This document shows positions 1 to 64,000 of a stretch of 64,000 nucleotides of DNA, piece after piece. The translations under genes and the position numbers were made by a program. The notes under the pieces were generated by a model. The model was not told where the DNA came from, did not search any database, and saw only the letters and a list, made by a program, of their open reading frames with translations. The stretch comes from Pseudomonas sp. B6002 (lineage in GTDB: Bacteria; Pseudomonadota; Gammaproteobacteria; Pseudomonadales; Pseudomonadaceae): NCBI RefSeq assembly GCF_013385985.1, contig NZ_JACAOY010000012.1, positions 536,064-600,063 on the forward strand, given 5' to 3'. Each line of letters begins with the position of its first letter. The first letter of the stretch is position 1.

Positions 1-1478
1 TTGCTTTTGACCGCTACCAGCGCCTTGACCGTCTGTGCATCCGTCGAATAGCTCAACACGTCCAAAAGTGCCGAATGACTCACCACCATCAGGTTATTGT
101 CCACCACGCTGGTGGCTTGCAGCAGGGTGTACTCCGTACCACTGGACACTGCGTTGAAGTCACCGGGCTTGGCGCTCACGGTCAACCTGGAGTCAGGGGC
201 GAAACTCGCCACGCCGTTCACGCTCAGGTAAGGCGATGTGGGTACGACGCCGCTGCCCAGACGCATATCAACCCCCGCGCCAGAGCCGACGGTGAGGCCG
301 CCATTCACGGTGGTGCCAGGGGCCGACAGGTTGAGCGAGCCTGCGCTGATCGATACCGGCCCGTCTAGGCGGCTGCCAAAAAAGTCGGCGTTGCCCGTGA
401 CATTCACGGCTGAGACGTTGCGCACGTCCCCCACAATGCTGCCGCCGCTCCAGTTCAACGTCACCAGGTGCGCCCCATCAATGGCAACGCCCGAGGCGCT
501 GCGAATTTCACCGGCCTGCTGGTTGATTTCAAAAGGCGAAGTCTGGTCGACCGCGTCAACTTGAATGGCCGTGCCACCCGCATTGATGGTGCCGCGGTTG
601 ATGATGCCCCGGGCACCTGATGCCAAATGGGTGGTGAAGGTCGCGCCGCGCAGGCTGAAGGCTGTGGCATTGCTGCCCTTGGCTTCGACGGTGCCGGTGT
701 TGAGCAAATAATCGAAATTGCCCTCGTAAATTTTGATGCCGAAGGCCTGGTCACCCTTGGCGGATATCAGCCCACTGTTCTCCACCCTCAAGTCACTGGT
801 CGGGGCCTCGAAATCAAGGGCAACCGCTTCCTCACCGGTGACACGGATCGTGCCCGAATTGAGGAGCTTGCCGCCGATTTTCACCACCAGGTTGTTGTGC
901 CGATCAATGACCAGTCCCGTCCCATCGTGGGCAGTAACATCGATCAACCCGGTATTCGACACGTCACCGTCGATGCTGGTGCCGTTGAGGTACAGGCCCT
1001 CCCCTTCACCAAAAGATACGCCCGACGCGTCGATGATGATGTTGCCGGAGTTGATGACACTGCCACCGATGGTCGTGGCGCCGATCTCAAACCCTTCGGC
1101 GCTGGGCAACCCGGTCATGCGTATCGTGCCGGCCTGGATCACATCTCCGGAAATCGTGCCACCTGCGGGCATGCCACCGCTGGTGAAGGCGCCGTCGATG
1201 GCCATCCCGCCCACTGAACGAGCGGTGCCGTCCATGGAAACAGTGGCGCGGTTGATCAACGAGCCGTTGATCGTGGTGTCGCTGATACTCACCCCATAAG
1301 TGAGGTTCTGCGTAGCCGTCACCGAACGGGTGCCGGCCAGGGTCAACGATGAGTTGAGGGTCTGGTTGGCCCAAGTGTTCTGACCGCTGCCAATGTCGGT
1401 ATCAGCGGCATTTGCGGGTGCGACGGCCGCCCCCACCATGATTGCCAATACGGTCTTGTGAATTCCCTTGTACTGCAT
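1..1478 (-). CDS. Autotransporter-like passenger protein, N-terminal part
   Basis: The reading frame is open from 1478 to the window edge, so only the first ~490 residues are seen. The start MQYKGIHKTVLAIMVGAA is a signal peptide, probably cut after APANA. The ATG at 1478 is preferred over an in-frame ATG at 1490 because GGAG lies 6-8 nt upstream of it. The rest is rich in Gly, Asn, Thr and Val, with repeated motifs such as INSGNIIID, VENSGLIS and LLNTGTVEA. Such motifs fit stacked beta-helix rungs of a type V autotransporter passenger. No beta-barrel is visible because the 3' end lies outside, so the autotransporter class is inferred. It could instead be another beta-helical surface protein. 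Confidence 0.7.
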   Translation of the reverse strand, partial: MQYKGIHKTVLAIMVGAAVAPANAADTDIGSGQNTWANQTLNSSLTLAGTRSVTATQNLTYGVSISDTTINGSLINRATVSMDGTARSVGGMAIDGAFTSGGMPAGGTISGDVIQAGTIRMTGLPSAEGFEIGATTIGGSVINSGNIIIDASGVSFGEGEGLYLNGTSIDGDVSNTGLIDVTAHDGTGLVIDRHNNLVVKIGGKLLNSGTIRVTGEEAVALDFEAPTSDLRVENSGLISAKGDQAFGIKIYEGNFDYLLNTGTVEAKGSNATAFSLRGATFTTHLASGARGIINRGTINAGGTAIQVDAVDQTSPFEINQQAGEIRSASGVAIDGAHLVTLNWSGGSIVGDVRNVSAVNVTGNADFFGSRLDGPVSISAGSLNLSAPGTTVNGGLTVGSGAGVDMRLGSGVVPTSPYLSVNGVASFAPDSRLTVSAKPGDFNAVSSGTEYTLLQATSVVDNNLMVVSHSALLDVLSYSTDAQTVKALVAVKS

Positions 1479-1506
1479 CTGTAGCTCCATGGACGACAGC
1501 CCGCCT

Positions 1507-1523
1507 CGCCATCAAGAATGGCG
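1507..1523. terminator. Short hairpin between convergent-spaced genes (weak terminator candidate)
   Basis: Inverted repeat CGCCAT / ATGGCG with a 5-nt loop between the lipoprotein stop and the autotransporter start. There is no clear T-run, so termination is only a possibility. Confidence 0.2.
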
Positions 1524-1554
1524 GGGGCAGGCTTGGCAATAGGGTAAAAAGGGC

Positions 1555-2184
1555 TTAACGGCAGGGACGGTCGGTGGCTGGCATCGCGTCCAGCATCTTC
1601 GGCATGGCTTGCTTCTGCGCGTGCAACTCATACACAAAAAACGGGCAACGTACGCCCCGCTTTCCGTTGATATCGCCGCCGTAGACCATCCCGATATAGG
1701 CCTCGTACTGCTTGCCCTTTTCAAAGGTGAACACCGCCGAGAGGGCCGGGCATTTGCTGTAGGTGCTGCCGTAGCTGCCCACCACCAGCTCGTCACGGGA
1801 CAGCAGGAACGGCCTGCCCGCTGGCACTGGGTACTCAGCAACGATCTCGCTGTACGAGCCCTCAGCCATGCTGATCATGCCCAGGTACTCGGCCATTTTT
1901 GGCAGTGCGCGCGGCGGCATGCCCAATACCGGAGGCACCAGGGGCGACTGCGGGTAGTTGATGCTCGGCTTGTCACCGTCATAAAAGCGCCCCGCCTTCG
2001 CCAGGCCTTGCTCAGTGCCCACGCAGCCGGCGTAACTGCCGCCACGCACTTCACCGTTGGTGATGACGCGCAACTGCGCCGTGTCGGTATCGGCAGGCGG
2101 TGCCACATAAGGCACCCACGGGTGGCGATTACAGGCAGACAACAGCACCAGCGTGCTGCACAGGGCGAGGGTTTTCAGGTCCAT
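1555..2184 (-). CDS. Predicted lipoprotein of unknown function
   Basis: About 209 residues. The N-terminus MDLKTLALCSTLVLLSAC is a lipoprotein signal with lipobox LSAC, so the mature protein should be anchored to a membrane facing the periplasm. No domain was recognised. The mature part carries several Cys residues (for example in YAGCVG, YSKCPA and VRCPFF) that could form disulfides. In-frame upstream starts at 2199 and 2226 would add residues before an otherwise complete signal peptide, so 2184 is preferred although its ribosome site (GGAA) is weak. It lies head-to-head with the lipoprotein gene at 2367 across ~180 bases. Confidence 0.7.
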   Translation of the reverse strand: MDLKTLALCSTLVLLSACNRHPWVPYVAPPADTDTAQLRVITNGEVRGGSYAGCVGTEQGLAKAGRFYDGDKPSINYPQSPLVPPVLGMPPRALPKMAEYLGMISMAEGSYSEIVAEYPVPAGRPFLLSRDELVVGSYGSTYSKCPALSAVFTFEKGKQYEAYIGMVYGGDINGKRGVRCPFFVYELHAQKQAMPKMLDAMPATDRPCR

Positions 2185-2366
2185 TGAAAGGGTTTCCATG
2201 CAGTAAATGCGAGGGGAGGCACACACTATGGGCGGCGACTGTACGCTTCCAACAGGCCGTCCGAAACCTGTGGGAGGCCCCCTCTGAGAAATAAAAAATA
2301 CCCGCTCAAGTTATCTACGAGCAGGTCGAGACAATGACTTGGCTCGTTCATTAATAGGGAAATTGC

Positions 2367-2978
2367 GTGTTGAAAACCTTCTTGCGGGCGACCGCCCTGA
2401 TCGCCGCGCTGTCGATGACCGGCTGCGTGTCCTACAACGTCACAGGCCCCGTCGGCGCCCCGCTCCATCCGGCATCCACCAGCAGCCCACGCAGCGCGCA
2501 AATCGCCGACGTCGCCGTCACCGCCGCCGACATCAACGACGCCAACAAGACGGCCATCAGCCGCTCACTCACCGTACAGTTGAATCAGTACGTGCGCACG
2601 GCGGGCTATTTCAAGCAAGTCACCGAATACCCTACGCGCCTGGGTGAAGACGATGTCCTGCTGAAGTTCAACATGACCTCCCTCAAGGGCCACCGAGGGC
2701 CGCACCCTGGATACTTCCCCGGAGCGTTGCTGACATTGACCGTATGGATCTGGGTCAATGGCCCGATCTACGTCGACACCTTCGACGTGGCCGGCGACCT
2801 GGTGATCGTCGACCGCAACGGCAAAGAGCTGGCGAGCGCCAAGGAAGAGGTCAAGTTCGAGCGCAACGTGGGCCTGTATGGTCGCGAATACTGGGCACCG
2901 ACCATGGGTGCCAAACAGCTCAATGAGCTGGTCTCACAACTGCTCGACTCCGCCACCGCCAAGCTGCCCAAGGAATAA
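2367..2978 (+). CDS. Predicted lipoprotein (GCVSY type), first of a pair
   Basis: About 203 residues starting with GTG, with AGGGA 6 nt upstream. The N-terminus MLKTFLRATALIAALSMTGC ends in lipobox MTGC, followed by VSYNVTG. The protein is probably outer-membrane anchored, because the residue after the lipidated Cys is Val rather than Asp. No enzymatic motif was seen. The next gene starts 3 nt after this stop and encodes another lipoprotein with the same C-V-S-Y start, so the two are very likely co-transcribed and may act together. Function unknown. Confidence 0.75.
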   Translation: MLKTFLRATALIAALSMTGCVSYNVTGPVGAPLHPASTSSPRSAQIADVAVTAADINDANKTAISRSLTVQLNQYVRTAGYFKQVTEYPTRLGEDDVLLKFNMTSLKGHRGPHPGYFPGALLTLTVWIWVNGPIYVDTFDVAGDLVIVDRNGKELASAKEEVKFERNVGLYGREYWAPTMGAKQLNELVSQLLDSATAKLPKE

Positions 2979-2981
2979 CCC

Positions 2982-3569
2982 ATGAAAGGATTGATCAAGC
3001 ACAGCCTGGTGCTCGCCGCCGTATTGCTGAGCGGTTGCGTGTCCTACTCGCAACACGAACTGCCTGCGGTCCAGACCTGGCCGCCAACCGCCAACGCACC
3101 GGCACAAAAACCCACCGCGTTCGTGCGCACTACAGCGCTGAACCAGATCAACGGTGGTCCGGGCAATGCGACCGCTGGCGCGAACACTGTTCTGTGGGAA
3201 AAGGCTGTGGCTGACGCGTTTCGCCAGTCCAACCGCTTTTCGCGGGTGAGCACCGACAAGGTGGACTCGGACATCTACGCCGAAGCCACCCTGTACAACA
3301 ACGAACAGTTCAGCATGGCCTCGGCGATCATCACCGGCGCGACGTTCTTCATCATCCCGTCCACGGCGAAGAACACCTTCACCCTGGAAACGGTGTTCAA
3401 GGACAAGGACGGCAAAGAGCTGGGCCGGGTCAAGAAGAGCGAGTCGGTGCGTACCTGGATGCATCTGGTATTGATCGTGACGATTCCATTCCAGGCCGAC
3501 ACCCGGGAAGTGGTCGAAGCGCTGACACGCAGCACGCTGGACGAAGCCGTCCAACGCAAGTTGCTGTAA
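2982..3569 (+). CDS. Predicted lipoprotein (GCVSY type), second of a pair
   Basis: About 195 residues. MKGLIKHSLVLAAVLLSGC is a lipoprotein signal with lipobox LSGC, followed by VSYSQ as in the upstream neighbour. A middle hydrophobic stretch (SAIITGATFFIIPS, about residues 107-120) and another near MHLVLIVTIPF (about 158-168) could be membrane-associated or buried strands. The AAGGAAT ribosome site overlaps the end of the upstream gene. The shared lipobox context suggests distant relationship between the two, but the mature sequences are not obviously alignable by eye. Function unknown. Confidence 0.75.
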   Translation: MKGLIKHSLVLAAVLLSGCVSYSQHELPAVQTWPPTANAPAQKPTAFVRTTALNQINGGPGNATAGANTVLWEKAVADAFRQSNRFSRVSTDKVDSDIYAEATLYNNEQFSMASAIITGATFFIIPSTAKNTFTLETVFKDKDGKELGRVKKSESVRTWMHLVLIVTIPFQADTREVVEALTRSTLDEAVQRKLL

Positions 3570-3578
3570 CGCTACACG

Positions 3579-3608
3579 TGTGGCAGGCAGCTACGTCCGC
3601 TTGCCACA
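3579..3608. terminator. Hairpin between convergent genes
   Basis: TGTGGCA / TGCCACA stem (7 bp) with a 16-nt loop, 10 nt after the lipoprotein stop and before the end of the opposing immunity operon. There is no T-run, so it is a weak bidirectional terminator candidate. Confidence 0.3.
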
Positions 3609-3639
3609 TGCCTTCCAATAATCGACAGGTCAACGCCCA

Positions 3640-3951
3640 TCAGGGCGCTGGAGGAAAATTGGTGTCCACAAAGTTTTTCGCAAAATCTTCAGCGTTGATG
3701 TGTGCCCCCGCCGCGGCAAATTTCTCTGAGTTCACACGCCATATTTCGCGGATCTTGCCCGCCAGCGACTCAGGAAAATCCATTTGAGCCGCAACCACTT
3801 CAGACCAGTTGCCTTGCACCCCATACAGCTCGTGCAGCTTGGGTTCCAATGCACTCAAGGCTGTTTTTTGCTCGTCTGTCAGCTCATCAATGGCCGATAG
3901 CACATAGCACTCCAACAGGCGTAGAAAGGGTTTGCCCTCGTATCGATTCAT
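3640..3951 (-). CDS. Small acidic protein at end of the CDI-like operon; possible second immunity or accessory protein
   Basis: About 103 residues (MNRYEGKPFLRLLECYVL...), mostly predicted helical, with no signal peptide, so cytoplasmic. The ATG at 3951 has GAGAAG upstream. An alternative TTG at 3963 overlaps the SMI1/KNR4 gene stop as TTGA. It is the last gene of the run tpsB-tpsA-SMI1-this gene. Position directly after an immunity gene suggests a second immunity protein or a partner of the first, but I recognise no family, so this is inference from context only. Confidence 0.65.
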   Translation of the reverse strand: MNRYEGKPFLRLLECYVLSAIDELTDEQKTALSALEPKLHELYGVQGNWSEVVAAQMDFPESLAGKIREIWRVNSEKFAAAGAHINAEDFAKNFVDTNFPPAP

Positions 3952-3959
3952 AGCGCTTC

Positions 3960-4418
3960 TCAAATAAAATCCGGGTGAACGATCAATTGCTGCAAAAACG
4001 CCTCGAAACTCTCTGCCAGTAAGATTCGCTCCGTACCTTCATGTGAGTAGTACCAAACGGCGCCCGACGGCGAAGCCAGCGAAATATAAAACACGTTCCC
4101 CCCGCCATCACGACCGAATGGCAACATCGAGGAACCCAGCACTTCAGACCAATCCTCAAGCGCCTTTTCCAGACTCTCGGCGCCGCCTGCCCCCAATGGA
4201 TAAAACCAATCGACGCTGACGCTGGAATCCGTCGAAGTATCCAGGAAAAAGGTCCCGACTTCGGGGTGTCCGCCGTTGGCACTGCGGATCAAGTGAAGAT
4301 AGCTTTGTGGGAGCGAGTGGCCAAGCCGCTTCTCAACCGCACGCACGCAGGACTCTTCGCCGTTGAATCCCAGGCTCGCATGCCCCCCGACATTGATATT
4401 CAGTTCAGCAATATTCAT
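3960..4418 (-). CDS. SMI1/KNR4-family immunity protein
   Basis: About 152 residues. The sequence has the SMI1/KNR4 (SUKH) pattern: an N-terminal helix leading to LGHSLPQSYLHLIRSANGG, then EVGTFFLDT, PLGAG and a Phe/Trp-rich strand region with VFYISLASPSGAVWYYSH. SUKH proteins are the commonest immunity partners of polymorphic nuclease toxins and act in the cytoplasm by binding the cognate toxin. The ATG at 4418 is 8 nt after the TpsA stop, with AGGT upstream. An in-frame start at 4460 would run back into tpsA. Its position directly downstream of the toxin-bearing tpsA supports the role of cognate immunity protein. Confidence 0.85.
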   Translation of the reverse strand: MNIAELNINVGGHASLGFNGEESCVRAVEKRLGHSLPQSYLHLIRSANGGHPEVGTFFLDTSTDSSVSVDWFYPLGAGGAESLEKALEDWSEVLGSSMLPFGRDGGGNVFYISLASPSGAVWYYSHEGTERILLAESFEAFLQQLIVHPDFI

Positions 4419-4426
4419 GTTTTTAC

Positions 4427-7400
4427 CTAATTTTTTGGGGCGCCCCGTGGAATGGCCCATTCAGAATAGCCGCCCGCCGCGCCGGGATCAGGGTGAAGAA
4501 CCCGCCACCAGGGAGAGCCTGGCGTGTGCTGCGCGCTCGGGACTAATCGCATGATGCCTTCCTGATTGAAAGCAACCGACGACGACGCATGCTCCCATGT
4601 CCATCCCGCTGGCGTCGCGCGGCCGCCGACCTTCGCAACCGAGGACTGAACGTTAGGGATCAATGTTTCCATCATTTCTGCAAACGCCGAATCCATTTTC
4701 ATTGCATTGTCCAGCGCAGCATTGGACCTGTTGAAATGCACATTTCGACTGCGACCGAAGTCAGCCGGGTCCAGGGCCGTTTCAAACGCAACGCTGTAGC
4801 CCGTCGGCTTTTCCGGAGGCAACGCCAGCTCAAGGTCATGGACCTGTTGCGCCAGTTTACCTTCTGCCTTCGCCGCTTCCGCGACCTTTTCCAACTGTCT
4901 TGTCTTGCCTGCAGGGCCAGGCAACCCCATCAGCAATACATCGGCACCGATCTTGGTGTTCCTTGCGTACTGCTCGTAGTCATTGCCCTGCAGACCAAAC
5001 ACCAGACCTTGGCCGCCGTACTGAGTCCTCCAGTCATTAATGATATCGGTGGACGGGTCCACAAAAGGACTGATCAGTTTGTTGGCTTCCTCCAACGAAT
5101 TACCGCCCAGGGCAAGCTTGAACAGCGAGCTCATGCCTTGGGCCACCTCCAGCACGCTACGCCCGATGCCCGCGGAACTGCCTTGGGCGCTGCCTCCAGA
5201 GACTTTGTCCCGGTAATCCAGATTGGCTTTGTAATAGTCCACCAACCCGGCGCTGTTGTAAGTGTCGGGGTCGCCCAGGTAGCTGATGTTGATGTTGCCG
5301 TTTCTGTACTCGCTGGCATGCGTGGTACTGAAGTTCTTCAGCAGGTTGACGGTTTCGTCGCCGCTGTAGGATCGGCGCGTTCCTTCGGGGTACAAAGCAC
5401 TGTTGTCGTAGATCGCCGCCAGCGGTGCCAACGCTTCGCCCAGATGCTTCAGGGTCAGCGGATCGAACTGGCTTTCACCGGCTTTATCAATCGTCGCGCC
5501 CCATCCTTTGTCGGTATAGAACGCCAACGCTGCGGCCATGCGCCGTTCCGCTTCGGCCGGGGATATTCCGGCCTGCGCCGCCAGATTATCGGCCTCTTTT
5601 TGTATGAGGCGCGCTTCGGTGGGGTGTGCTTGTCGATTGTATTGGTCGACGGCACCTGCCGTAGTTCCTGCAACCAACGCTCCCGTCGATCCACGACCGC
5701 CGCCGACCGTTGCTCCCACACCCACTGCCACCAGCGCAGCCAACGCATCCTGGTCTGCCCCTTTGATGCCATTTTTGCCCAATGCCGCCGCAATGCTTGG
5801 CATCAAGGCCGCCGAGGCGCCCGCACCCAGCGCGCCACTTTGCACGTTGCCACTGGACAGCCCGATAGCGGCACCGGCCAACGCGTGCAACATCACACGC
5901 GCCGCACCACCTTCTGCCCAAGCCGCTCGGGTGGCGGCATCCAACTTGGGATCATTGGCACGCGACTGAGCGTAATCGCCAATTTTGTTGAAGATGTCGC
6001 TGGAGGCGGTGTTGGCCACGATACCCACGCTGGTCCCCACGGGCGCCCCACCCAGGCCTGCGGCGATCAGGCCAGACGCGATGTCCGCCATCAGACGCTT
6101 GTCGCCTCCCACCTGCCAGCGTTGTGCCTCGGTGTAAGCAGCGTTGGCCGCTTGCGTCGTCGCCGCTGCATCCGCAGAGCCAGCCTCGGTCTGGACTTTC
6201 GCCCGATCGGCCAGGGCTTTGGCCTCATCCGCTTTCGCCTTGCCCACTGCACTGATCACACCGCTGGCCAATTGCGCCGAGCTTTGAATCAGGTCAATGC
6301 GCTCCTGCATGGCCTTTTCATCCGGCCTGTCGAGTTTCTGATTGGCATTGGCGGTATCGCGGTTGAGGCCCACCAGGTCATTTGCGCCTTCCGGATTGCG
6401 AACCACAATCGTGCCTTCGCTGACTGCGCTGCGGGTATGACTACGCTCTTCATCTTTGAGGGCCAGCGGAATACTGCCGCCCATCGAGGCGCCACCGGCA
6501 CTGCTTGAAGACACCGAAATACCGGCTGACTGGCTCTTGATCTCGCTGACATTTTTGATATCGCTGACGATCAGACGATCAGTGCTGAGCCGGTTCTTAT
6601 CAGCGGACGCCTCACTGGCAATGACAGCACCTTGCAAGGTGGTGGTCTTGCCGACATTGATGTCGTAGCCGCCTGCACCCGCAAACAGCCCACTCTGATC
6701 GGTCACGCCCTTGTAATCGCTGTTCGTCTTGGCGGCGGCAAGGTTCACAGAACCCGCAACGGTGGAGCCATAGCAGAACGGTGGAATACAAATACTCGCA
6801 CCGAAGCCGCCACTGCTTTGCTTGCTGCGTGAGGACTCGGTGTCCTGCAACGAGATGATATTCAGGTTGCCGCCAATATCCGCCTTGATGCTGTCGGCAC
6901 GAACCTGGGCACCTTTGAGGGTGGTATCACCACCGCTTTGCAACAGCAGACTTCCGGTGTCGAGGGTGCTGTTGACCTGGGTGATGGAATTACCGTTGCC
7001 ATTGTTCTTGGCACCTTGGGCCCCAAGGTCCAGGGTGAAACCGTTTTGCTCGCCAATGTTGAAACTGGCACCAATCGCGGTTTTGTTGCTCGACCCTTCG
7101 TTCTTGCGATCCACGGTATTTTGCGCGCTCTGCATCAGCACAGTGTTTTTCGCCAGCAACAGCGTATTGGCGGCTTTCAAGGCGCTGCCGGTGATCTGGA
7201 TATCGCCTTGAGTCCCCGCAGCCGTGCCCGTGGCAACCACCGACAGCTCTTCCCCTGCGTTGAGCGTGCTTTGCTTGGCCGTGACGCTGTTGAACTCGCT
7301 GCTGTTCTTGCTGCGGTTATTGGCCAGTTCCGTGCCGATCTTGATCAGCGAACCATTGCTCGGGCTGCCGCCCTGCTTGTCTTTGAAGCCAGTGCTCTGG

Positions 7401-10400
7401 TCATTGGCGTCCGAGGCCTGGCCGCCGAGGTTATAGGCGGCGAGGGCGGCCTGGGCGATTTTCACCGCTTTGAGGCGTGGGTCATCGGCACTCTTCGCCG
7501 CCTCGGTCGCATCCCGAATGCTGCGCGCCGTGTCCACCACCGCGCCACCGATCACCCGGCCGACCGCCAGGCTCCTGGAACTGTCCTGCGACGTTTTCCG
7601 AGCAGTTTCAGCCCCCGCCACAATGTTCACATTGGAGCCCGTCAGCGCCATGCTCTTGGTACTCACCAAGTCACTGGCCACCACCGACAACTCACGCCCC
7701 GCCGTCAGCGACACATTGCCTGCGCTTGAGCCAATGGTGCTGCCGGTCAAGGTCATTTCATTGGCGGTGCCGTTGTGTTTCGAGCTGTTGATGTACAGCT
7801 TCTGATTGCCGGTAAGGTCATCCAGACCGAGCTTGTTGCCGGTCAACACACCGGTGAGGTCGCGGTTTTTTTCCTTGTGCATATCGGTGCGAGCAAAGGT
7901 GTTTTGCGCCGCATCGATGGTCAGGTCGCGGCCTGCTTGCACAGCGAGGTCGCCGGTGCTGACCAGGGAGGAACCGGTGACGGTCGCATCACGCTGGGCG
8001 GCCACAGTGACCGTTTCACCCGAGACCATGCTGCCCATCGCGGTGGTGCGTTTTTCGTTGACCTGGTCCTCGACCTTGCTTGATTTCAGCCCGCCCCAGC
8101 TGCTTTTACTGTCCTTGCGTTCATGGCGGGCGCTGTCGGAATTGCTCACCGCCAGGATGTTCACATCCCCACCGGCCACCAATTGCGTTGTGCCTTTTTC
8201 AGCGGTGACGGCACTGCCTGCCAGCAACAGGTTCTCACCGGCTACCACAGTGCTGTGCGTACCCGCGCTGACGAGGCTGCCGACGTTGTTTACCGCGTCG
8301 GTTTCGTCGAGGCGGAATGACTTGCCCTGGGACGTCTTCTTGGTCTTGCTGAAGAAGCTGTAGTCGTGATCTTCGGCGGTCTGCAGGCTGAGGTTCTTGC
8401 CCGCCACCAGGTAGGCTTCGTTGCCAGCATTTACTTGGCTCGCGACCAGTTGCAGGTCTTGCCCGGCACTCAGGTTGGCGTTACCGCCGGCCTTGAGCAC
8501 GGAAGACACCTGCTGCACGTGGTCCTCAATGCTCTTGACCTTCTTCGAGTTGTACGCCGAGTGCTGTTCGTTGGCGGCGCTGATGACATTGAGGTTGCCG
8601 GTGGCCACGACGGCCACGTCGCGCTTGGCTTCAAGCTGGCTGGCGGCGATATTCACGTCCTGCCCGGACGTCACCTTCATGTCCTGCCCAGCCTGGATGA
8701 CCGACCCCTGCTGGGTAATGCTGGCCTGGCGCGAGCGAGTACCGATCACGCTGCTGTTCTGGGTTTGCGCGGCGACGATATTTACGTCGCCCACCGCCTG
8801 GGTGGTGGTATCGGTGCCGCTGCTGAGCGCGCCACCGACGTTGTTGATGTTGCGGCCGGCTTGCAGGGTCAGGGCACTGGCCGATTCGATACGTGCGGCG
8901 TTGTCGGCGAAATCCGAACGCTCGGCACGGTAAGCACTGGCGCTCTGGTGAGTAGTGACCGTGCGCTCGTTGAGCAGGTCGCCGCGTGCGGCCAGAGTGA
9001 CCTCATGCCCGGCGATCACACCACCGGCCCGGTTGCTCAAGGTATTGCCAGCCAGCAGGTCGAGGCGGCCACCGGCTTCCATCAAGCCGGCGTTGCTCAT
9101 GTCGCGCCCGGCACTCGCCAACAGGCTGCCCGTGGCGCGCAGGGTGCCGACGTTGGTCAGGTCGCTGCCCGCCAGCAGGCTGATGTCATTGCCGGTAATC
9201 AGCGCGCCGTTGGGGGCCAGACGGTTGTTGGCCTGGGCCAGGTAGAGCACCGGTACCAGGACCTGCTGGCCGGCAACCGTGGCGTTTTCCATCCACACGA
9301 TATCGTGGGTCAGCGCCGCCACTTGCTCGGCGGTGAGGCTCACGCCCACCGACAGGTTAAGGGCGTCCTTGCTGCTGATGGCGTTGTCCATCAGGTGCTT
9401 GAACAGGTCGGCGTCGCTGGTCTGGCCGTCGATGAAACGCTGGCCGGTACGGGCGAGCACCGCCTGCTGGATCAGGCGTTGCTCGTAGAAACCATCGCCC
9501 AGGCGACGTTGCGCCGTGTCGGGGTCATAGCCGAGCTTGGCCAGCATGTAATCCGAACTCATGAACTGACGCATGTCGGTGAGCAGCGGGTTGGTTTCGA
9601 TCAGGTATTTGTGCGGGTTGGCCGCGAACTGGCTGGTGGGCAGGCCACTCACGCCGTTGCCATCGTTGAGGTGGAACAAACCGTTTTGCCCGGTGGGCAG
9701 GTTGAATCCTGGCAGGCCAAGCGGATTGACCTGCTGCTGGGCCACGTCAGCCGGTAATTGCGCGTTGAGGTTGATCTGCGTCGAGTAGCCCGCCGCGCCG
9801 CCGGTCGTCGCACCGCTGCCGACGTAGGTGTAGCCACCGTGGACCACGCTGTTGTCGATGCCGGCCTGGGCCTTCACATCCACCGCACCACCGGCCTGGA
9901 TCACTGCGCCGTAACGTTGGTCAGGCGTGCTCAACTCGGTGGTTTTGCGCAGCCCGGTCTGTTCGCTTTCCATCTGGCCAATGAACGACGCCATGGCCGC
10001 CTCCAGGCCGCCAAGGTTCTTCGGATCGTACTTCGCGCCGCCTGCCGAATATTGCTGGGTAAAGGCCGCCGCTGCGCGGTACCAGCCGTCTGGGTTGCGC
10101 TCACGTTCAGAGGTGAAGATGCGTTGGTATTCGGTGTCATGGGTCACGACGCCGACGTTGGTCAGTTGGTTGACCGCGGCCGTCAGGTTGCCCCCCGCCG
10201 CAATGCTACTGCTGCTGTTGAGCAACTCGCCGCCGGTGAGCAACAGGTTGCCGCCCGAGGTGATGGCGGAGCCCGCCGTCGCATCGCTGACGATGAAGCG
10301 ATCGCGCTGAGTAATCAGGAACGGACGGTTCTGCTTGCCGCCGTCGCAGTCGCCACCGGTCACGCCTTCGATGCAAGGCGTAGGGGTGATCGAAGCGCTG

Positions 10401-13078
10401 TAGATACCGGACTCGGTGGTGAGCACGGTACGGATGTTCTGGATCGAACCGGCGGCCAGGCTCAGATTACCGTCGGCCTGGATCGTGGAGGAGCTGTTGA
10501 TGATGCTGCTGGCCAATCCACCCTGACCGTCGCGGTCAATGCGCAGGTTGCCCATGGCGTAGATATCGGCGGCGATGTTTTTCAGGCGGTCAACGCGCAG
10601 GCTCATGTCACCCCCGCTGAAGACCAGGCCATGGTCATTGAGCAGGCTGCCAACGTTCAGGTCGAGTGTGCCCTGGCTGGCCACGGTGCCTGCCAGGGTC
10701 CAGTCCTGGCCGTTGCCGACCAACGCGCGGGTGCCGAGCAATTTGCCGGTAGCGGTCTGCTGCAGGTTGCCGACGTTGACGGTCAACTGCCCGGCCTGGA
10801 TCGCAGTGCTGTTGGTCCAGCTGGCTTTGTCGAGGGTCAGGTCACCCTGGGTCACCAGGCTGCCGCCCACGTCGTCGAGGCTGATGCCGCTAAGGTCGAG
10901 CGTGCCCTTACCCACGTGCAGCACGCTGCCGCCGACGTTGTTGAACGTGCCCGCGGCGAGGCTCAACTCGTTGTTGGCGGTTTCGAGTTTGCCGCTGTTG
11001 GCCAGCAAGCCGCCGATGGCGTAGCGGGTCTTGCCCGTGGCGCCCAGCGCGCGCATCTGGCCACTGTTGTCCAGGCTGGTGGCGTCGACGTCGAGGGTCG
11101 TGGCGCTTTCGATCAAACCACGGTTGGTCAGGGCGCCGTGCAGGCTGACGTCGATCTGATTGCCGGCGATCTCGCCACCGTTATCGACATTCATGCCGCC
11201 CAGGCGCACGCGGTCGCGGGCAAACAGATAGCCGCCGCCGTTGTTGAACGCGGTGGCATCAACCACAGCATCCCCGGCTTTGGCGGTGATCCGTCCGCCG
11301 TCGTTTTCCAACGTGCCGACGGTCAAGTTGACGCCAGCCTTTTCACTGTGGATCAGGCCATTGCCACCGTTTTGCAACAGGCCGCCCACCGTCAGGGCCA
11401 AGCCATCGTTGGCGGCCAGGGTGCCGTTGTTGCTGTTATCGACGCTGTTGGCGAACAGGGTCAGCAGGCCCTGGCTGGTGAGCTTGCCGCCCTGATTGTC
11501 GATGTGATCGGCGTGCTTGATCAGCAATGCGCCGGCACTTGCCAGCTTGGCGTTCTGGTTGATCAGGTTGCCGAGCAGATCCAGGGTGATGGTGCTGGCG
11601 CCAGTGAGGCTGCCGGCGCTGTTGTCCAGGGTATTGCCGTGCAGTTCGAAGGCGCCGGTGCTGTCGATGGAGCCGCCCTGGCTGTTGTCCAGCACACCGC
11701 TGACGGTGAGTGTTTGCGCGCCGTCGCTGGAAATCACGCCTTCATGGCTGTTGTTGAGCTGCGCACTGGTGACGCTCAGGGTGTTGTCACTGAGCAGTCG
11801 ACCTTTGTTCTGGTTGTCGACCGTATCGGCGGTGGCCTTCAAGGCCTGCTTGGCACTCAAGGTACCGCCTTGGTTGGTTAGAGTTTGCGCGGCGTTGGCG
11901 GTGAGGTTGCGGTTGGCGATCACCGTGCCGGTGTTGGTGAGGTGCTGGCTGTCGAGCTTCACGTCGCCACCGGCGTTGCGGGTGTTATCGGCGTTGACGC
12001 CAGCCTCGATGATGCCGTTGTTGGTCAATTGGCCGTTGCTGGCCAGGGTGATGCTGTCGCGTGCAGCGAGGGTCTTGCGGTTTTTCAGCTCGCCCTTGGT
12101 CTGTGCCTTGAGCGTGGTGCCGGCGTAGATCGGGCCTTGGGCGTCGAGGCTGGCGGCCTTGATGTCCACTGCGCCGCTGGAGGCGGCCTGGGCCATGCTC
12201 AGGTGACCGTTGGCGTCGAGCTGGATGTCGCCGCCACTGGCGGCGAGCGTGCCATCGAGTTTCACGCCCACACCGGCTTCGGTGCCCACCAGCTTGATCG
12301 CGCCCGCGTACATGCCGCCCAGGGCCGACGAGTCGATGGCCAGTTCCGGCTTGGCGCTGCCGTCATCGGCACGGGTGGTGGTTTTCAGGCTTTGGGCATC
12401 GACGTCATTGCGCCCGGCGATCACCGTGAGCTGACGTGCGTTGATCTGCGCATTGATCTTGGCCGAACGGGTGATGATCTCGAAGCGGTCGACGTTGCTC
12501 GCGTTCAAGCCCTTGCCGTCGATGGTCACTGCGCCACCGTCCACCTGGTAATGGTCCAGGCGGCCGGCCTTGTCGATGATCGGCTTGCCGGTGGTCAGGG
12601 TGACGTTGGGGGTGTTGATGAAACCGCAGCCGTTGCACGTGATGCCGTAGGGGTTGGCGACAATGACCTTGGCCGACTGGCCCGCCACTTCAGTGTAGCC
12701 GCGCAGTTGGCTGGGGCTGCCGCCATTGACTTCGTTGAGGATGACGTTCGCAGCACCACCCTTGAGGTTCGGGTTGCCCACAATGATCCCGCCCAGCTGC
12801 GTGCTTTGCACCATGCCGGTGGCGTTGTTGAGGATCACGCCATTGGGGCCGACGTTGTAGTCCTTGAACTGGTTGTGGGACAAGCCACTGCCATTGGGCG
12901 TGGCGATGTTCACCACCGGCACGCCGTTGCCCGCCTGGCCCACGGTGGTACCAGGGCCGCTGACCACGATGCCGTCGGCCTGGGCCAGCAGTGGCTGCCA
13001 GAACAGCGCATTGGCCAGGATCAGAGCCAGGCCGCGTTGGGACAGGCTTTTCAGGGCAGAAGCGGGGCGAACATCCAT
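4427..13078 (-). CDS. TpsA / CdiA-like filamentous haemagglutinin with C-terminal HNH-like toxin
   Basis: About 2883 residues, secreted through the TpsB encoded upstream. The start MDVRPASALKSLSQ matches the usual Pseudomonas TpsA N-terminus. An upstream ATG at 13123 overlaps tpsB and is less likely. A signal peptide ends near LLAQA. The TPS secretion domain follows (about residues 20-250) with the motifs NPNLKGG and NPYGITCNGCGFIN. Then come long haemagglutinin repeats (LDNSAG, LTNQGG, LNNTG types) and a second haemagglutinin repeat region with SDYKGVTDQSGLFAG. A pretoxin boundary resembling VENN reads AVDQYNRQAH, about 405 residues from the end. The last ~110 residues contain GWTWEHA, GIMRLVPSAQH and RVLHPD. 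This E-H...H...H spacing resembles HNH/EHHH nuclease toxins. Delivery to neighbouring cells and nuclease activity are inferred from family knowledge. Confidence 0.93.
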   Translation of the reverse strand: MDVRPASALKSLSQRGLALILANALFWQPLLAQADGIVVSGPGTTVGQAGNGVPVVNIATPNGSGLSHNQFKDYNVGPNGVILNNATGMVQSTQLGGIIVGNPNLKGGAANVILNEVNGGSPSQLRGYTEVAGQSAKVIVANPYGITCNGCGFINTPNVTLTTGKPIIDKAGRLDHYQVDGGAVTIDGKGLNASNVDRFEIITRSAKINAQINARQLTVIAGRNDVDAQSLKTTTRADDGSAKPELAIDSSALGGMYAGAIKLVGTEAGVGVKLDGTLAASGGDIQLDANGHLSMAQAASSGAVDIKAASLDAQGPIYAGTTLKAQTKGELKNRKTLAARDSITLASNGQLTNNGIIEAGVNADNTRNAGGDVKLDSQHLTNTGTVIANRNLTANAAQTLTNQGGTLSAKQALKATADTVDNQNKGRLLSDNTLSVTSAQLNNSHEGVISSDGAQTLTVSGVLDNSQGGSIDSTGAFELHGNTLDNSAGSLTGASTITLDLLGNLINQNAKLASAGALLIKHADHIDNQGGKLTSQGLLTLFANSVDNSNNGTLAANDGLALTVGGLLQNGGNGLIHSEKAGVNLTVGTLENDGGRITAKAGDAVVDATAFNNGGGYLFARDRVRLGGMNVDNGGEIAGNQIDVSLHGALTNRGLIESATTLDVDATSLDNSGQMRALGATGKTRYAIGGLLANSGKLETANNELSLAAGTFNNVGGSVLHVGKGTLDLSGISLDDVGGSLVTQGDLTLDKASWTNSTAIQAGQLTVNVGNLQQTATGKLLGTRALVGNGQDWTLAGTVASQGTLDLNVGSLLNDHGLVFSGGDMSLRVDRLKNIAADIYAMGNLRIDRDGQGGLASSIINSSSTIQADGNLSLAAGSIQNIRTVLTTESGIYSASITPTPCIEGVTGGDCDGGKQNRPFLITQRDRFIVSDATAGSAITSGGNLLLTGGELLNSSSSIAAGGNLTAAVNQLTNVGVVTHDTEYQRIFTSERERNPDGWYRAAAAFTQQYSAGGAKYDPKNLGGLEAAMASFIGQMESEQTGLRKTTELSTPDQRYGAVIQAGGAVDVKAQAGIDNSVVHGGYTYVGSGATTGGAAGYSTQINLNAQLPADVAQQQVNPLGLPGFNLPTGQNGLFHLNDGNGVSGLPTSQFAANPHKYLIETNPLLTDMRQFMSSDYMLAKLGYDPDTAQRRLGDGFYEQRLIQQAVLARTGQRFIDGQTSDADLFKHLMDNAISSKDALNLSVGVSLTAEQVAALTHDIVWMENATVAGQQVLVPVLYLAQANNRLAPNGALITGNDISLLAGSDLTNVGTLRATGSLLASAGRDMSNAGLMEAGGRLDLLAGNTLSNRAGGVIAGHEVTLAARGDLLNERTVTTHQSASAYRAERSDFADNAARIESASALTLQAGRNINNVGGALSSGTDTTTQAVGDVNIVAAQTQNSSVIGTRSRQASITQQGSVIQAGQDMKVTSGQDVNIAASQLEAKRDVAVVATGNLNVISAANEQHSAYNSKKVKSIEDHVQQVSSVLKAGGNANLSAGQDLQLVASQVNAGNEAYLVAGKNLSLQTAEDHDYSFFSKTKKTSQGKSFRLDETDAVNNVGSLVSAGTHSTVVAGENLLLAGSAVTAEKGTTQLVAGGDVNILAVSNSDSARHERKDSKSSWGGLKSSKVEDQVNEKRTTAMGSMVSGETVTVAAQRDATVTGSSLVSTGDLAVQAGRDLTIDAAQNTFARTDMHKEKNRDLTGVLTGNKLGLDDLTGNQKLYINSSKHNGTANEMTLTGSTIGSSAGNVSLTAGRELSVVASDLVSTKSMALTGSNVNIVAGAETARKTSQDSSRSLAVGRVIGGAVVDTARSIRDATEAAKSADDPRLKAVKIAQAALAAYNLGGQASDANDQSTGFKDKQGGSPSNGSLIKIGTELANNRSKNSSEFNSVTAKQSTLNAGEELSVVATGTAAGTQGDIQITGSALKAANTLLLAKNTVLMQSAQNTVDRKNEGSSNKTAIGASFNIGEQNGFTLDLGAQGAKNNGNGNSITQVNSTLDTGSLLLQSGGDTTLKGAQVRADSIKADIGGNLNIISLQDTESSRSKQSSGGFGASICIPPFCYGSTVAGSVNLAAAKTNSDYKGVTDQSGLFAGAGGYDINVGKTTTLQGAVIASEASADKNRLSTDRLIVSDIKNVSEIKSQSAGISVSSSSAGGASMGGSIPLALKDEERSHTRSAVSEGTIVVRNPEGANDLVGLNRDTANANQKLDRPDEKAMQERIDLIQSSAQLASGVISAVGKAKADEAKALADRAKVQTEAGSADAAATTQAANAAYTEAQRWQVGGDKRLMADIASGLIAAGLGGAPVGTSVGIVANTASSDIFNKIGDYAQSRANDPKLDAATRAAWAEGGAARVMLHALAGAAIGLSSGNVQSGALGAGASAALMPSIAAALGKNGIKGADQDALAALVAVGVGATVGGGRGSTGALVAGTTAGAVDQYNRQAHPTEARLIQKEADNLAAQAGISPAEAERRMAAALAFYTDKGWGATIDKAGESQFDPLTLKHLGEALAPLAAIYDNSALYPEGTRRSYSGDETVNLLKNFSTTHASEYRNGNINISYLGDPDTYNSAGLVDYYKANLDYRDKVSGGSAQGSSAGIGRSVLEVAQGMSSLFKLALGGNSLEEANKLISPFVDPSTDIINDWRTQYGGQGLVFGLQGNDYEQYARNTKIGADVLLMGLPGPAGKTRQLEKVAEAAKAEGKLAQQVHDLELALPPEKPTGYSVAFETALDPADFGRSRNVHFNRSNAALDNAMKMDSAFAEMMETLIPNVQSSVAKVGGRATPAGWTWEHASSSVAFNQEGIMRLVPSAQHTPGSPWWRVLHPDPGAAGGYSEWAIPRGAPKN

Positions 13079-13109
13079 ATTCTTAAATCTCAAGGCGGCG
13101 GGCGTTGAA

Positions 13110-14834
13110 TTACAGGAAGACATCCAGGCGCAAATAGATCGGCGCTTCGCGCTCGGTCATCACGCCAGGTCGCTCCAGGGAATGGGCAAACGTCACGCTG
13201 GTGCTGACGTATTTGCCCCGCGCAAACAACTCCACGGAGTTGCTCGACACCCGGCCATGCTGGGTGTCGTTGTAACGGTCGTTGCGGATCACGCCCTGGT
13301 CGTAGCCGACGCCGGCGCCGTATTCGAGGAACGCCGGGCGCAGCCAGGCGACGTTCACTGGGCGGGTCCAGCGCAGGTCGTTGCGCCAGTAGCCGCCGCT
13401 GTCACCGGTCAGTTGCTGGTCCTTGAACCCGCGCACCGAATACGAACCGCCGAGGCTCATGCGTTGCGGCGCGTACAACACGTCTTCACTGCGTTGCCCG
13501 GTGGCCAGGCTGGTGAAGGTGAACGACTCGCCCCACAAGGCGAACGGTTGCAGGTAACTGACGGTGGCGGTGTATTTGCGGTAGTGCGTGGTGGGCGTGA
13601 GGTTGCCGAAACCATCGCGAAACTGCGTGTTGCTCTGGGCATCGAAAGCGCCAATACCGTTCTGCATGCCCACATCGAGGTTGACGAACGCGCTGGCGAT
13701 GCGGCGCCCGTGGCTGACGCCCACCTGGAACTCACTGAGGCGGTTGCTGCTCACGTCCAGGCGCGTGTCATTGATGTAGTTGTTGGTGCGCAGATGGGTC
13801 AGGCCGACGTTGACCGAGGTCTTGCTCACGTCGTCACGGTGCACCACGCGTTCGGCGCGCAATTGGTGGTTCTGGCTTTCGCCCCATTGCTTGTACTTGA
13901 AGTCATCGACCGCGCCCGGCGTGCGGTATTCGCTCTCGCTGTAGGCGTAGCTGAAGTTCCACCACCCCCACGGCAGGTTGTAGTAGAGCATGCTGTTCTT
14001 CGAGGTTTTCTGGTGGTCGCTGATGGCGTCATGGCCGCCACGCAGCACCAACTGATCCGCCAAGCCCAGCGGGCTGTCCCACTCCAGGCCCGCGCCCCAT
14101 TGCTGTTCGCCAGTACTGCGCTGGCCGTCGTTGTTGCGCGACAGGCTAGCGCGCCAAGGCTTTTGCGGCACGCTCTTGACCAGCACTTCACTGCCGCCGA
14201 TCTGGCTGCCAGGGGTCAGCTCCATCTGCGCCTGCTTGGAGGGCAAGCGGCTGAGCTGGTCCACCAGTTGCTCGACCTCACGCAGGTTCAGCGCCTCGCC
14301 GACCTTGCCGGGAAAGGCCATCGCCAGCTCACGGTCGGTCACGTTGCTGCCCTGGGCGCCCTTGATGCCTTCGAGCTTGCCCTCCACCACCAGCACGCGC
14401 AGGTGGCCGGTGGAGAGGTCCTGCTGGGGCAAATAGGCGCGGCTGGTGACGCGGCCCTTGTCGATGTAGTAGTCGGTGACGACCTTGAGCAATTCATTGA
14501 GCTGCGAAACGCCCAGGCATTGGCCGATGTAGGGTTTGACCAGGCTCGCTTTGGCCGCGGCCGACAGGCTGTCGGCGCCTTGCAGTTCGATGTCTTTGAT
14601 GGGGAAGCAACGGGTGTCGGCAGGCAGCGCCGGGGCTTGGGAGCGGGTGTCCTTGCCGGGCAGGTCCTGCAGCTCTTCGAGGCGCCGGCGTTGCTCTTCG
14701 AGCAGGCGATTCTGCCGCTCACGAATCAGGTCCTGATCACCCGGCGTAGGCGCAGCCCCAGCGCTGTTCACACTCATGTAAGCGAGCAGGAAAGTGCACA
14801 GAAGATACCGAGTCCGTGGCAGTAACAAAGACAT
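13110..14834 (-). CDS. TpsB / ShlB-FhaC-type outer-membrane transporter
   Basis: About 574 residues. A signal peptide (MSLLLPRTRYLLCTFLLAYM) precedes a Gln/Arg/Glu-rich helix (RERQNRLLEEQRRRLEEL), as in TpsB plug helices. A POTRA domain follows (about 65-200, CFPIKDIELQGA and GRVTSRAYLPQQDLSTG), then a 16-stranded barrel. The barrel carries the VRGF motif of the L6 loop (SVRGFKDQQ), which is diagnostic of the Omp85/TpsB family. It exports the TpsA encoded 31 nt downstream. The ATG at 14834 with GGATCGA upstream is chosen over an in-frame start at 14873, which would place extra residues before the signal peptide. The gene heads the tpsB-tpsA-immunity operon. Confidence 0.93.
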   Translation of the reverse strand: MSLLLPRTRYLLCTFLLAYMSVNSAGAAPTPGDQDLIRERQNRLLEEQRRRLEELQDLPGKDTRSQAPALPADTRCFPIKDIELQGADSLSAAAKASLVKPYIGQCLGVSQLNELLKVVTDYYIDKGRVTSRAYLPQQDLSTGHLRVLVVEGKLEGIKGAQGSNVTDRELAMAFPGKVGEALNLREVEQLVDQLSRLPSKQAQMELTPGSQIGGSEVLVKSVPQKPWRASLSRNNDGQRSTGEQQWGAGLEWDSPLGLADQLVLRGGHDAISDHQKTSKNSMLYYNLPWGWWNFSYAYSESEYRTPGAVDDFKYKQWGESQNHQLRAERVVHRDDVSKTSVNVGLTHLRTNNYINDTRLDVSSNRLSEFQVGVSHGRRIASAFVNLDVGMQNGIGAFDAQSNTQFRDGFGNLTPTTHYRKYTATVSYLQPFALWGESFTFTSLATGQRSEDVLYAPQRMSLGGSYSVRGFKDQQLTGDSGGYWRNDLRWTRPVNVAWLRPAFLEYGAGVGYDQGVIRNDRYNDTQHGRVSSNSVELFARGKYVSTSVTFAHSLERPGVMTEREAPIYLRLDVFL

Positions 14835-15230
14835 GTTCGATCCATCGAAAATCAAGGGCCGGCAAACTAACATCGAACTTCAACGAATCCAAGAAAACGG
14901 ATTAGTTGGACATTCGTACTAATTAAACCTTCAAGCCATTGATTAATAACAAATAAAATTTATCAAAAAGACAGGACGCCTGTAACTGGAGTTTTAATTC
15001 CGACAAGCGGCGACTGTTTTGATAGCGATACGGAAAACAATCTGTTAATGGCCATTAGTTGGCCATCAAGTTGTCACCGAGATAAGTTAGTACCGGGAAA
15101 GTGCGAAAAGTTCGCGAAGGTTTTGTGAATTGGATCCCATTTATCGGAATTCCAAAATCTGATCGGGAATAGGCAGGGAACTCGCGTGGCGAGCGGGATT
15201 GCCCCGTTCGCCACAGCCCTTTGCGCGGGT
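14835..15230. promoter_or_regulatory. A+T-rich intergenic region upstream of tpsB
   Basis: About 396 bases without a gene. It is clearly A+T-rich from 14880 to 15060 and should hold the tpsB promoter. A 12-bp perfect palindrome TAATGGCCATTA lies at 15046-15057, followed by a second TGGCCAT. The pgaD-side end holds the hairpin at 15186-15214. No confident -10/-35 pair was assigned. Confidence 0.5.
15186..15214. repeat. REP-like hairpin downstream of pgaD
   Basis: GTGGCGAGCGGG pairs with CCCGTTCGCCAC around a 5-nt loop (12 bp, one G-T pair), 17 nt after the pgaD stop. It resembles fluorescent-Pseudomonas REP elements and may also stop transcription of pgaABCD. Confidence 0.6.
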
Positions 15231-15713
15231 TCAGCCGATGTCTTTGTCTTTCTGCTGGCCCGGCACCAGGGTCAACCCGGGCCGCTCCACATCACGTGAC
15301 ACATGGGACTTCACTTCCTCCACACCGCCGTCTTCGTCGTTGTGGATCACCAGCACACCCGGCCTGCGCAGTTGTTCGAGGTCGCCCTCGCCCAGCTTGA
15401 AGCTCTCGCTCAGGGTCTTGTCGGTGAGCGCGTTGGCTTCGGCGCGTCGCTGGGCGAACTTGCGGCCACGGCGCTGTTGATAACGTGCCCAGGTGATCAG
15501 GATCAGTGCGTTGAGCAAGGCAATCCACAGGTAGACCTGCAGGGTATTGAGCGCCGCAAAGATCGGCGCCTCGATGCGCGGGCCACCGTGAGTTTCCAGC
15601 ATGGCGGTGATCCCGCGCGCCAGCAGCCAGATCAACCCGGCCCAGGCGAGCAGGGTCAACACGACGTCAACCAGCCACATCAATCGATTCTGGCGAGTTC
15701 TGACCAGTTTCAT
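15231..15713 (-). CDS. pgaD: PgaD, poly-N-acetylglucosamine synthesis subunit
   Basis: About 160 residues with two N-terminal membrane helices (about 12-33, WLVDVVLTLLAWAGLIWLLA, and about 60-77, VYLWIALLNALILITWA). A basic cytoplasmic tail (RYQQRRGRKFAQRR) follows. This is the layout of PgaD, the partner that supports the PgaC synthase and in E. coli takes part in c-di-GMP control. It is the last gene of pgaABCD and starts 2 nt after the pgaC stop, so translation is probably coupled. Small size and operon position make the assignment firm. Confidence 0.92.
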   Translation of the reverse strand: MKLVRTRQNRLMWLVDVVLTLLAWAGLIWLLARGITAMLETHGGPRIEAPIFAALNTLQVYLWIALLNALILITWARYQQRRGRKFAQRRAEANALTDKTLSESFKLGEGDLEQLRRPGVLVIHNDEDGGVEEVKSHVSRDVERPGLTLVPGQQKDKDIG

Positions 15714-15715
15714 GA

Positions 15716-17056
15716 TCAGGCCTCCTCTTCGGCAGGTTTAATACCGCGATCCGGGCTGACCCAGCGCGCACGTTTCTGGTGTTGGTTGAACAGCACCTTG
15801 GGAAAACTGACCAGGGTGGTGAACAAGCTGACCAGCCAGAACACCATCGGGTACCACACGGTCCAGAACAGGGTTTTCCACAGATCCTTTTCGTAGCGAC
15901 GGTCAATCATGATGCTCACCGCAAACTGCACCAGGCACACCATGGCCAGCACCAGGCCGGTGAAGGCCGGAGGCACCAGGGAGTCCACGGCGATCGCCGG
16001 TGGCAGCACCACGAATTTGCCCACCGCCCAGAAGATCACCGACAGCAGGAAGGTAAACGCCCAGCCGGTGGACAGGCAGTATTCGAACAGCAGCGGCCAC
16101 AGGTAGCGGTGGCGCCATTGCCAGATACCGCGGATGTTCTTGAACAGCACTTCGGCGCCGCCCTGGGCCCAACGCAAGCGCTGTTTCCACAGGCCGCCGA
16201 CGGTCTCGGGCATCAGGATCCAGCACAGGGCACGCGGCTCATAGAAGATGGCCCAGTGATCGAGCTGCAGCTTCCAACTGACATCGATGTCCTCGGTGAT
16301 CATGTCGGTGCTCCAGTAGTCGATGCGGTCCAGCGCCTTCTTGCGAAACGCCACCACCACACCCGACACCGTGAAGATCCGGCCGAACACCCGCTGGGTA
16401 CGCTTGATCAAACCAATGATCGAAGAGAACTCGCCCACCTGCACCCGGCCGATCAAGGTCGAACGTGTGCGGATCCGTGGGTTACCGGTCACGGCGCCCA
16501 GGCGCGGGTTGTCGAGCATCGGCGCCACCATGTAGGCCGCCGCGTTTTTATCCAGCAACGCATCACCGTCGATGCACACCAGGTACTCACTGCGCGCCGC
16601 CACGGCACCCATGCGCAGGGCCACGGCCTTGCCCTGGTTCTGCGCCAGGTGCAGCACACGCAGGCGCGGGTTTTCCAGCGCGAGGGCATCGAGCACGGCG
16701 GCGGTGTTGTCCTTGGAGCCGTCGTTGACCGCGATCACCTCGATGTTCGGGTACAGCTGGTCCAGCGCGGCGTGGATGGTCTCCGCCGCGTTATCGCCCT
16801 CGTTGTAGCAAGGGATGATGATCGAGATCAGCGGGTCACCAGCCAGGGTCGGCGCCGGGGTGTCCTCTTTCCACGGCCAGTGACGTTCCCAGTGCAGCCA
16901 GAAATACAGGCCGCCAGCGATCCACAGCGCCGACATGAACAACGGGTAGAAAAACACGAAGTCCATCAGGAACTGGCCGGTGACCAGGAAAATCAGGCCC
17001 AGGGGCACGCCCAACACCAGCGCCAACACGAATAAAGCCAGGATTCTGTCGAACAT
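15716..17056 (-). CDS. pgaC: PgaC, poly-beta-1,6-N-acetylglucosamine synthase
   Basis: About 446 residues, a processive family-2 glycosyltransferase of the inner membrane that polymerises UDP-GlcNAc. Two N-terminal helices precede the catalytic domain: [12 protein letters not shown] near 79, NDGSKDN near 111, DGD at 163-165, TED at 254-256 and the QRLRW signature at 292-296. C-terminal membrane helices follow. The ATG at 17056 is preferred because [16 protein letters not shown] aligns with the usual PgaC start. The in-frame ATG at 17071 lies inside pgaB. It starts 2 nt after the pgaB stop. Confidence 0.96.
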
Positions 17057-17058
17057 GG

Positions 17059-19056
17059 TCAAGGGTTCCATTGATTGGAAAGGGCCGGACGCACTGTCTT
17101 CAAGTCCGGGGAATTTTCCAGGAAGTTATCCGGGTAGTAGCCAAAACTCCTGACCCCCTGGCGTTTGAGTACCCCCATCCATTCCGCCATCTGTGCGGCG
17201 TCGATGTCTGGCGCTTCCTTGGTCCGCCAGTCTTTGGCTTGCAGTTCAAATACGGTGCGTTGCAACGCGCCGGGACGCGCCTTGACCGTGGCCACCAGTT
17301 TTTCCAGCCAGGCGTTGGAGTTTTTCAGGCTCTCGCCTTCCATCAACGGCATGGCCATCGGCGCAGTCCAGTCGTAGGTCTGGAGGAAGTCATCGAGGTT
17401 CTGCGCGAACCAGGTTTCGCTGCCAGGGTTGAGCATCGGCTCGGCGAAGATATTGCGCGCGGTCTGCACCTGCGGCCCACGGATGGCGCGGACCTTGCCG
17501 GTCAGCTCCTGGGTGAAGTCGATCAGGTAGCGGCTCTTGAAGCGCGTCCAGCGTTGCATCACCGCCGGGTCTGCGCGCAGCGCGGCAATGCTGCCCGGCA
17601 GGCCGTTGGCCGCATAGGCCTTGAGCGCGGCAGGGCTGGCGTCTTCGAAGTCGGAGAACAGCGCGTCATCGTGGAACAGGATGCCGTCGATCGCGGTGTT
17701 GCGGGCCAGGTCTTCGTAGATCTCGCCGATCTGCTGGCGCACTGCCGGATCAAACGGTGACAGGCGCTTGTACTGGTCTGGGTCGAGGCCGACCTGGCCG
17801 GTCTGCGGGTCCCACCGGGTCACACGCGGCAGCGCAGGGTCGAGGGCAAAACTGAGCACCGGCATCCACGCATAGATGTTGACGTGGCCACGGGTGCGCA
17901 GTTGCCAGGTCACACGGTTGAACAGGTCCTGGCGCACCGGCAGGTGACGGTTGGGGAAATACAGCGAATGCACCAGGCCATCGCCTTTCGGGTCGGCGAA
18001 GGCTTGCAGGAACACGGTGCTGACGCCCATGTCCACCACGCGCTGGATCAACGCGTCGAGGTTGCGGGCCTGCTGAGCCGGGTCGGGGTCGTAGACGTTG
18101 TCCAGGTCCACATGCAGCACACGCATCGAAGCCTTGGTCTCGGCACCGACGATGGCATTGGCGTAGTGCTCGCCATCCGGGTCGGAAGCCACCAGGAAGC
18201 GTGGGCTGCTCTTGAGGTTGGCGAGGTCGTCGAGGCCGTCATCCAGGGTCAGGGCCATCTGGTAACCGTGCTCGCCCACTACCGCCAACGAAGTGCCATC
18301 GGCCGCGCCGTAAGGCCATACCCACACACGCGGCGCCTTGCCGGTGACCGCGCGCAATTTGTTGGAGATCGCGGTGACGTCGGCACGCATCCGCGCCTGG
18401 AACTGAGCTTCGGTCTCGTACTTGCCGGTGGCGGCATCATAGCGACGCGTGGCAGCGGCCGGCTCCAGGTTGCCCTGGGGGTTGGCCAGGATACCGGTGT
18501 GGCTGGCGTCGGTGTGGGCCGCGATTTCAACCAGGCCCGACTGGGAGATTTCCTTCACCTGCTGCCAAGTGAGGAAGTCGGAGCGCGCCCGTGGGGTGCC
18601 GGCGAAATCCACCGGTTTGTTCAGCGGCGTGTCGATCCAATACCCCACCGGGGCCAGGATGGCCGGCCAGTGATAAGCCCGCAGGATCGGCATCACCCGG
18701 GTGTAGAAGCTGGAGTAACCGTCGTCGAAGCTGAGCATGATGGCTTTGGGCGGCAATGCCGGGCCACCGCTGCGTGCGGCCAGGATCTGGTCGACCGACA
18801 CCGGCTGGTAACCGTTCTCGCGCAGCCAGGCCAACTGGTCAATCAGGCGCTCGGTGCGCACCGCCACGACCGCCTGGTCGGGGTCGCGGTCTTCAACGTC
18901 ATGGTAGGCAATGCCCAGAAAATGGTTTTTCGGCCACGGCGCTTCGGTCGGCGGCACCGGGCGCTCGGCGGGTGGAGTATAGGGCGCGGGTTGCTGGGCG
19001 CAGGCACCGGCCAGCAATACACCCAGGACCAACAAGCAACGGCTGAGGACGGTCAT
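17059..19056 (-). CDS. pgaB: PgaB, poly-N-acetylglucosamine N-deacetylase lipoprotein
   Basis: About 665 residues. The lipoprotein signal has lipobox LAGAC (Cys19), so the enzyme is membrane-anchored on the periplasmic side. The N-terminal polysaccharide deacetylase (NodB-like, CE4) domain shows SFDDGY at 109-114 and the His pair HTDASH at 181-186, which together supply the metal ligands. The C-terminal half (from about 300, [13 protein letters not shown]) is the glycoside-hydrolase-like domain that binds or cleaves the polymer. Partial deacetylation is needed for export through PgaA. It starts 12 nt after pgaA, with AAGAG upstream. Confidence 0.96.
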
Positions 19057-19068
19057 GGTCAGGCTCTT

Positions 19069-21549
19069 CTAGAAACGGTAATTGAGGTCGACGAGCAGGC
19101 GCAGATCGCGTTCGCGATCACCGTCGTAAGGTCGGCTGATCAGGCTGAGGTTGGCGCCCACGTCCAGCACGTCGTTCCAGCGAAAGCGTTGGCCGTAGCC
19201 AATCAAACCAATGCCGCCGGTGGAATAATCGCGCTGGGTATAGGTGCCTGCACCGATCTGGAACTGCTGGCTCCACTGCGTTTCATAGCGGTGATAGAGC
19301 ACGTGGTTGACCGTGACGGAAGGCAACACGGTGAAGTCCGACTTGGGATTGAAGTACACCGTGTCGTCCTTGGTGTTGCGGCTGGCACCCACTTCCAGGC
19401 CCAGGTCGACTTGCACATGGGACGAGCTGTAGATGCCCTCGCGACCGTTGAGCAAGGCTTCGAGCCGGTTGTTGCCGTCGCTGAAGTGGGACGGGCTCAG
19501 GGACAGTTTCCACTCGCGGCTTTCATTGGCGCGCCAGCGAATGAAACCGCTGCCGCCATTGGCCGTGACGCCGTCATTCAGCGCCCGCAGCGGTGTGGTC
19601 GACAGGAGGTAGCCGAGGCTGCCGCCGTATTGCCAGTTGTCGTTGATGTCGCGGGCAATCGACACCGCAGCGCCTTGTTTGGAGCCATCACCATAGGAGT
19701 GGTTGGACACCTCGGCTTCAAGGGTCATGTCACGGGTACGCCGCTCCACCCCTACCGTCTGCCAACGATGCTGGCCGGTGCCCTCGGTAAAATCGGCACG
19801 GGCATAGCCGGCACCGGCGAACAGGCGCCAGTCTTCGTCGATGGGCGGCGTGTAGAGCCGGCTTTCAATGCCCCAGTCGCGGCTGCCCGAGACGGCCCCG
19901 GCATCGCCGTTGTTGCCACCGCCGAAGCTTTTGCCGGTGTAGGCCTCGACACGCAGCTCGGCCATGTCGTGCACATCGCGCAGACGGCTCAGGCGCTGCA
20001 CCTGACGGTTGTCGGGGTTGCGCGCCAGCACGTCATCGGTGAGCGCGTCCATCTGGCGCCACTCCTGCAGGTCCATGGCGGTGTAGGCCTGGGACACTTC
20101 CAGGCCAATGTCACGTGGCGACTGGGCTTCGGTTTCCTTCAGGCTGCCTTCGGCGCGGCGCGGCCAGTCGCGGGCGCGGTACATGTCAGCCTGGGCCAGA
20201 CGCAAGCCAACGTTGCCCGGGGCTTTTTGTACCAGGGCTTCGAGCCCGGTCTCACTGCCCGGCAGGTCACCGCCATAGGTGCCGGCCTGGGCGGCCAGTT
20301 GTTGCGCGTCCATCCAACTGTCATTCGGGTTGCCGATGGGCAGGCCCTTGAGTTCCACACGCGGGTTCTGGCTGTTGGCCAGGTTGTTGGCGACCTCACG
20401 CGCGTCTTCCACCCTGTCGCTTTCCAGTAGCGCGTAAAACAGCGCAGTGCTGTCTTCGACATGGTCGGCCGGGTCGGCGTCCGGGGCGGTCAGGGCCTGG
20501 CGGTACAGCGGCTCGGATTTTTCGGGCTCGCGCTGGTCGAGGTAAGCGGCGGCGACCCAACGGATGGCGTAGGTAGGCAATTGCACGCCTTCGCCTTTGA
20601 GGGTTTCGTATTCGCGGATCACTTCGGCCATGCGCGCCCGTGCCTTGAGTGCGCCCAGGCGGTCGATGCGCCAGCGCACCACGTCGTCATGGGCGCTGGG
20701 GTCCGGGGTCCAGCGGGCGAGCAGTTGGTCGTAGTCCTTGAGGGCGCGGTCGGCGACCACGTAGCGTTCTTGCTCGCTGCGCGTGGCGAACTCGGCCATG
20801 CGCACGCGCTCGGCGGCCAGGTCGCCTTCCAGGCGACGTTGGGTCACAGGGTCGAGGACGCCCGGGTGTTTGGCTGACAGCCGCAGCGCTGGCTCTGGCA
20901 GGCGAGCCTTTTGCAGGGCCACGCTGTATTCGCGGATCACTTCGGGCTTGTCACCGGCCAACACGAAGGCGTGGTCGAATTCGGCCAGTGCATCGTAGTT
21001 CAGGCCCGCACGCGTCAACGCGTAGCCCAGCGCCATGCGCCGGTTGGGATCGTTCGGGTTGGCCGCCACCAGCGCGCGAGTGCGCCGCACGGCTTCGTCG
21101 ACCTGGCCACCATCGGCCTGGGTGAGCGCCAGGCCCAACTGCAGATCGACGTTATTGGGTTCACGCAACAGCGCCTGATTGTAGACCGCCGTCGCCTGGG
21201 CCCACTGCTTCTGGTTGCGATAGGTGCGCGCAACCGTGGCGAGCGCCTGGGTGCTCAAGTTGCGATTCTTGCCCTGGGCCTCGTACACCTTCAGCACTTC
21301 GGCGTCCTGCCCGGCCCAGCCGGCAATCACCAGGTGATCGCTGATCTGCCCCGGCGTCTGGCGTTCGGCAGGCAGTTGGCGCAATTGAGTGAGGGCGGGG
21401 GTGAAGTTGCCGTTGCGCGCCTGAATGATCAGCGCGTCATAAGCGGGGTCGGCCACGGCGAAAGCAGGCATCAGCAGTTGGCTGCACAGGGCTGCCCCGA
21501 TGAGCAGTCGCAACCGGCCTGAAGCACTGAGTGGTAGGTTTCGCAGCAT
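19069..21549 (-). CDS. pgaA: PgaA, outer-membrane PNAG porin
   Basis: About 826 residues. A signal peptide (around RLRLLIGAALCSQLL to AFAVA) is followed by TPR-like helical repeats in the periplasm (about residues 30-500, for example NVDLQLGLALTQADGG). The C-terminal beta-barrel (about 520-826) ends in LNYRF, the terminal Phe typical of outer-membrane proteins. It exports deacetylated PNAG across the outer membrane. The start at 21549 has GGAAG 9 nt upstream. An in-frame start at 21609 would precede the signal peptide by 20 residues. It is the first gene of pgaABCD, so the promoter should lie in 21550-21848. Confidence 0.95.
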   Translation of the reverse strand: MLRNLPLSASGRLRLLIGAALCSQLLMPAFAVADPAYDALIIQARNGNFTPALTQLRQLPAERQTPGQISDHLVIAGWAGQDAEVLKVYEAQGKNRNLSTQALATVARTYRNQKQWAQATAVYNQALLREPNNVDLQLGLALTQADGGQVDEAVRRTRALVAANPNDPNRRMALGYALTRAGLNYDALAEFDHAFVLAGDKPEVIREYSVALQKARLPEPALRLSAKHPGVLDPVTQRRLEGDLAAERVRMAEFATRSEQERYVVADRALKDYDQLLARWTPDPSAHDDVVRWRIDRLGALKARARMAEVIREYETLKGEGVQLPTYAIRWVAAAYLDQREPEKSEPLYRQALTAPDADPADHVEDSTALFYALLESDRVEDAREVANNLANSQNPRVELKGLPIGNPNDSWMDAQQLAAQAGTYGGDLPGSETGLEALVQKAPGNVGLRLAQADMYRARDWPRRAEGSLKETEAQSPRDIGLEVSQAYTAMDLQEWRQMDALTDDVLARNPDNRQVQRLSRLRDVHDMAELRVEAYTGKSFGGGNNGDAGAVSGSRDWGIESRLYTPPIDEDWRLFAGAGYARADFTEGTGQHRWQTVGVERRTRDMTLEAEVSNHSYGDGSKQGAAVSIARDINDNWQYGGSLGYLLSTTPLRALNDGVTANGGSGFIRWRANESREWKLSLSPSHFSDGNNRLEALLNGREGIYSSSHVQVDLGLEVGASRNTKDDTVYFNPKSDFTVLPSVTVNHVLYHRYETQWSQQFQIGAGTYTQRDYSTGGIGLIGYGQRFRWNDVLDVGANLSLISRPYDGDRERDLRLLVDLNYRF

Positions 21550-21683
21550 ATCGTGAGCTTCCTTACACACGGAAAGCTGTAACGATAGGTGGTCCTGAGC
21601 AATTTGCATCAGGGTGTCGGCGTCTAGTGACCCGACCTAGCTTTCCTGTAGGAACTATCCATTAGGAAAGTAGGGAAAAGTCC

Positions 21684-21707
21684 AATTCAGAACAATTGTT
21701 CAGAATT
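21684..21707. promoter_or_regulatory. Palindromic candidate operator upstream of pgaA
   Basis: A perfect 12-bp palindrome GAACAATTGTTC (21690-21701) sits inside a longer imperfect palindrome with AATTC/GAATT outer arms. TTCAGAA is also repeated directly. It lies about 140 nt before the pgaA start. Binding by a regulator is inference. Confidence 0.35.
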
Positions 21708-21728
21708 GTCTTTGTTGCGAAAAAACCA

Positions 21729-21820
21729 GTGTGGGAGCGCACTTGCCTACGATAACGGGGTGCCAGCCGACACGAGTGTCGACTGTTTGACCCTTATCGC
21801 GAGCAAGCCCGCTCCCACAC
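21729..21820. repeat. Pair of inverted REP-like elements
   Basis: GTGTGGGAGC at the left end and GCTCCCACAC at the right end bracket related arms (GCACTTGCCTACGATAA / TTATCGCGAGCAAGCCCGC). This is the usual fluorescent-Pseudomonas paired REP arrangement in intergenic DNA, here between the DUF945 gene stop and pgaA. Confidence 0.8.
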
Positions 21821-21848
21821 TATTTATTTCTGCTTGATGTAGAAATGT

Positions 21849-23345
21849 TTACTGCGCGCCGCTGACCGCACCGACCTTGGCCATCACAAAACCAATGAAC
21901 TGCTCGACGGTCATCTTCTGGCCATTGAAGGTCACTTCATTGTTGGCGTAGTGCAGCTTGGACACCACATCGGTGCCGACCAGGGTTGCCAGTTGAGTAC
22001 CCACCGCCACACCGCTGACCATTTCGGCCGCCATCTGGGATTGCTGCTCGATGGCTTTCGGATCGGTCACGCCACCGGCCTGTGCCTGCAGGGCGGAAAC
22101 GTCAGCAATCATCGGCTTGGACAGGGTCAGGTTGGCGTCCAGCAACGCCACCATCTGCTTGCCCAGCTCAACCGGTGGCAACTCCATGGACGTTGGTTTG
22201 GTCAGGTCGACCAGCAGGTTGAACTTGCTTTCGCCATGGGTGGTTTTCAGCGACAGGTTTTCCACCGCCAGCTGCGGCTTGGCGGCCAGCACCTGGTTGA
22301 CGTTGGCCTCGGCCAGGGTCTGTTCGGCTTCGCTCAGTTGCAGCTCAGGCACCGGTTCACCCGCTGCGGCAGCGGCTTGCACCGGCTGCATTTTTTCCTG
22401 GTAGAGCTTGGTCAGTACCAGCATCGCCGGGATGTCGACGTTCTTCATGCTCAAGGCCATGGCGGCCGAGCCCACAGGCTTACCCTGGTAACCGATTTCG
22501 TCGATCTTGTAGTCGACGCGGCCAGCCAGGTTGTTGTCTTTGGTTTCGCTGGAGTCTTTCTGCTCGAAGCCCTTGAGGGTCAGCACGGCTTTCTGAGGAC
22601 CGAAGGTGACCTTGGTGTCGGTCAGCTCGACGGTGTTCTGCCCGGTGTAGAAACCGAAGGTGGATTTCTCCAGGTTGCTGGCCACGGTCAAACCCGCCAG
22701 TTCGGCTTCAAGCGGTTCGCCGTTGGCGTCGACCACGGCCACCTTGAGGCTGTTCATGTAGCCGCTGGCCTTGACCTTCTGGCCTTCGGCGGTGCTGTCG
22801 AAGTCCATGTTGGCGCCAGAGAAGCTCACCGAAGACTTGTCGTCCTTGAGCTCCAGAGGCAGCAGCTCGACGTTGCCGGTGACCGAACGGTTGTAGCCGA
22901 TGCTGGCCACGCCCTTGAGCGGCGACACGTCTTTGCTGGCGGCGAACCATTTCTCGGTGGTGGCGTTCTTTTCCAGCTCGTAGTGACTGGTGGCCATGAC
23001 CGGCAACCACTTCAGGGTCACCAGGCGCGAAAACGGCAGCGGGCCGTGTTCGATGTGGTCGACGAACAACAGTTCAGGGTTCGGGTTGTCTTCACCAAAT
23101 ACCGAACCTTGGCCCTTGAGGCGGTAGTGGGCGGTGCTGCTGAATACGCCACGGTCCAGGGAGACCAGCTCAAGGGTCGCCGTGCCGTCGACGCCGGCCA
23201 GGGACGTCTGGATTTCCTTGTTGGCGTTCTGGATGGCGGTTTGCAGCACGGGCTCCAGTTGCTTGCCGGTGTACCAGGCACCGCCTGCACTGACGGCGCC
23301 AACGGCGACAACAAAACCCAAGAAAACAACGGCTGGCTTATTCAT
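21849..23345 (-). CDS. YdgA family protein (DUF945)
   Basis: About 498 residues. An N-terminal uncleaved anchor or signal helix (AVVFLGFVVAVGAVSAGGAWYTG) is followed by a long periplasmic beta-rich region. The pattern W-Y-T-G-K-Q-L-E near residue 24 and the overall length match DUF945/YdgA proteins. These are conserved inner-membrane/periplasmic proteins without an agreed biochemical role. The C-terminus has the typical VNQVLAAKPQLAVENLSL and NGQKMTVEQFIGF segments. AGGTCA precedes the ATG. It appears to be a single-gene unit followed by a REP pair. Confidence 0.85.
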   Translation of the reverse strand: MNKPAVVFLGFVVAVGAVSAGGAWYTGKQLEPVLQTAIQNANKEIQTSLAGVDGTATLELVSLDRGVFSSTAHYRLKGQGSVFGEDNPNPELLFVDHIEHGPLPFSRLVTLKWLPVMATSHYELEKNATTEKWFAASKDVSPLKGVASIGYNRSVTGNVELLPLELKDDKSSVSFSGANMDFDSTAEGQKVKASGYMNSLKVAVVDANGEPLEAELAGLTVASNLEKSTFGFYTGQNTVELTDTKVTFGPQKAVLTLKGFEQKDSSETKDNNLAGRVDYKIDEIGYQGKPVGSAAMALSMKNVDIPAMLVLTKLYQEKMQPVQAAAAAGEPVPELQLSEAEQTLAEANVNQVLAAKPQLAVENLSLKTTHGESKFNLLVDLTKPTSMELPPVELGKQMVALLDANLTLSKPMIADVSALQAQAGGVTDPKAIEQQSQMAAEMVSGVAVGTQLATLVGTDVVSKLHYANNEVTFNGQKMTVEQFIGFVMAKVGAVSGAQ

Positions 23346-23492
23346 GAAGTGACCTGATCAAATCCTGTGAGAAGTGGGCTGTCTTCCTTGAACCCCGAGG
23401 GGTTGGCTCAAGCCCGCCGAAAACGGGGGAAGATTAGCACTGGCGGCCGCGCACGGCCCAGTTTTCTCAGAGCGATCAAGTCGGCACTTGGT

Positions 23493-24125
23493 TCAGGAAT
23501 ACTCCAAATCGATTTCATCGAGTTGGTGGTCAAAACTCTTCAAGCGGGCGGTCCAGGTGTACACCAGCACCTCAAACTCGCGGTGGATCACCGCATTGCC
23601 TGGGGTGTCGGCCTTGGGATCACAGAAGTCCAGTTGGTAGCGTTCGCGCGCCATCTGGTTGGCCACATCGGACAATTCCCGCGCATTGTTCAGCCAATGC
23701 CGGCCATCGGCGACCTGCTGGTCGAGCACCACACATTGCTTCTTCAGCGCTTCGAGGCTTTTTTCCAGGGGAGTGCCAGTGAGTTCGCCCATGACTTCCT
23801 GGAAGGTGCGCCCAGGTTGCCAATAGCTGCCCCAGAAATAGCGATCGAACACGGTTTCGACCCGGCGCAGGGCGACTTTGGTGTCCCAGATCGCCACGCG
23901 GGTCTTGCCTTGCTCGAGGAGTTTTTTCTTCACGCGTTGGTTCTGATACGACGCCCACGCCACCACGCCGATGGACAAGGTGCCGATCACCGCGCAGGCG
24001 CTGTCGAGAAACACCATGGCCTTGTCGATTTGGTGGGCCAGCATGACGCCGTAGAAATAGGCAGCCGATAACAACACCAGTGCGAAGAACACGCACCAGA
24101 AAGCGGGAGCATAAGGGTTTTTCAT
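23493..24125 (-). CDS. Two-helix membrane protein of unknown function
   Basis: About 210 residues. Two N-terminal membrane segments (about 7-27, FWCVFFALVLLSAAYFYGV, and about 37-58, FLDSACAVIGTLSIGVVAWASY) precede a basic then mixed-charge cytoplasmic domain rich in helices. The first loop is short, so both termini probably face the cytoplasm. The ATG at 24125 has GGGGA 8 nt upstream. ATG codons at 24140 and 24146 are alternatives. No family was recognised. It is separated by 147 bases from the DUF945 gene and by a stem-loop from the efflux operon. Confidence 0.65.
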   Translation of the reverse strand: MKNPYAPAFWCVFFALVLLSAAYFYGVMLAHQIDKAMVFLDSACAVIGTLSIGVVAWASYQNQRVKKKLLEQGKTRVAIWDTKVALRRVETVFDRYFWGSYWQPGRTFQEVMGELTGTPLEKSLEALKKQCVVLDQQVADGRHWLNNARELSDVANQMARERYQLDFCDPKADTPGNAVIHREFEVLVYTWTARLKSFDHQLDEIDLEYS

Positions 24126-24156
24126 TATTGGAATCCCCATGAGCAAACGCGAGCAG

Positions 24157-24190
24157 TGTCAGGTGAAGCGTCACGGCGCCTCACCTGACA
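24157..24190 (-). terminator. Stem-loop after the efflux operon
   Basis: TGTCAGGTGA pairs perfectly with TCACCTGACA around a 14-nt loop, starting 17 nt after the outer-membrane factor stop. There is no T-run, so it may be a processing or termination hairpin. Confidence 0.45.
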
Positions 24191-24206
24191 AAGCATAGCG
24201 TTTCGT

Positions 24207-25649
24207 TCAGGGTTTGCCGGGCTGTGACGCTTGCGTTCGTCCGCTTTCCCAGCCGCCGCCGAGGGCCAGGAACAGATCGATCTGGCTCATGGCAACCTGG
24301 GTGTTTGCCGCCGCCAACTGCGCCCGTACATCGGTGTAGGTGCGAGTGGCTTGCAGGTCGGCCAGGAACGATGCGCGGCCCGCCTGGAAGAAGCGGTGCG
24401 TCTGCTCCGACGCTTCCTTGGCCGACTCGCCGGCATCGGCCAGGGCGTCACGGCGTTGCAGCTGTGCGGTGTACTGCGCCAGGCCTGTCTGGGTTTCGCG
24501 GATGGCGTTGAGCACCACGCCGTCGAAGTGCGCCAGGGCGCCCTGGGTGGCGGCCTCCGCTTCATGAATGCGCGCCCGCGCGCCGTTGGTCGGCACCGAC
24601 CAACTGATCAGCGGGCCAAACCCCCAACGGTTGGTGGGCGCAGTGCCCAGGTCATCGAGGATACCGACCGTACCGACGGTGGCGCCGATGCTGATATCCG
24701 GATACAACGCCCCCGTGGCCACGCCGATACGTGCGGTGGCGGCCGCCAGTTGGCGCTCCGCCTGGCGCACATCAGGACGGCGCTTGAGCAGCGCGGCGCC
24801 ATCGCCCACCGGCAACAACTGGGCGATGTGCGGCAGCTCGGCGCATGTGCCGGTGCCAGCCGGCAGTTGGTCCACCGGCTTGGCCAGCAGCATCGACAGG
24901 CGGAACAGCCCGGCCTGGCGCGCGGCTTCGTAGCGCGGCATATCGGCGCGCAAGGATTTGTATTGGGTCTGCGAGCGGGTCACCTGGGTTTCATCACCGC
25001 GCCCGGCGTCGCGCAGGCGCTGGGTCAGCTTGGTGCTCTGGGCTTGCAGGTCCAGGGATTCGTTGGCGATCGCCAGTTCTTCATTGGCCGCGCACACCTG
25101 GGTGTAGGAGCGCACCACATCCGCCACCAGCGTGATGCGTGCGATATCGGCGGCGGCCTGGGCGGCGTCGGCGCTGGCCTGGGCGCTTTCGATACCGCGC
25201 TGCAAGGTGCCCCACAGGTCGAACTGATACGAGGTGCTGATCCCGACACTGCCGATGTTGGCCACCGGGACTTTTTCTGTCAGCAAGAACGCTTCGCCGG
25301 ATTCCTGCAGGCGTTGCGCTTCGGCTTTCACACCCGCATTCCAGCCGCCAGCGGATTCAGCCTGCTGCACTTGGTAACGCGAGCGTTGCAGGTTGGCGGC
25401 GGCCACGCGCAGGTCTGTGTTGGACGCCATGGCCTGGCGCACCAGCTCATCCAGGCGCGGGTCGTTGTAGAGCTTCCACCAGTCGGCCGGCACCGGCGCC
25501 GACACCACGTTGTGCCCTTCGCCCGCGATCTGCCCTTGCAGGTCGCCCCGGTTGACGGCGGCTGTGTCCGGCAGCTTGTAATCCGGCCCTACCATTTGGC
25601 AGGCCGACAGCAACAACCCTAAGGCAGCGGTTGCCAGGAGCTGCTTCAT
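24207..25649 (-). CDS. NodT-type outer-membrane efflux lipoprotein
   Basis: About 480 residues with lipobox LSAC (MKQLLATAALGLLLSAC) followed by QMVGPDYKLP, the standard start of the OprM/NodT outer-membrane factor family. Two repeats of long helices and barrel strands follow. ARIGVATGALYPDISIGATVG marks the second repeat. It would form the outer-membrane channel of the tripartite pump whose adaptor (25646-26536) overlaps its start as ATGA. It is last in the marR-FUSC-DUF1656-adaptor-channel operon. Confidence 0.92.
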   Translation of the reverse strand: MKQLLATAALGLLLSACQMVGPDYKLPDTAAVNRGDLQGQIAGEGHNVVSAPVPADWWKLYNDPRLDELVRQAMASNTDLRVAAANLQRSRYQVQQAESAGGWNAGVKAEAQRLQESGEAFLLTEKVPVANIGSVGISTSYQFDLWGTLQRGIESAQASADAAQAAADIARITLVADVVRSYTQVCAANEELAIANESLDLQAQSTKLTQRLRDAGRGDETQVTRSQTQYKSLRADMPRYEAARQAGLFRLSMLLAKPVDQLPAGTGTCAELPHIAQLLPVGDGAALLKRRPDVRQAERQLAAATARIGVATGALYPDISIGATVGTVGILDDLGTAPTNRWGFGPLISWSVPTNGARARIHEAEAATQGALAHFDGVVLNAIRETQTGLAQYTAQLQRRDALADAGESAKEASEQTHRFFQAGRASFLADLQATRTYTDVRAQLAAANTQVAMSQIDLFLALGGGWESGRTQASQPGKP

Positions 25650-26536
25650 GGCTTGTCTCCGTCTTTGGCCGTGTCGGCGATGATCGACACGGTCGCCGTG
25701 CGCCCGGCGATCATGCGAAAGTCCGCGGGCACATCATCAAAGGCGATGCGCACCGGAATCCGCTGGGCCAGGCGCACCCAGCTGAACGCCGGGTTGACGT
25801 TGGGCAGCAGGTTGGAGCCGCTGGTGCGGTCGCGGTCTTCGATGCCGGCGACGATGCTCTGCACGTGGCCACGCAGGCGGGCGTTGTCGCCGATCACGCG
25901 GATATCCACGCCCATGCCGACGTGGATGCCGTCGAGCTTGGTCTCTTCGAAGTAACCATCGATGTGGAAGGAGTTACTGTCCACCACGGACAGCACCGGG
26001 CGCCCGGCTGTAACGAACTCTTGTGTACGTGGTGCGCGGTCGTTGACGTAGCCGTCCACCGGGCTGCGGATCACCGAGCGGTCGAGGTTGAGCTGGGCGG
26101 CGTCCACCGTCACTTGCGCTTCGGCCAGGGCCGATTGAGCGCGCGCCACGCGGGACTGGCTTTCTTCCAGTTGCTCGCTCGGCACCAGGTTGCCCAGGCC
26201 ACGGTTACGCTTGTACTCGCGCTGGGCCTGGGCCAGGGTTTCCTGGCGGTCGGCCACGGCGGCCTGGGCCTGGCGCAGGGCGAGTTTGAAGCGGTCCTGG
26301 TCCACGGCAAACAGCACCTGGCCCTTGGTCACCAGTTGGTTGTCGCGCACTTGCACCTGCTGGATCAACCCGGACACGTCCGGGGCGATCTGCACGATGT
26401 CGGCACGGATGTGCCCGTCACGGGTCCACGGCGCAAACATGTAGTACATCACCATGCGCCACACGACGACGACCGCAAAGGTCACGATCAACAACGTCAG
26501 GACTACACGGCCGATGGTTAAAAAAGGTTTTTTCAT
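25646..26536 (-). CDS. AaeA/EmrA-like membrane fusion protein
   Basis: About 296 residues. An N-terminal membrane anchor (about 9-30, VVLTLLIVTFAVVVVWRMVMYY) is followed by FAPWTRDGHIRADIVQIAPDVSGLI. This is the beta-barrel/biotinyl-lipoyl entry typical of AaeA-type adaptors. A coiled-coil hairpin (about 80-160) and the return half-motif RSPVDGYVNDRAPR follow. It links the inner-membrane FUSC transporter to the outer-membrane channel. Genes on both sides overlap by ATGA, indicating strict co-expression. The substrate is unknown. AaeAB homologues export aromatic acids. Confidence 0.9.
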   Translation of the reverse strand: MKKPFLTIGRVVLTLLIVTFAVVVVWRMVMYYMFAPWTRDGHIRADIVQIAPDVSGLIQQVQVRDNQLVTKGQVLFAVDQDRFKLALRQAQAAVADRQETLAQAQREYKRNRGLGNLVPSEQLEESQSRVARAQSALAEAQVTVDAAQLNLDRSVIRSPVDGYVNDRAPRTQEFVTAGRPVLSVVDSNSFHIDGYFEETKLDGIHVGMGVDIRVIGDNARLRGHVQSIVAGIEDRDRTSGSNLLPNVNPAFSWVRLAQRIPVRIAFDDVPADFRMIAGRTATVSIIADTAKDGDKP

Positions 26537-26742
26537 GTCATCAGGTATCGACTGAGTGAGTCCACGGCGCCCAGCAACAGCGCGTAGAGCCCCACATTGA
26601 ACAATGCCCGGTGCCAGACCAGGCGATAGAAGTGGACGCGGGTCAACAACCCGTGCACCACCAGGAACAACACATACGTAATGCCCATCAGCACCAGCAG
26701 CGTGGGCAGGAACACCCCGCTGATATCCAGATCACCGATCAT
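26533..26742 (-). CDS. DUF1656 small membrane protein
   Basis: 69 residues with two membrane helices (about 11-32, LPTLLVLMGITYVLFLVVHGLL, and about 48-62, FNVGLYALLLGAVDS). MIGDLDISGVFLP is the usual DUF1656 start. Such proteins sit between the FUSC transporter and the adaptor in many AaeB-type operons (AaeX-like). Here both neighbours overlap it by 4 nt. It is probably an inner-membrane accessory subunit of the pump. Confidence 0.9.
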   Translation of the reverse strand: MIGDLDISGVFLPTLLVLMGITYVLFLVVHGLLTRVHFYRLVWHRALFNVGLYALLLGAVDSLSRYLMT

Positions 26743-28817
26743 AAAGGCGCTCCATCAGGTAGCGGCGCTTCCATCTCGGTGCCGCCAATGAATTCCACCC
26801 CCGGCAACAACGCCAGGCGCAGGCCGGCCAGCGCATGCAGCAAGTGCACGCGGGTGTCGTCTTCGTCTTGCAGGCCCTGGCCGTTGAGGGCGCGGCGCGT
26901 GCGGTCCAGGGTCATCAGCAGACCGCTGGGCGCAGGCAGGCGTTCACCGGCTTTCAGGCACGCCTTGAAATAGCCGCCCACACCTTCAACCACTTGGTTG
27001 AGCAGCACCCGTGGCACGCCGAGGATGCGCGGCGAATAGGCCAGCAGGTCGAGCAGGTTCAGCGCCACACGCAGGTCACGCAGGGCGATACCGGTGTCCT
27101 GGTTGGTCAGGGCCAGGCGCGGCAGGTGCTGCATCAGCCGGTCGAGCATTTGCGCGGCCATGTGGCGGTGTTCGGCCAGGGTCGCAGGCTCGGTCATGCC
27201 GACAATGTCGCGCCAGCTGAAACGGGTCAGGCGCTTGGCCGCCAGCTCGGCGCCAAAGGGCCGTGCGATCAACGTCCACACAAAGGCGAACAGCAGCCCC
27301 ACAGGCCCGGCCAGGTTGACGTTGGCGAAGTTGAGAAAGTCGGCGTCATAGGCGCCCTGGATGCTGATGAACGACGAGGTGTTCACCAGCGTCAGCAGCA
27401 TGCCCAGGTAGAAACGCGGTTGTACGGTGAGTGTGCCGATGCAAATAAAGGGCACGGCAAACGCCAGCACCAGCATCGGGAAGTCGTGCAGGTTGGGTAG
27501 CACCAGGAACAGGTAGAGGCTGGCGAACAACACCGACATTGCGGTCCAGAAAAAGAACCGGTAGATCTGCGGCGCGGGGTCGTCCATTGAGGCGAAGAAG
27601 CTGCAGGCTACGGCGGCCAGGATCACCGCGCTGCCGCCGTCGGTCCAGCCCAGCAGGATCCACAGCACCGAGGCCACGATGATCGCGCTGACGGTGGAAA
27701 ACGCCGAGTAAAACATCAAGCCACGGTCGAGGAACGGCGTGAGTCGGCCCAGGCGCCAGTGGCGGTACACGGCGCGCCACGTGTCCTGGCTTTCGCACTG
27801 GATGGCGGCTTGCAGGCTGCGGCAGTCTTGCCACAGATCAACCCATTCGGCGAGGCGATACAGCGCGTTGGAGAACAGCAGGGTGTGGCGATCGTCCAAC
27901 GCTTCACCGGTCGGTTGCTGGGCGTCGATCTGATCACGCAGAGTGCGCCAGCTGTCCAGCGTGGCGTTTTCGGTGGTGCTTTCCAGCCACTGATTCGCTG
28001 CTTCCAGCAACGGCGTGAGGCGGTCGAGAAACTCCGGCGCACGGTGCTCGATGGCGTACAGCGCGTCGTCGAGTTCTTCCACCACGGGCAGCAGGTGGAT
28101 CATGCGCCCACGCAGTTCCTTGGTATTGCGCACCGTCTGCGGCCGCGCGCCTTCGTGGGGCAGTTGGCCGATCATCAGTTCAAGGGTATTGAAGGTGGCG
28201 ACCATGCCGCCGCGCAGGTTGCTGACTTCCTCGGGCTCCACGTTGCGCGTCAGAAAGCGCTGGCTGTAGACCTGCGCATCAGCAAACCACTTGCTCACCG
28301 AACCGTCGAACACCGGCGCCAGGCGCCGCGGCCAAAACATTGCGCCCACCACCGCGGCCACGGCGATGCCGAGGAAGATTTCTTCGGTGCGCGCTTCAGC
28401 CACGTCCCACACGGCGAGGGGGTTATCCACCACCGGCAAGGCGATCAGCGGCAAAGTGTAGCCGGCCAGCATTAGCGCGTAGTTGTTCGCGGTGCGCAGG
28501 TGCATGGAGAGGAACAACAGGATGCCCGTCCACAAGGCAATCACCACCACCAGCACATAGGGCGACTGCACGAACATCGGCACAAAAAACACCGCCGCCG
28601 CCGCGCCCATGAACGTACCGATGGCGCGGTACAAGGCTTTGGAACTGGTAGGCCCGACAAAGGGGCTGGAAACGATGTACACCGTGGCCATCGCCCAGTA
28701 CGGCCGTGGCATTTGCATGAGCATGGCGATGTACAACGCGATCATCGACGCGGCGAACGTGCGTACCCCGTAGAACCAGTCGCGTGCTGGCGGAAAACCG
28801 GTAAAGAATCCGTTCAA
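26739..28817 (-). CDS. FUSC-family (AaeB-like) inner-membrane transporter
   Basis: About 692 residues in two halves, each with a cluster of membrane helices (about 18-160 and 375-500) followed by a cytoplasmic domain. Landmarks are RPYWAMATVYIVSSPFVG near 34 and VGAMFWPRRLAP near 158, with a second cluster from SAFSTVSAIIVASVLWILLGW. This is the AaeB/FUSC layout for proton-driven efflux of aromatic or organic acids. The start is TTG, overlapping the marR stop (TTGA). It forms a pump with the DUF1656, adaptor and channel proteins. Confidence 0.92.
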   Translation of the reverse strand: MNGFFTGFPPARDWFYGVRTFAASMIALYIAMLMQMPRPYWAMATVYIVSSPFVGPTSSKALYRAIGTFMGAAAAVFFVPMFVQSPYVLVVVIALWTGILLFLSMHLRTANNYALMLAGYTLPLIALPVVDNPLAVWDVAEARTEEIFLGIAVAAVVGAMFWPRRLAPVFDGSVSKWFADAQVYSQRFLTRNVEPEEVSNLRGGMVATFNTLELMIGQLPHEGARPQTVRNTKELRGRMIHLLPVVEELDDALYAIEHRAPEFLDRLTPLLEAANQWLESTTENATLDSWRTLRDQIDAQQPTGEALDDRHTLLFSNALYRLAEWVDLWQDCRSLQAAIQCESQDTWRAVYRHWRLGRLTPFLDRGLMFYSAFSTVSAIIVASVLWILLGWTDGGSAVILAAVACSFFASMDDPAPQIYRFFFWTAMSVLFASLYLFLVLPNLHDFPMLVLAFAVPFICIGTLTVQPRFYLGMLLTLVNTSSFISIQGAYDADFLNFANVNLAGPVGLLFAFVWTLIARPFGAELAAKRLTRFSWRDIVGMTEPATLAEHRHMAAQMLDRLMQHLPRLALTNQDTGIALRDLRVALNLLDLLAYSPRILGVPRVLLNQVVEGVGGYFKACLKAGERLPAPSGLLMTLDRTRRALNGQGLQDEDDTRVHLLHALAGLRLALLPGVEFIGGTEMEAPLPDGAPL

Positions 28818-29251
28818 AGCGAGGCCGCCTCAAAGGCGCGCAACACCCGCAGCGCAGCCTCCAGATCGGTGGACGCGATGTCGGCCAGGACTTCCTTGCG
28901 CAGGCGCACCAGCTGCACCTCCACCGCTTGCACCAGCTCGCGGCCTCGCTCGGTGAGGCTCAAGGCCTTGGCGCGGCGGTCATGCACGTCTTCGGTCCGG
29001 CACACGTAGCCGCCCGCACACAGTTGGTCGAGCAGGCGCACCAGCGACGGGCTTTCCATCCCGGACGCCTGGGCCACCTTGACCTGATGCACACCGTCGC
29101 CCAGACGCCCGATCATCAAGAGCGGCACGGCGCAGGCTTCGGAAATACCGTAGCTCACCAGCGTGGTCTGGCAGATTTTGCGCCAGTTGCGGGCGCCCAC
29201 CACCATGCTGCTGCTGAGGTTCATCTGGAGTTGTTCGAGGGTCTGGGACAC
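28814..29251 (-). CDS. MarR-family transcriptional regulator
   Basis: About 145 residues with the MarR winged helix: LLMIGRLGDGVHQVKVAQASGMESPSL as the recognition region, then LVRLLDQLCAGGYVCR and the wing DVHDRRAKALSLTERG. The DRRA-K-L-T-G string is the family hallmark. Cys residues near 28 and 42 could be redox or ligand sensors, but this is speculative. It heads the efflux operon and probably represses it, with release by the pump substrate. The GTG at 29251 lacks a clear ribosome site and lies within a few bases of a plausible transcription start. An internal ATG at 29224 is the alternative. Confidence 0.92.
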   Translation of the reverse strand: MSQTLEQLQMNLSSSMVVGARNWRKICQTTLVSYGISEACAVPLLMIGRLGDGVHQVKVAQASGMESPSLVRLLDQLCAGGYVCRTEDVHDRRAKALSLTERGRELVQAVEVQLVRLRKEVLADIASTDLEAALRVLRAFEAASL

Positions 29252-29260
29252 TGGATAGTT

Positions 29261-29288
29261 CGCATACAGTTAGTTTGCTAACTATCAA
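29261..29288 (-). promoter_or_regulatory. Promoter and operator of the marR efflux operon
   Basis: On the minus strand TTGATA (29288-29283) and TATGCG (29266-29261) are 16 nt apart and fit -35/-10 boxes. The spacer contains the palindrome AGTTAG-TTTG-CTAACT (29268-29283). A larger GATAGTT/AACTATC repeat brackets it. A MarR dimer bound here would block RNA polymerase. This is inferred from layout. Confidence 0.55.
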
Positions 29289-29409
29289 TATGGTGGATGG
29301 ATCCAATGCCGTCAAGTTTTGAAACAATTTATGGATGGGCGGCTGGGGATAGAGGTAAGTAAAGCGGGTTTAAGCGTGGGCGCAGAATTTTCTGACACTG
29401 CAAAACACC

Positions 29410-29499
29410 TGTGGGAGCTGGCTTGCCTGCGATAGCGAAGTGTCAGTCGACATCTCTCTCGACCGGACCCAAGTCATCGCAGGCAAGCCAGCTCCCACA
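29410..29499. repeat. Pair of inverted REP-like elements
   Basis: TGTGGGAGCTGGCTTGCCTG (29410-29429) and its near-complement at 29480-29499 form a 24-bp arm pair around about 42 bases, between the Fic gene stop and the marR promoter. It is the same family as the repeat at 21729-21820. Confidence 0.85.
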
Positions 29500-29517
29500 T
29501 TTGGATCAGTGCAGGTT

Positions 29518-31029
29518 TCAAGACTGCTGTTCGGCCTGGTCGTCCACCCTCTCCAAGCGGTCTCGCAGAGCCCGCCCTGCCTCCTCCTCAATAAACTCAA
29601 ATACCTCCTCCGGCACGTTGTATTGAAACTGCTTGCGCCGATGCCTGGACACCTTGCCGTCGTTATCCAGGCACATCATCACCAGCTTGGACAAATCACT
29701 CCCGCGCACGTCATAGCGCTGGTTCACGGCCTTGATCACACGGTCGTAGCGGTCGAGGAACTCGGTCTCTTCGCGCAATTCCACTTCCAGCGCACGCCTG
29801 GCCATCTGCAGGGTGAATTCGACGCAGCGGGTGGCGTCCCAGTAGCGGTAGATAGAGGAGTGGCCAATGAACTCGAAAGCCATTTGCTCACCGTCCAGCC
29901 AGGTAACATTCCAGAAGTCTCGAGTCGGCTGGGAAAATGCCTTGAGGGTCTCCAGGTAGGCTTGCTCTTCGTGTTTCATCGCAACGGAAACAGGCAGCAA
30001 CAGGCCGTTTTCCAGTGCACCGAAGTGGCAGAGTGTCTGGTGGATCAGGAATCGCGACAGACGTCCGTTACCATCCATGAACGGATGCAGGAACACAAAG
30101 CCGAAGGCGGTGACGGCCGCAGCCACAAGCGGGTCAACCTCACGCACTGGCTGACTGGCAAAGGCCATCAACTCTTCCATCAGTTCCTGGCACAGCTCAG
30201 GTGCTGGTGGTACATAGCTGACGCCCGCGGAGCCGCGCAAACCATTGTGCAGATAATTTTGTTCGTGGCGGAATGCAACGGCTTTGTCGAAAGGATTGGA
30301 AACAGTGCTGTTTTGCAGCTCTACCAAATAGTCTTCAGTGAGCAGCCGGCCTTCATGGGCTTGGCGTAACAGTTGGACGAAACGGCGCGACTTTTCCTCG
30401 CTGGGTTGTTCTTTTTCGATGGCGAACGAGTCGCGGGTTTCATGGAGATAGGCCCATTGGATGGCGCGGTCCATCATTTCCGATGGAAGGGTAGCCATAA
30501 AGGACTTGGCACGGCCCAAGATGTCCAGATCCAACAAGGCTTCGATTTCAGGCGTGCGTTCAACTGTCGCGCAATACGCCAAAGAGCCCAGACCATTGAA
30601 ATCGATACGCCAACGCGAATTACGTGTTGAGGGTCCAGTCACGTAGCGCTGGGGATCAAACAAGGGTGAAACGCGGCTGTTGATTGGCTTGTCGTAGTCC
30701 AGCCGTTGAAGAGTCAAGCCTTCCCAGAGGTAGCAGACCTTGCGAATGAACACGCCGTTGGGGGCTTTTTCCAGCTCTTGCAACAGTTGGCCCGGGCTAA
30801 CCGCCTCGAGCGCCTGAGCCAGGATGCCGAGGTTGATGCCTTCATGTTTGAGTGCGAAAAGAATGTGGTCGAGTATCGCGTCGGCTGAAGGCGCAACGGT
30901 ATGAGGAACCGCCAGACAGTCACCAATCATCGAGATCCGCGTAACGGGCTTGATCATCGCGGCACGAGCAGGAGCAGTCGCTTTTAACCCGAGCAATTGA
31001 TGAAGATGGGCGTAACCAACCAGAGACAT
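29518..31029 (-). CDS. Fic-domain protein (predicted AMPylase)
   Basis: About 503 residues. The Fic motif HPFMDGNGR lies at 315-323 and contains the catalytic His and the Asn/Arg that hold ATP. An upstream helix carries SFAIEK (201-206), matching the S/T-x-x-x-E core of the inhibitory motif, so this is probably a self-inhibited class II Fic protein. The N-terminal part (1-190) resembles the extra domain of large stand-alone Fic proteins. The C-terminus is helical and charged. Targets are unknown. It seems monocistronic, between a REP pair and a 60-nt leader with repeats. GAGG lies 7 nt before the ATG, inside a hairpin. Confidence 0.9.
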   Translation of the reverse strand: MSLVGYAHLHQLLGLKATAPARAAMIKPVTRISMIGDCLAVPHTVAPSADAILDHILFALKHEGINLGILAQALEAVSPGQLLQELEKAPNGVFIRKVCYLWEGLTLQRLDYDKPINSRVSPLFDPQRYVTGPSTRNSRWRIDFNGLGSLAYCATVERTPEIEALLDLDILGRAKSFMATLPSEMMDRAIQWAYLHETRDSFAIEKEQPSEEKSRRFVQLLRQAHEGRLLTEDYLVELQNSTVSNPFDKAVAFRHEQNYLHNGLRGSAGVSYVPPAPELCQELMEELMAFASQPVREVDPLVAAAVTAFGFVFLHPFMDGNGRLSRFLIHQTLCHFGALENGLLLPVSVAMKHEEQAYLETLKAFSQPTRDFWNVTWLDGEQMAFEFIGHSSIYRYWDATRCVEFTLQMARRALEVELREETEFLDRYDRVIKAVNQRYDVRGSDLSKLVMMCLDNDGKVSRHRRKQFQYNVPEEVFEFIEEEAGRALRDRLERVDDQAEQQS

Positions 31030-31060
31030 CGCGCAACCTCAGAAAAAGTTCACTTGCGCG
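31030..31060 (-). promoter_or_regulatory. Hairpin embracing the Fic ribosome-binding site
   Basis: In the mRNA CGCGCAA (31060-31054) pairs with TTGCGCG (31036-31030), which touches the ATG. The GAGG ribosome site is in the 17-nt loop edge. The stem could limit ribosome access. Confidence 0.4.
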
Positions 31061-31068
31061 ATTAAAGC

Positions 31069-31103
31069 CCAGATTTTTTCAACCAACACCAGATTTTTTC
31101 AAC
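31069..31103 (-). repeat. 15-bp direct repeat upstream of the Fic gene
   Basis: CCAGATTTTTTCAAC occurs at 31069-31083 and again at 31089-31103, exactly 20 bp apart (about two helical turns) and 40-75 nt before the Fic start. It is a candidate tandem regulator site. Confidence 0.5.
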
Positions 31104-31117
31104 TTTCTGCGTATTCG

Positions 31118-31372
31118 CTAAGTTTTTTGCACCCCTCTTCCGCTGTGCAGCAGAAGATTCAGCTCGTCCACCACCTCGGCCCAATCCGCATCTTCCAGAA
31201 TTTCATTACGCAAAAACTTCTTCTGGTTCTCCGTCCAGAAAAACGCATCTGCCAGATGCAACTCAGGCTTGAGCGGCGAATGCACTGCCACAAACTTCTC
31301 GATACTTACCGGGTCATCCGGCAGCCCAAGCTGCTTGAACAGAGACGGCAAGCTGTGCACAGGCGATTCCAT
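31118..31372 (-). CDS. DUF2789 family protein
   Basis: 84 residues, cytoplasmic. MESPVHSLPSLFKQLGLPDD and PLKPELHLADAFFWT are the conserved parts of the DUF2789 family, which is common in Pseudomonas and has no known function. The C-terminus (ADWAEVVDELNLLLHS) is helical. GGGAGCC lies upstream of the ATG. It begins 9 nt after the APS kinase gene stop on the same strand, so it may be the last gene of the adhesin-TolC-kinase transcript. That link may be accidental, because DUF2789 genes occur in many contexts. Confidence 0.85.
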   Translation of the reverse strand: MESPVHSLPSLFKQLGLPDDPVSIEKFVAVHSPLKPELHLADAFFWTENQKKFLRNEILEDADWAEVVDELNLLLHSGRGVQKT

Positions 31373-31381
31373 GGGAGGCTC

Positions 31382-31972
31382 CTAGAAAGACGGCTCCCCA
31401 GAGTCTAGTCCAGGCGCCAACCAGCTCAGCAACCGCTCGACGCATTGCTGTGCCGAGAGCACACCGGTGTCCAGTTCCAGCGAGGCGTGCGGGGGCGGTT
31501 CGTAGGGTGAGCCAATGCCGGTAAACCCGGGCAATTCGCCTTTGCGGGCGCGGGCGTAGTGACCTTTGGGGTCACGCCCCTCGCACACCGCCAACGAGGC
31601 GCTGCACCAGACTTCCCGATAGTCGGCACCCAGGCGCTCGGCAAAAACCGCGCGCAACTCCACCAACGGCGCGATCATCGCCAGGATCACGATTTGCCCG
31701 TTTTCCACCAGCAACGCCGCGAGTTCACTGGCGCGGCGGATGTTTTCCAGGCGGTCGCTGTCGGCAAAGCCGAGGTCTTTGTTAAGGCCACCGCGCAGGG
31801 CATCGCCGTCGAGCACGATGCTGTGCCAGCCTTGTTCGAACAAGGCCGCTTGCAGCCCCTGGGCCAAGGTGGATTTGCCGGACGCGGGCAACCCGGTGAG
31901 CAGGATCGCCACACCGCGATGCCCATTGCGCGCCTCGCGCTGACGGCGGCTGATGCTCGCCGTCGGCGCCAC
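31382..31972 (-). CDS. cysC: Adenylylsulfate (APS) kinase
   Basis: About 196 residues. It phosphorylates APS to PAPS, the sulfate donor. The P-loop GLPASGKST is at 27-35, and LDGDALRGGLNKDLGFADSD and RLENIRRASELA are the APS-binding signatures. PGFTGIGSPYEPP near the end is the usual kinase lid/substrate segment. The start is uncertain: GTG at 31972 begins 4 nt after the TolC gene stop and gives the usual family length, TTG at 31987 is possible, and a start at 32131 would overlap the TolC gene and add junk-like Arg-rich sequence. It lies two genes downstream of a surface protein and near a sulfotransferase, which suggests a dedicated PAPS supply. Confidence 0.88.
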   Translation of the reverse strand: MAPTASISRRQREARNGHRGVAILLTGLPASGKSTLAQGLQAALFEQGWHSIVLDGDALRGGLNKDLGFADSDRLENIRRASELAALLVENGQIVILAMIAPLVELRAVFAERLGADYREVWCSASLAVCEGRDPKGHYARARKGELPGFTGIGSPYEPPPHASLELDTGVLSAQQCVERLLSWLAPGLDSGEPSF

Positions 31973-31976
31973 CAGG

Positions 31977-33491
31977 TTACTGGGCAACGGGACGCGGCGC
32001 CGGCGTTGCGATGTTGCCAGCGGCCCACGCCGATTCTCGGCTGGCGAGCGCCGTGGCGATGGTCTGCACGCGGTCCGAGTCCAGCTGTTCCGGCAGCGGG
32101 TCGAGGCCGGCGCTGGCGAAGATCTGGCCATAGGCGTTACGCAGGTCAGCGTAGGCCAGGTCTCGGCGCAGGTCGGCTTGCAGGGTGTTGAGCTCGCCCT
32201 GGATCAGGTCCAGCTCGCCCAGGCCTGCCGCTTCGTGGCGGTTGCGCAGTTGCGTGAGGATTTGCCCGTCGATATTGGCCAACTGGTCGTTGGTCTTGAA
32301 CTGGCGCACCGCGTCCTGATAGTTGGCGTTGGCCACGTAGACCTGCGCCAGCACCGCAATGGACATCGCCTGGCGCCGTGCGGTGGCGACTTCTTCACCG
32401 GCCTTGGCGACATCGATGGCCGCCGGTGCAGAGATCACGTTGAACAGGTTCCAGGTGACCTTGGCGCCATAGTCGGCCCAGCGGTTGTCCACCAGGAACG
32501 AGTTGCTGTCGTAATGCCCACCGGCCGAAAATTCCAGGCCCGGTAGCAGGCGCAGCATGGCCTTGCGCGTTTCGGCAGCGCTGATGCGGGTCTGGTAGTC
32601 CTGCTCACGCAACTCGGGGCGGTTGGCCAGGGCTTCCTGTTCCAGGCTGGCCAGGTTGACCTTGAGCTGAGGCACGTTGTAATCGTCAGGCGTAGCCAGC
32701 TTGAGGTCGGTGCCCATTGGCAGGTTGATCAAGGTGGCCAGTTCTGTCTTGGCCAGGGACAACGCACGGCGCTGCTCCTGCAATTGGCGCGTGGCTTCGA
32801 TCAGCGAGCGCTGGTAGCCCAGGGCTTGCACCGGATCGCCGATGCGTTGCTCGCTCATGCTTTGGCTGTTGCTCTGGGCCTGGTCGACCCGCGCCATCAG
32901 GCTGTCGATCTGGGTCAGCAAACGCTCGGCCGCCACGGCACGCCAGTAGGCGGAGCGCACGTCCTGCACGATGGTATTGATCACCTTGCGCCGGCGCTCC
33001 TGAATGATCAGGCGCTGGTCGCCTTGCTGCTTGGCACTGATGTAGCTGACGCCGAAGTCGAGCACGTTCCACACCATGGTCAGGTCCGCCACGCGACGGT
33101 CGCGGTCCTGGGAGGTCGACGGTTCCAGGGATTGGGTGCCGGTGAGCACGCTCTGGCTGCTGGAGGCGTTGGTATTGTTGCGCCCGGCGTAGCCTGCCGA
33201 CAGCGCCATGCGCGGCAGCATGTCGAAACTGGAGAGGTCCGATTGGCGCTTGGCCAAGGCCTCTTCCATGACTTTCAGGCGGCCTTCGAGGTTGTATTTC
33301 ACCGCCCGGGCCATGGCCTGGTGCAGCGTCAGCGGGCCGTTCAGCGGCTCTTGATCCTTGTACATGCCTTGCAGGTCGCTGCGGGCTCGCTGCTCACTGA
33401 CACTGCGTTCAATCGGCTCGCTGGTGACCGCACAACCACTGATCGCCAGCACCAGCAAGCTGATGCCGAACACCTTATGACCTGTCTTCAT
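31977..33491 (-). CDS. TolC-like outer-membrane efflux/secretion lipoprotein
   Basis: About 504 residues. MKTGHKVFGISLLVLAISGC is a lipoprotein signal with lipobox ISGC. Two internal repeats of long helices are typical of TolC channels (for example PLTLHQAMARAVKYN, where the family has its opening helix, and later RPELREQDYQTRISAAETRKAML). It would form the outer-membrane conduit. It starts 41 nt after the stop of the large surface protein, so the two are very likely one transcript and the channel is the expected export route for that protein. No ABC ATPase gene is adjacent. Confidence 0.88.
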   Translation of the reverse strand: MKTGHKVFGISLLVLAISGCAVTSEPIERSVSEQRARSDLQGMYKDQEPLNGPLTLHQAMARAVKYNLEGRLKVMEEALAKRQSDLSSFDMLPRMALSAGYAGRNNTNASSSQSVLTGTQSLEPSTSQDRDRRVADLTMVWNVLDFGVSYISAKQQGDQRLIIQERRRKVINTIVQDVRSAYWRAVAAERLLTQIDSLMARVDQAQSNSQSMSEQRIGDPVQALGYQRSLIEATRQLQEQRRALSLAKTELATLINLPMGTDLKLATPDDYNVPQLKVNLASLEQEALANRPELREQDYQTRISAAETRKAMLRLLPGLEFSAGGHYDSNSFLVDNRWADYGAKVTWNLFNVISAPAAIDVAKAGEEVATARRQAMSIAVLAQVYVANANYQDAVRQFKTNDQLANIDGQILTQLRNRHEAAGLGELDLIQGELNTLQADLRRDLAYADLRNAYGQIFASAGLDPLPEQLDSDRVQTIATALASRESAWAAGNIATPAPRPVAQ

Positions 33492-33532
33492 CCTTGTTCT
33501 GCCCCTGTTACTGCGCCTTGAGTTAAGTGTGT

Positions 33533-36500
33533 TCAGGCCTGCATTTCGCTGATGCCGACCTGTTGCAGTGCATGCGCCAGGTCAACCACCTGGCGTTGTT
33601 CCGTGTCCTTGATCTGCTGCAATTGCTGACCAAGGGTTGGCGCGCCAACCACGCTGCGCATTCCGTGAGCCGGGTCGCTCACACCCTTGATCGATTTGCT
33701 CTCGAACGCCTTGAAGCCGCTGTCATCAGCGCTGTCGCGGATGAACAGGGTCGACAGGGTACTGGCCCCGAAGATCCCGCCATCCCCACCACCAAAACCA
33801 AGGAAGCCCTTGCCGGCGCCATCCCCGCCGCCGTCGGTATTGAACACCTGGGCGATGAAACTGGGAGCCAATGCACCGTGGTTGATGAAAATACTGCCCA
33901 CCGGAGGCAACCCGCCGCCCAATTCACGCTGCTCGAACAACGGCGGGAAGCCGAGGGGTGAACCCAGGTTGCCGGTCGGCTGGCCATAGATGATCGGCTG
34001 CAACGGCGCGTCGGGCGCACCTTGTGGTGGGGCGGGGTCGGTGGTGCGGAACAACGGGTCGCCCGTCAGTGCGATGGTGTTGATCCCATAGTTGTTGGAG
34101 TTGGCGTACCCGCTGCCGGCGTTCCCCGACAAGTCGGTGACCAGGCTGGTGTCGAGGGTGATGAAGTTGCTCGGGTCGGTGATATTCGCCGTCGGCGTCA
34201 GGGTGGCTGTCCAGGTCTTGCCGCCGTCGCTGCTGGCCAGGTTGGACAACACGCCATTGGCCACGCTCAGGTCCGACAAATCAAAGCCGGTGACTTTCTC
34301 GCTGAAGGTGAAGGTCACGGTGCTGGTCTGGCCCACGGTCAGGTTCGGGTTGGAGACCGAGATGGTCGCGGTGGGCCGGTCGCCATCCACGCCATAGTTG
34401 TTGGATATGGCAATGCTGGCCCCTGCGTTGCCCGCCATGTCATTCACCTGGCTGGTATCCAGCACGATCAGGTTGGTGGCGTCGGTAACCGCCGCGGTCG
34501 GCGTCAGGGTTGCAGTCCAGGTTTTTCCACCGTCGGCGCTCATCAAGTTGGACAACACACCGTTGGCGACACTCAGGTCAGACAGGTCAAAACCGCTCAC
34601 CACTTCACTGAAAGCGATGGTAACGGTCGTCGTCTGGCCAATACCAAGGTGGTTGTTGGCCACGGTAATGGTTGCGGTCGGGAGTTGGGTGTCAATGCTG
34701 AAGTTATTGGAATCGGTGACCCCCACGCCCGCGTTGCCCGAGCCATTCGTCACGCCGCTGTTATTCAGGGTGATGAGATTGGTGGCGTCGGTGACATTGC
34801 TGCCAGGCGTGAAAGTGGCGGTCCAGGTGATGCCACCGTCGCTGCTGCTCACAGCGCTCAATGTGCCATTGGCGATGCTCAAGTCGGCGTTGTCGAAACC
34901 GCTCACCGCTTCGCTGAACGTGATGGTGACAGAGGAAGTTTCCCCGGCCTTGAGCGAGGTGTCGGCGATGACAATGGTCGCGGTCGGCACCGCAGTTTGC
35001 ACCTGGTAATTTGCCGAGCTGGTAGTTCCGGTACCGGTGTTGCCAGCCAGGTCGGAAATACCGGTGTTGTTCAGCACAATCAGGTTAGTGATGTCGGTAA
35101 CCCCGATGTTCGGCGTGAATGTAGCCGTCCAGGTGACGCCGCCGTCGCTGCTACTGACGTTGCTCAGCGTGCCATTGGCGATGCTCAGGTCAGCGTTGTC
35201 GAAACCGGTCACAGCTTCGCTGAACGTGATGGTTACCAGCGAGGTTTCACCTGGCCGCAGGTTGGAATCGCTCATGACGATGGTCGCGGTCGGGCGCTGG
35301 CTGTCGACGGCATAGGTGTTGGAGTCGGTAGTCCCGCTGCCTGCGTTACCCGCAAGGTCCGTGATGCCGGTGTTGTCCAGCGTGATCAGGTTGGAGGTAT
35401 CGGTGATACCTGCGGCCGGCGTATAGGTGGCCGTCCAGGTGATCCCGCCATCACTGCTGCTCACAGCACTCAGTGTGCCGTTGGCGACCGTCAGGTCGGC
35501 ATTGGTGAAACCGGTCACCGCTTCACTGAAGGTGATGGTCACCAGGCTGGTCTGGCCGACGCCGAGCGCCGTATCGGCGACCACAATGGTGGCGGTCGGG
35601 CGCACGGTATCGATTGAATAATTGTTCGAGTCGGTGGTGCCGCTGCCGGCGTTTCCGCTCAGGTTCTGCACGCCGCTGTTGTCCAGCGTGATCAGGTTGG
35701 TGGCGTCGGTGATGTTGGTGGTCGGCGTAAAGGTCGCCGTCCAGGTGATGCCGCCGTCGCTGCTGCTGATCGCGCTCAACGTGCCGTTGGCAATGGTCAG
35801 GTCAGCGTTGGTGAAACCGGTCACCGCCTCGCTGAAGGTGATGGTCACCAGCGAGGTTTCGCCGATTTTCAGCGCATTGTCGGCAATGATGATGGTTGCG
35901 GTCGGTGCCACGGTGTCGATGGTGTAGTTGTTGGAGTTGGTCGTGCCGCTGCCGGCGTTGCCCGCAAGATCCACGATGCCGGTATTGGCCAGCACGATCA
36001 GGTTGCTCGCGTCGTTGACGCCCACGTTCGGGGTGAAGGTCGCCGTCCAGGTGATGCCACCGTCGCTGCTGCTCACGGCGGTCAGCGTACCGTTGGCAAT
36101 TATCAGGTCGGCGTTGGTGAAGCCGCTCACCGCTTCGCTGAAGGTGATGGTCACCAGCGAGGTTTCACCGACCGTGAGGTTGCTGTCGGCGACCACAATG
36201 GTCGCGGTTGGCCGCACCGTATCGATGGCGTAGTTGTTGGAGTCGGTGGTGCCGCTGCCGGCGTTGCCCGACAGGTCGACGATGCCGGTGTTGTCCAGGG
36301 TAATCAGGTTGGTGGTATCGGTGACGCTGGCGCTCGGGGTGAACGTCGCGGTCCAGGTGATGCCGCCATCACTGCTGCTGACCGCGCTCAACGTGCCGTT
36401 GGCGACCGTCAAGTCGGCGTTGGTGAAACCGCTGACCGCTTCGCTGAAGGTGATGGTCACCAGTGAGGTTTCACCGATCCGCAGGTTATTGTCGGCCACC

Positions 36501-39500
36501 ACGATGGTCGCGGTCGGGCGCACGGTATCGATGGCGTAGTTGTTGGAGTCGGTAGTGCCACTGCCGGCGTTGCCGTTCAGATCTGCGATGCCGGTATTGT
36601 TCAGCGTGATCAGGTTGGTCGCGTCGGTGATGCTGGCGGTCGGCGTTAACGTCGCCGTCCAGGTAATGCCGCCGTCGCTGCTGCTCACCGCCGTCAACGT
36701 ACCGTTGGCAATCGTTAGATCGGCGTTGGTGAAACCGGTCACCGCTTCGCTGAAGGTGATGGTCACCAGTGAGGTTTCGCCGATTTTCAGCGCGTTGTCC
36801 GCCACCACGATGGTTGCGGTCGGCCGCGCAGTGTCGATCGCGTAATTGTTGGAATTGGTGGTGCCACTGCCGGCGTTGCCGGCCAGATCGACGACCCCGG
36901 TGTTGTCCAGGGTGACCAGGTTGGTGGTGTCGGTAATGTTGCTGGTCGGCGTCAGCGTGGCGGTCCAGGTGATGCCGCCGTCGCTGCTGCTCAGGCCGGT
37001 CAGGGTGCCGTTGGCCACTGTCATGTCGGCGGTGGTGAAGCCGCTGACCGCTTCGCTGAAGGTGATGGTCACCAGCGACGTTTCACCCGCCGCCAGACTG
37101 GTGTCGGCAACCACAATGGACGCGGTCGGCCGCACGGTATCGATCACGTAATTGGCCGAATCAGTCGTGCCGCTGCCGGCGTTGCCGGCCAGGTCAGCGA
37201 TACCGGTATTGTCCAGGGAGATCAGGTTGGTGGTGTCAGTGATGCTGGCCGTCGGGGTGAACGTTCCGGTCCAGGTGATGCCGCCGTCGCTGCTACTCAC
37301 TGCGCTCAGCGTGCCGTTGGCGATGGTCAGGTCGGCGTTAGTGAAGCCGGTCACCGCCTCGCTGAAGGTAAAGGTCACCACCGAGGTATCGCCGATCTTC
37401 AACGCCGTGTCGGACATCACGATAGTCACGGTCGGCCGTGCGGTGTCGATCGCGTAATTGACCGAACTGGTCGTGCCGACGCCCGCCACGCCGTCGCTGA
37501 TGGCGGTCACCCCGGTGTTGTCGAGGGTGATCAGGTTGGTGCTGTCGGTAATGTTGTTGGTAGGCGTGAAAGTCGCGGTCCAGGTCAGGCCGCCGTCGCT
37601 GCTGCTGACCGATGTCAGCGTGCCGTTGGCGATGGTCAGGTCGGCGTTGGTAAACCCGGCGACTGCCCGGCTGAAGGTGATGGTCACCAGCGAGGTTTCG
37701 CCGATTTTCAGGGCCGTGTCCGACATCACAATGGTCGCGGTCGGCGGTTCCACATAGGCGGTGTTGAGCGTGCCGCCGTTGTTGTAGATCGCCGCGAAGG
37801 CCAACGGAACACTCCCCGTCACGCCGCCGCCCAACTCTGCACCGCCCGAGCCACTGCCGGCCGCGTTGCCGCTGATGGCACTGAAGTTGGACGACGTAAT
37901 CAGCACTGTGCCGCCCTGGTTCCAGATTGCGCCGACACCGCGACCGCCGTCGCCACCGTTCAGGTTGTTGCTGCCCTGGCCGCTGCCGCCGCCGCCGCCG
38001 CCACCCGCGCCGATGTTATTGCTGATGACCGAGGTGCCGATGATTTTCAGGGTGCCGGTCGAGGCGTTGTAAATGCCGCCGGCCGCATTGCCGCCGACGC
38101 CGCCGACCTTGTCCCAACCGGACCCGCCGCCGCCGCCGCCGATGGAAATAGTGCCGTTGCTGGCCGTACCGCCATTGCCGCCGTTGCTGTAATAAGACAC
38201 GCCAACCCCGCCGGCCCCGCCGGTTGTGGAACCGCCGCGCCCGCCCATGTGCGTCGCGTCATAGCCGCCGCCATAGCCGCCGGCGCCACCGCTGCCAGCC
38301 TGCCCGCCCAGCGTGCCGGTGCCCGGCCCGGCGGTCCCGCCGTGCCCGCCGCCCTGACCGCCCAGGCCGCCACCACCGCCACCGCCGCCGCCGTAGTTGG
38401 CGCCCGTGACACCGCCGCCACCGCCGCCGCCCGCCGCTGCGTTGCCGGTGACTGAAACGTTATTCAAGGTCAGGATACCGGCGTTGAAAATCCCGCCGCC
38501 CATGGCGCCGGTTGCCCCGTAGCCGCCATTGCCGCCATTGCCGGAAACCAGACCACGAGTGATGACCAGACCGTCCAGCGTCACCGTACTGCCGGAGGTG
38601 ATTTCCACCACCCGCGTCTTGTATTGACCATCAAGGGTAACGTCAGCGACGCCGTCGTTATTCAGGTCACCGTCCACGGTGATGTTCTTGTTGATCAGCA
38701 ATTCAGAGGTGAGCTGCACCGTCATACTGCTGCTGAACGTCACAATATCGCCGTTCTGCGCCGAAGCCAGAGCCGCGCGCAGCGAGCCCACCCCGGTGTT
38801 CGCGTTGTTGGTCGCGGTCCACGTGGCCAGACCCCACTGGTAGTCGTTCATGGCTTTGGTCGACAGCACGTTGGCGCTTTCGATGGTGCCGGTGGCGATC
38901 TCCAGGTCCCAGTCACCGCCCACGCCGGTGCGGTTGGTCGACGCCGCCACGTCACGGCCGGTCAGTTGCGCCAGGGAATCAACGAAATTCAGCCCGCGCT
39001 CGCCTTCGGCGGTGTAGCAGCCGTAGATCAGGATGTCGCCGCCGACATTCATGTCCTTGCCGATTTGCCCCAGCACCGCGCTGCGGGCAGCCACGTTATC
39101 CGCCGACAAGTACGTGGTGCCGAGCCACAGATCGCCCGCGTTGCCGTGGGCGATGATTTGCACCGAGCTGACGCCCTGATGCGTATCGAGGTAATCAGCA
39201 ATTTGCTGCAGGCCGTCCTTGCTGCCGTCCAGCTGTACCACCTGGGTTCCGGGCGCCACGCCCTGCAGCAAGCTGGCGGAGTCTTTTACCCGGGCGTCGA
39301 CAAACACCACGGTTTGCCCCGGCACCGCCACGGGTGCAGCGGCTGGCGCATCGGCCTGGCCATGGGTGTCCTTGCTTGCGACCGGGTGGTCGCCGGTCGG
39401 CGCCTTGGCCGCGTCAGCGGTGGGGTGGCTGTCGGGCTGCGCCACGTCGGCTACGGTGGCGGCGACGGCGCCATCGAACAGCATGCGCGGTTCAAGGGGC

Positions 39501-39568
39501 ATGATCATGGGCGAGACCCGCGCCCGTGCTACTTCGCTAACCCGCGACTTGCGATTGCTCCACCACAT
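33533..39568 (-). CDS. Giant repeat surface protein: LEPR motif, DUF4347, beta-helix region, 12 Ig-like repeats
   Basis: About 2011 residues. The N-terminus has no classical signal peptide but carries LEPRMLFDGA at 25-34, the LEPR-type motif seen at the start of many giant bacterial surface proteins. DUF4347 follows (about 86-245) with IIAHGNAGD (His141) and IYGCYTAEGE (Cys184). Next is a pectin-lyase/beta-helix-like region (about 250-345) and a very Gly-rich stretch (to about 600). Twelve Ig-like repeats of about 102 residues each (PTATIVVAD...GETSLVTITFSEAV) follow, then a unique 160-residue C-terminus. The ATG at 39568 has GGTGAG upstream, and GTG at 39577 is an alternative. It is probably an exported adhesin that uses the TolC-like protein downstream. 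Confidence 0.9.
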   Translation of the reverse strand: MWWSNRKSRVSEVARARVSPMIMPLEPRMLFDGAVAATVADVAQPDSHPTADAAKAPTGDHPVASKDTHGQADAPAAAPVAVPGQTVVFVDARVKDSASLLQGVAPGTQVVQLDGSKDGLQQIADYLDTHQGVSSVQIIAHGNAGDLWLGTTYLSADNVAARSAVLGQIGKDMNVGGDILIYGCYTAEGERGLNFVDSLAQLTGRDVAASTNRTGVGGDWDLEIATGTIESANVLSTKAMNDYQWGLATWTATNNANTGVGSLRAALASAQNGDIVTFSSSMTVQLTSELLINKNITVDGDLNNDGVADVTLDGQYKTRVVEITSGSTVTLDGLVITRGLVSGNGGNGGYGATGAMGGGIFNAGILTLNNVSVTGNAAAGGGGGGGVTGANYGGGGGGGGGLGGQGGGHGGTAGPGTGTLGGQAGSGGAGGYGGGYDATHMGGRGGSTTGGAGGVGVSYYSNGGNGGTASNGTISIGGGGGGSGWDKVGGVGGNAAGGIYNASTGTLKIIGTSVISNNIGAGGGGGGGSGQGSNNLNGGDGGRGVGAIWNQGGTVLITSSNFSAISGNAAGSGSGGAELGGGVTGSVPLAFAAIYNNGGTLNTAYVEPPTATIVMSDTALKIGETSLVTITFSRAVAGFTNADLTIANGTLTSVSSSDGGLTWTATFTPTNNITDSTNLITLDNTGVTAISDGVAGVGTTSSVNYAIDTARPTVTIVMSDTALKIGDTSVVTFTFSEAVTGFTNADLTIANGTLSAVSSSDGGITWTGTFTPTASITDTTNLISLDNTGIADLAGNAGSGTTDSANYVIDTVRPTASIVVADTSLAAGETSLVTITFSEAVSGFTTADMTVANGTLTGLSSSDGGITWTATLTPTSNITDTTNLVTLDNTGVVDLAGNAGSGTTNSNNYAIDTARPTATIVVADNALKIGETSLVTITFSEAVTGFTNADLTIANGTLTAVSSSDGGITWTATLTPTASITDATNLITLNNTGIADLNGNAGSGTTDSNNYAIDTVRPTATIVVADNNLRIGETSLVTITFSEAVSGFTNADLTVANGTLSAVSSSDGGITWTATFTPSASVTDTTNLITLDNTGIVDLSGNAGSGTTDSNNYAIDTVRPTATIVVADSNLTVGETSLVTITFSEAVSGFTNADLIIANGTLTAVSSSDGGITWTATFTPNVGVNDASNLIVLANTGIVDLAGNAGSGTTNSNNYTIDTVAPTATIIIADNALKIGETSLVTITFSEAVTGFTNADLTIANGTLSAISSSDGGITWTATFTPTTNITDATNLITLDNSGVQNLSGNAGSGTTDSNNYSIDTVRPTATIVVADTALGVGQTSLVTITFSEAVTGFTNADLTVANGTLSAVSSSDGGITWTATYTPAAGITDTSNLITLDNTGITDLAGNAGSGTTDSNTYAVDSQRPTATIVMSDSNLRPGETSLVTITFSEAVTGFDNADLSIANGTLSNVSSSDGGVTWTATFTPNIGVTDITNLIVLNNTGISDLAGNTGTGTTSSANYQVQTAVPTATIVIADTSLKAGETSSVTITFSEAVSGFDNADLSIANGTLSAVSSSDGGITWTATFTPGSNVTDATNLITLNNSGVTNGSGNAGVGVTDSNNFSIDTQLPTATITVANNHLGIGQTTTVTIAFSEVVSGFDLSDLSVANGVLSNLMSADGGKTWTATLTPTAAVTDATNLIVLDTSQVNDMAGNAGASIAISNNYGVDGDRPTATISVSNPNLTVGQTSTVTFTFSEKVTGFDLSDLSVANGVLSNLASSDGGKTWTATLTPTANITDPSNFITLDTSLVTDLSGNAGSGYANSNNYGINTIALTGDPLFRTTDPAPPQGAPDAPLQPIIYGQPTGNLGSPLGFPPLFEQRELGGGLPPVGSIFINHGALAPSFIAQVFNTDGGGDGAGKGFLGFGGGDGGIFGASTLSTLFIRDSADDSGFKAFESKSIKGVSDPAHGMRSVVGAPTLGQQLQQIKDTEQRQVVDLAHALQQVGISEMQA
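34085..37755 (-). repeat. Tandem ~306-bp repeat array inside the surface protein gene
   Basis: Twelve consecutive units encode Ig-like domains. Seven successive units between 35622 and 37457 onward keep an exact 306-bp period. Units differ mainly in the first ~20 residues, while the SSSDGGITWTATFTP and SGTTDSNNYAIDT parts are nearly constant. Such arrays can expand or contract by recombination. Confidence 0.9.
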
Positions 39569-39609
39569 GCTGCTCACCCGGCGTCGAACGTTCTTTGAGA
39601 GAAAATAAA

Positions 39610-39637
39610 AACGCCGCGATCAATTGATCGCGGCGTT
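39610..39637 (-). terminator. Strong rho-independent terminator at the sulfotransferase stop
   Basis: A perfect 28-bp palindrome (arm AACGCCGCGATC, centre AATT) overlaps the last codons and stop of the sulfotransferase gene. On the minus strand it is followed by TTTTTATTTTC, so it should end transcription just before the surface protein gene. Confidence 0.85.
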
Positions 39638-40477
39638 GGCCTTCATACGAATCACATTGGCGGCACTGGCTGAGCCGTCCTGCCAAAACGACAACTCGGT
39701 GTACTGCTGGAACAGGTCCGGCGGCAAAATCGTGCGCCGCGCCTGCAGGCGCACCTTGGGCTGGACCTTGTGCAAGCCGGACACACCCAGCGCCTGGTCA
39801 AACTCGGGCGCGTCGTAGACGAGGTTGTCGAAGTCATGCTCAAACCACGGCTCGCCGATAAAGTCGTACACCAGCCGCAGTACCCGCTCCGGGGCCTGAC
39901 TGAGCAGGTCGTAATCGACGATCAGCAATGAGTCGGCGTGTTCGCCGTAATAGGCTTCCTTGAGCGCCGCCCACGAGAAGCCCACCAACCGGTTGCGCTG
40001 CGCCAGGGTTTCACAGCGGCTGTACACCGTGTTGCGCTCGACATCGTCGCCAAACAGCTTGGTGTTTTCGAAAGGATTGGCGCGGTACAGCCGTTCCAGG
40101 CTGTCCATGATCCAGGCGACGTTGCGCACGCAGGCAATGACTTTGGATTGGGGAAACAGGTCATGCAGCGCGGGCATGCGCGCGCACCACTGGCGGTTGG
40201 TGTCGAACACCACCGGCGTGGAGGCCTTGTCGGCGTAGTAGGAATCGAACAGGCCGCGCAACAGGCGGCGACGGGTATTGGCGTCAATCACCGCGCCAAA
40301 CTCGCTGCCAGCGCTGCACTGCGCCAACACACCGTTGAACAAGGTCCCTACGGGGCTGCTCATGCCCGCGTGAAAACGCGGGTTCTGCAGCAAAATCGCC
40401 GAGAGCAGGGTGGACCCTGAACGGGGCAATCCGGAGATAAAGTGATACTGCAATCCCTTCACCACTTTGTCAGACAA
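39620..40477 (-). CDS. PAPS-dependent sulfotransferase
   Basis: About 285 residues, soluble. The PAPS-binding P-loop FISGLPRSGSTLL (loop at 17-23) is at the N-terminus. ACVRNVAWIMDSLERLY (near 115) is the 3'-phosphate-binding region with Arg, and IVDYDLLSQAPERVL supports the fold. It would transfer sulfate from PAPS to an acceptor that the sequence does not reveal. The encoded start is TTG at 40477. GTG codons at 40465 and 40462 are alternatives. Neighbours include APS kinase, which makes PAPS, and the giant surface protein, so that protein or its glycans are the likely acceptor. The 3' end is built into a terminator. Confidence 0.88.
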   Translation of the reverse strand: MSDKVVKGLQYHFISGLPRSGSTLLSAILLQNPRFHAGMSSPVGTLFNGVLAQCSAGSEFGAVIDANTRRRLLRGLFDSYYADKASTPVVFDTNRQWCARMPALHDLFPQSKVIACVRNVAWIMDSLERLYRANPFENTKLFGDDVERNTVYSRCETLAQRNRLVGFSWAALKEAYYGEHADSLLIVDYDLLSQAPERVLRLVYDFIGEPWFEHDFDNLVYDAPEFDQALGVSGLHKVQPKVRLQARRTILPPDLFQQYTELSFWQDGSASAANVIRMKANAAIN

Positions 40478-40523
40478 AAATCCATTTGTGGCCGTAGAGT
40501 AGTTCAGGATTGCGCGATCAACT

Positions 40524-40562
40524 AGTGGTCAATTGCCACTATTTTGGTATTCCCCTAATACC
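40524..40562. promoter_or_regulatory. Two inverted repeats upstream of the sulfotransferase gene
   Basis: AGTGG-N7-CCACT at 40524-40540 and GGTATT-N5-AATACC at 40546-40562 lie in the 94-base gap. The first contains AATTGCCACTA (40531-40541), which recurs upstream of the HlyD-type gene at 48080-48090. It is a candidate operator shared by the system. Confidence 0.45.
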
Positions 40563-40571
40563 GAATGGATA

Positions 40572-42185
40572 TTAACGGCAGCCCTCGGGCTGCGAAGGCT
40601 CTGGCCCGCGGCACAGCACAAACAACCGCGCCCGCGCCCCGCCGCCGTCCTGCTGCAAAAGTTGTTTCCAGCCTTCGGGAATCGGCGCGAAATCGTCCGG
40701 TATGTCGGTGCTGCTGATCAGCCACACGCGCCGGGTATCGGCGGGTAATGCCGACAAACGGTCGAGGTAAATGCGCCCGCCGTCCTGGTCCACCAGGGTG
40801 CCGAAGCCATAGGCATTCGGCCGGGTCGGGGTGCCATCGGGTTTGGGCGGCGTGTAGAGCTGCAATTGGGCATCGGTCTGGTCGTAATACACGTAGCTGA
40901 GGTACCACATCATGTCGCTGAGGACGATGCGGTCGTCTTCCTGGTAGTTACGGTTGACGAACTCCACCGGCACGTTGAACTGGTCATGTTCATCCACGGT
41001 GAAGTTGTTCTTCAGGCCCAGCAACTCCACGCCCACAAACAGCACGAACAGCGCGGCCCCCAGCCAAGACCGGCGTGCGGGCAAACGGTCGATGGCCAGC
41101 GCGACCAGGATCGGCAAGCCCAACGCGTACACGGTGAGGTAGCGCTCGATAAACACCGGCGAGATAAAAGACACGCCGTACACCAGCAGCAACGGCAGCA
41201 GGAAGAACAACGCCAGCAGACAGGCGGGCCGTTGGTGTTCACGGTCTCGCCAGGCGGTGACACCCACCACGGCGATCAGCAGCAGCGGAAACAACCAGAA
41301 CAGCGGTTTCCAGAACCCGATGCCTTCGTCCTGAAGCATGAACTGCCAGATCATCGACGGTACGGAGATCAACGTGACCGGGTCTTCCCAGCCAATATCA
41401 CCGCCAACCTTGAGCTGTTCGACGTGCTGGATCAGGTCCAGCAAATTCGGCAGCCACGGCAAGTACAGCGCGACGATCACAGCGTTGGCGCACCACCAGG
41501 ACGGGCGCAGGATGAGGCGTTGGCCAGCCGGCTGGCCGCGGCACAACACCCCCAGGTAAGCCCAGTGCACCAGCACACACAGTGCGGTGAAGTAATGGGT
41601 GTAAAAGCCGGCCGTCATCAGCAGCACGTAGGCCGCCAGGTAGCGCGTGCGCTGAGGCTGGCGAATCCAGTAGACCAATGCCAGCGTCGCCCCCAAAAGC
41701 CACACAGCCAGCAGCGAGTACATGCGCACTTCCTGGCTGTAGCGTACGGCGGTAGGAAATAACGCCAGCAGCACTCCCGCCAGCACGGCGGCGCGACGAG
41801 TGGACACCTGCCGCGTCAGCCAGATACCCAGGCCCACCGCGACCACGCCAGGAATGGCACTCATGCCGCGAATTGACCAGATGCCGTCACCGAACAGCTC
41901 GATCCATCCCCGCAGCATGAAAAAATACAACGGCGGGTGTACGTCATGGGCCGCGTGAAACCACAGGTCGGCCATGGCGTATTCGCTGAGCAGCAGGCTG
42001 GAGCCTTCGTCACCCCAGATCGCCGAGGCGGTCAGGCAATAAAAACGCACGCCCATGGCCAGCGCCAGGATCGGCACCCACCATAAACGGCTGAGCCAAC
42101 CAGCACCTTCCCAGGCGCCTTCGAGGCGATTGACTGCGGGAAATACCCCAACCTTGTCGTCTTGTTCTACCACAGACCGTCGCAC
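40572..42185 (-). CDS. GT-C fold membrane glycosyltransferase (PMT/ArnT-like)
   Basis: About 537 residues with some 10-12 membrane helices. The first large periplasmic loop holds the acidic pair in IWGDEGSS (Asp59-Glu60) and the HPPLYF motif (83-88), both typical of PMT/ArnT-like lipid-linked sugar transferases. The C-terminal ~120 residues are soluble. The GTG at 42185 with AGGGGA 7 nt upstream is preferred to an ATG at 42305, whose extra 40 residues look non-coding. It would move a sugar from a polyprenyl carrier to a periplasmic acceptor. Lying 94 nt upstream of the sulfotransferase, it may glycosylate the surface protein. Confidence 0.85.
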   Translation of the reverse strand: MRRSVVEQDDKVGVFPAVNRLEGAWEGAGWLSRLWWVPILALAMGVRFYCLTASAIWGDEGSSLLLSEYAMADLWFHAAHDVHPPLYFFMLRGWIELFGDGIWSIRGMSAIPGVVAVGLGIWLTRQVSTRRAAVLAGVLLALFPTAVRYSQEVRMYSLLAVWLLGATLALVYWIRQPQRTRYLAAYVLLMTAGFYTHYFTALCVLVHWAYLGVLCRGQPAGQRLILRPSWWCANAVIVALYLPWLPNLLDLIQHVEQLKVGGDIGWEDPVTLISVPSMIWQFMLQDEGIGFWKPLFWLFPLLLIAVVGVTAWRDREHQRPACLLALFFLLPLLLVYGVSFISPVFIERYLTVYALGLPILVALAIDRLPARRSWLGAALFVLFVGVELLGLKNNFTVDEHDQFNVPVEFVNRNYQEDDRIVLSDMMWYLSYVYYDQTDAQLQLYTPPKPDGTPTRPNAYGFGTLVDQDGGRIYLDRLSALPADTRRVWLISSTDIPDDFAPIPEGWKQLLQQDGGGARARLFVLCRGPEPSQPEGCR

Positions 42186-42384
42186 CTCAATTCCCCTGAA
42201 ACTGCCCGTTGGCCGGGCAAAACCTGCACACGTGCAAACAAGCGCCACTCTAGGACAAAAGCCCCGGTTTCGCTCGCTGTTTCGCTGCCGACAGGCGGCG
42301 CGCAACAGCTGCGTCTACGCTCTGCGATGACACCAGATCGATTGGCGTCACACCCCGTATAGCCCATACAAGGATGAGCGATTC

Positions 42385-42975
42385 ATGGAAGTATTCATCG
42401 GCACCATTCAACCCTTTGCGTTTAACTTTGCCCCACAAGGCTGGGCCTTGTGCGCCGGCCAGACCCTCTCCATCAACCAGAACCAGGCATTGTTCGCCCT
42501 GATCACTACCACCTATGGCGGCGATGGCGTGCAAACCTTCAAGTTGCCAGACCTGCAAGGCCGGCTGCCCGTCGGCCAAGGCAGCGGCGCGGGCCTGACC
42601 ACGCGCGTCATCGGCGAATTTTCCGGCACTGAATCCGTGACGGCCACGCTGGTCAACCTGCCGGTCCATACCCACACCGCCACCGCGATCACCGCCACCA
42701 CGGCGATCCAACTGACGAGCCTGACCAGCAACCCGGTGACAACACCCACCGCCACCAACTCATTTATCGGCGCCTCCGGCGGCGGACCAGGCAGCGCGTC
42801 GATCTACTCGGACCAACAGGGCGCCAACCCGGTGCCCCTCCAGGGTGTGAGCACCACGGTGACCAGCCCGACGATCGGCCCGGCCGGCCAGGGCCAACCC
42901 ATGGCGACCATGAACCCCTTCCTGGCGATCAATTTCAGCATTGCCCTGAACGGCATCTTTCCGTCACGCGGCTGA
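42385..42975 (+). CDS. Phage tail-collar domain protein (microcystin-dependent MdpB-like)
   Basis: About 196 residues. The tail-collar domain is obvious: MEVFIGTIQPFAFNFAPQGW, LCAGQTLSINQNQALFALI, TTYGGDGVQTFKLPDLQGR and LPVGQG. The remainder is Thr/Ser/Ala-rich, ending AINFSIALNGIFPSRG. No other phage genes are near, so it is not a prophage remnant. Members of this small family are found beside large surface-protein loci. AAGGATGAG precedes the ATG. It runs divergently from the glycosyltransferase gene, and the ~200-base gap holds the promoters. Its role is unknown. Confidence 0.88.
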   Translation: MEVFIGTIQPFAFNFAPQGWALCAGQTLSINQNQALFALITTTYGGDGVQTFKLPDLQGRLPVGQGSGAGLTTRVIGEFSGTESVTATLVNLPVHTHTATAITATTAIQLTSLTSNPVTTPTATNSFIGASGGGPGSASIYSDQQGANPVPLQGVSTTVTSPTIGPAGQGQPMATMNPFLAINFSIALNGIFPSRG

Positions 42976-43031
42976 CGCACTGCCTTGGCCGAGGCTCGCG
43001 GGCCTCGGCACTTCTGACGTGGAGCCTTCCT

Positions 43032-43340
43032 ATGCTGAACCTGGTCACTCTCGAACACTTTCGACCGTTGCTGGCGCGCACCAGCGTGTTGTACCTGCCG
43101 GACGGTTCGGCGCTGCCGATCCAGGTGCAAAGCCTGCGCGAAACGCCGGACGCCACTATGCCCGGCGCCACTCGTGGAGCGTTCAGTGTGCAACTCAACA
43201 GCCTCGGCCCGACGGACTTCGTCGATGGCTTATGCCGCTTGCCACTGCCCGGCGCCACCCTGGAACAGGTGTTTGTGTCCCGGGAGCCCGCCATGGGCCG
43301 TGACAGCGAGCGCGGTTACTTCTGCATCGTATTCAACTGA
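43032..43340 (+). CDS. DUF6916-like small protein
   Basis: About 102 residues, cytoplasmic by sequence (MLNLVTLEHFRPLLARTS). The pattern FSVQLNSLGP, LPLPGATLEQVFVSREPAMGRD and YFCIVFN resembles a family often encoded next to tail-collar proteins. The DUF number is from memory and should be treated as tentative. It lies 56 nt downstream of the tail-collar gene, with GGAGCC upstream. Its 3' end overlaps the convergent GNAT gene by 25 bp. Role unknown, possibly assembly of the collar protein. Confidence 0.7.
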   Translation: MLNLVTLEHFRPLLARTSVLYLPDGSALPIQVQSLRETPDATMPGATRGAFSVQLNSLGPTDFVDGLCRLPLPGATLEQVFVSREPAMGRDSERGYFCIVFN

Positions 43341-43831
43341 GACGGGTACCACACCAACCGCTGCGCGGCGGGCGTCTGCTCCTCGACCCTAAACCCCAGC
43401 GCCAGGTAATGCTGGCGCGCCTGGGGGTTGCTGGCCCACACCACCGTGGCCACCGGGCAGAACACCTGCGTGGCAGCTTGCTGCACCCCTTTGAGCACCG
43501 CACGACCAAACCCCTGGCCGCGTGCCGCGGGGATAAACGCCAAATACAGCACGCGAATTTCATTGGGCCCGAAGTCTGCACTCAAGGCGCCGATGGGCGT
43601 GCCGAGCTTTTCGATCACGTAATGCAGGGCGCCAGGAAAATGCGTGTCCATGCCGGTTTCCTGGACTTGGAATTGCTGGCTGATCACTTCTTCTACCAGG
43701 CCTTGCTCGCCGTCGATCCACTGCAAATCCGCCCGCGCCGAGCGGTACAGGCTGTGCAAAAACGGCTGATCACTCGCCCGAGACGGGCGCATTTCCAGCC
43801 CCAGCGCCAACGCGCCCTCCTTGTTCATCAT
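43316..43831 (-). CDS. GNAT-family N-acetyltransferase
   Basis: About 171 residues. The acetyl-CoA-binding segment AARGQGFGRAVLKG (family R/Q-x-x-G-x-G/A) lies in the second half, after VLYLAFIP. The C-terminus has the usual NPQARQHYLALGF. The ATG at 43831 has AGGAG 9 nt upstream. A TTG at 43840 would leave no spacing. It begins 15 nt after the M50-HlyD gene stop, so it is the last gene of the exporter-like operon, and it overlaps the DUF6916 gene tail-to-tail. It may acetylate a component of the system. The substrate is unknown. Confidence 0.88.
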   Translation of the reverse strand: MMNKEGALALGLEMRPSRASDQPFLHSLYRSARADLQWIDGEQGLVEEVISQQFQVQETGMDTHFPGALHYVIEKLGTPIGALSADFGPNEIRVLYLAFIPAARGQGFGRAVLKGVQQAATQVFCPVATVVWASNPQARQHYLALGFRVEEQTPAAQRLVWYPSQLNTMQK

Positions 43832-43846
43832 CGCGTTCAACTCCTG

Positions 43847-45943
43847 TCAGAACCCGCTTTCCCGAACCCCCAACGCCGCTGCCCGTCGCCAGGCCACGCC
43901 CAGCACTGACTCGCTGCGCCCTTGCAGCACCACCACGCCGCGCAACGGTTGGTGTGGGGTTTCGATCGTTTGCACACTTTTCAACCGCGCGCCGTACTGG
44001 GCCTGCACCGGCTCCGGACGCTGGTTTTCATCGCGGCGCACGGCAATCGGCCCGTGGTGATCGGACGTCAGTGCCTCCTGGTCCAGATAGGCCACGCCGT
44101 TGGCGTCGATATCGGTCAATTCCACTGCGATGGCGGCGTGCATCGGGTCATCGGCGATAAACCGCCCGGTCGATCCTGGTGCAACCCGCCACAGTTCGGC
44201 TTCAGCCAGGTAACCGCGCAGGCGCGCGCCGTCTTCCACCACTCGCGCCAGCACGTCTTTGGGCGACAGCCAGCGACCCACGCTCAATTGCGGCAACACA
44301 TCGCGTACGGTGCCCGCGTGGGGGGCGCGCAACAGCAGACGCTCACGCTGGGCAGCCAACCCACGGTATTCGGCGAGGGCCTGTGACAGGCGTTGATCGT
44401 TGATGCCGGCGTCTGCCGCCGTTTCGCTGCGCCCGGCCTGGCGGCGCATTTGCAGCTGCAAAATCTCCACTTCACGGCGCACGATGCTTTGCCGGGCGTC
44501 CAGGTCCGGCGACTCCAGCTCCACCAGCACCTGGCCCTGGGTCACCACTTGGCCATCCACCACGCGCAATTGCTTGACCCGCGCCGCCACCGGCGCATGC
44601 AACGCGCTGGCCCGCCCGGCTTCAAGCATGGCGGGCAACTCCACCGCACTGCGCCACGGCACCACCAGCACCAGCACGATCAACGCCAGGCCCAAGCCGC
44701 TGAGCAGCACGCGGGGCGCGTGGGCCTGGCTGCGACGGCCCCACCATTCGCGCCACTCCTTGCAAATCGGCAGGAAGATGAACCACACCAGTTCCACCAG
44801 CATCAGGAAGATCCCCAGCAGCTTGAAGAACAGGTGATACACCGCCAGCGCAATCCCCAGGAACAACGCCGCCCGCCACAGCCACGACAGGTAGCCCCAC
44901 CACAGCAACCGCCGTTGCATCACCGGCGACCATGGTTCCGGCGCCGGCTCGCCGTAGCCGAACAGCGCCTCGCGCAGGCGCCAGCGGCACAGGGCAAAGG
45001 CGCGGCCTTGCAAATTGTCGACGCCCCATAAGTCGCTGATCAAAAAGTAACCATCAAAACGCATGAACGGGTTGAGGTTGATCGCCAGCGTCGTCAACCA
45101 CGTGGCGCTGGCCAGCATGAATGCGGCGGTGCGCGCCGGACCGTCCGGCAACAGTGACCAGGCCAGCAAGGCCACACACGCCAGCAGCAGTTCAGCCATC
45201 ACGCCACCGGCACCGATCATCAACCGTGCCCGGCGATCATTGACCCGCCAGGCGTCACTCACGTCGGTGTAGAACATCGGCAGCAACACCATGAACGCCA
45301 CGCCCATGCTCTGCACGCGACAACCGGCGCGCTTGGCCATAAACGCGTGGCCGAACTCATGGCATAACTTGGCAAAGAACAGCGCCACACCAAATGCGAG
45401 GGCGCCGCCCAGGCTGAACAGGTGCGGGAACGTCGCCAGGAAGCGCTGCCAATCGCGCGCAACCAAAAATATGCCCAGGCCCAGCACGATGGGCAAACCG
45501 TAGCGCAACAACCCCGGGCCGAAGCGCGCCAGCCATGGCCAGGCACGATTGAGAAACGCATCCGGCCGCCACAGCGGGATGCGGAAAAACAGGTATTGAT
45601 GCAGCAGCACCTGCCACAGGCTTTGCTTCTGGGCAGCGGCTTTATAGAGGTAGCTGGCGCGTTGTTCCGGGTCGAGAGCGGCGATCAGGTCGTGGGCGCG
45701 CAAGAAACCCAGCAGCTCTTCCACCTCGGAATCGCCCAGCGGCAAGCCCGGCTCGCGGTTGGCGGCTTGCAAGACTTTGTCCGGATCACCCAGCGACCAA
45801 TGGCGCAGCAGGCGAATGGCCGTAGCGCCCAATTTGAAATAGCGCCCGCGCACCGGGTCGGCCAGGGTCCAGCGGGGCGAACCATCCAGCGCCGGCCCAC
45901 TGCTGGACAGTTGCAGGTCGTCGCGCAGTTGAGGCAGGTTCAT
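43847..45943 (-). CDS. Site-2-protease-type M50 membrane protein fused to an HlyD domain
   Basis: About 698 residues. The N-terminal ~100 residues are soluble and helical, resembling a peptide-binding domain. A set of membrane helices follows, carrying the zinc site LCHEFGHAF (HEFGH at 195-199) and the second motif NLNPFMRFDGY (289-299). This is the M50 pattern, so catalysis is possible. After more helices comes a periplasmic HlyD-like part (about 430-640) with ALHAPVAARVKQLRVVDGQVVTQGQVL and a return half-motif RAPHAGTVRDVLP. It overlaps the upstream gene by 4 nt (ATGA). It probably joins an inner-membrane protease-like core to the adaptor in one export machine. Confidence 0.92.
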   Translation of the reverse strand: MNLPQLRDDLQLSSSGPALDGSPRWTLADPVRGRYFKLGATAIRLLRHWSLGDPDKVLQAANREPGLPLGDSEVEELLGFLRAHDLIAALDPEQRASYLYKAAAQKQSLWQVLLHQYLFFRIPLWRPDAFLNRAWPWLARFGPGLLRYGLPIVLGLGIFLVARDWQRFLATFPHLFSLGGALAFGVALFFAKLCHEFGHAFMAKRAGCRVQSMGVAFMVLLPMFYTDVSDAWRVNDRRARLMIGAGGVMAELLLACVALLAWSLLPDGPARTAAFMLASATWLTTLAINLNPFMRFDGYFLISDLWGVDNLQGRAFALCRWRLREALFGYGEPAPEPWSPVMQRRLLWWGYLSWLWRAALFLGIALAVYHLFFKLLGIFLMLVELVWFIFLPICKEWREWWGRRSQAHAPRVLLSGLGLALIVLVLVVPWRSAVELPAMLEAGRASALHAPVAARVKQLRVVDGQVVTQGQVLVELESPDLDARQSIVRREVEILQLQMRRQAGRSETAADAGINDQRLSQALAEYRGLAAQRERLLLRAPHAGTVRDVLPQLSVGRWLSPKDVLARVVEDGARLRGYLAEAELWRVAPGSTGRFIADDPMHAAIAVELTDIDANGVAYLDQEALTSDHHGPIAVRRDENQRPEPVQAQYGARLKSVQTIETPHQPLRGVVVLQGRSESVLGVAWRRAAALGVRESGF

Positions 45944-47262
45944 CAGAGGCCAACGCTCTGGCGTAGACCCGCCAGCGGCCGGCGCAACAGGTACAGCGCC
46001 AGCGGCGCGCGCTCACCATAGATCTTCGCCGTGCCGCGCAGGCCGATACGCGGCGGCGCGGCATCGAACTGCGCATCCAGGCGATAGGCCAATTGGCCGC
46101 CCGGCGTGGGCTGCGCTTCGTAGGCCGCGCGTTGCAGGGTGGCCAGGTAGCGTTGCAATGGGTCGCTGTCGAGAAACAGCGCGATTTGGGCGTTGGGCGC
46201 CAGGGCAATCGCATCGCCCACGGCCAGTTCGATGCGCAGCTCGGCCTGACCGGGGTCGGCGATCTGCAGCAAGCGTTCACCGGTTTGCACGGGTTTGCCG
46301 GTCCAACGCTCGGCGTCGGCAAAGACCGCAATACCGTCGCGCTCGGCGCGCACTTCGCTGCGCTTGAGCAGCTCACGGGCGTAGTCGCGTTCGGCGCGTT
46401 TTTGTTCGACGCGAGCGGCCAGCAGATCAATGCGCGAGCTGGATTCGGCATCGGCGAACGCGCGCTGGGCGTTGGCCTTGAGTTCGGCTTCCGCCACGCC
46501 CAGGGCGCGCGCGGCCACATCGGCCTGGGCGGTGAGGGTGGTGCTTTCAAAGCGCAGCAGCAGGTCGCCGGTTTTCACCGTCTGGTTGGGCTTGACCAGG
46601 AATTCAGCGATCACCCCATCCAGGGGTGCTGCTACGACCTGACCGGCCAGTGGCACCACTTCGGCTGGCGCCAATACCGACTGGCGCACCGGAATCAGCA
46701 GCATCAACAGCAACGCGACCACCACCAGCACCTGGCGTTTGCGCGTCAGGCGCAGGCGCCACGGCCGGCGCGGTTGCAGCGCATGCCAGGCATGGCTGTA
46801 GGTGCCGCCCAATTGCGAAAGCAATACTTGCTCGGCCGGGTTCCACGGCGTATCCCGTGCCAACCACAGGCCGCCGAACACTTGGTTTTGAGGGTCGATC
46901 AACGGCAACCAGAACACATGGGCGGCCGATAAGCTCTGCCAGTCGGCTTGCACCGCATCGCTCAATGGCTCGGCAGGCACCACCCGCGCCGTCGCGCCCA
47001 AACCCTGGGCGTGCAACTGCGCCACCGCCTGCTCGACAAATGCCACGAACGGCGCATTCGGATCGACACTGCTCACCGCCGTCACCGCCTGCACTTTGCC
47101 GGCGATCAGCAAGGCGGCATGGCGATAACCGAACAGCGGCTGCCCATCGTTGACCAGGCTGTAGGCCAGTTGCTCGGTGGTACGCGCGGCGCGGGTCTGG
47201 CGCTCAAGGTCGAGGAACTGCGCGAACACCCGCTCGGTGTTGCCCGGGATCGGTGCGTTCAT
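45943..47262 (-). CDS. GAF-like domain plus HlyD membrane adaptor
   Basis: About 439 residues. The N-terminal 160 residues are soluble and resemble a GAF domain (RTTEQLAYSLVNDGQPLFGYRHAALLI...FGGLWLARD). A single membrane helix follows (about 176-191, VLVVVALLLMLLIPVR), then an HlyD-type periplasmic part with APLDGVIAEFLVKPNQTVKTGDLL and a coiled-coil hairpin. A cytoplasmic sensor joined to a secretion adaptor is unusual and may gate export by a small ligand. It overlaps both neighbours as ATGA, so the three HlyD-containing proteins should be made together. Confidence 0.9.
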   Translation of the reverse strand: MNAPIPGNTERVFAQFLDLERQTRAARTTEQLAYSLVNDGQPLFGYRHAALLIAGKVQAVTAVSSVDPNAPFVAFVEQAVAQLHAQGLGATARVVPAEPLSDAVQADWQSLSAAHVFWLPLIDPQNQVFGGLWLARDTPWNPAEQVLLSQLGGTYSHAWHALQPRRPWRLRLTRKRQVLVVVALLLMLLIPVRQSVLAPAEVVPLAGQVVAAPLDGVIAEFLVKPNQTVKTGDLLLRFESTTLTAQADVAARALGVAEAELKANAQRAFADAESSSRIDLLAARVEQKRAERDYARELLKRSEVRAERDGIAVFADAERWTGKPVQTGERLLQIADPGQAELRIELAVGDAIALAPNAQIALFLDSDPLQRYLATLQRAAYEAQPTPGGQLAYRLDAQFDAAPPRIGLRGTAKIYGERAPLALYLLRRPLAGLRQSVGL

Positions 47263-48032
47263 TGCAGTTGGGCGAAGTGCGCGGTGCCGCTCATGCCGGC
47301 CATCAAGCCTGTGGCATTGGGCAGAGTGGCGACCAACAGCAGCGTCTGGCTGCCCTCATCGATACGCGCGCCGAGGCGCTTGACCGTGGCGCTGAACGCC
47401 TGGCCGGTTTCGTCGGGGGTGAAGTTGAAGGTCTGGCCGGGCTTGAGTTTGGCCATCCAGCTTGACGGCACCAACAGGTGAATTTCCAGGCTGCGGTTGT
47501 CGACGATTTCCAGCAGCGGCGCGCCCGCCGACACGCTCTCGTAGCGCTGGACCTTGCGCTGCACCACTTGGCCGTCATACGGCGCCAGCACGCTGCAGCG
47601 CTTGACCTGCACCTGGTACACCTGGGACTGAGCTTGAGTTTCGGTGAGCTTGGCTTCGGCGCGGGCCACTTCAAAACGCCCGACGGAATTGAGCGCCGCC
47701 AATTGCTTGTTGTGGGCCAGTTCTTCACCGGCGCCACGGCTGGCGGCTTGGGCGGCGTTGAGCTGGGCCTGGTAGGCCGAGCAGTCAAAACGCGCCAGGG
47801 TGTCGCCTTTCTTGAACGATTCGCCCTCGCTGAACGGCAGCTCGACGATACGCCCCGACAGCTCGCTGGCCAGCATCGCCTGGTCGCGGGCGCGCAATAC
47901 GCCACGGGCCTCGCTGCTGGCGCTGGCTGCGGCGGCGGCCGGCTGATCCAGTAATGGGTCCTGGGCCAGGGCCAACGGTGCAATGCCCATCCAGCAGGAA
48001 AATCCGAACACCCATCCACGTAACGGCTTCAT
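47259..48032 (-). CDS. Periplasmic HlyD-type adaptor protein
   Basis: About 257 residues. A signal peptide (MKPLRGWVFGFSCWMGIAPL to ALA) is followed by a short linker. The first lipoyl half-motif (MLASELSGRIVELPFSEGESFKKGDTL), a short coiled coil (about 85-145), the return half (VLAPYDGQVVQRKV) and a barrel domain come next. It resembles RND-type membrane fusion proteins but is shorter. It is the first gene of the exporter-like operon with a GGGAGG ribosome site, and the motif AATTGCCACTA lies 48 nt upstream. Confidence 0.9.
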   Translation of the reverse strand: MKPLRGWVFGFSCWMGIAPLALAQDPLLDQPAAAAASASSEARGVLRARDQAMLASELSGRIVELPFSEGESFKKGDTLARFDCSAYQAQLNAAQAASRGAGEELAHNKQLAALNSVGRFEVARAEAKLTETQAQSQVYQVQVKRCSVLAPYDGQVVQRKVQRYESVSAGAPLLEIVDNRSLEIHLLVPSSWMAKLKPGQTFNFTPDETGQAFSATVKRLGARIDEGSQTLLLVATLPNATGLMAGMSGTAHFAQLQ

Positions 48033-48079
48033 ACGATCGACCTCCCTGACGATGTCCGCAGTCTAGGGCAGAGAGGTTA

Positions 48080-48090
48080 AATTGCCACTA
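48080..48090 (-). promoter_or_regulatory. AATTGCCACTA motif upstream of the HlyD-type operon
   Basis: It is identical to 40531-40541 upstream of the sulfotransferase, in the same orientation and at a similar distance (48 versus 54 nt) from the start codon. It is followed by a related inverted arm (AGAGG). Regulator unknown. Confidence 0.4.
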
Positions 48091-48195
48091 CTAAAAATCG
48101 GACAAATCAGCATTTTGTGTGGGCATTCACCGAAGAGGCTGTCGGATCAAGCTATGATTGCGGCCCCTCCAAGGACTCAGGATCAAGGACACGTC

Positions 48196-50367
48196 ATGCG
48201 CATCGGTTTTCTGTCACCCCTGGCGCTGGCCCTGCTGGCCGGCACTTCCCTGCAGGCCCAGGCCAGTTCCGACGACTCGTGCTACCCGGATTGGCGGGTG
48301 TCGCGCAGCAGCCTGGACACCTGCAGCAACCTGCCCTTCCTGAGCCCGGGCAATGACAGCCGGGTGAACCTGCGTTTGTTGCTGGCCGATAAGAAAACCG
48401 CACCCTTGACGCCGAATGCCCTGAATGACGATGACCTGGCCCAAGGCTTCGGCCCGGTGCCGTTCCCGGTGTACCGCCTGGCGCACCATGCAGACAACAG
48501 CACCGAGCCCGACGACGGCCCGGACGATTCGCGCACCGCTGAACTCGACACCTTGCTCGGCCCGCTGGGCATCAAGCGCGACGAGTACAAAACCGCCGGC
48601 GAAGCCTTCCTCAATGGCGAAGGCAGCCGCTGCCGCAGCAACGACGATGACAGCGCCACCGCGTTCATCAGCCAGGTGGTCAAAGCCGACATGCCTGCGC
48701 CCGAACGCGAATTGCTGGTCAAGGCCCGCCTGCAACTGCTGACCACCTGCGACTGGGACGGCCCGGTGGTGGCAGACCCGCAACAGATCCAGTCCGCCGA
48801 CGGCCAAGTGCTGCGCGACTACCTGCAAGCCGCCGCCGACTTCTACAGCGGCCGCTTCGCCGAGGCGTCCAGCGGCTTCACGGCGGCCGGCAAAAGCGCG
48901 TTGCCGTGGCTGAAGGAAGCCGCGCAGTACATGACTGCGCGCACTGCGCTTAACAGCGCCCAGGCCAACGCCTACGACGAAGACGGCATGCCGCACCTGG
49001 ACCGTGTGGATAAGTCCGCCCTGGCCGAGGCCGAGCAGGGTTTCGACAGCTACCTGAAGGCTTATCCACAGGGCACCTACAGCACCTCCGCACGGGGCCT
49101 GTTGCGCCGGGTGTACTGGTTGGCCAACGACAACAGCAAGCTGGCCGACGCGTTTGCCTGGCAAATGACCCAGGCGACCGACGCGCAGCGCAACGTGTCG
49201 GTGGATGAGTTGGTGGAAGAGGCTGACCTCAAGCTGCTGATGGTCAACAGCGAGACCGTCAAGACGCCGATGATCCAGCTGGTCAGCGACCTGATGGTGA
49301 TGCGCGGCGGCAACCAGCCGAGCCTCAGCCGTGCAGACATCGAGCAGCAAAAAGCGGTGTTTGCCAGCGAGCCGGAACTCTACGACTACCTGTTGGCGGT
49401 GAATGCACTGTACACCGAGCAGCAGCCCGACGCCGCCCTCAAGCTGTTGCCGCAGAACGTGCCGTCGAGCCTGAATTACTTCGCCTTCAGCCAGCAGACC
49501 CTGCGCGCCCTGGCCCTGGAAGCCAAACAAGACTGGAAAGGCGCCGAGGCCTTGTGGCTGCAACTGCTGCCGCTGGCAACACTGCCACTGCAACGCGACC
49601 AGCTGGAATTGGCCCTGGCGATGAACTACGAACGCAGCGGCCAGTTGGCCAAGGTGTTTGCCGCCAACTCGCCGATAGGCGCCAAGCAGGTGCGTTACAT
49701 CCTGCTGCGCAACATCGCAGGCCCCGACCTGCTGCGCCAGCAGATCGCCAAGGCCAGCGACCCGCTAGAGCGCGAGACCGCCCAGTTCGTGCTGCTCTAT
49801 AAAGACTTGCTGCGCGGCCAGTACGCGACATTCGCCGACGACCTCAAGCAACTGCCCGCCTCGGCCCCCGAGGACAAGTTGGGCACCAGCCTGGGTTACA
49901 TCTACAGCGCCAGCCAGACCTTGAAGCTGTTCCAGTGGAACGGCGACAAGGCCGAGTCGGGCTACGCCTGCCCGAGCATTGCGCAAACCGCCGCCACCTT
50001 GCAGGCCGACGGCAAGAGCCCACAGGCGCTGAACTGCCTGGGTGAGTTCATCCTGCGCAACAACCTCGACGGCATGCCACTGGAACAAGCCCGTGCAGCG
50101 GGCAGCCTGGGCAGCACCGCGTCGCAGTTCAAAGGCGAAACCTTTTCGCGGCTCGACGGCTACAAGCAAGTGATCGGCAACGCCAAGGCGTCGAAGAACG
50201 ATAAGGCCTACGCGCTGTTCCGCGCCATCAATTGCTACGCGCCGGCCGGCTACAACAGTTGCGGCGGCGTTGATGTAGAGCCGGCCGTGCGTAAAGCCTG
50301 GTTCCGCCAGCTCAAGAGCGGTTTCGCCGACACCCAGTGGGGCAAATCGCTGCAGTACTACTGGTGA
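48196..50367 (+). CDS. Periplasmic helical-repeat protein of unknown function
   Basis: About 723 residues. A signal peptide (MRIGFLSPLALALLAGTSLQAQA) has its ATG at 48196, with AAGGA 9 nt upstream. An in-frame ATG at 48082 would precede it by 38 residues. The mature protein is largely helical with TPR/Sel1-like stretches (for example AEAEQGFDSYLKAYPQGTY) and several Cys residues (DDSCYPDW, LNCLGE, INCYAPAGYNSCGG). I recognise no catalytic domain. The next gene overlaps its stop as GTGA and encodes a DUF3142 protein, so the two are a functional pair, probably in the periplasm or cell envelope. It runs divergently from the HlyD-type operon. Confidence 0.85.
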   Translation: MRIGFLSPLALALLAGTSLQAQASSDDSCYPDWRVSRSSLDTCSNLPFLSPGNDSRVNLRLLLADKKTAPLTPNALNDDDLAQGFGPVPFPVYRLAHHADNSTEPDDGPDDSRTAELDTLLGPLGIKRDEYKTAGEAFLNGEGSRCRSNDDDSATAFISQVVKADMPAPERELLVKARLQLLTTCDWDGPVVADPQQIQSADGQVLRDYLQAAADFYSGRFAEASSGFTAAGKSALPWLKEAAQYMTARTALNSAQANAYDEDGMPHLDRVDKSALAEAEQGFDSYLKAYPQGTYSTSARGLLRRVYWLANDNSKLADAFAWQMTQATDAQRNVSVDELVEEADLKLLMVNSETVKTPMIQLVSDLMVMRGGNQPSLSRADIEQQKAVFASEPELYDYLLAVNALYTEQQPDAALKLLPQNVPSSLNYFAFSQQTLRALALEAKQDWKGAEALWLQLLPLATLPLQRDQLELALAMNYERSGQLAKVFAANSPIGAKQVRYILLRNIAGPDLLRQQIAKASDPLERETAQFVLLYKDLLRGQYATFADDLKQLPASAPEDKLGTSLGYIYSASQTLKLFQWNGDKAESGYACPSIAQTAATLQADGKSPQALNCLGEFILRNNLDGMPLEQARAAGSLGSTASQFKGETFSRLDGYKQVIGNAKASKNDKAYALFRAINCYAPAGYNSCGGVDVEPAVRKAWFRQLKSGFADTQWGKSLQYYW

Positions 50368-51068
50368 AGCACCTGTGGCTGGGCTTGCTCCTGTTGGCAA
50401 GCCCGGTGTTCGGCGCCGTCGTTGCCAGCGACTATGACGCCTTCTGGCTGTGGAGCGGCGTGACGCCCCAGCCGGTGCTCAAGCAGGCCAACACCCTGTA
50501 CATCCTCCAGGGCCAGATCAACTCAACGCGCCGGGCGCCGGCGCGCGGCGTGCAGCTTATCGCCCAAGGCATGAGCGTGCCGCGCCTCACCCGTGGCGAG
50601 GTCTGGGTGGTGTACCGCGCCCATACCCTGCACTGGCCCGAGCGGGTCTACACCCAACTGCTCGGCCAGGTGCAACGCTGGCGTGACGCGGGCAACCCGG
50701 TGGTCGGCATCCAGATCGACTTCGACGCCCGTACCCAATACCTGCACGAATACGCCGACTTCCTGCGCGACTTGCGCCAACGCCTGCCGGCCGACCTGCG
50801 CCTGAGCATCACCGGCCTGATGGACTGGAGCAGCAACGCCGACCCCGCCGCCATCGCCCAGCTCAAAGGCGTGGTGGATGAGGTGGTTGTGCAGACTTAT
50901 CAAGGGCGGCACAGCATTCCGGACTACGCGGCGTATTTGCCACGGATGAACCGCTTGGGGGTGCCGTTCAAGATCGGGTTGATTCAGGGCGGGGTTTGGA
51001 AGGAGCCGGGGTACCTGAAGGGAAGTGAATGGTTTCGGGGGTATGTGGTTTTTTTGCAGAATCGTTGA
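50364..51068 (+). CDS. DUF3142 domain protein with signal peptide
   Basis: About 234 residues, starting with GTG at 50364 that overlaps the upstream stop (GTGA). A signal peptide (MKHLWLGLLLLASPVFGAV) is followed by a DUF3142 region. It shows YDAFWLWSGVTPQPVL, GIQIDFDA near 115 (two acidic residues at a TIM-barrel strand end, glycoside-hydrolase-like) and LSITGLMDWSS. This fold resembles TIM-barrel sugar hydrolases, but activity is unproven. It is co-transcribed with the repeat protein upstream. The next gene, 70 nt downstream, belongs to a different A+T-rich cassette. Confidence 0.82.
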   Translation: MKHLWLGLLLLASPVFGAVVASDYDAFWLWSGVTPQPVLKQANTLYILQGQINSTRRAPARGVQLIAQGMSVPRLTRGEVWVVYRAHTLHWPERVYTQLLGQVQRWRDAGNPVVGIQIDFDARTQYLHEYADFLRDLRQRLPADLRLSITGLMDWSSNADPAAIAQLKGVVDEVVVQTYQGRHSIPDYAAYLPRMNRLGVPFKIGLIQGGVWKEPGYLKGSEWFRGYVVFLQNR

Positions 51069-51094
51069 CATTTATGGCAACTCCATGCAAGAAA

Positions 51095-51122
51095 GTGTCC
51101 TCTGTCCGCGGACAGAGGACAC
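51095..51122. promoter_or_regulatory. 28-bp perfect palindrome before the HTH-NTase-PP2C cassette
   Basis: The half-site GTGTCCTCTGTCCG is followed by its exact complement. It lies 27 nt after the DUF3142 stop and 16 nt before the regulator ATG. There is no T-run, so an autoregulatory operator fits better than a terminator. Confidence 0.6.
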
Positions 51123-51138
51123 ATACCTTTGGAGCCCC

Positions 51139-51828
51139 ATGAAAAGTCAAGACATTGTGGTCCTATTCAAATTAATAAGCCTGGAGTTCCAAGCCAAAGG
51201 GGAGCGCGTGAAAAAGCGAAAGTTCTCTGTGGAAAAAGAGAACGCGTCCCTCGGGTTTCAAAGTCTTCCGGAATACATTCAAGATTTCGAGACCATTCTA
51301 CTTTCTTCATTTGATGACTGGCGGGGCTGGGATGACGTTGATGAAGACTCCGAAAAAAGCAGCCAACACAATTACTCGGTGAGGGCTTTGTCTTCTGCAC
51401 TGGGTCTTAGCAAAACCGAAGTTTCTTCATCCCTGAATCGCTGCAGGGACATTGGATTGATTTACACGAATCACACTGACGGCCTACCTCTGGTAAGAAA
51501 CAAAGCGCTGCTTGACCTGGTCACCTACAGCATTCGCTATATTTTCCCGGTTAAACCAGGCCCTATCGTGCGGGGTATTCCGACGGCTTTCGCCGCGCCG
51601 ATCCTGGCAGGCAAGGTCATAAGTGGCGGCGATCTCATTCCCGTCTGGCCAGACGCCTACGGAAAAAGCAAAGGACAGGAAATCACGCCTCTCTACAGAA
51701 CCGTTCCCGGCGCCGTGAAAAAAGACGAGCTTCTCTACCACTTCCTCGCTCTCGTCGACGCCATCCGCATTGGCGGCCCGCGCGAAACAAAAATTGCTGA
51801 CGCAATGCTTCGGGAGTGGATCTTGTGA
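51139..51828 (+). CDS. Winged-helix regulator, candidate antitoxin of the cassette
   Basis: About 229 residues, cytoplasmic. The N-terminus is mixed helical. Residues 79-110 (YSVRALSSALGLSKTEVSSS, then LNRCRDIGLIY) form a helix-turn-helix with the spacing of a winged helix. The C-terminal half has the recurrent pattern GIPTAFAAPIL, PVWPDAYGKSKGQEI, TPLYRTVPGA and LLYHFLALVDAIRIGGPRE. This pattern is known to me from MarR-like proteins encoded next to AbiEii-type nucleotidyltransferases. GGAG lies 4-5 nt before the ATG. It overlaps the next gene as GTGA. It probably binds the palindrome just upstream and may act as the antitoxin. Confidence 0.82.
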   Translation: MKSQDIVVLFKLISLEFQAKGERVKKRKFSVEKENASLGFQSLPEYIQDFETILLSSFDDWRGWDDVDEDSEKSSQHNYSVRALSSALGLSKTEVSSSLNRCRDIGLIYTNHTDGLPLVRNKALLDLVTYSIRYIFPVKPGPIVRGIPTAFAAPILAGKVISGGDLIPVWPDAYGKSKGQEITPLYRTVPGAVKKDELLYHFLALVDAIRIGGPRETKIADAMLREWIL

Positions 51829-52529
51829 CCTCCAACAGAACAATGATGCTGCAGATGCTTGAGGAGGTTGCCGAGGCGCTAGGTGAGACACTGCGAAAGC
51901 AAATTGCCTTTGTCGGCGGCTGCACCACTGTTTTGCTCATCACCGACGAATACACGCTGGAGTCGATTCGCGGCACAGACGATGTGGACTTGGTCATTCA
52001 TTTGACGGGGACCACGGACTGGTACCGACTGGAAGAAAGCCTTAAACCCAGAGGCTTCAAAAATACCGGTCAGGATTCAGTCACCTGTCGCCTAAGGCTC
52101 GGCGCATTAAAGGTCGACTTCATGCCCACCGATGAAAAGGTCTTGGGGTTCTCTAATACCTGGTTCGTCGGCGGACTGGAAAATGCCATCGACTACACAC
52201 TCCCCAACGGAACAGCGATCAAGGTATTCGCCGCGCCCTGGTTTCTTGCCGCAAAGCTTCAGGCTTATCAGGGTCGAGGATGTGGTGACGTCCTGATGTC
52301 CAATGACATTGAGGACATCATCGCTTTGCTGGACGGCAGAGAGGAACTTATCGAAGAAGTAAAACGGGCCCCCATTCCATTGCGACACTTCGTAAGTGAG
52401 CAATTCTCGGCACTGCTGAAGCTATCAGCGTTTCGAGACGTCATTCAAAGCACGGCCCAGGGCTCAGACCGTGAGACGCTGATTCACGAGCGATTGAGGG
52501 CGCTGATCGGATTCGGAGTGTCCGTTTGA
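51825..52529 (+). CDS. AbiEii-like nucleotidyltransferase
   Basis: About 234 residues. FVGGCTTVLL (near 29) and IRGTDDVDLVI (48-58), with Asp53 and Asp55 in an R-x-T-x-D-x-D pattern, match the AbiEii type of the polymerase-beta superfamily. LKVDFMP (Asp98) would be the third metal ligand. The C-terminal half holds AAPWFLAAKLQAYQGRG and NDIEDIIALLDGRE, as in the same group. The GTG at 51825, overlapping the upstream stop, has GGGAG 8 nt before it. An earlier GTG at 51816 has none. It is a possible toxin (tRNA or protein nucleotidylation in the family), not proven here. Confidence 0.87.
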   Translation: MTSNRTMMLQMLEEVAEALGETLRKQIAFVGGCTTVLLITDEYTLESIRGTDDVDLVIHLTGTTDWYRLEESLKPRGFKNTGQDSVTCRLRLGALKVDFMPTDEKVLGFSNTWFVGGLENAIDYTLPNGTAIKVFAAPWFLAAKLQAYQGRGCGDVLMSNDIEDIIALLDGREELIEEVKRAPIPLRHFVSEQFSALLKLSAFRDVIQSTAQGSDRETLIHERLRALIGFGVSV

Positions 52530-53197
52530 CTCTGCTCTTGAACCTCAGCAGACAAGGGGTTGGCAGAACAGAAAACCGCGATGCGAGCGGTTCGGCACAC
52601 AATTCAGGCGCGTGCCTGTATGTGATCGCCGACGGCACCTCAAAACCAGGAAGCGGAGACCTCGCGCGGGCACTGATTCACCACGTGCTTGAGTGTTTTT
52701 CCCGTGCAGAACCCTCTGTTGCTTCTTGTCCCGACAATGCCTTGAAACTGACGCTCGGCTCACTCAACGCAGTACATTCAAACCTTTGCCCGGACTTCCC
52801 TTTTGCCTCCACCAGCTACCTGGCATTGCTGGTGGTGGGTCAATCGATGGTTTCTATTCACGCCGGTGACTGCTGCCTGGGATACCTGGATAAAGACCAA
52901 CGAACGATCTGGCTAAGCGCGCCCCACTGTGGGCCAAATTGGAAAGGCGACCTGAGCCACTCATTTATAGCCAATAGCCCCGCCCGTAAACGACTGCTCA
53001 ACTGCATGAGCGGTCGTCGCCCCCACGAGCCTCATGTTCAGCCATTGCAGGCGAGCATAGAAAGAACATGGGTCCTGGCCACTGACGGTTTCTGGGCCGA
53101 ACTCTCGGCCGAGCACCAGGCTGGCGCCATCAGAGAGCAAACCCTTCACGGATATGCCACAGATGACGACGCCACCATCATGCTGCTGCGCACGTAA
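52526..53197 (+). CDS. PP2C-like protein phosphatase
   Basis: About 223 residues, cytoplasmic, starting with TTG that overlaps the previous stop (TTGA), with GGAG 7 nt upstream. The PP2C motifs are in order: RTENRD (14-19), IADGTS with Asp36, STSYLALLV (96-104), HAGDCCLGY (112-120), ATDGFWAEL with Asp186, and DDDATIML (213-220) with the last metal ligand. It is a short SpoIIE/PrpC-type Ser/Thr phosphatase without extra domains. No kinase gene is adjacent. Coupling to the nucleotidyltransferase and regulator by two stop-start overlaps is unusual and points to shared function. Confidence 0.87.
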   Translation: MTLLLNLSRQGVGRTENRDASGSAHNSGACLYVIADGTSKPGSGDLARALIHHVLECFSRAEPSVASCPDNALKLTLGSLNAVHSNLCPDFPFASTSYLALLVVGQSMVSIHAGDCCLGYLDKDQRTIWLSAPHCGPNWKGDLSHSFIANSPARKRLLNCMSGRRPHEPHVQPLQASIERTWVLATDGFWAELSAEHQAGAIREQTLHGYATDDDATIMLLRT

Positions 53198-53205
53198 AGC
53201 TTCCC

Positions 53206-55656
53206 TCACCAGTCGTAGGTCAGGCTTGATACGGCGGTGCGCCCTTCCCCGTAGTAGCAATCCAGGTCGCTGGTGCATTGCGACACATAGGTCTTGTTGG
53301 TGAGGTTCTGCACGTTCAGCGCCAGTTTCACGCCCTTGAGTTTGAGCGGCGAGCGGCTCAGGTCGTAGCTCAGGCTGGCGTCGTAGACGCTGTAGGACGG
53401 CACCGTGAAAGCACCGGCATAGTAATCACCCAGGCTCTGGCGGGCGTAGCGCACACCCAGGCCTGCGCCGAGGCCGGCCAGCGGGGTGTCGCCGAGCACG
53501 GTGTAGTTGACCCACATCGAGGCGGTGAGCGGCGAGATGCCTGCCGGGTGGCGGCCCTGGCGACCCTCTTCGTCCTTGGTGTACTTGATGTCGTTGCGCG
53601 CCGCCGAGGCGATGATGTCCCAAGCATCGTTGAGGACGGCCTTGGCTTCCAGTTCCACGCCCCGTGAGCGCATGGCACCGCTCTGGGTACTGAAGGTGGC
53701 GTCGGGTTCGGTGGTGAGCACGTTTTCCTGGTCGAGCTGGTAAACCGACGCTTGCACAAAACTCTTCTGGCCCGGTGGTTGGTACTTCACGCCCACTTCA
53801 TATTGCTTGCCGGTCGATGGGTCGAACGGCTTGTGGTCGGCATTGGTGCCGGTCAACGGCAGGAAGGATTCGGAATAGCTGACAAAGGGCGCGAAGCCGT
53901 TATCGAACAGGTACACCAAGCCTGCGCGCCCGGTGAAGGCTTCGTCCTTGCTGGCAAAACGGGTGTCCTGGATTGGCTCCTTGTTCACCACGCTGGCCCA
54001 GTCATAGCGGCCACCAAGGACCAGCGCCCACTTATCCCATTTGATCTGGTCCTGCACGTACAGGCCAGTCTGGCTCAGGGTACGGTCCCAGCGGTAAGGT
54101 TGGCCGTAGTTGATCCGCTGACCATAGACCGGCTTGAACAGGTCGATCACCGGTGGGTTGCGGTCGTACAGGCCATGGAACAAAGAGCCGGAATGGTAGT
54201 AATCCAGGCCAAAAATCATCGTGTGCGACAGTGCGCCGGTATCAAATTCGGCCTGGGCAATGCTGTCCACGCCGAACACCTTGTTGTTCTGTGACCAGTC
54301 CACGGCATAGCGTTGCAGGTAGCGCTGATCCTGCACGCCGGTGACCGGGTTGGCGACAAAGGCGTAGCCGTGCAACGGCGCGGTGTAGCGGTCGTCGACC
54401 TCGGCATAGCGTGCGTTTTGCTTGAGGGTCCAAGTCTCGTTCAGGCGGTGGGACACTTCGTAGCCGAGTACGTATTGCTCGCGGTTGTACTGGTTCACGC
54501 CCGGCTCGCCGATAAACAGGTCGCGCTTGATCTTGCCGTTGGGGTTGTTCCACAACGTGCCGGACGCGGGCAGGCCTTGGGCCTCGGGCACGCCTTTGTC
54601 TTTCTGGTACTGGGCGAACAGGGTCAGGTGGGTATCGTCGTTCGGCCGCCAGGTGAAGCTGGGGGCAATGAACTGGCGCTTGTTCTTTACATAGTTGATC
54701 TCGTCCTGCCCGTCATTGGCGAGGCCGGTGAGGCGGTAGAGAAATTGCCCCTGCTCGTCCAGCGGGCCGCCGAGGTCGATGGCGGCGCTTTTGTGTTCAT
54801 AGGTGCCGGCTTCCAGCACCACCTGGTGCAACGGGGTTTCGGTGGGGCGCTTGCTGACCATGTTGACGATGCCACCTGGCTGGTTCTGCCCGTACAACAC
54901 CGACGCGGGCCCTTTGAGCACTTCGATGCGCTCCAGGGAGTACGGCTCGATCTGCAACGCGCCACCGGTGCTGCCGCCGCCGTAAGGCAGGTGCAGGCCG
55001 TCGAGGTACAGCGGCGTGGGCGAGAAGCCACGCGAGGTCGGTTCATCGAATAATTTGACCCGGTCGGAGAAGCCGCCCGCCGTCATACCCGGCGTGTAGA
55101 GCAAGGCCTGGGTGACGCTCTGGGCACCACGCGCCTTGATCTCGGCGGCGCTGATCACGTTGATGGTCTGGGGAATTTCCACCAGTGCCGAATCCGTCTT
55201 GCTACCGGAGGCGCTGCGCGTGGCGACGATGCCATCCACCGGCCCCCATGCGCTTTCCTGCGCTTGCTGGCCGCTGATCTGGGTGGCGCCAAGCTGCACC
55301 GGGCCGTCACCAACCAGTGCCTGCACCGACCAACCGCCCGGCGACTGCACGGCCACCAAGCCAGTGCCCGCCAGCAACCGCTCCAGGCCGCTCCCAACGG
55401 CGTAACGCCCTTGCAGGCCAGCGCTGCGCTTGCCTTCGGTGAGTGTTGCATCCACCGACAACAAGATGCCCGAGGCGCTGGCGAACTGGTTCAACGCCTG
55501 GTCGAGGTTGCCCGCCGCAATGCTGTAGGTGCGTAGCGCTTCAGCGCTTTGTTCGGCGTAAACCTGGGTCGGCACCATCGGCACAGCAGCCAGCAGGCTG
55601 ACTAACACGCCACGGCGCAGGGCGCGGGCCAAGGGTTGGATTGGGTGGTGCGGCAT
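53206..55656 (-). CDS. TonB-dependent siderophore receptor with STN signalling domain
   Basis: About 816 residues. The signal peptide ends near QVYAE. The STN domain (about 40-110, [20 protein letters not shown]) talks to FecR. The plug follows with a TonB-box-like segment and [24 protein letters not shown] 22-stranded barrel ends in LTYDW, with Trp instead of the common Phe. The plug and barrel resemble the FoxA/FhuA/FiuA hydroxamate-siderophore group, but the ligand cannot be fixed. The ATG at 55656 has GGGGAG upstream. An in-frame start at 55743 is less likely. With the FecR and FecI genes just upstream it forms a cell-surface signalling system. Confidence 0.94.
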
Positions 55657-55762
55657 TGCAGGACTCCCCGTGAGATCGCTTCTTGATTGGCTTTCAAGAG
55701 GTATCCCGGACGAACACGGAAAACCGACAAGGCGCCGCAACATTATTTTTGTAGGGTTGGGT

Positions 55763-56713
55763 TCAGGCTCGCGCTTTGAGGGTGACCCAATAGCGCGTGA
55801 CGCTGTGTATGTGGATGGGCAGCGAATGCGCCAGGGCGGCGAGGATGGCGTCGGTGTCCGTCAGCGGAAACACGCCGGTGAGCAGCAGGCCGGCCACGGC
55901 GGGATCGCAGCGCAACACGCCAGGACGATAGCGGCCCAGTTGCGTCACAAACTCGCCCAGTGGCTGGCGCTCGGCGATCAGACGGTGCTCGGTCCAACTG
56001 CTGGCATTGGCGTTGACCGCAGGCAGCGCCGAGCTTTGGCGTTGGTTGAACCACAGGCTGTCCCCCGCGTTCATCTGCACCGCGGTGCCCTGTGCCGGGG
56101 TGACGCGCACGCGGCCTTCATACAGATCGACACGGCTACCGTCAGGCAATTCACGCACGGAAAAACGCGTACCCAGCGCCTGCACATCGCCGGCCGGCGT
56201 CTCGACGATCAGCGGGCGCAACGGGTCGTGGCCGCTGGTCAGCAGGATTTCGCCACGGATCAGGCGGATGCGTCGCTCACTGGCGCTGAAACGCAAGTCC
56301 ACGGCACTGTCGCTGTTGAGGTCCAGGCGCGTGCCGTCGCTGAGGGTGAACTGACGGATCTCGCCCGTGGCGGTGTGGTACTCGGCAAACGCCGCTTGCC
56401 AGGGTTCGCTGCGCTGCACCAGATAACCGCTGCCGCCCGCCACCAGCAACACGCCGAGCAACTTGAGGGCCGCCCGGCGATGGGGATCCGGGGTGTCACG
56501 CAGCACGGCACGGGCACTGTCGGCCGGCACGCCACTGAGGGTGTGTTGCAAGTGCTGAAGGCGCTGCCAAGCGCGGCGATGCTCCGGGTCGGCGGCCTGC
56601 CATTGGGCGAAAGCTTCGCGCTGTTCATCACGCAGTTCATCGCCCCATTGCAGCATCAGCCACTCGCTGGCCTGCTCGACAATGGCCGGGGCGATGGGCG
56701 CATCGTGTTTCAT
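55763..56713 (-). CDS. fecR: FecR-like anti-sigma / signal transducer
   Basis: About 316 residues. The N-terminal DUF4880-type region ([32 protein letters not shown]) binds the sigma factor. A membrane helix (about 91-107, [17 protein letters not shown]) leads to the periplasmic FecR domain ([32 protein letters not shown]) and an STN-like end that contacts the receptor. The ATG at 56713 overlaps the sigma gene stop (ATGA). A start at 56998 would run inside that gene. It carries the siderophore signal from the receptor to FecI. Confidence 0.93.
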
Positions 56714-57219
56714 TCGGCGTAGGCCACCTGGTAGCAGGCGACAATGGCGCGGGTCATGTACTTCTGCACCGAGCTGACGGTGACGCCCAGGCGTTCGGCA
56801 ATCTGCGCGTAGCTCAGGCCTTCGAACTGCGACAGCAGGAATGCGCGGCGCACGTTGTCGGGCATGCGGTCGAGCATGGCATCGATCTGCATCAGGGTTT
56901 CGAGGATCAGCGCACGGGTTTCCAGGGACGGTGATTCCGGTTCCGGTAAGTGCGCGATGCTTTCCAGGTAGGCGCGTTCGATGCGCAAGCGCCGCCATTG
57001 GTCGATCACCAGGTTGCGAGCGATCTGCGCCAGGTAGCTGCGGCTTTCCTTGTCGCCGGGAAAACGCCCGGACACCAGCAGGCGCAGGAACGTGTCCTGC
57101 GCCACATCGGCAGCGTGCTCGCGATCGCCCAGGCGTTGGCGCAACCAGCCTTGCAGCCAGCCGTGATGGTCGCGGTACAGGAGATGAAGCTGTTGCTGGC
57201 CGTCAGTCGCGGTGTCCAT
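56710..57219 (-). CDS. fecI: FecI-type ECF sigma factor
   Basis: About 169 residues. Sigma region 2 (LYRDHHGWLQGWLRQRLGD, DVAQDTFLRLL, and then YLAQIARNLVIDQWRR) and region 4 (MPDNVRRAFLLSQFEGLSYAQIAERLGVTVSSVQKYM) match the iron-starvation ECF group. It should direct transcription of the downstream receptor gene. The ATG at 57219 has GAGC upstream, and the alternative at 57255 is unlikely because it overlaps the Fur-like site. A Fur site upstream would give iron control. Confidence 0.95.
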   Translation of the reverse strand: MDTATDGQQQLHLLYRDHHGWLQGWLRQRLGDREHAADVAQDTFLRLLVSGRFPGDKESRSYLAQIARNLVIDQWRRLRIERAYLESIAHLPEPESPSLETRALILETLMQIDAMLDRMPDNVRRAFLLSQFEGLSYAQIAERLGVTVSSVQKYMTRAIVACYQVAYAE

Positions 57220-57234
57220 GAAAAGCTCAGATAC

Positions 57235-57253
57235 ATTATTGAGAGCAATTATC
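57235..57253 (-). promoter_or_regulatory. Possible Fur box upstream of fecI
   Basis: On the minus strand GATAATTGCTCTCAATAAT matches the 19-bp Fur consensus at 11 positions by eye, mainly in the left half. It is 16 nt before the fecI ATG, where iron repression is expected. Confidence 0.4.
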
Positions 57254-57293
57254 ATTACACCTTATTTCGCGACTGACAAAAACTCTTTGCAGA

Positions 57294-58739
57294 TCAGCGT
57301 GCAGCCGTTTGCAGTGGGTACACCGATTCCCAGCCGCCACCCAACGCCTTGTACAACCCGACCATCGCCAGCGAAACACCCGTGGAGCTTTCCACCCACT
57401 GCTCCTGGGTGGCCAGCAGCGCGCTTTGCACGGTGAGCACGTTGACGAAATCCACCACGCCTTCCACGTATTGGTGCTGCGCGGTGGCCAGGGCGATCTG
57501 GTTCTGGCGCACGGCTTCGGCAAGGCTGTCGCGGCGCAGTTGGCTGGCGTTGTAGCGAGTCAGTTGGTCGTCGATCTCATGCCAGGCGCGCAACACGGTT
57601 TGCTGGTAGGCCAGCGCCGCTTCCTGCTGCTGGGCTTCGCGCAGGTTCAACATGCCCTGCAGGCGCCCGCCATTGAACAGCGGCAGGCTGAACTGCGGGC
57701 CGAAGGCAAAGGCGCGCGAGCCCCATGAGCCAAAGTCCGACAGCTGCATCGCCTGGGAGCCAAGGCTGCCGGACAGCGTGATACGCGGGTAGAAGTCACC
57801 CTTGGCCACGCCGATGTTGGCGGTGGCGGCATGCAACCGCGCTTCGGCCTGGCGGATATCCGGGCGACGCTCGGCCAGCTCCGAAGGCAGGCCGATGGCG
57901 ACCTGGCGCTGGGTTTGTGGCACGGCGGCGTCCTTGGACAACTGCGCATGCAGGGCTTGTGGCGGCTCGCCCATCAACAGGCTCAGGGCGTTGATCAACT
58001 GGTCCTGGCGTTGCTGCAAATCCGGCAGGCGCGCTTCGATGGCCGCCACTTGGGCAGCGGCTTCGGCAACGTCCAGATCGGTGGCCACGCCGTCGGCCAG
58101 GCGCAGTTGCGAGAGCTTGAGGCTGTGGCGGGCGACGTCGAGGTTCTGCTCGGTGACGGCGCGGGTATTTTGTACGCCGCGCAGTTGGATGTAGTCCTGA
58201 GCGGTCTCGGCGAGCACTGACAGCAGCACGGCGCGACGGTCATTCTCGGCCACTTGCAGGGTGGCGTCGGCGGCTTCGGTTTCGCGTTTGACCCGGCCCC
58301 AGAAATCCAGCTCCCACGCGGCGGAGAAGCCCATGTCCCACTGGTTGTAGGCCGACCGGCCATTTTCGCCGGACGGGTCGCTCAAGCCCTTGGCGCTGTT
58401 GCGCTGGCGCAGGTAGTCACCGGTGGCGTTGACGTTGGGGTAACGCTCGGCGGTGGTCACCTGGCGCACGGCACGGCTCTGTTGCAGGCGGCTACTGGCG
58501 AGTTTCAGGTCGAGGTTGTCGGTGAGCGCGCGACGCGTGAGGGCTGAGAGTTGCTCATCGTGGAACACGTCCCACCAGCGTTCTTGTAGGGGGTCGCTGG
58601 TCGACCGGCTGTCGGCCTGGCGGCCCTGGGGTTCACTCCATTGCGTCACTTGCGGGCTTTGCGGCGTGTGGAAATCCGGGCCGACCGTGCAGGCGCTCAG
58701 GCTGACGAGGCTCAGGGTGAGCCAGGCGATGTGCTTCAT
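57294..58739 (-). CDS. NodT-type outer-membrane efflux lipoprotein
   Basis: About 481 residues. The lipobox is LSAC (MKHIAWLTLSLVSLSAC), then TVGPDFHTPQ, the usual OMF start. The second repeat has IRQAEARLHAATANIGVAKG and FYPRITLSGSLGSQAM, as in the OprM group. It provides the outer-membrane channel for the EmrAB-type pump encoded directly upstream. Its start overlaps the adaptor stop (ATGA). It is the last gene of the operon, and fecI follows after 74 bases holding its own promoter. Confidence 0.92.
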   Translation of the reverse strand: MKHIAWLTLSLVSLSACTVGPDFHTPQSPQVTQWSEPQGRQADSRSTSDPLQERWWDVFHDEQLSALTRRALTDNLDLKLASSRLQQSRAVRQVTTAERYPNVNATGDYLRQRNSAKGLSDPSGENGRSAYNQWDMGFSAAWELDFWGRVKRETEAADATLQVAENDRRAVLLSVLAETAQDYIQLRGVQNTRAVTEQNLDVARHSLKLSQLRLADGVATDLDVAEAAAQVAAIEARLPDLQQRQDQLINALSLLMGEPPQALHAQLSKDAAVPQTQRQVAIGLPSELAERRPDIRQAEARLHAATANIGVAKGDFYPRITLSGSLGSQAMQLSDFGSWGSRAFAFGPQFSLPLFNGGRLQGMLNLREAQQQEAALAYQQTVLRAWHEIDDQLTRYNASQLRRDSLAEAVRQNQIALATAQHQYVEGVVDFVNVLTVQSALLATQEQWVESSTGVSLAMVGLYKALGGGWESVYPLQTAAR

Positions 58740-59794
58740 TGCTGGGCCACCTCACGGTTTTTTGCCACCGGCTGGGTATCGACGCTGGCTTCCACCGACA
58801 TACCAACCCGCAGGCGCTCGGCGTGGGCCTGGCCAGGCTCCAGCACGATCTTCACCGGAATGCGCTGCACCACCTTGGTGAAATTGCCGGTGGCGTTATC
58901 TGGTTTGACCGACGCGAACGTCACCCCGGTGGCTGGCGCCAGGCTTTCGAGATGGCCGTTGAGCAGCTCGCCATCCAGGCTGTCGACACGCACCTGAACC
59001 GCCTGGCCCGCGTGCATGTGGGACAGTTGGGTTTCCTGGAAATTGGCCACCACGTAGGCATCGGCCAACGGCACCACGGCGAGGATCTTGCTGCCCGGTG
59101 TCACGTAGGCACCGACGCGCACGGCACGCTCGCCGACCATGCCGTCCACCGGCGCCACAATGCGCGTGTAGGACAGCTGAAAACTGGCCAGTTCCAAGGC
59201 CGCCTGGGCACGTTTGAGCCCGCCTTCGGCCGCATCACGCCGGGCGGTGAGGATCTCTACCTGCTTGCGTTCGGCCGCGAGTACGGCAGTGGCATTGGCC
59301 AGGCGTGCGGTGGCTTGGTCGATGCGCGTCTTGGCTTGCTGAGCATTTTGCACGGTGCCCGCGCCTACGCCCGCGAGGTGGTTGTAGCGGTTCAGTTCGT
59401 GCTCGGCAAAGGCCATTTCGGCGCGGTCTGCCGCGACGGTGGCCTGGGCCTGGGCGATGACCGAGCTTTGCCGCTCCAGGGTGGCCGTGGCGTTTTTCAG
59501 TTGGGCCTGGGCGACGAGGGTATCGGCGTCAGCCGCCTGGGCGGCGGCGCGAAAATCGCGGTCGTCAATCAGCGCCAGCAACTGGCCGGCCTTGACCCGC
59601 TGGTTGTCTTCCACCAGCACTTCTTTGATGAAGCCCGCCACACGCGGCGCAACCAGGGTGAAGTCGGCGGCGACGAAGGCGTCGTTGGTGGTTTGGCGCT
59701 TGCTGCCCAGCACGGCCGGCGCAACCAGGTATACCAGCACGCCCACGGCGAACACCGCGATAACGGAGACGGCAATTTTGTCTTTGCGTTTCAT
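58736..59794 (-). CDS. EmrA-type membrane fusion protein
   Basis: About 352 residues. One N-terminal membrane helix (about 7-27, IAVSVIAVFAVGVLVYLVAP) is followed by TNDAFVAADFTLVAPRVAGFI, the EmrA/HlyD entry motif. A long coiled coil (about 75-180) and the return half VAPVDGMVGERAVRVGAYV follow. The ATG at 59794 has AGGA 6 nt upstream and is preferred to a TTG at 59800. It connects the DHA2 transporter to the outer-membrane channel. The gap from the transporter gene is short and transcription is surely shared. Confidence 0.92.
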   Translation of the reverse strand: MKRKDKIAVSVIAVFAVGVLVYLVAPAVLGSKRQTTNDAFVAADFTLVAPRVAGFIKEVLVEDNQRVKAGQLLALIDDRDFRAAAQAADADTLVAQAQLKNATATLERQSSVIAQAQATVAADRAEMAFAEHELNRYNHLAGVGAGTVQNAQQAKTRIDQATARLANATAVLAAERKQVEILTARRDAAEGGLKRAQAALELASFQLSYTRIVAPVDGMVGERAVRVGAYVTPGSKILAVVPLADAYVVANFQETQLSHMHAGQAVQVRVDSLDGELLNGHLESLAPATGVTFASVKPDNATGNFTKVVQRIPVKIVLEPGQAHAERLRVGMSVEASVDTQPVAKNREVAQQ

Positions 59795-59809
59795 GAGCAA
59801 TCCTTTTGG

Positions 59810-61363
59810 CTAGGTCGGTGCGCGCGGTGGAAAAATCCGCGTCGGCATCCAGAAAATCAGCAGAATCAACGCCACCGCGACGGCGGCCATGACGTAATAA
59901 AGATCCGACGACGTGAGCACCACAGCCTGTTCGTGCAGGCGGTGCGCAAGGCCCGGCGCATCGGCGTCGGCCAGTGGGGCGTTGCCCAGGCCGTCCACCA
60001 ACATGTTCGAGTGGAAGTGCAGGCGCCGAGTGGTCAGCACATCCAGCACGGCGGTCGCGATCACGGCGGCCAGGCCTTTGATGGTGTTGAACCAGGCCGA
60101 GGCGAACGGCCCATCCATCGGTTGGATGCTGCCGGTGGACAGCATCAGCAGCGGCAGCACGGCCATGGGCTGACCGAAGATTTGCAGCAGGTACAGGCCA
60201 TAGAAGTCGTCGCGGATCCACGCCGAGGTCAGGTGTGCACTGCCCACGCAGCACAGCACCAACATGCCCAGGCCAATGCCCAGCACCCAGCGGCAATCAA
60301 CCCAGCGCAGGTTGCACAACGCCGCCACCAACGGCAGTGCGATGAGCTGCGGCACCGCCATCAGCAACATCACCGGCGCGGTTTGCAGCGGGCGATAACC
60401 CTGGACCTGCGCGAGGAAGCTCGACGGGATGAGGATCACCGAGGTCAGCACCATCAGCACACCGGCCAACACGATCAATGCAAACGACAGGTTGCGCAGG
60501 CCGAGCATCTGCAACTTGAAAAACGGGATCGGTTGCGACCATTCGTTGAGCATGAACAGCACCAGCAACAGCGTGCCGCCGCACAGCAAGCAGGTGATCA
60601 GGCCCGACTCGAACCAGTCCAGGCGATTGCCTTGCAGCAGGCCGATCACCAACATGCAGATCGCCGGGAACCCCAGCAGCAGGCCGCGCCAGTTGAATTG
60701 CTTGAAGCGTTCCAGGCGCAACGGGTCTTGGGGCAGGCCGTAGGCGACGGCGGCCATCGCCAGCAAGCAAGGCGCGACGATCTGCCAGAACGCCCACTGC
60801 CAGCCGACGTATTCGGTCCACAGCGCCGCCAGCGGCGTGCCGAGGCTCGGGCCGAAAGTGGCGGTCAGCGCGTAGCCGGCCAGGCCATACAGCTTGACGT
60901 TGGCGGGCAGGAAACGCAGCGCCACGGTCATCAGCATCGGCGGCAGCGCCCCACCCGCCAGGCCTTGCACGGTGCGCAGTACCAACAGGCTTTCGTAGTT
61001 CGGCGCAAACGGGCACAGGATGCCCAGCACGGTGAACAGGCCGATCGCGCACAGGGTGAAGCGGCGCAGGGAAAACGTCACCGAACACCAGGGCGCGAAA
61101 GCCATGGCCGCGACTGACGTGGCGGTGTAGGCCGCGACCAGCCAGGTGCCTTCGTCAAAACCGATGTACAGCGCACCACGGATATCCGCGAGGGCCACTT
61201 TGGTGACCGTCTCGTTGAGGCCGGAGATCAGCACCGCCAGCAACACGCCGACCAGGCCGATGATGATGCGCGGGCCGAACACGGGTGGGCTCATCGCGGT
61301 GGGTTTGGCTGCGGCCGCGAGGGTGGGGGCAGCGAGGGAAGTCATGAACGGAGAGCTCGACAT
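59810..61363 (-). CDS. EmrB-type DHA2 (14-helix) MFS transporter
   Basis: About 517 residues with 14 predicted membrane helices. TWLVAAYTATSVAAMAFAPW and VLRTVQGLAGGALPPM are motifs of the DHA2 drug/H+ antiporters. The long helical set and the HlyD partner identify an EmrB-like pump component. The start is given as ATG at 61363 (GGGTA upstream), with ATG at 61345 as an alternative. The substrate is unknown. The iron-uptake genes next door make a role in siderophore export possible, but nothing in the sequence shows it. Confidence 0.92.
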   Translation of the reverse strand: MSSSPFMTSLAAPTLAAAAKPTAMSPPVFGPRIIIGLVGVLLAVLISGLNETVTKVALADIRGALYIGFDEGTWLVAAYTATSVAAMAFAPWCSVTFSLRRFTLCAIGLFTVLGILCPFAPNYESLLVLRTVQGLAGGALPPMLMTVALRFLPANVKLYGLAGYALTATFGPSLGTPLAALWTEYVGWQWAFWQIVAPCLLAMAAVAYGLPQDPLRLERFKQFNWRGLLLGFPAICMLVIGLLQGNRLDWFESGLITCLLCGGTLLLVLFMLNEWSQPIPFFKLQMLGLRNLSFALIVLAGVLMVLTSVILIPSSFLAQVQGYRPLQTAPVMLLMAVPQLIALPLVAALCNLRWVDCRWVLGIGLGMLVLCCVGSAHLTSAWIRDDFYGLYLLQIFGQPMAVLPLLMLSTGSIQPMDGPFASAWFNTIKGLAAVIATAVLDVLTTRRLHFHSNMLVDGLGNAPLADADAPGLAHRLHEQAVVLTSSDLYYVMAAVAVALILLIFWMPTRIFPPRAPT

Positions 61364-61459
61364 TAAAAATACCCGAGCAGTTTAATCAGCCCCATACATG
61401 ACAAAAAGTTACTTATCGGAAGCTTATAAGTGCGTGAAACGCAATCCATTGATCTGCAC

Positions 61460-61543
61460 ACACCCCTCGTAAGAGCCCGGCTTGCCGGCGATGGCGTATT
61501 CAAGATCGCCATCGCCGGCAAGCCGGGCTCCTACGAGGGGTGT
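61460..61543. repeat. Long near-perfect inverted repeat (REP type)
   Basis: Arms 61460-61496 and 61507-61543 (37 nt each) differ at one position and flank a 10-nt loop. The arms contain GAGCCCGGCTTGCCGGCGATGG, read here as overlapping halves of a REP element. The repeat lies between the LysR gene stop and the pump operon and may block read-through. Confidence 0.85.
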
Positions 61544-61565
61544 GGGGTGTGAGATGAGGTTTGTG

Positions 61566-62486
61566 TCAGGCGGGTTGGGCTTCGAGCCAGGTGGCGTGGC
61601 AGCTCTCGCGCATGGTTTCGCGCAGCCATTTGTGGGCCGGGTCTTTGTCGAAGCGCGGGTGCCAGGATTGGGCCAGGACCAGGGTGGGCAAGGAGATCGG
61701 CAGCGGGAAGGCGCGCAGCGGCAGTTTCAGGCGATTGGCGCTCAGCAACGCTTCCTTGGGCACCGGCAGGAGCAGATCGGAGTCGGGCAGCATGAACATC
61801 GCACCGTGGAAGCCTGGAGCGATCATCGCGACACGACGCTCCAGGCCCTGGGCATTCAGCGCGGTGTCGATCGGCCCGCGGGCCTTGCCACGCCGCGAGA
61901 TACTGATGTGCGAATAACTGGCGAAGCGTGCGGCGGTGATCTCTTCGTCAAACAACGGGTGATCTTCGCGGGCGAGGCCGACAAAGGTGGTGGAAAACAG
62001 GTTCTGCACTTTCACTTCGGGGCTGGCTGGCAGGGTATTGCTCACTCGCAAGTCCAGGCGCCCTTCACGCAGGGCATCATCGTCGGTATCGCCTTCGGGC
62101 ACGAAGCACAGCTCGCACAGCGGGGCGACACGCTCCATGGTGTCAAACAGACGACCGCCATACACCCCGATAAAAAAGTCATTGGCCCGCACACTGAAGC
62201 GGCGGCGCAACGTGCTCAAGTCGACCTGCTCGGCGGAACGAAACAGCACCGCCGCCTGCTCCACCACATTGCGCACCTGGCCTTGCAACTGCAGCGCCTT
62301 GGGTGTCGGCACCAGGCCGCGCCCGGCCCGTACCAGGATCGGGTCGCCCACCGCTTCGCGAATGCGCGTGAGGGTTCGGCTCATGGCCGCAGGGCTCAGG
62401 TTCATCCGCCGCGCCGCGCCCACCACACTGCCTTCGTCGAGCAAGGCGTCGAGGGCGACCAGCAGGTTCATGTCCGGTAGTTGCAT
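61566..62486 (-). CDS. LysR-family transcriptional regulator
   Basis: About 306 residues. The N-terminal helix-turn-helix reads MNLLVALDALLDEGSVVGAA, then RRMNLSPAAMSRTLTRIREAVGDPILVRAGRG, the LysR signature. The C-terminal ligand domain follows (about 90-300), with VQNLFSTTFVGLAREDHPLF. The ATG at 62486 is used, and 62471 and 62495 are alternatives. It lies upstream of the EmrAB operon on the same strand, separated by the REP repeat, so it may control that operon or a distant gene. Confidence 0.93.
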   Translation of the reverse strand: MQLPDMNLLVALDALLDEGSVVGAARRMNLSPAAMSRTLTRIREAVGDPILVRAGRGLVPTPKALQLQGQVRNVVEQAAVLFRSAEQVDLSTLRRRFSVRANDFFIGVYGGRLFDTMERVAPLCELCFVPEGDTDDDALREGRLDLRVSNTLPASPEVKVQNLFSTTFVGLAREDHPLFDEEITAARFASYSHISISRRGKARGPIDTALNAQGLERRVAMIAPGFHGAMFMLPDSDLLLPVPKEALLSANRLKLPLRAFPLPISLPTLVLAQSWHPRFDKDPAHKWLRETMRESCHATWLEAQPA

Positions 62487-62538
62487 GCCAAGCACTCGTT
62501 TTCAGTGGGGGTTACAGCGTACGCAATCCTAGCAGGCT

Positions 62539-63165
62539 TTACAGGTAGCGCTTGAAAGCACGCGGCAGGTAATCGGCAAAAGCCGCTTGGGGGTGAGCCT
62601 GGCACTGACGCACGATTTCCGGCAGGGCGTTTTCCAGCTCATCAGACCGGGACAGGCCATCGTTGTAATCGCTTTTGCCGCTTAATGCCGGAAACATCAC
62701 CGCGACGCGGGTAATGGCGAAGCTCTTCATGGCAATCAACGGGCGAGTGGGATGTTCACGCCGGAACTGGCTGACCTCTTCGTTCAACGCGCTGCAAGGT
62801 TGATAGGTGGTTTGCGTGAAGGTCAGTTGGACGGATTCTTTGCTGGGCGCAGTGGGCGTGAAGATCATGTCGTTCTGCGCCTCGACCACTGCGGGTTGGT
62901 CGGCACTCGCCGCCCAAGGTTTGAAGCGCCATTGCCTGGCCGCGTTCACCGCCGCCTCGCCGAAATCAGGCTGTGTGGCGGTGAGCGCCTTGACGTCGCT
63001 GACCGTGCCGTCGTTGTGAATCTTCAGGCTGATGCGTGCATGCCCCTGGGTGCCAGCCTGGGTTGAGGGGTAGAGCGGCTTGGGCATGGATACCGCTTGC
63101 GGCGTGAACTGGGCAAACACCGAAGTGGACAAAAACAAAGCCGCCGCCAAGACAAAACACCGCAT
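62539..63165 (-). CDS. Secreted protein with a TonB C-terminal-like domain
   Basis: About 208 residues. The N-terminus MRCFVLAAALFLSTSVFA is a cleavable signal peptide. Next comes PKPLYPSTQAGTQGHARISL and the TonB-type stretch KIHNDGTVSDVKALTATQPD, FGEAAVNAARQWRFKP, as in the TonB C-terminal domain. The second half (about 110-208) is not assigned. Unlike true TonB it lacks a lasting membrane anchor and Pro-rich spacer, so it cannot be a classical energy transducer. Role unknown. It stands alone between the LysR gene and an ABC permease gene. Confidence 0.82.
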   Translation of the reverse strand: MRCFVLAAALFLSTSVFAQFTPQAVSMPKPLYPSTQAGTQGHARISLKIHNDGTVSDVKALTATQPDFGEAAVNAARQWRFKPWAASADQPAVVEAQNDMIFTPTAPSKESVQLTFTQTTYQPCSALNEEVSQFRREHPTRPLIAMKSFAITRVAVMFPALSGKSDYNDGLSRSDELENALPEIVRQCQAHPQAAFADYLPRAFKRYL

Positions 63166-63264
63166 CGCCGCAAATCCTTCTACCGGGTATGCCTGACGTC
63201 AAGACGACGTCAGGTTCGGCCGGCATTATCGGGCGCACGCCTGGCAAAGAGCAATCATTCCTAT

Positions 63265-64000
63265 TTAACGCTGCATGCCCCAGCGCTTTACGGTGAGCCG
63301 CTCGAAGGTGTCAAACACCAGGTTTTCCACGAGCAGGCCGATCAGGATCACCACGGCCAAACCGGCAAACACCTTGTCGGTGTACAGCTCGTTGCGGTTC
63401 TGGAAGATGTACCAGCCCAGCCCGCCCTTACCGCTGGTGGCGCCGAACACCAACTCGGCAGCGATCAGCGTGCGCCAGGCAAATGCCCAGCCGATCTTGA
63501 GACCCGAAAGAATCGACGGCAGCGCGGCCGGGATCAGGATGAACAGCACGAAGCGCATGCCTTTGAGGCCATAGTTGCGGCCGGCCATGCGCAGGGTTTC
63601 GGACACGCCGAGGAACCCCGAATAGGTATTGAGCGCGAGCGCCCACAACACCGAATGCACCAGTACGAAGATCAGGCTGTTCTGCCCCAGGCCGAACCAC
63701 AGCAGGGCCAACGGTAGCAGCGCAATGGCCGGCAACGGGTTGAACATCGAGGTCAGGGTACTGAGCAGGTCGCGGCCCAACTGGGTCGAGACCGCCAGCG
63801 TGGTGAGGGCAAACGCCAGCACGATGCCAATCAAGTAACCCTTGATCAGCACCGCCAGCGAGATGCTCACCTTGCTGAGCAATTCGCCGCTGAGCAGGCC
63901 GTCGAACAGCGCCTGGGACGTCTGCAAAAAGCTCGGCAGCAGCAGGTCGTTGTTCTGATACCGCGCGACGGCTTCCCACAGGATGGCCAGCACGATCAGG
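63265..64000 (-). CDS. ABC transporter permease, SsuC/TauC type, partial
   Basis: The frame is open at the window edge, so the N-terminus is missing and ~245 residues are seen. At least five membrane helices are present. The binding-protein-dependent permease EAA loop is visible as SETLRMAGRNYGLKGMRFVLFILIP in place of the usual EAA---G---------I-LP pattern. The overall sequence (LPAIALLPLALLWFGLG, GWAFAWRTLIAAELVF) resembles SsuC/TauC/NrtB permeases for sulfonate, taurine or nitrate-type substrates. The ATPase and binding protein genes should lie outside the window. The substrate is not decided. Confidence 0.9.
   Translation of the reverse strand, partial: LIVLAILWEAVARYQNNDLLLPSFLQTSQALFDGLLSGELLSKVSISLAVLIKGYLIGIVLAFALTTLAVSTQLGRDLLSTLTSMFNPLPAIALLPLALLWFGLGQNSLIFVLVHSVLWALALNTYSGFLGVSETLRMAGRNYGLKGMRFVLFILIPAALPSILSGLKIGWAFAWRTLIAAELVFGATSGKGGLGWYIFQNRNELYTDKVFAGLAVVILIGLLVENLVFDTFERLTVKRWGMQR

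Follow-up and report, generated by a model that had tools for sequence, protein, structure and literature searches.

A candidate exporter containing an M50-HlyD fusion protein, encoded beside giant LEPR-motif proteins with a DUF4347 domain

The window, a 64,000-nucleotide stretch of the Pseudomonas sp. B6002 genome, contains a cassette that encodes a giant surface protein, a TolC/OEP outer membrane channel, three HlyD-type adaptors, one of them fused to an M50 protease domain, and a set of accessory proteins (Table 1). Open reading frames (ORFs) and Pfam matches bore out, gene by gene, the content that the original prediction had claimed for positions 31382 to 48032. The Collar and DUF6916-like genes, however, are on the opposite strand to all the others. 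The periplasmic HlyD and GAF-HlyD genes overlap by 4 bases. We judged the listed start of the APS kinase ORF to be too far upstream because it overlaps the OEP gene. By eye, the OEP protein has a lipobox (LAISGC) and the periplasmic HlyD adaptor has a signal peptide. GAF-HlyD has a GAF-like cytosolic part, one transmembrane segment at about aa 172 to 190 (by eye), and a periplasmic HlyD part. The HlyD assignment of this protein was confirmed; GAF had no Pfam match in the window protein itself, yet Pfam detected it in 7 of 38 family members scanned (E ≤ 0.1; best 1.8e-4).

Table 1. Positions of genes and sequence features in the window cassette
Feature	Position	Strand	Remarks
APS kinase, accessory	31382..32131	-	APS_kinase 1.2e-47; real start within listed ORF
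TolC/OEP outer membrane channel lipoprotein, 504 aa	31977..33491	-	Pfam OEP 1.5e-38; core gene 4
Giant surface protein, 2014 aa	33533..39577	-	LEPR motif, DUF4347, and 12 Big_12 repeats; presumed cargo
C-terminal LxxQL-type box of giant, LGQQL	33620..33634	-	Pattern picked post hoc
DUF4347 domain of giant	38834..39310	-	Pfam 4.6e-51; predicted caspase-like (clan CD) fold
N-terminal LEPRMLFDGA motif of giant, aa 28-37	39467..39496	-	D flavor; presumed export signal
Sulfotransferase, accessory	39620..40477	-	Sulfotransfer_3 1.9e-15
GT-C/PMT glycosyltransferase, accessory	40572..42305	-	PMT_2 1.7e-12; real start probably further in
Phage-tail-collar-domain protein, accessory	42385..42975	+	Collar 1e-27
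DUF6916-like protein, accessory	43032..43340	+	E 2e-4, under Pfam cutoff
GNAT acetyltransferase, accessory	43316..43840	-	E 5.5e-8
M50-HlyD fusion, 698 aa	43847..45943	-	Probable PqqD/RRE-like N terminus, M50 zinc protease, and HlyD; core gene 3
HExxH zinc motif of M50 domain, HEFGH, aa 195-199	45347..45361	-	
Probable PqqD/RRE-like domain of M50-HlyD, aa 25-87	45683..45871	-	Presumed cytosolic
GAF-HlyD adaptor, 439 aa	45943..47262	-	HlyD_3 2e-14; core gene 2
Periplasmic HlyD/RND-type adaptor, 257 aa	47259..48032	-	Pfam HlyD_3 2e-19; core gene 1

Pfam identified both an HlyD-type adaptor and a TolC-type channel in the window cassette. Among its matches to proteins of the window stretch there was no ABC family or ABC ATPase, and no RND or MFS transporter family. 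The claim that an ABC ATPase is lacking thus stood for the window stretch, although a related exporter clade does carry a SecA paralog.

The giants share an N-terminal LExRxx(F/L)(D/S)A motif, preceded by a basic stretch and followed by small residues; L28, E29, R31, and D35 are invariant among 20 aligned giants. Short ORFs from L288 (449 aa), L364 (291 aa), and L184 (466 aa) match the motif by chance and were excluded as giants. The window giant had been described as having no classical signal peptide, and no strong hydrophobic segment was found at its N terminus: its best 12-residue Kyte-Doolittle mean is 1.6, compared to 1.9 to 2.8 for six Sec-type DUF4347 proteins. This comparison is not decisive because the signal peptide of the window HlyD protein also scores 1.6, and hydropathy therefore does not separate the two. 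The DUF4347 domain of the window giant has a His-Cys pair (H144 and C187) in a predicted caspase-like fold. Because this fold and a conserved His-Cys pair are the features looked for in clan CD cysteine peptidases, DUF4347 is a candidate member of this clan. At the C terminus, a pattern chosen after viewing the sequences occurs in 22 of 30 rows, with at least one (L194) by chance, compared to a shuffled mean of 3.5; its strict form occurs in 13 of these rows compared to 0.6 after shuffling. The 30 rows were drawn from 43, after 13 relatives or doubtful rows were dropped.

The M50 domain of M50-HlyD was recognized by Pfam (M50, 1.8e-7) and by the NCBIfam model daptide_HExxH (1.4e-43), with 149.5 bits over aa 32 to 391 against a model cutoff of 300 bits. 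HExxH is invariant in A1 and A2 and present in 92 of 93 rows overall, and an N-x-(N/S)-P...D(G/A)Y motif is also present in 92 of 93. Weak matches were found to MjS2P (2.5e-4) and RseP (0.008) (3b4r, 7w6x). M50-HlyD therefore carries the motifs of M50/S2P intramembrane proteases and is predicted to be one. The N terminus is probably a PqqD/RRE-like domain, weak by sequence: profile-profile alignment with PqqD (hhalign) gave a probability of 79% (P = 1.9e-6), and an AlphaFold2 model of M50-HlyD (mean pLDDT, 87) has the bbb-aaa order there, a three-stranded sheet and then three helices. The Pfam PqqD model matched one clade B homologue (E = 0.003, below the cutoff and alongside likely chance matches) and none of the 43 members of A2. 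Structure searches with the whole model barely probed this part; the matches listed were HlyD-like adaptors and biotinyl domains only, and the searches therefore neither back nor exclude the RRE reading.

The core block of OEP, HlyD, GAF-HlyD, and M50-HlyD recurs beside giants in Alpha- and Gammaproteobacteria, Nitrospirota, and other groups, and this cross-phylum recurrence far exceeds chance. HlyD is present in 39/39 and GAF-HlyD in 38/39 Pseudomonas-type loci; the 41 distant loci have OEP in 30, HlyD in 33, GAF-HlyD in 38, and M50-HlyD in 39. The giant gene sits either upstream or downstream of the block. DUF4347 and M50-HlyD occur together in 29 genomes of the class sample (n = 321), with 6 expected (odds ratio, 36; p = 9e-20), and in 68 genomes of the phylum sample (n = 219), with 28 expected (odds ratio, 90; p = 2e-34). 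These Fisher tests ignore phylogeny, except for a genus-level count (n = 117; DUF4347 in 37, exporter in 39, both in 32; p = 8e-17). Exporter and DUF4347 genes share a contig in 14 of 29 genomes, always on the same strand and no more than 6 kb apart in 12. The export half of the original prediction, that these four components accompany DUF4347/LEPR giants, was thus supported by gene-content surveys. Frequent separation of the two, named there as evidence against a common system, was mostly absent, though some genes do occur apart: the exporter without DUF4347 in 19/48 genomes of the class sample and 9/77 of the phylum sample, and DUF4347 without the exporter in 11/40 and 11/79. Much of this separation arises because the exporter is tied to the LEPR motif rather than to DUF4347.

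The accessory genes have a narrower distribution. Sulfotransferase (27/39), PMT/GT-C (11/39), GNAT (34/39), DUF6916-like (27/39), and APS kinase (3/39) genes occur in Pseudomonas-type loci and in 0/41 distant loci, and Collar occurs in 33/39 and 2/41, respectively. As these genes are limited, or nearly so, to Pseudomonas-type loci, we rejected a modification-and-export "island" as a unit, and the modifying half of the original prediction is not a general feature. APS kinase could supply PAPS to the sulfotransferase.

Within the class sample, DUF4347 proteins carry the LEPR motif in 27 of 28 readable exporter-positive genomes compared to 3 of 11 exporter-negative genomes (p = 2e-5, or 1e-4 if G258, whose motif QERRILFSAD was scored present by eye, is left out). 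Among further exporter-negative genomes, the motif was found in 1 of 10, that one being 57% complete. G077 has the exporter yet encodes a Sec-type DUF4347 protein, and G245 and G286 have the motif without an exporter match at 99% and 85% completeness.

The motif comes in two flavors, D and S, which follow two exporter clades, A and B, respectively. A single change of flavor is seen on the M50-HlyD tree (31 D and 16 S; nine near-copies left out, and 14 of 47 flavors read in another part of the genome or contig). Motif and exporter on the same stretch or contig gave 43 A-D pairs, 11 B-S pairs, one clade B exporter with alanine, and none crossed; L120 (LEPRILLAAD) is S in the tree and was counted separately in this tally. 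The match also holds inside single genomes. The motif was readable in 14/38 and 8/19 cassette stretches of two surveys; the remaining stretches either ended within the giant or showed no motif. This matching bears on whether the cassette might instead export small molecules or peptides, RiPP- or daptide-like, and stand beside giants by chance. The likeness of the M50 part to daptide and YydH proteases, the RRE-like domain, and MFP/TolC parts, which are common in efflux, would all suit such a role. However, co-occurrence, adjacency, and flavor matching are all with giants, and no short-ORF cluster was found in at least 4 of 40 loci among ORFs of at least 80 aa. We consider a chance association of this kind highly improbable.

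In clade B, a short SecA paralog specific to the exporter is frequent; Pfam found no scaffold domain in it. The best 17 matches to this paralog fell in 16 genomes, all 16 exporter positive (base rate, 48/321); lower-scoring second SecA matches occur in other genomes. The window genome encodes one full SecA and one subthreshold match, with no SecA paralog encoded with the cassette, and no inner membrane pore was found in clade A. The paralog would also fit a two-step route in which LEPR is an odd Sec signal and SecYEG alone delivers the giant to the periplasm; the cassette would act later, in outer membrane translocation and quality control, where M50 would cleave chains that are stalled or anchored. 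The charged E, R, and D within the motif argue against this, as do the more hydrophobic, ordinary-looking signal peptides of the six Sec-type DUF4347 proteins, which are unlinked to the exporter. The RRE-like domain would moreover be cytosolic, and LEPR recognition therefore probably precedes translocation. Given that LEPR N termini have the basic and small residues described above and roughly match the signal peptide of the window HlyD protein in hydrophobicity, and that the periplasmic HlyD appears soluble, we rate the Sec-only route as quite unlikely rather than negligible.

We also looked at neighboring genes. A cluster of soluble ABC-ATPase-like ORFs occurs in 6/40 loci, and its scanned member, from L104, is ABC-F-like by Pfam (ABC_tran and ABC_tran_CTD). 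ABC-signature ORFs lie no more than 6 kb from the cassette in 9/84 loci, three of them about 620 aa long, L104 among these. We rejected an ABC link as a general feature. A 704-aa ABC-signature ORF lies near the cassette of Serratia locus L199. A separate 7-locus cluster includes the PAS-GGDEF-EAL protein of L119, the one member scanned. In a variant of type 1 secretion, a distant LapB-like ABC exporter would export the giant, and the cassette would add adaptors and a trimming or retaining protease (compare LapG and LapA). The scarcity of nearby ABC-signature ORFs speaks against this, as do the cassette's own OEP and adaptors and the SecA paralog that accompanies clade B. RTX nonapeptides number zero in the window giant, and two or more occur in 0/21 LEPR giants uncut by their stretch; a Vibrio LEPR-XLL giant is, however, reported with an RTX C terminus (PMC10868602). 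Together with the HlyD and TolC components, the giant Big/cadherin-repeat substrates, and the Serratia ORF, that report speaks for such a type 1 variant, which we regard as unlikely.

Our preferred reading, to which we give a probability of roughly 60% from genomics and prediction, is that OEP, HlyD, GAF-HlyD, and M50-HlyD form a dedicated exporter for giants with an N-terminal LExRxx(F/L)(D/S)A signal. In the cytosol, the RRE-like domain of M50-HlyD would bind the LEPR segment, much as an RRE does with a leader peptide. SecA and SecYEG would then thread the chain across the inner membrane, with housekeeping SecA serving clade A, including the window, and the short paralog taking this role in clade B. 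We infer the use of SecYEG solely from the clade B paralog, and how the chain crosses the inner membrane is the least secure step of the route. The M50 core would cleave the signal in the membrane and release the new N terminus into a passage formed by the three HlyD adaptors. The chain would exit via the TolC-like channel, and GAF-HlyD would gate the complex by means of a cytosolic ligand. The caspase-like DUF4347 may process the exported protein, and in Pseudomonas-type loci only, sulfation, glycosylation, and acetylation genes may decorate the product.

A broader proposal, which we advance tentatively and at somewhat short of even odds, is that this is an undescribed secretion class. A cytosolic RRE would read LEPR and SecA or its paralog would push, while M50 fused to an adaptor would replace the ABC, RND, or MFS transporter of TolC-coupled machines and set the cargo free by cutting its signal; the D and S dialects would define two orthogonal machines able to share one cell. 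LEPR-XLL and DUF4347 are hallmarks of numerous very large proteins in bacteria, for which we found no surface route described in the open-access articles searched. Literature searches (open access, few subscription articles, no preprints; judged by title and start of abstract) likewise found, among the articles listed, no description of an M50-HlyD/GAF-HlyD/TolC-type exporter. If correct, our reading would link one widespread exporter to these giants, explain why their N termini do not resemble ordinary signal peptides, give DUF4347 a predicted fold, and add a secretion machine that is built around an intramembrane protease and whose cassette encodes no transporter ATPase.

Several known systems share parts with the cassette. 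LapA-like two-step type 1 systems (LapBCE and LapG/LapD; see PMC7730722) also have HlyD and TolC-like parts, a giant repeat protein, a display-linked protease, and an N-terminal element; the window stretch differs in having no ABC ATPase, an M50 domain fused to an adaptor, three adaptors, a LEPR signal, and no RTX. Tripartite efflux pumps (ABC, RND, or MFS with MFP and OMF; compare PMC8277102) have the MFP and OMF families in common with the cassette, in which an M50 protease apparently takes the inner membrane place and the cargo is presumably a protein. The daptide and YydH (LiaK) RiPP metalloproteases (NCBIfam NF041824 and NF058609) share the M50 membrane core, whereas M50-HlyD scores below the 300-bit cutoff, is fused to HlyD, and would have a giant cargo. 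Accessory Sec (SecA2) resembles clade B in placing a SecA paralog beside giant repeat protein genes; here, however, the hosts are Gram negative and the window cassette has no such paralog. Finally, M50-HlyD has the HExxH and N-x-N-P...DG motifs in common with the S2P/RseP site-2 proteases (M50) and is set apart from them by its probable RRE-like N terminus, its HlyD C terminus, and its place in an exporter operon.

We compared 40 neighbourhoods around M50-HlyD matches from Gammaproteobacteria and 80 named loci. The gene order OEP (a TolC-like lipoprotein), HlyD, GAF-HlyD and M50-HlyD was found complete or in part, mostly with the gene of a giant surface protein adjoining; this exporter core is a gene block present in several phyla. 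Loci with the giant upstream of OEP include those of Pectobacterium (loci L183 and L187), of Serratia, of Methylococcaceae (L203) and of one Micavibrio-labelled MAG (L185). A giant downstream of M50-HlyD is seen in Nitrospira (L179, L195, L196) and most Pseudomonas-type loci; in the latter, OEP comes after the giant. On a Desulfobulbaceae contig (L208), the four-gene block is present and the contig stops there. The 41 distant loci yielded OEP in 30 cases, HlyD in 33, GAF-HlyD in 38 and M50 in 39; OEP was seen in only 7 of 39 Pseudomonas-type loci because most of those stretches stop within the giant.

The window (GC 62%; source contig G000:C4 of a 6.68-Mb genome) has three overlapping genes, HlyD, GAF-HlyD and M50-HlyD, on its minus strand. 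Past M50-HlyD, the minus strand carries in order GNAT, GT-C, sulfotransferase, a 2014-aa DUF4347/Big_12 protein, the TolC-like lipoprotein and APS kinase. Between GNAT and GT-C sit two plus-strand genes, Collar and a weak DUF6916. All of these neighbors except the DUF4347/Big_12 protein and the TolC-like lipoprotein are accessories, based on their presence in Pseudomonas-type versus distant loci: sulfotransferase (27/39 versus 0/41), GT-C (11/39 versus 0/41), GNAT (34/39 versus 0/41), DUF6916 (27/39 versus 0/41), APS kinase (3/39 versus 0/41) and Collar (33/39 versus 2/41).

Features located in the window
Feature	Position	Strand	Remark
HlyD	47259-48032	minus	first of three overlapping genes
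GAF-HlyD	45943-47262	minus	4-base overlap with HlyD
M50-HlyD	43847-45943	minus	1-base overlap with GAF-HlyD
C-terminal [FL]xxQ[LV]	33620-33634		also in giants of loci L091, L098, L168, L183, L191, L203, L291, L365
FUSC-type pump and its HlyD and OEP partners	24207-28817		past the APS kinase end; separate, known efflux kind
503-aa Fic-domain protein	29518-31029		just beyond the 31382-48032 stretch

The original prediction had joined the exporter genes and a DUF4347 protein in one system, and the co-occurrence of M50-HlyD with DUF4347 proved enriched in both samples analyzed. In an even class sample of 321 genomes (M50-HlyD threshold E<=1e-20), DUF4347 occurred in 40 (39 above cut-off), M50-HlyD in 48, and both in 29, versus 6.0 expected (Fisher p 8.6e-20). 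The phylum sample (219 genomes, E<=1e-15) gave 79, 77 and 68, versus 27.8 expected (p 1.5e-34), or 76, 73 and 66 minus class-sample handles, as a few genomes are common to both. Genus-level counts (n=117) were 37, 39 and 32 (p 8e-17). Match numbers per genome were correlated (Spearman 0.83; phylum sample, zeros included, no more than five M50 candidates scored per genome). Several phylum-sample genomes (G331, G376, G392, G424 and similar) have up to five M50-HlyD matches, the ceiling of the scoring, and up to eight DUF4347 matches, and G325 has a single DUF4347-containing open reading frame of 14,920 aa. Both genes shared a contig in 14 of the 29 class-sample genomes, on the same strand in 14/14 and <=6 kb apart in 12; the two remaining gaps (38.6 and 35.4 kb) are mostly occupied by ORFs of 8630 and 10477 aa starting at the DUF4347 end. 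In the other 15, the genes were on separate contigs.

The link to the exporter is the N-terminal LEPR motif, a presumed export signal, rather than the DUF4347 domain. LExRxx(F/L/Y/M) was present near the N terminus of DUF4347 proteins in 27 of 28 readable exporter-positive class-sample genomes (26 by pattern, G258 by eye) versus 3 of 11 exporter-negative ones (p 2.2e-5). The positive exception, G077, has a Sec-type N terminus; G193, truncated by a contig end, was outside the readable set. The three exporter-negative genomes with the motif are G245, G286 (85% complete) and G123, which has a sub-threshold exporter fragment at a contig end. Five of the 11 (G034, G128, G165, G186, G305) have signal-peptide-like hydrophobic N termini; G218, G249 and the weak match G068 have neither feature. 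In a fresh test set of 10 additional exporter-negative phylum-sample genomes, the motif was absent from readable DUF4347 proteins in nine, among them G404 (sub-threshold match) and the incomplete G468 and G488, and present in one (G496, 57% complete). The proteins lacking it often begin immediately ahead of the domain. Exporter-adjoining giants without a DUF4347 match still bear it (G224, 4381 aa, LEPRLLFDGAA; G112, LEQRVVLDAAA; G306; G229). By the L185 cassette, two tandem ~965-aa ORFs (240-6034), each with LEKRLMLDAS near the start, are predicted to be small LEPR cargo.

The motif has two dialects, with D (LEPRMLFDGA) or S (LEPRLLLSAD) at the following position. On an M50-HlyD tree (84 rows, FastTree), 31 D and 16 S labels, 14 taken from outside the same stretch, are explained by a single change. 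In genomes with several copies (for example G376), D giants accompany clade-A cassettes (9/9) and S giants clade-B cassettes (5/5 readable stretches; 38 fetched), and 19 additional stretches matched in 8/8 readable cases. The combined tally was 43 A-D and 11 B-S, plus a single clade-B case with alanine (L120) and 0 crossed (p 1e-11, a statistic that ignores phylogeny). Clade-A giants also have a second motif, found post hoc ~15-35 residues before the end, [FL]xxQ[LV] (often [FL][ST]xQ[LV]), mostly followed by an L/A-rich stretch; it is possibly an anchoring or assembly signal. Near a clade-A cassette of Serratia marcescens (L199, 15079-17191), a ~700-aa ABC-signature ORF may be a neighbouring T1SS.

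Clade B is associated with a ~660-aa SecA-like gene, found in 15/40 loci, mostly immediately past M50-HlyD. Pfam matches are SecA_DEAD (4.5e-96 in L110), P-loop_SecA and PP_bind, with none to the SecA scaffold domain in three paralogs scanned. The best 17 matches in the 321 genomes all outscore every match of housekeeping length and fall in 16 genomes, with M50-HlyD in 16/16; the window genome has one full SecA and one sub-threshold match. On the M50-HlyD tree, SecA-bearing rows all fall within the 24-row clade containing the S labels, with three changes. A PAS-GGDEF-EAL protein adjoins one clade-B cassette (L119, 5021-8146; similarity cluster in 7/40 loci), perhaps reflecting c-di-GMP control or background.

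Beyond the observed gene block, co-occurrence, motif linkage and dialect matching, we propose that the LEPR signal would be read by an RRE-like domain and the chain driven by SecA or its paralog. The M50 core would cleave the signal inside the membrane, the outward conduit would be built from three adaptors plus the TolC-like lipoprotein, and GAF would provide gating. Inner-membrane passage in clade A is the weakest step, as no dedicated motor was found for it.

Among the papers listed by full-text searches of an open-access library, none describes this exporter. In published work, PA0256, a putative T6SS effector, is said to contain DUF4347 (PMC8262886). A Vibrio LEPR-XLL protein of ~8000 aa is reported to have RTX domains (PMC10868602), an argument that other routes may serve some LEPR proteins. 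Giant DDxP proteins are described in PMC7730722 as likely T1SS cargo, and the energised transporters of tripartite systems are given in PMC8277102 as ABC, RND and MFS.
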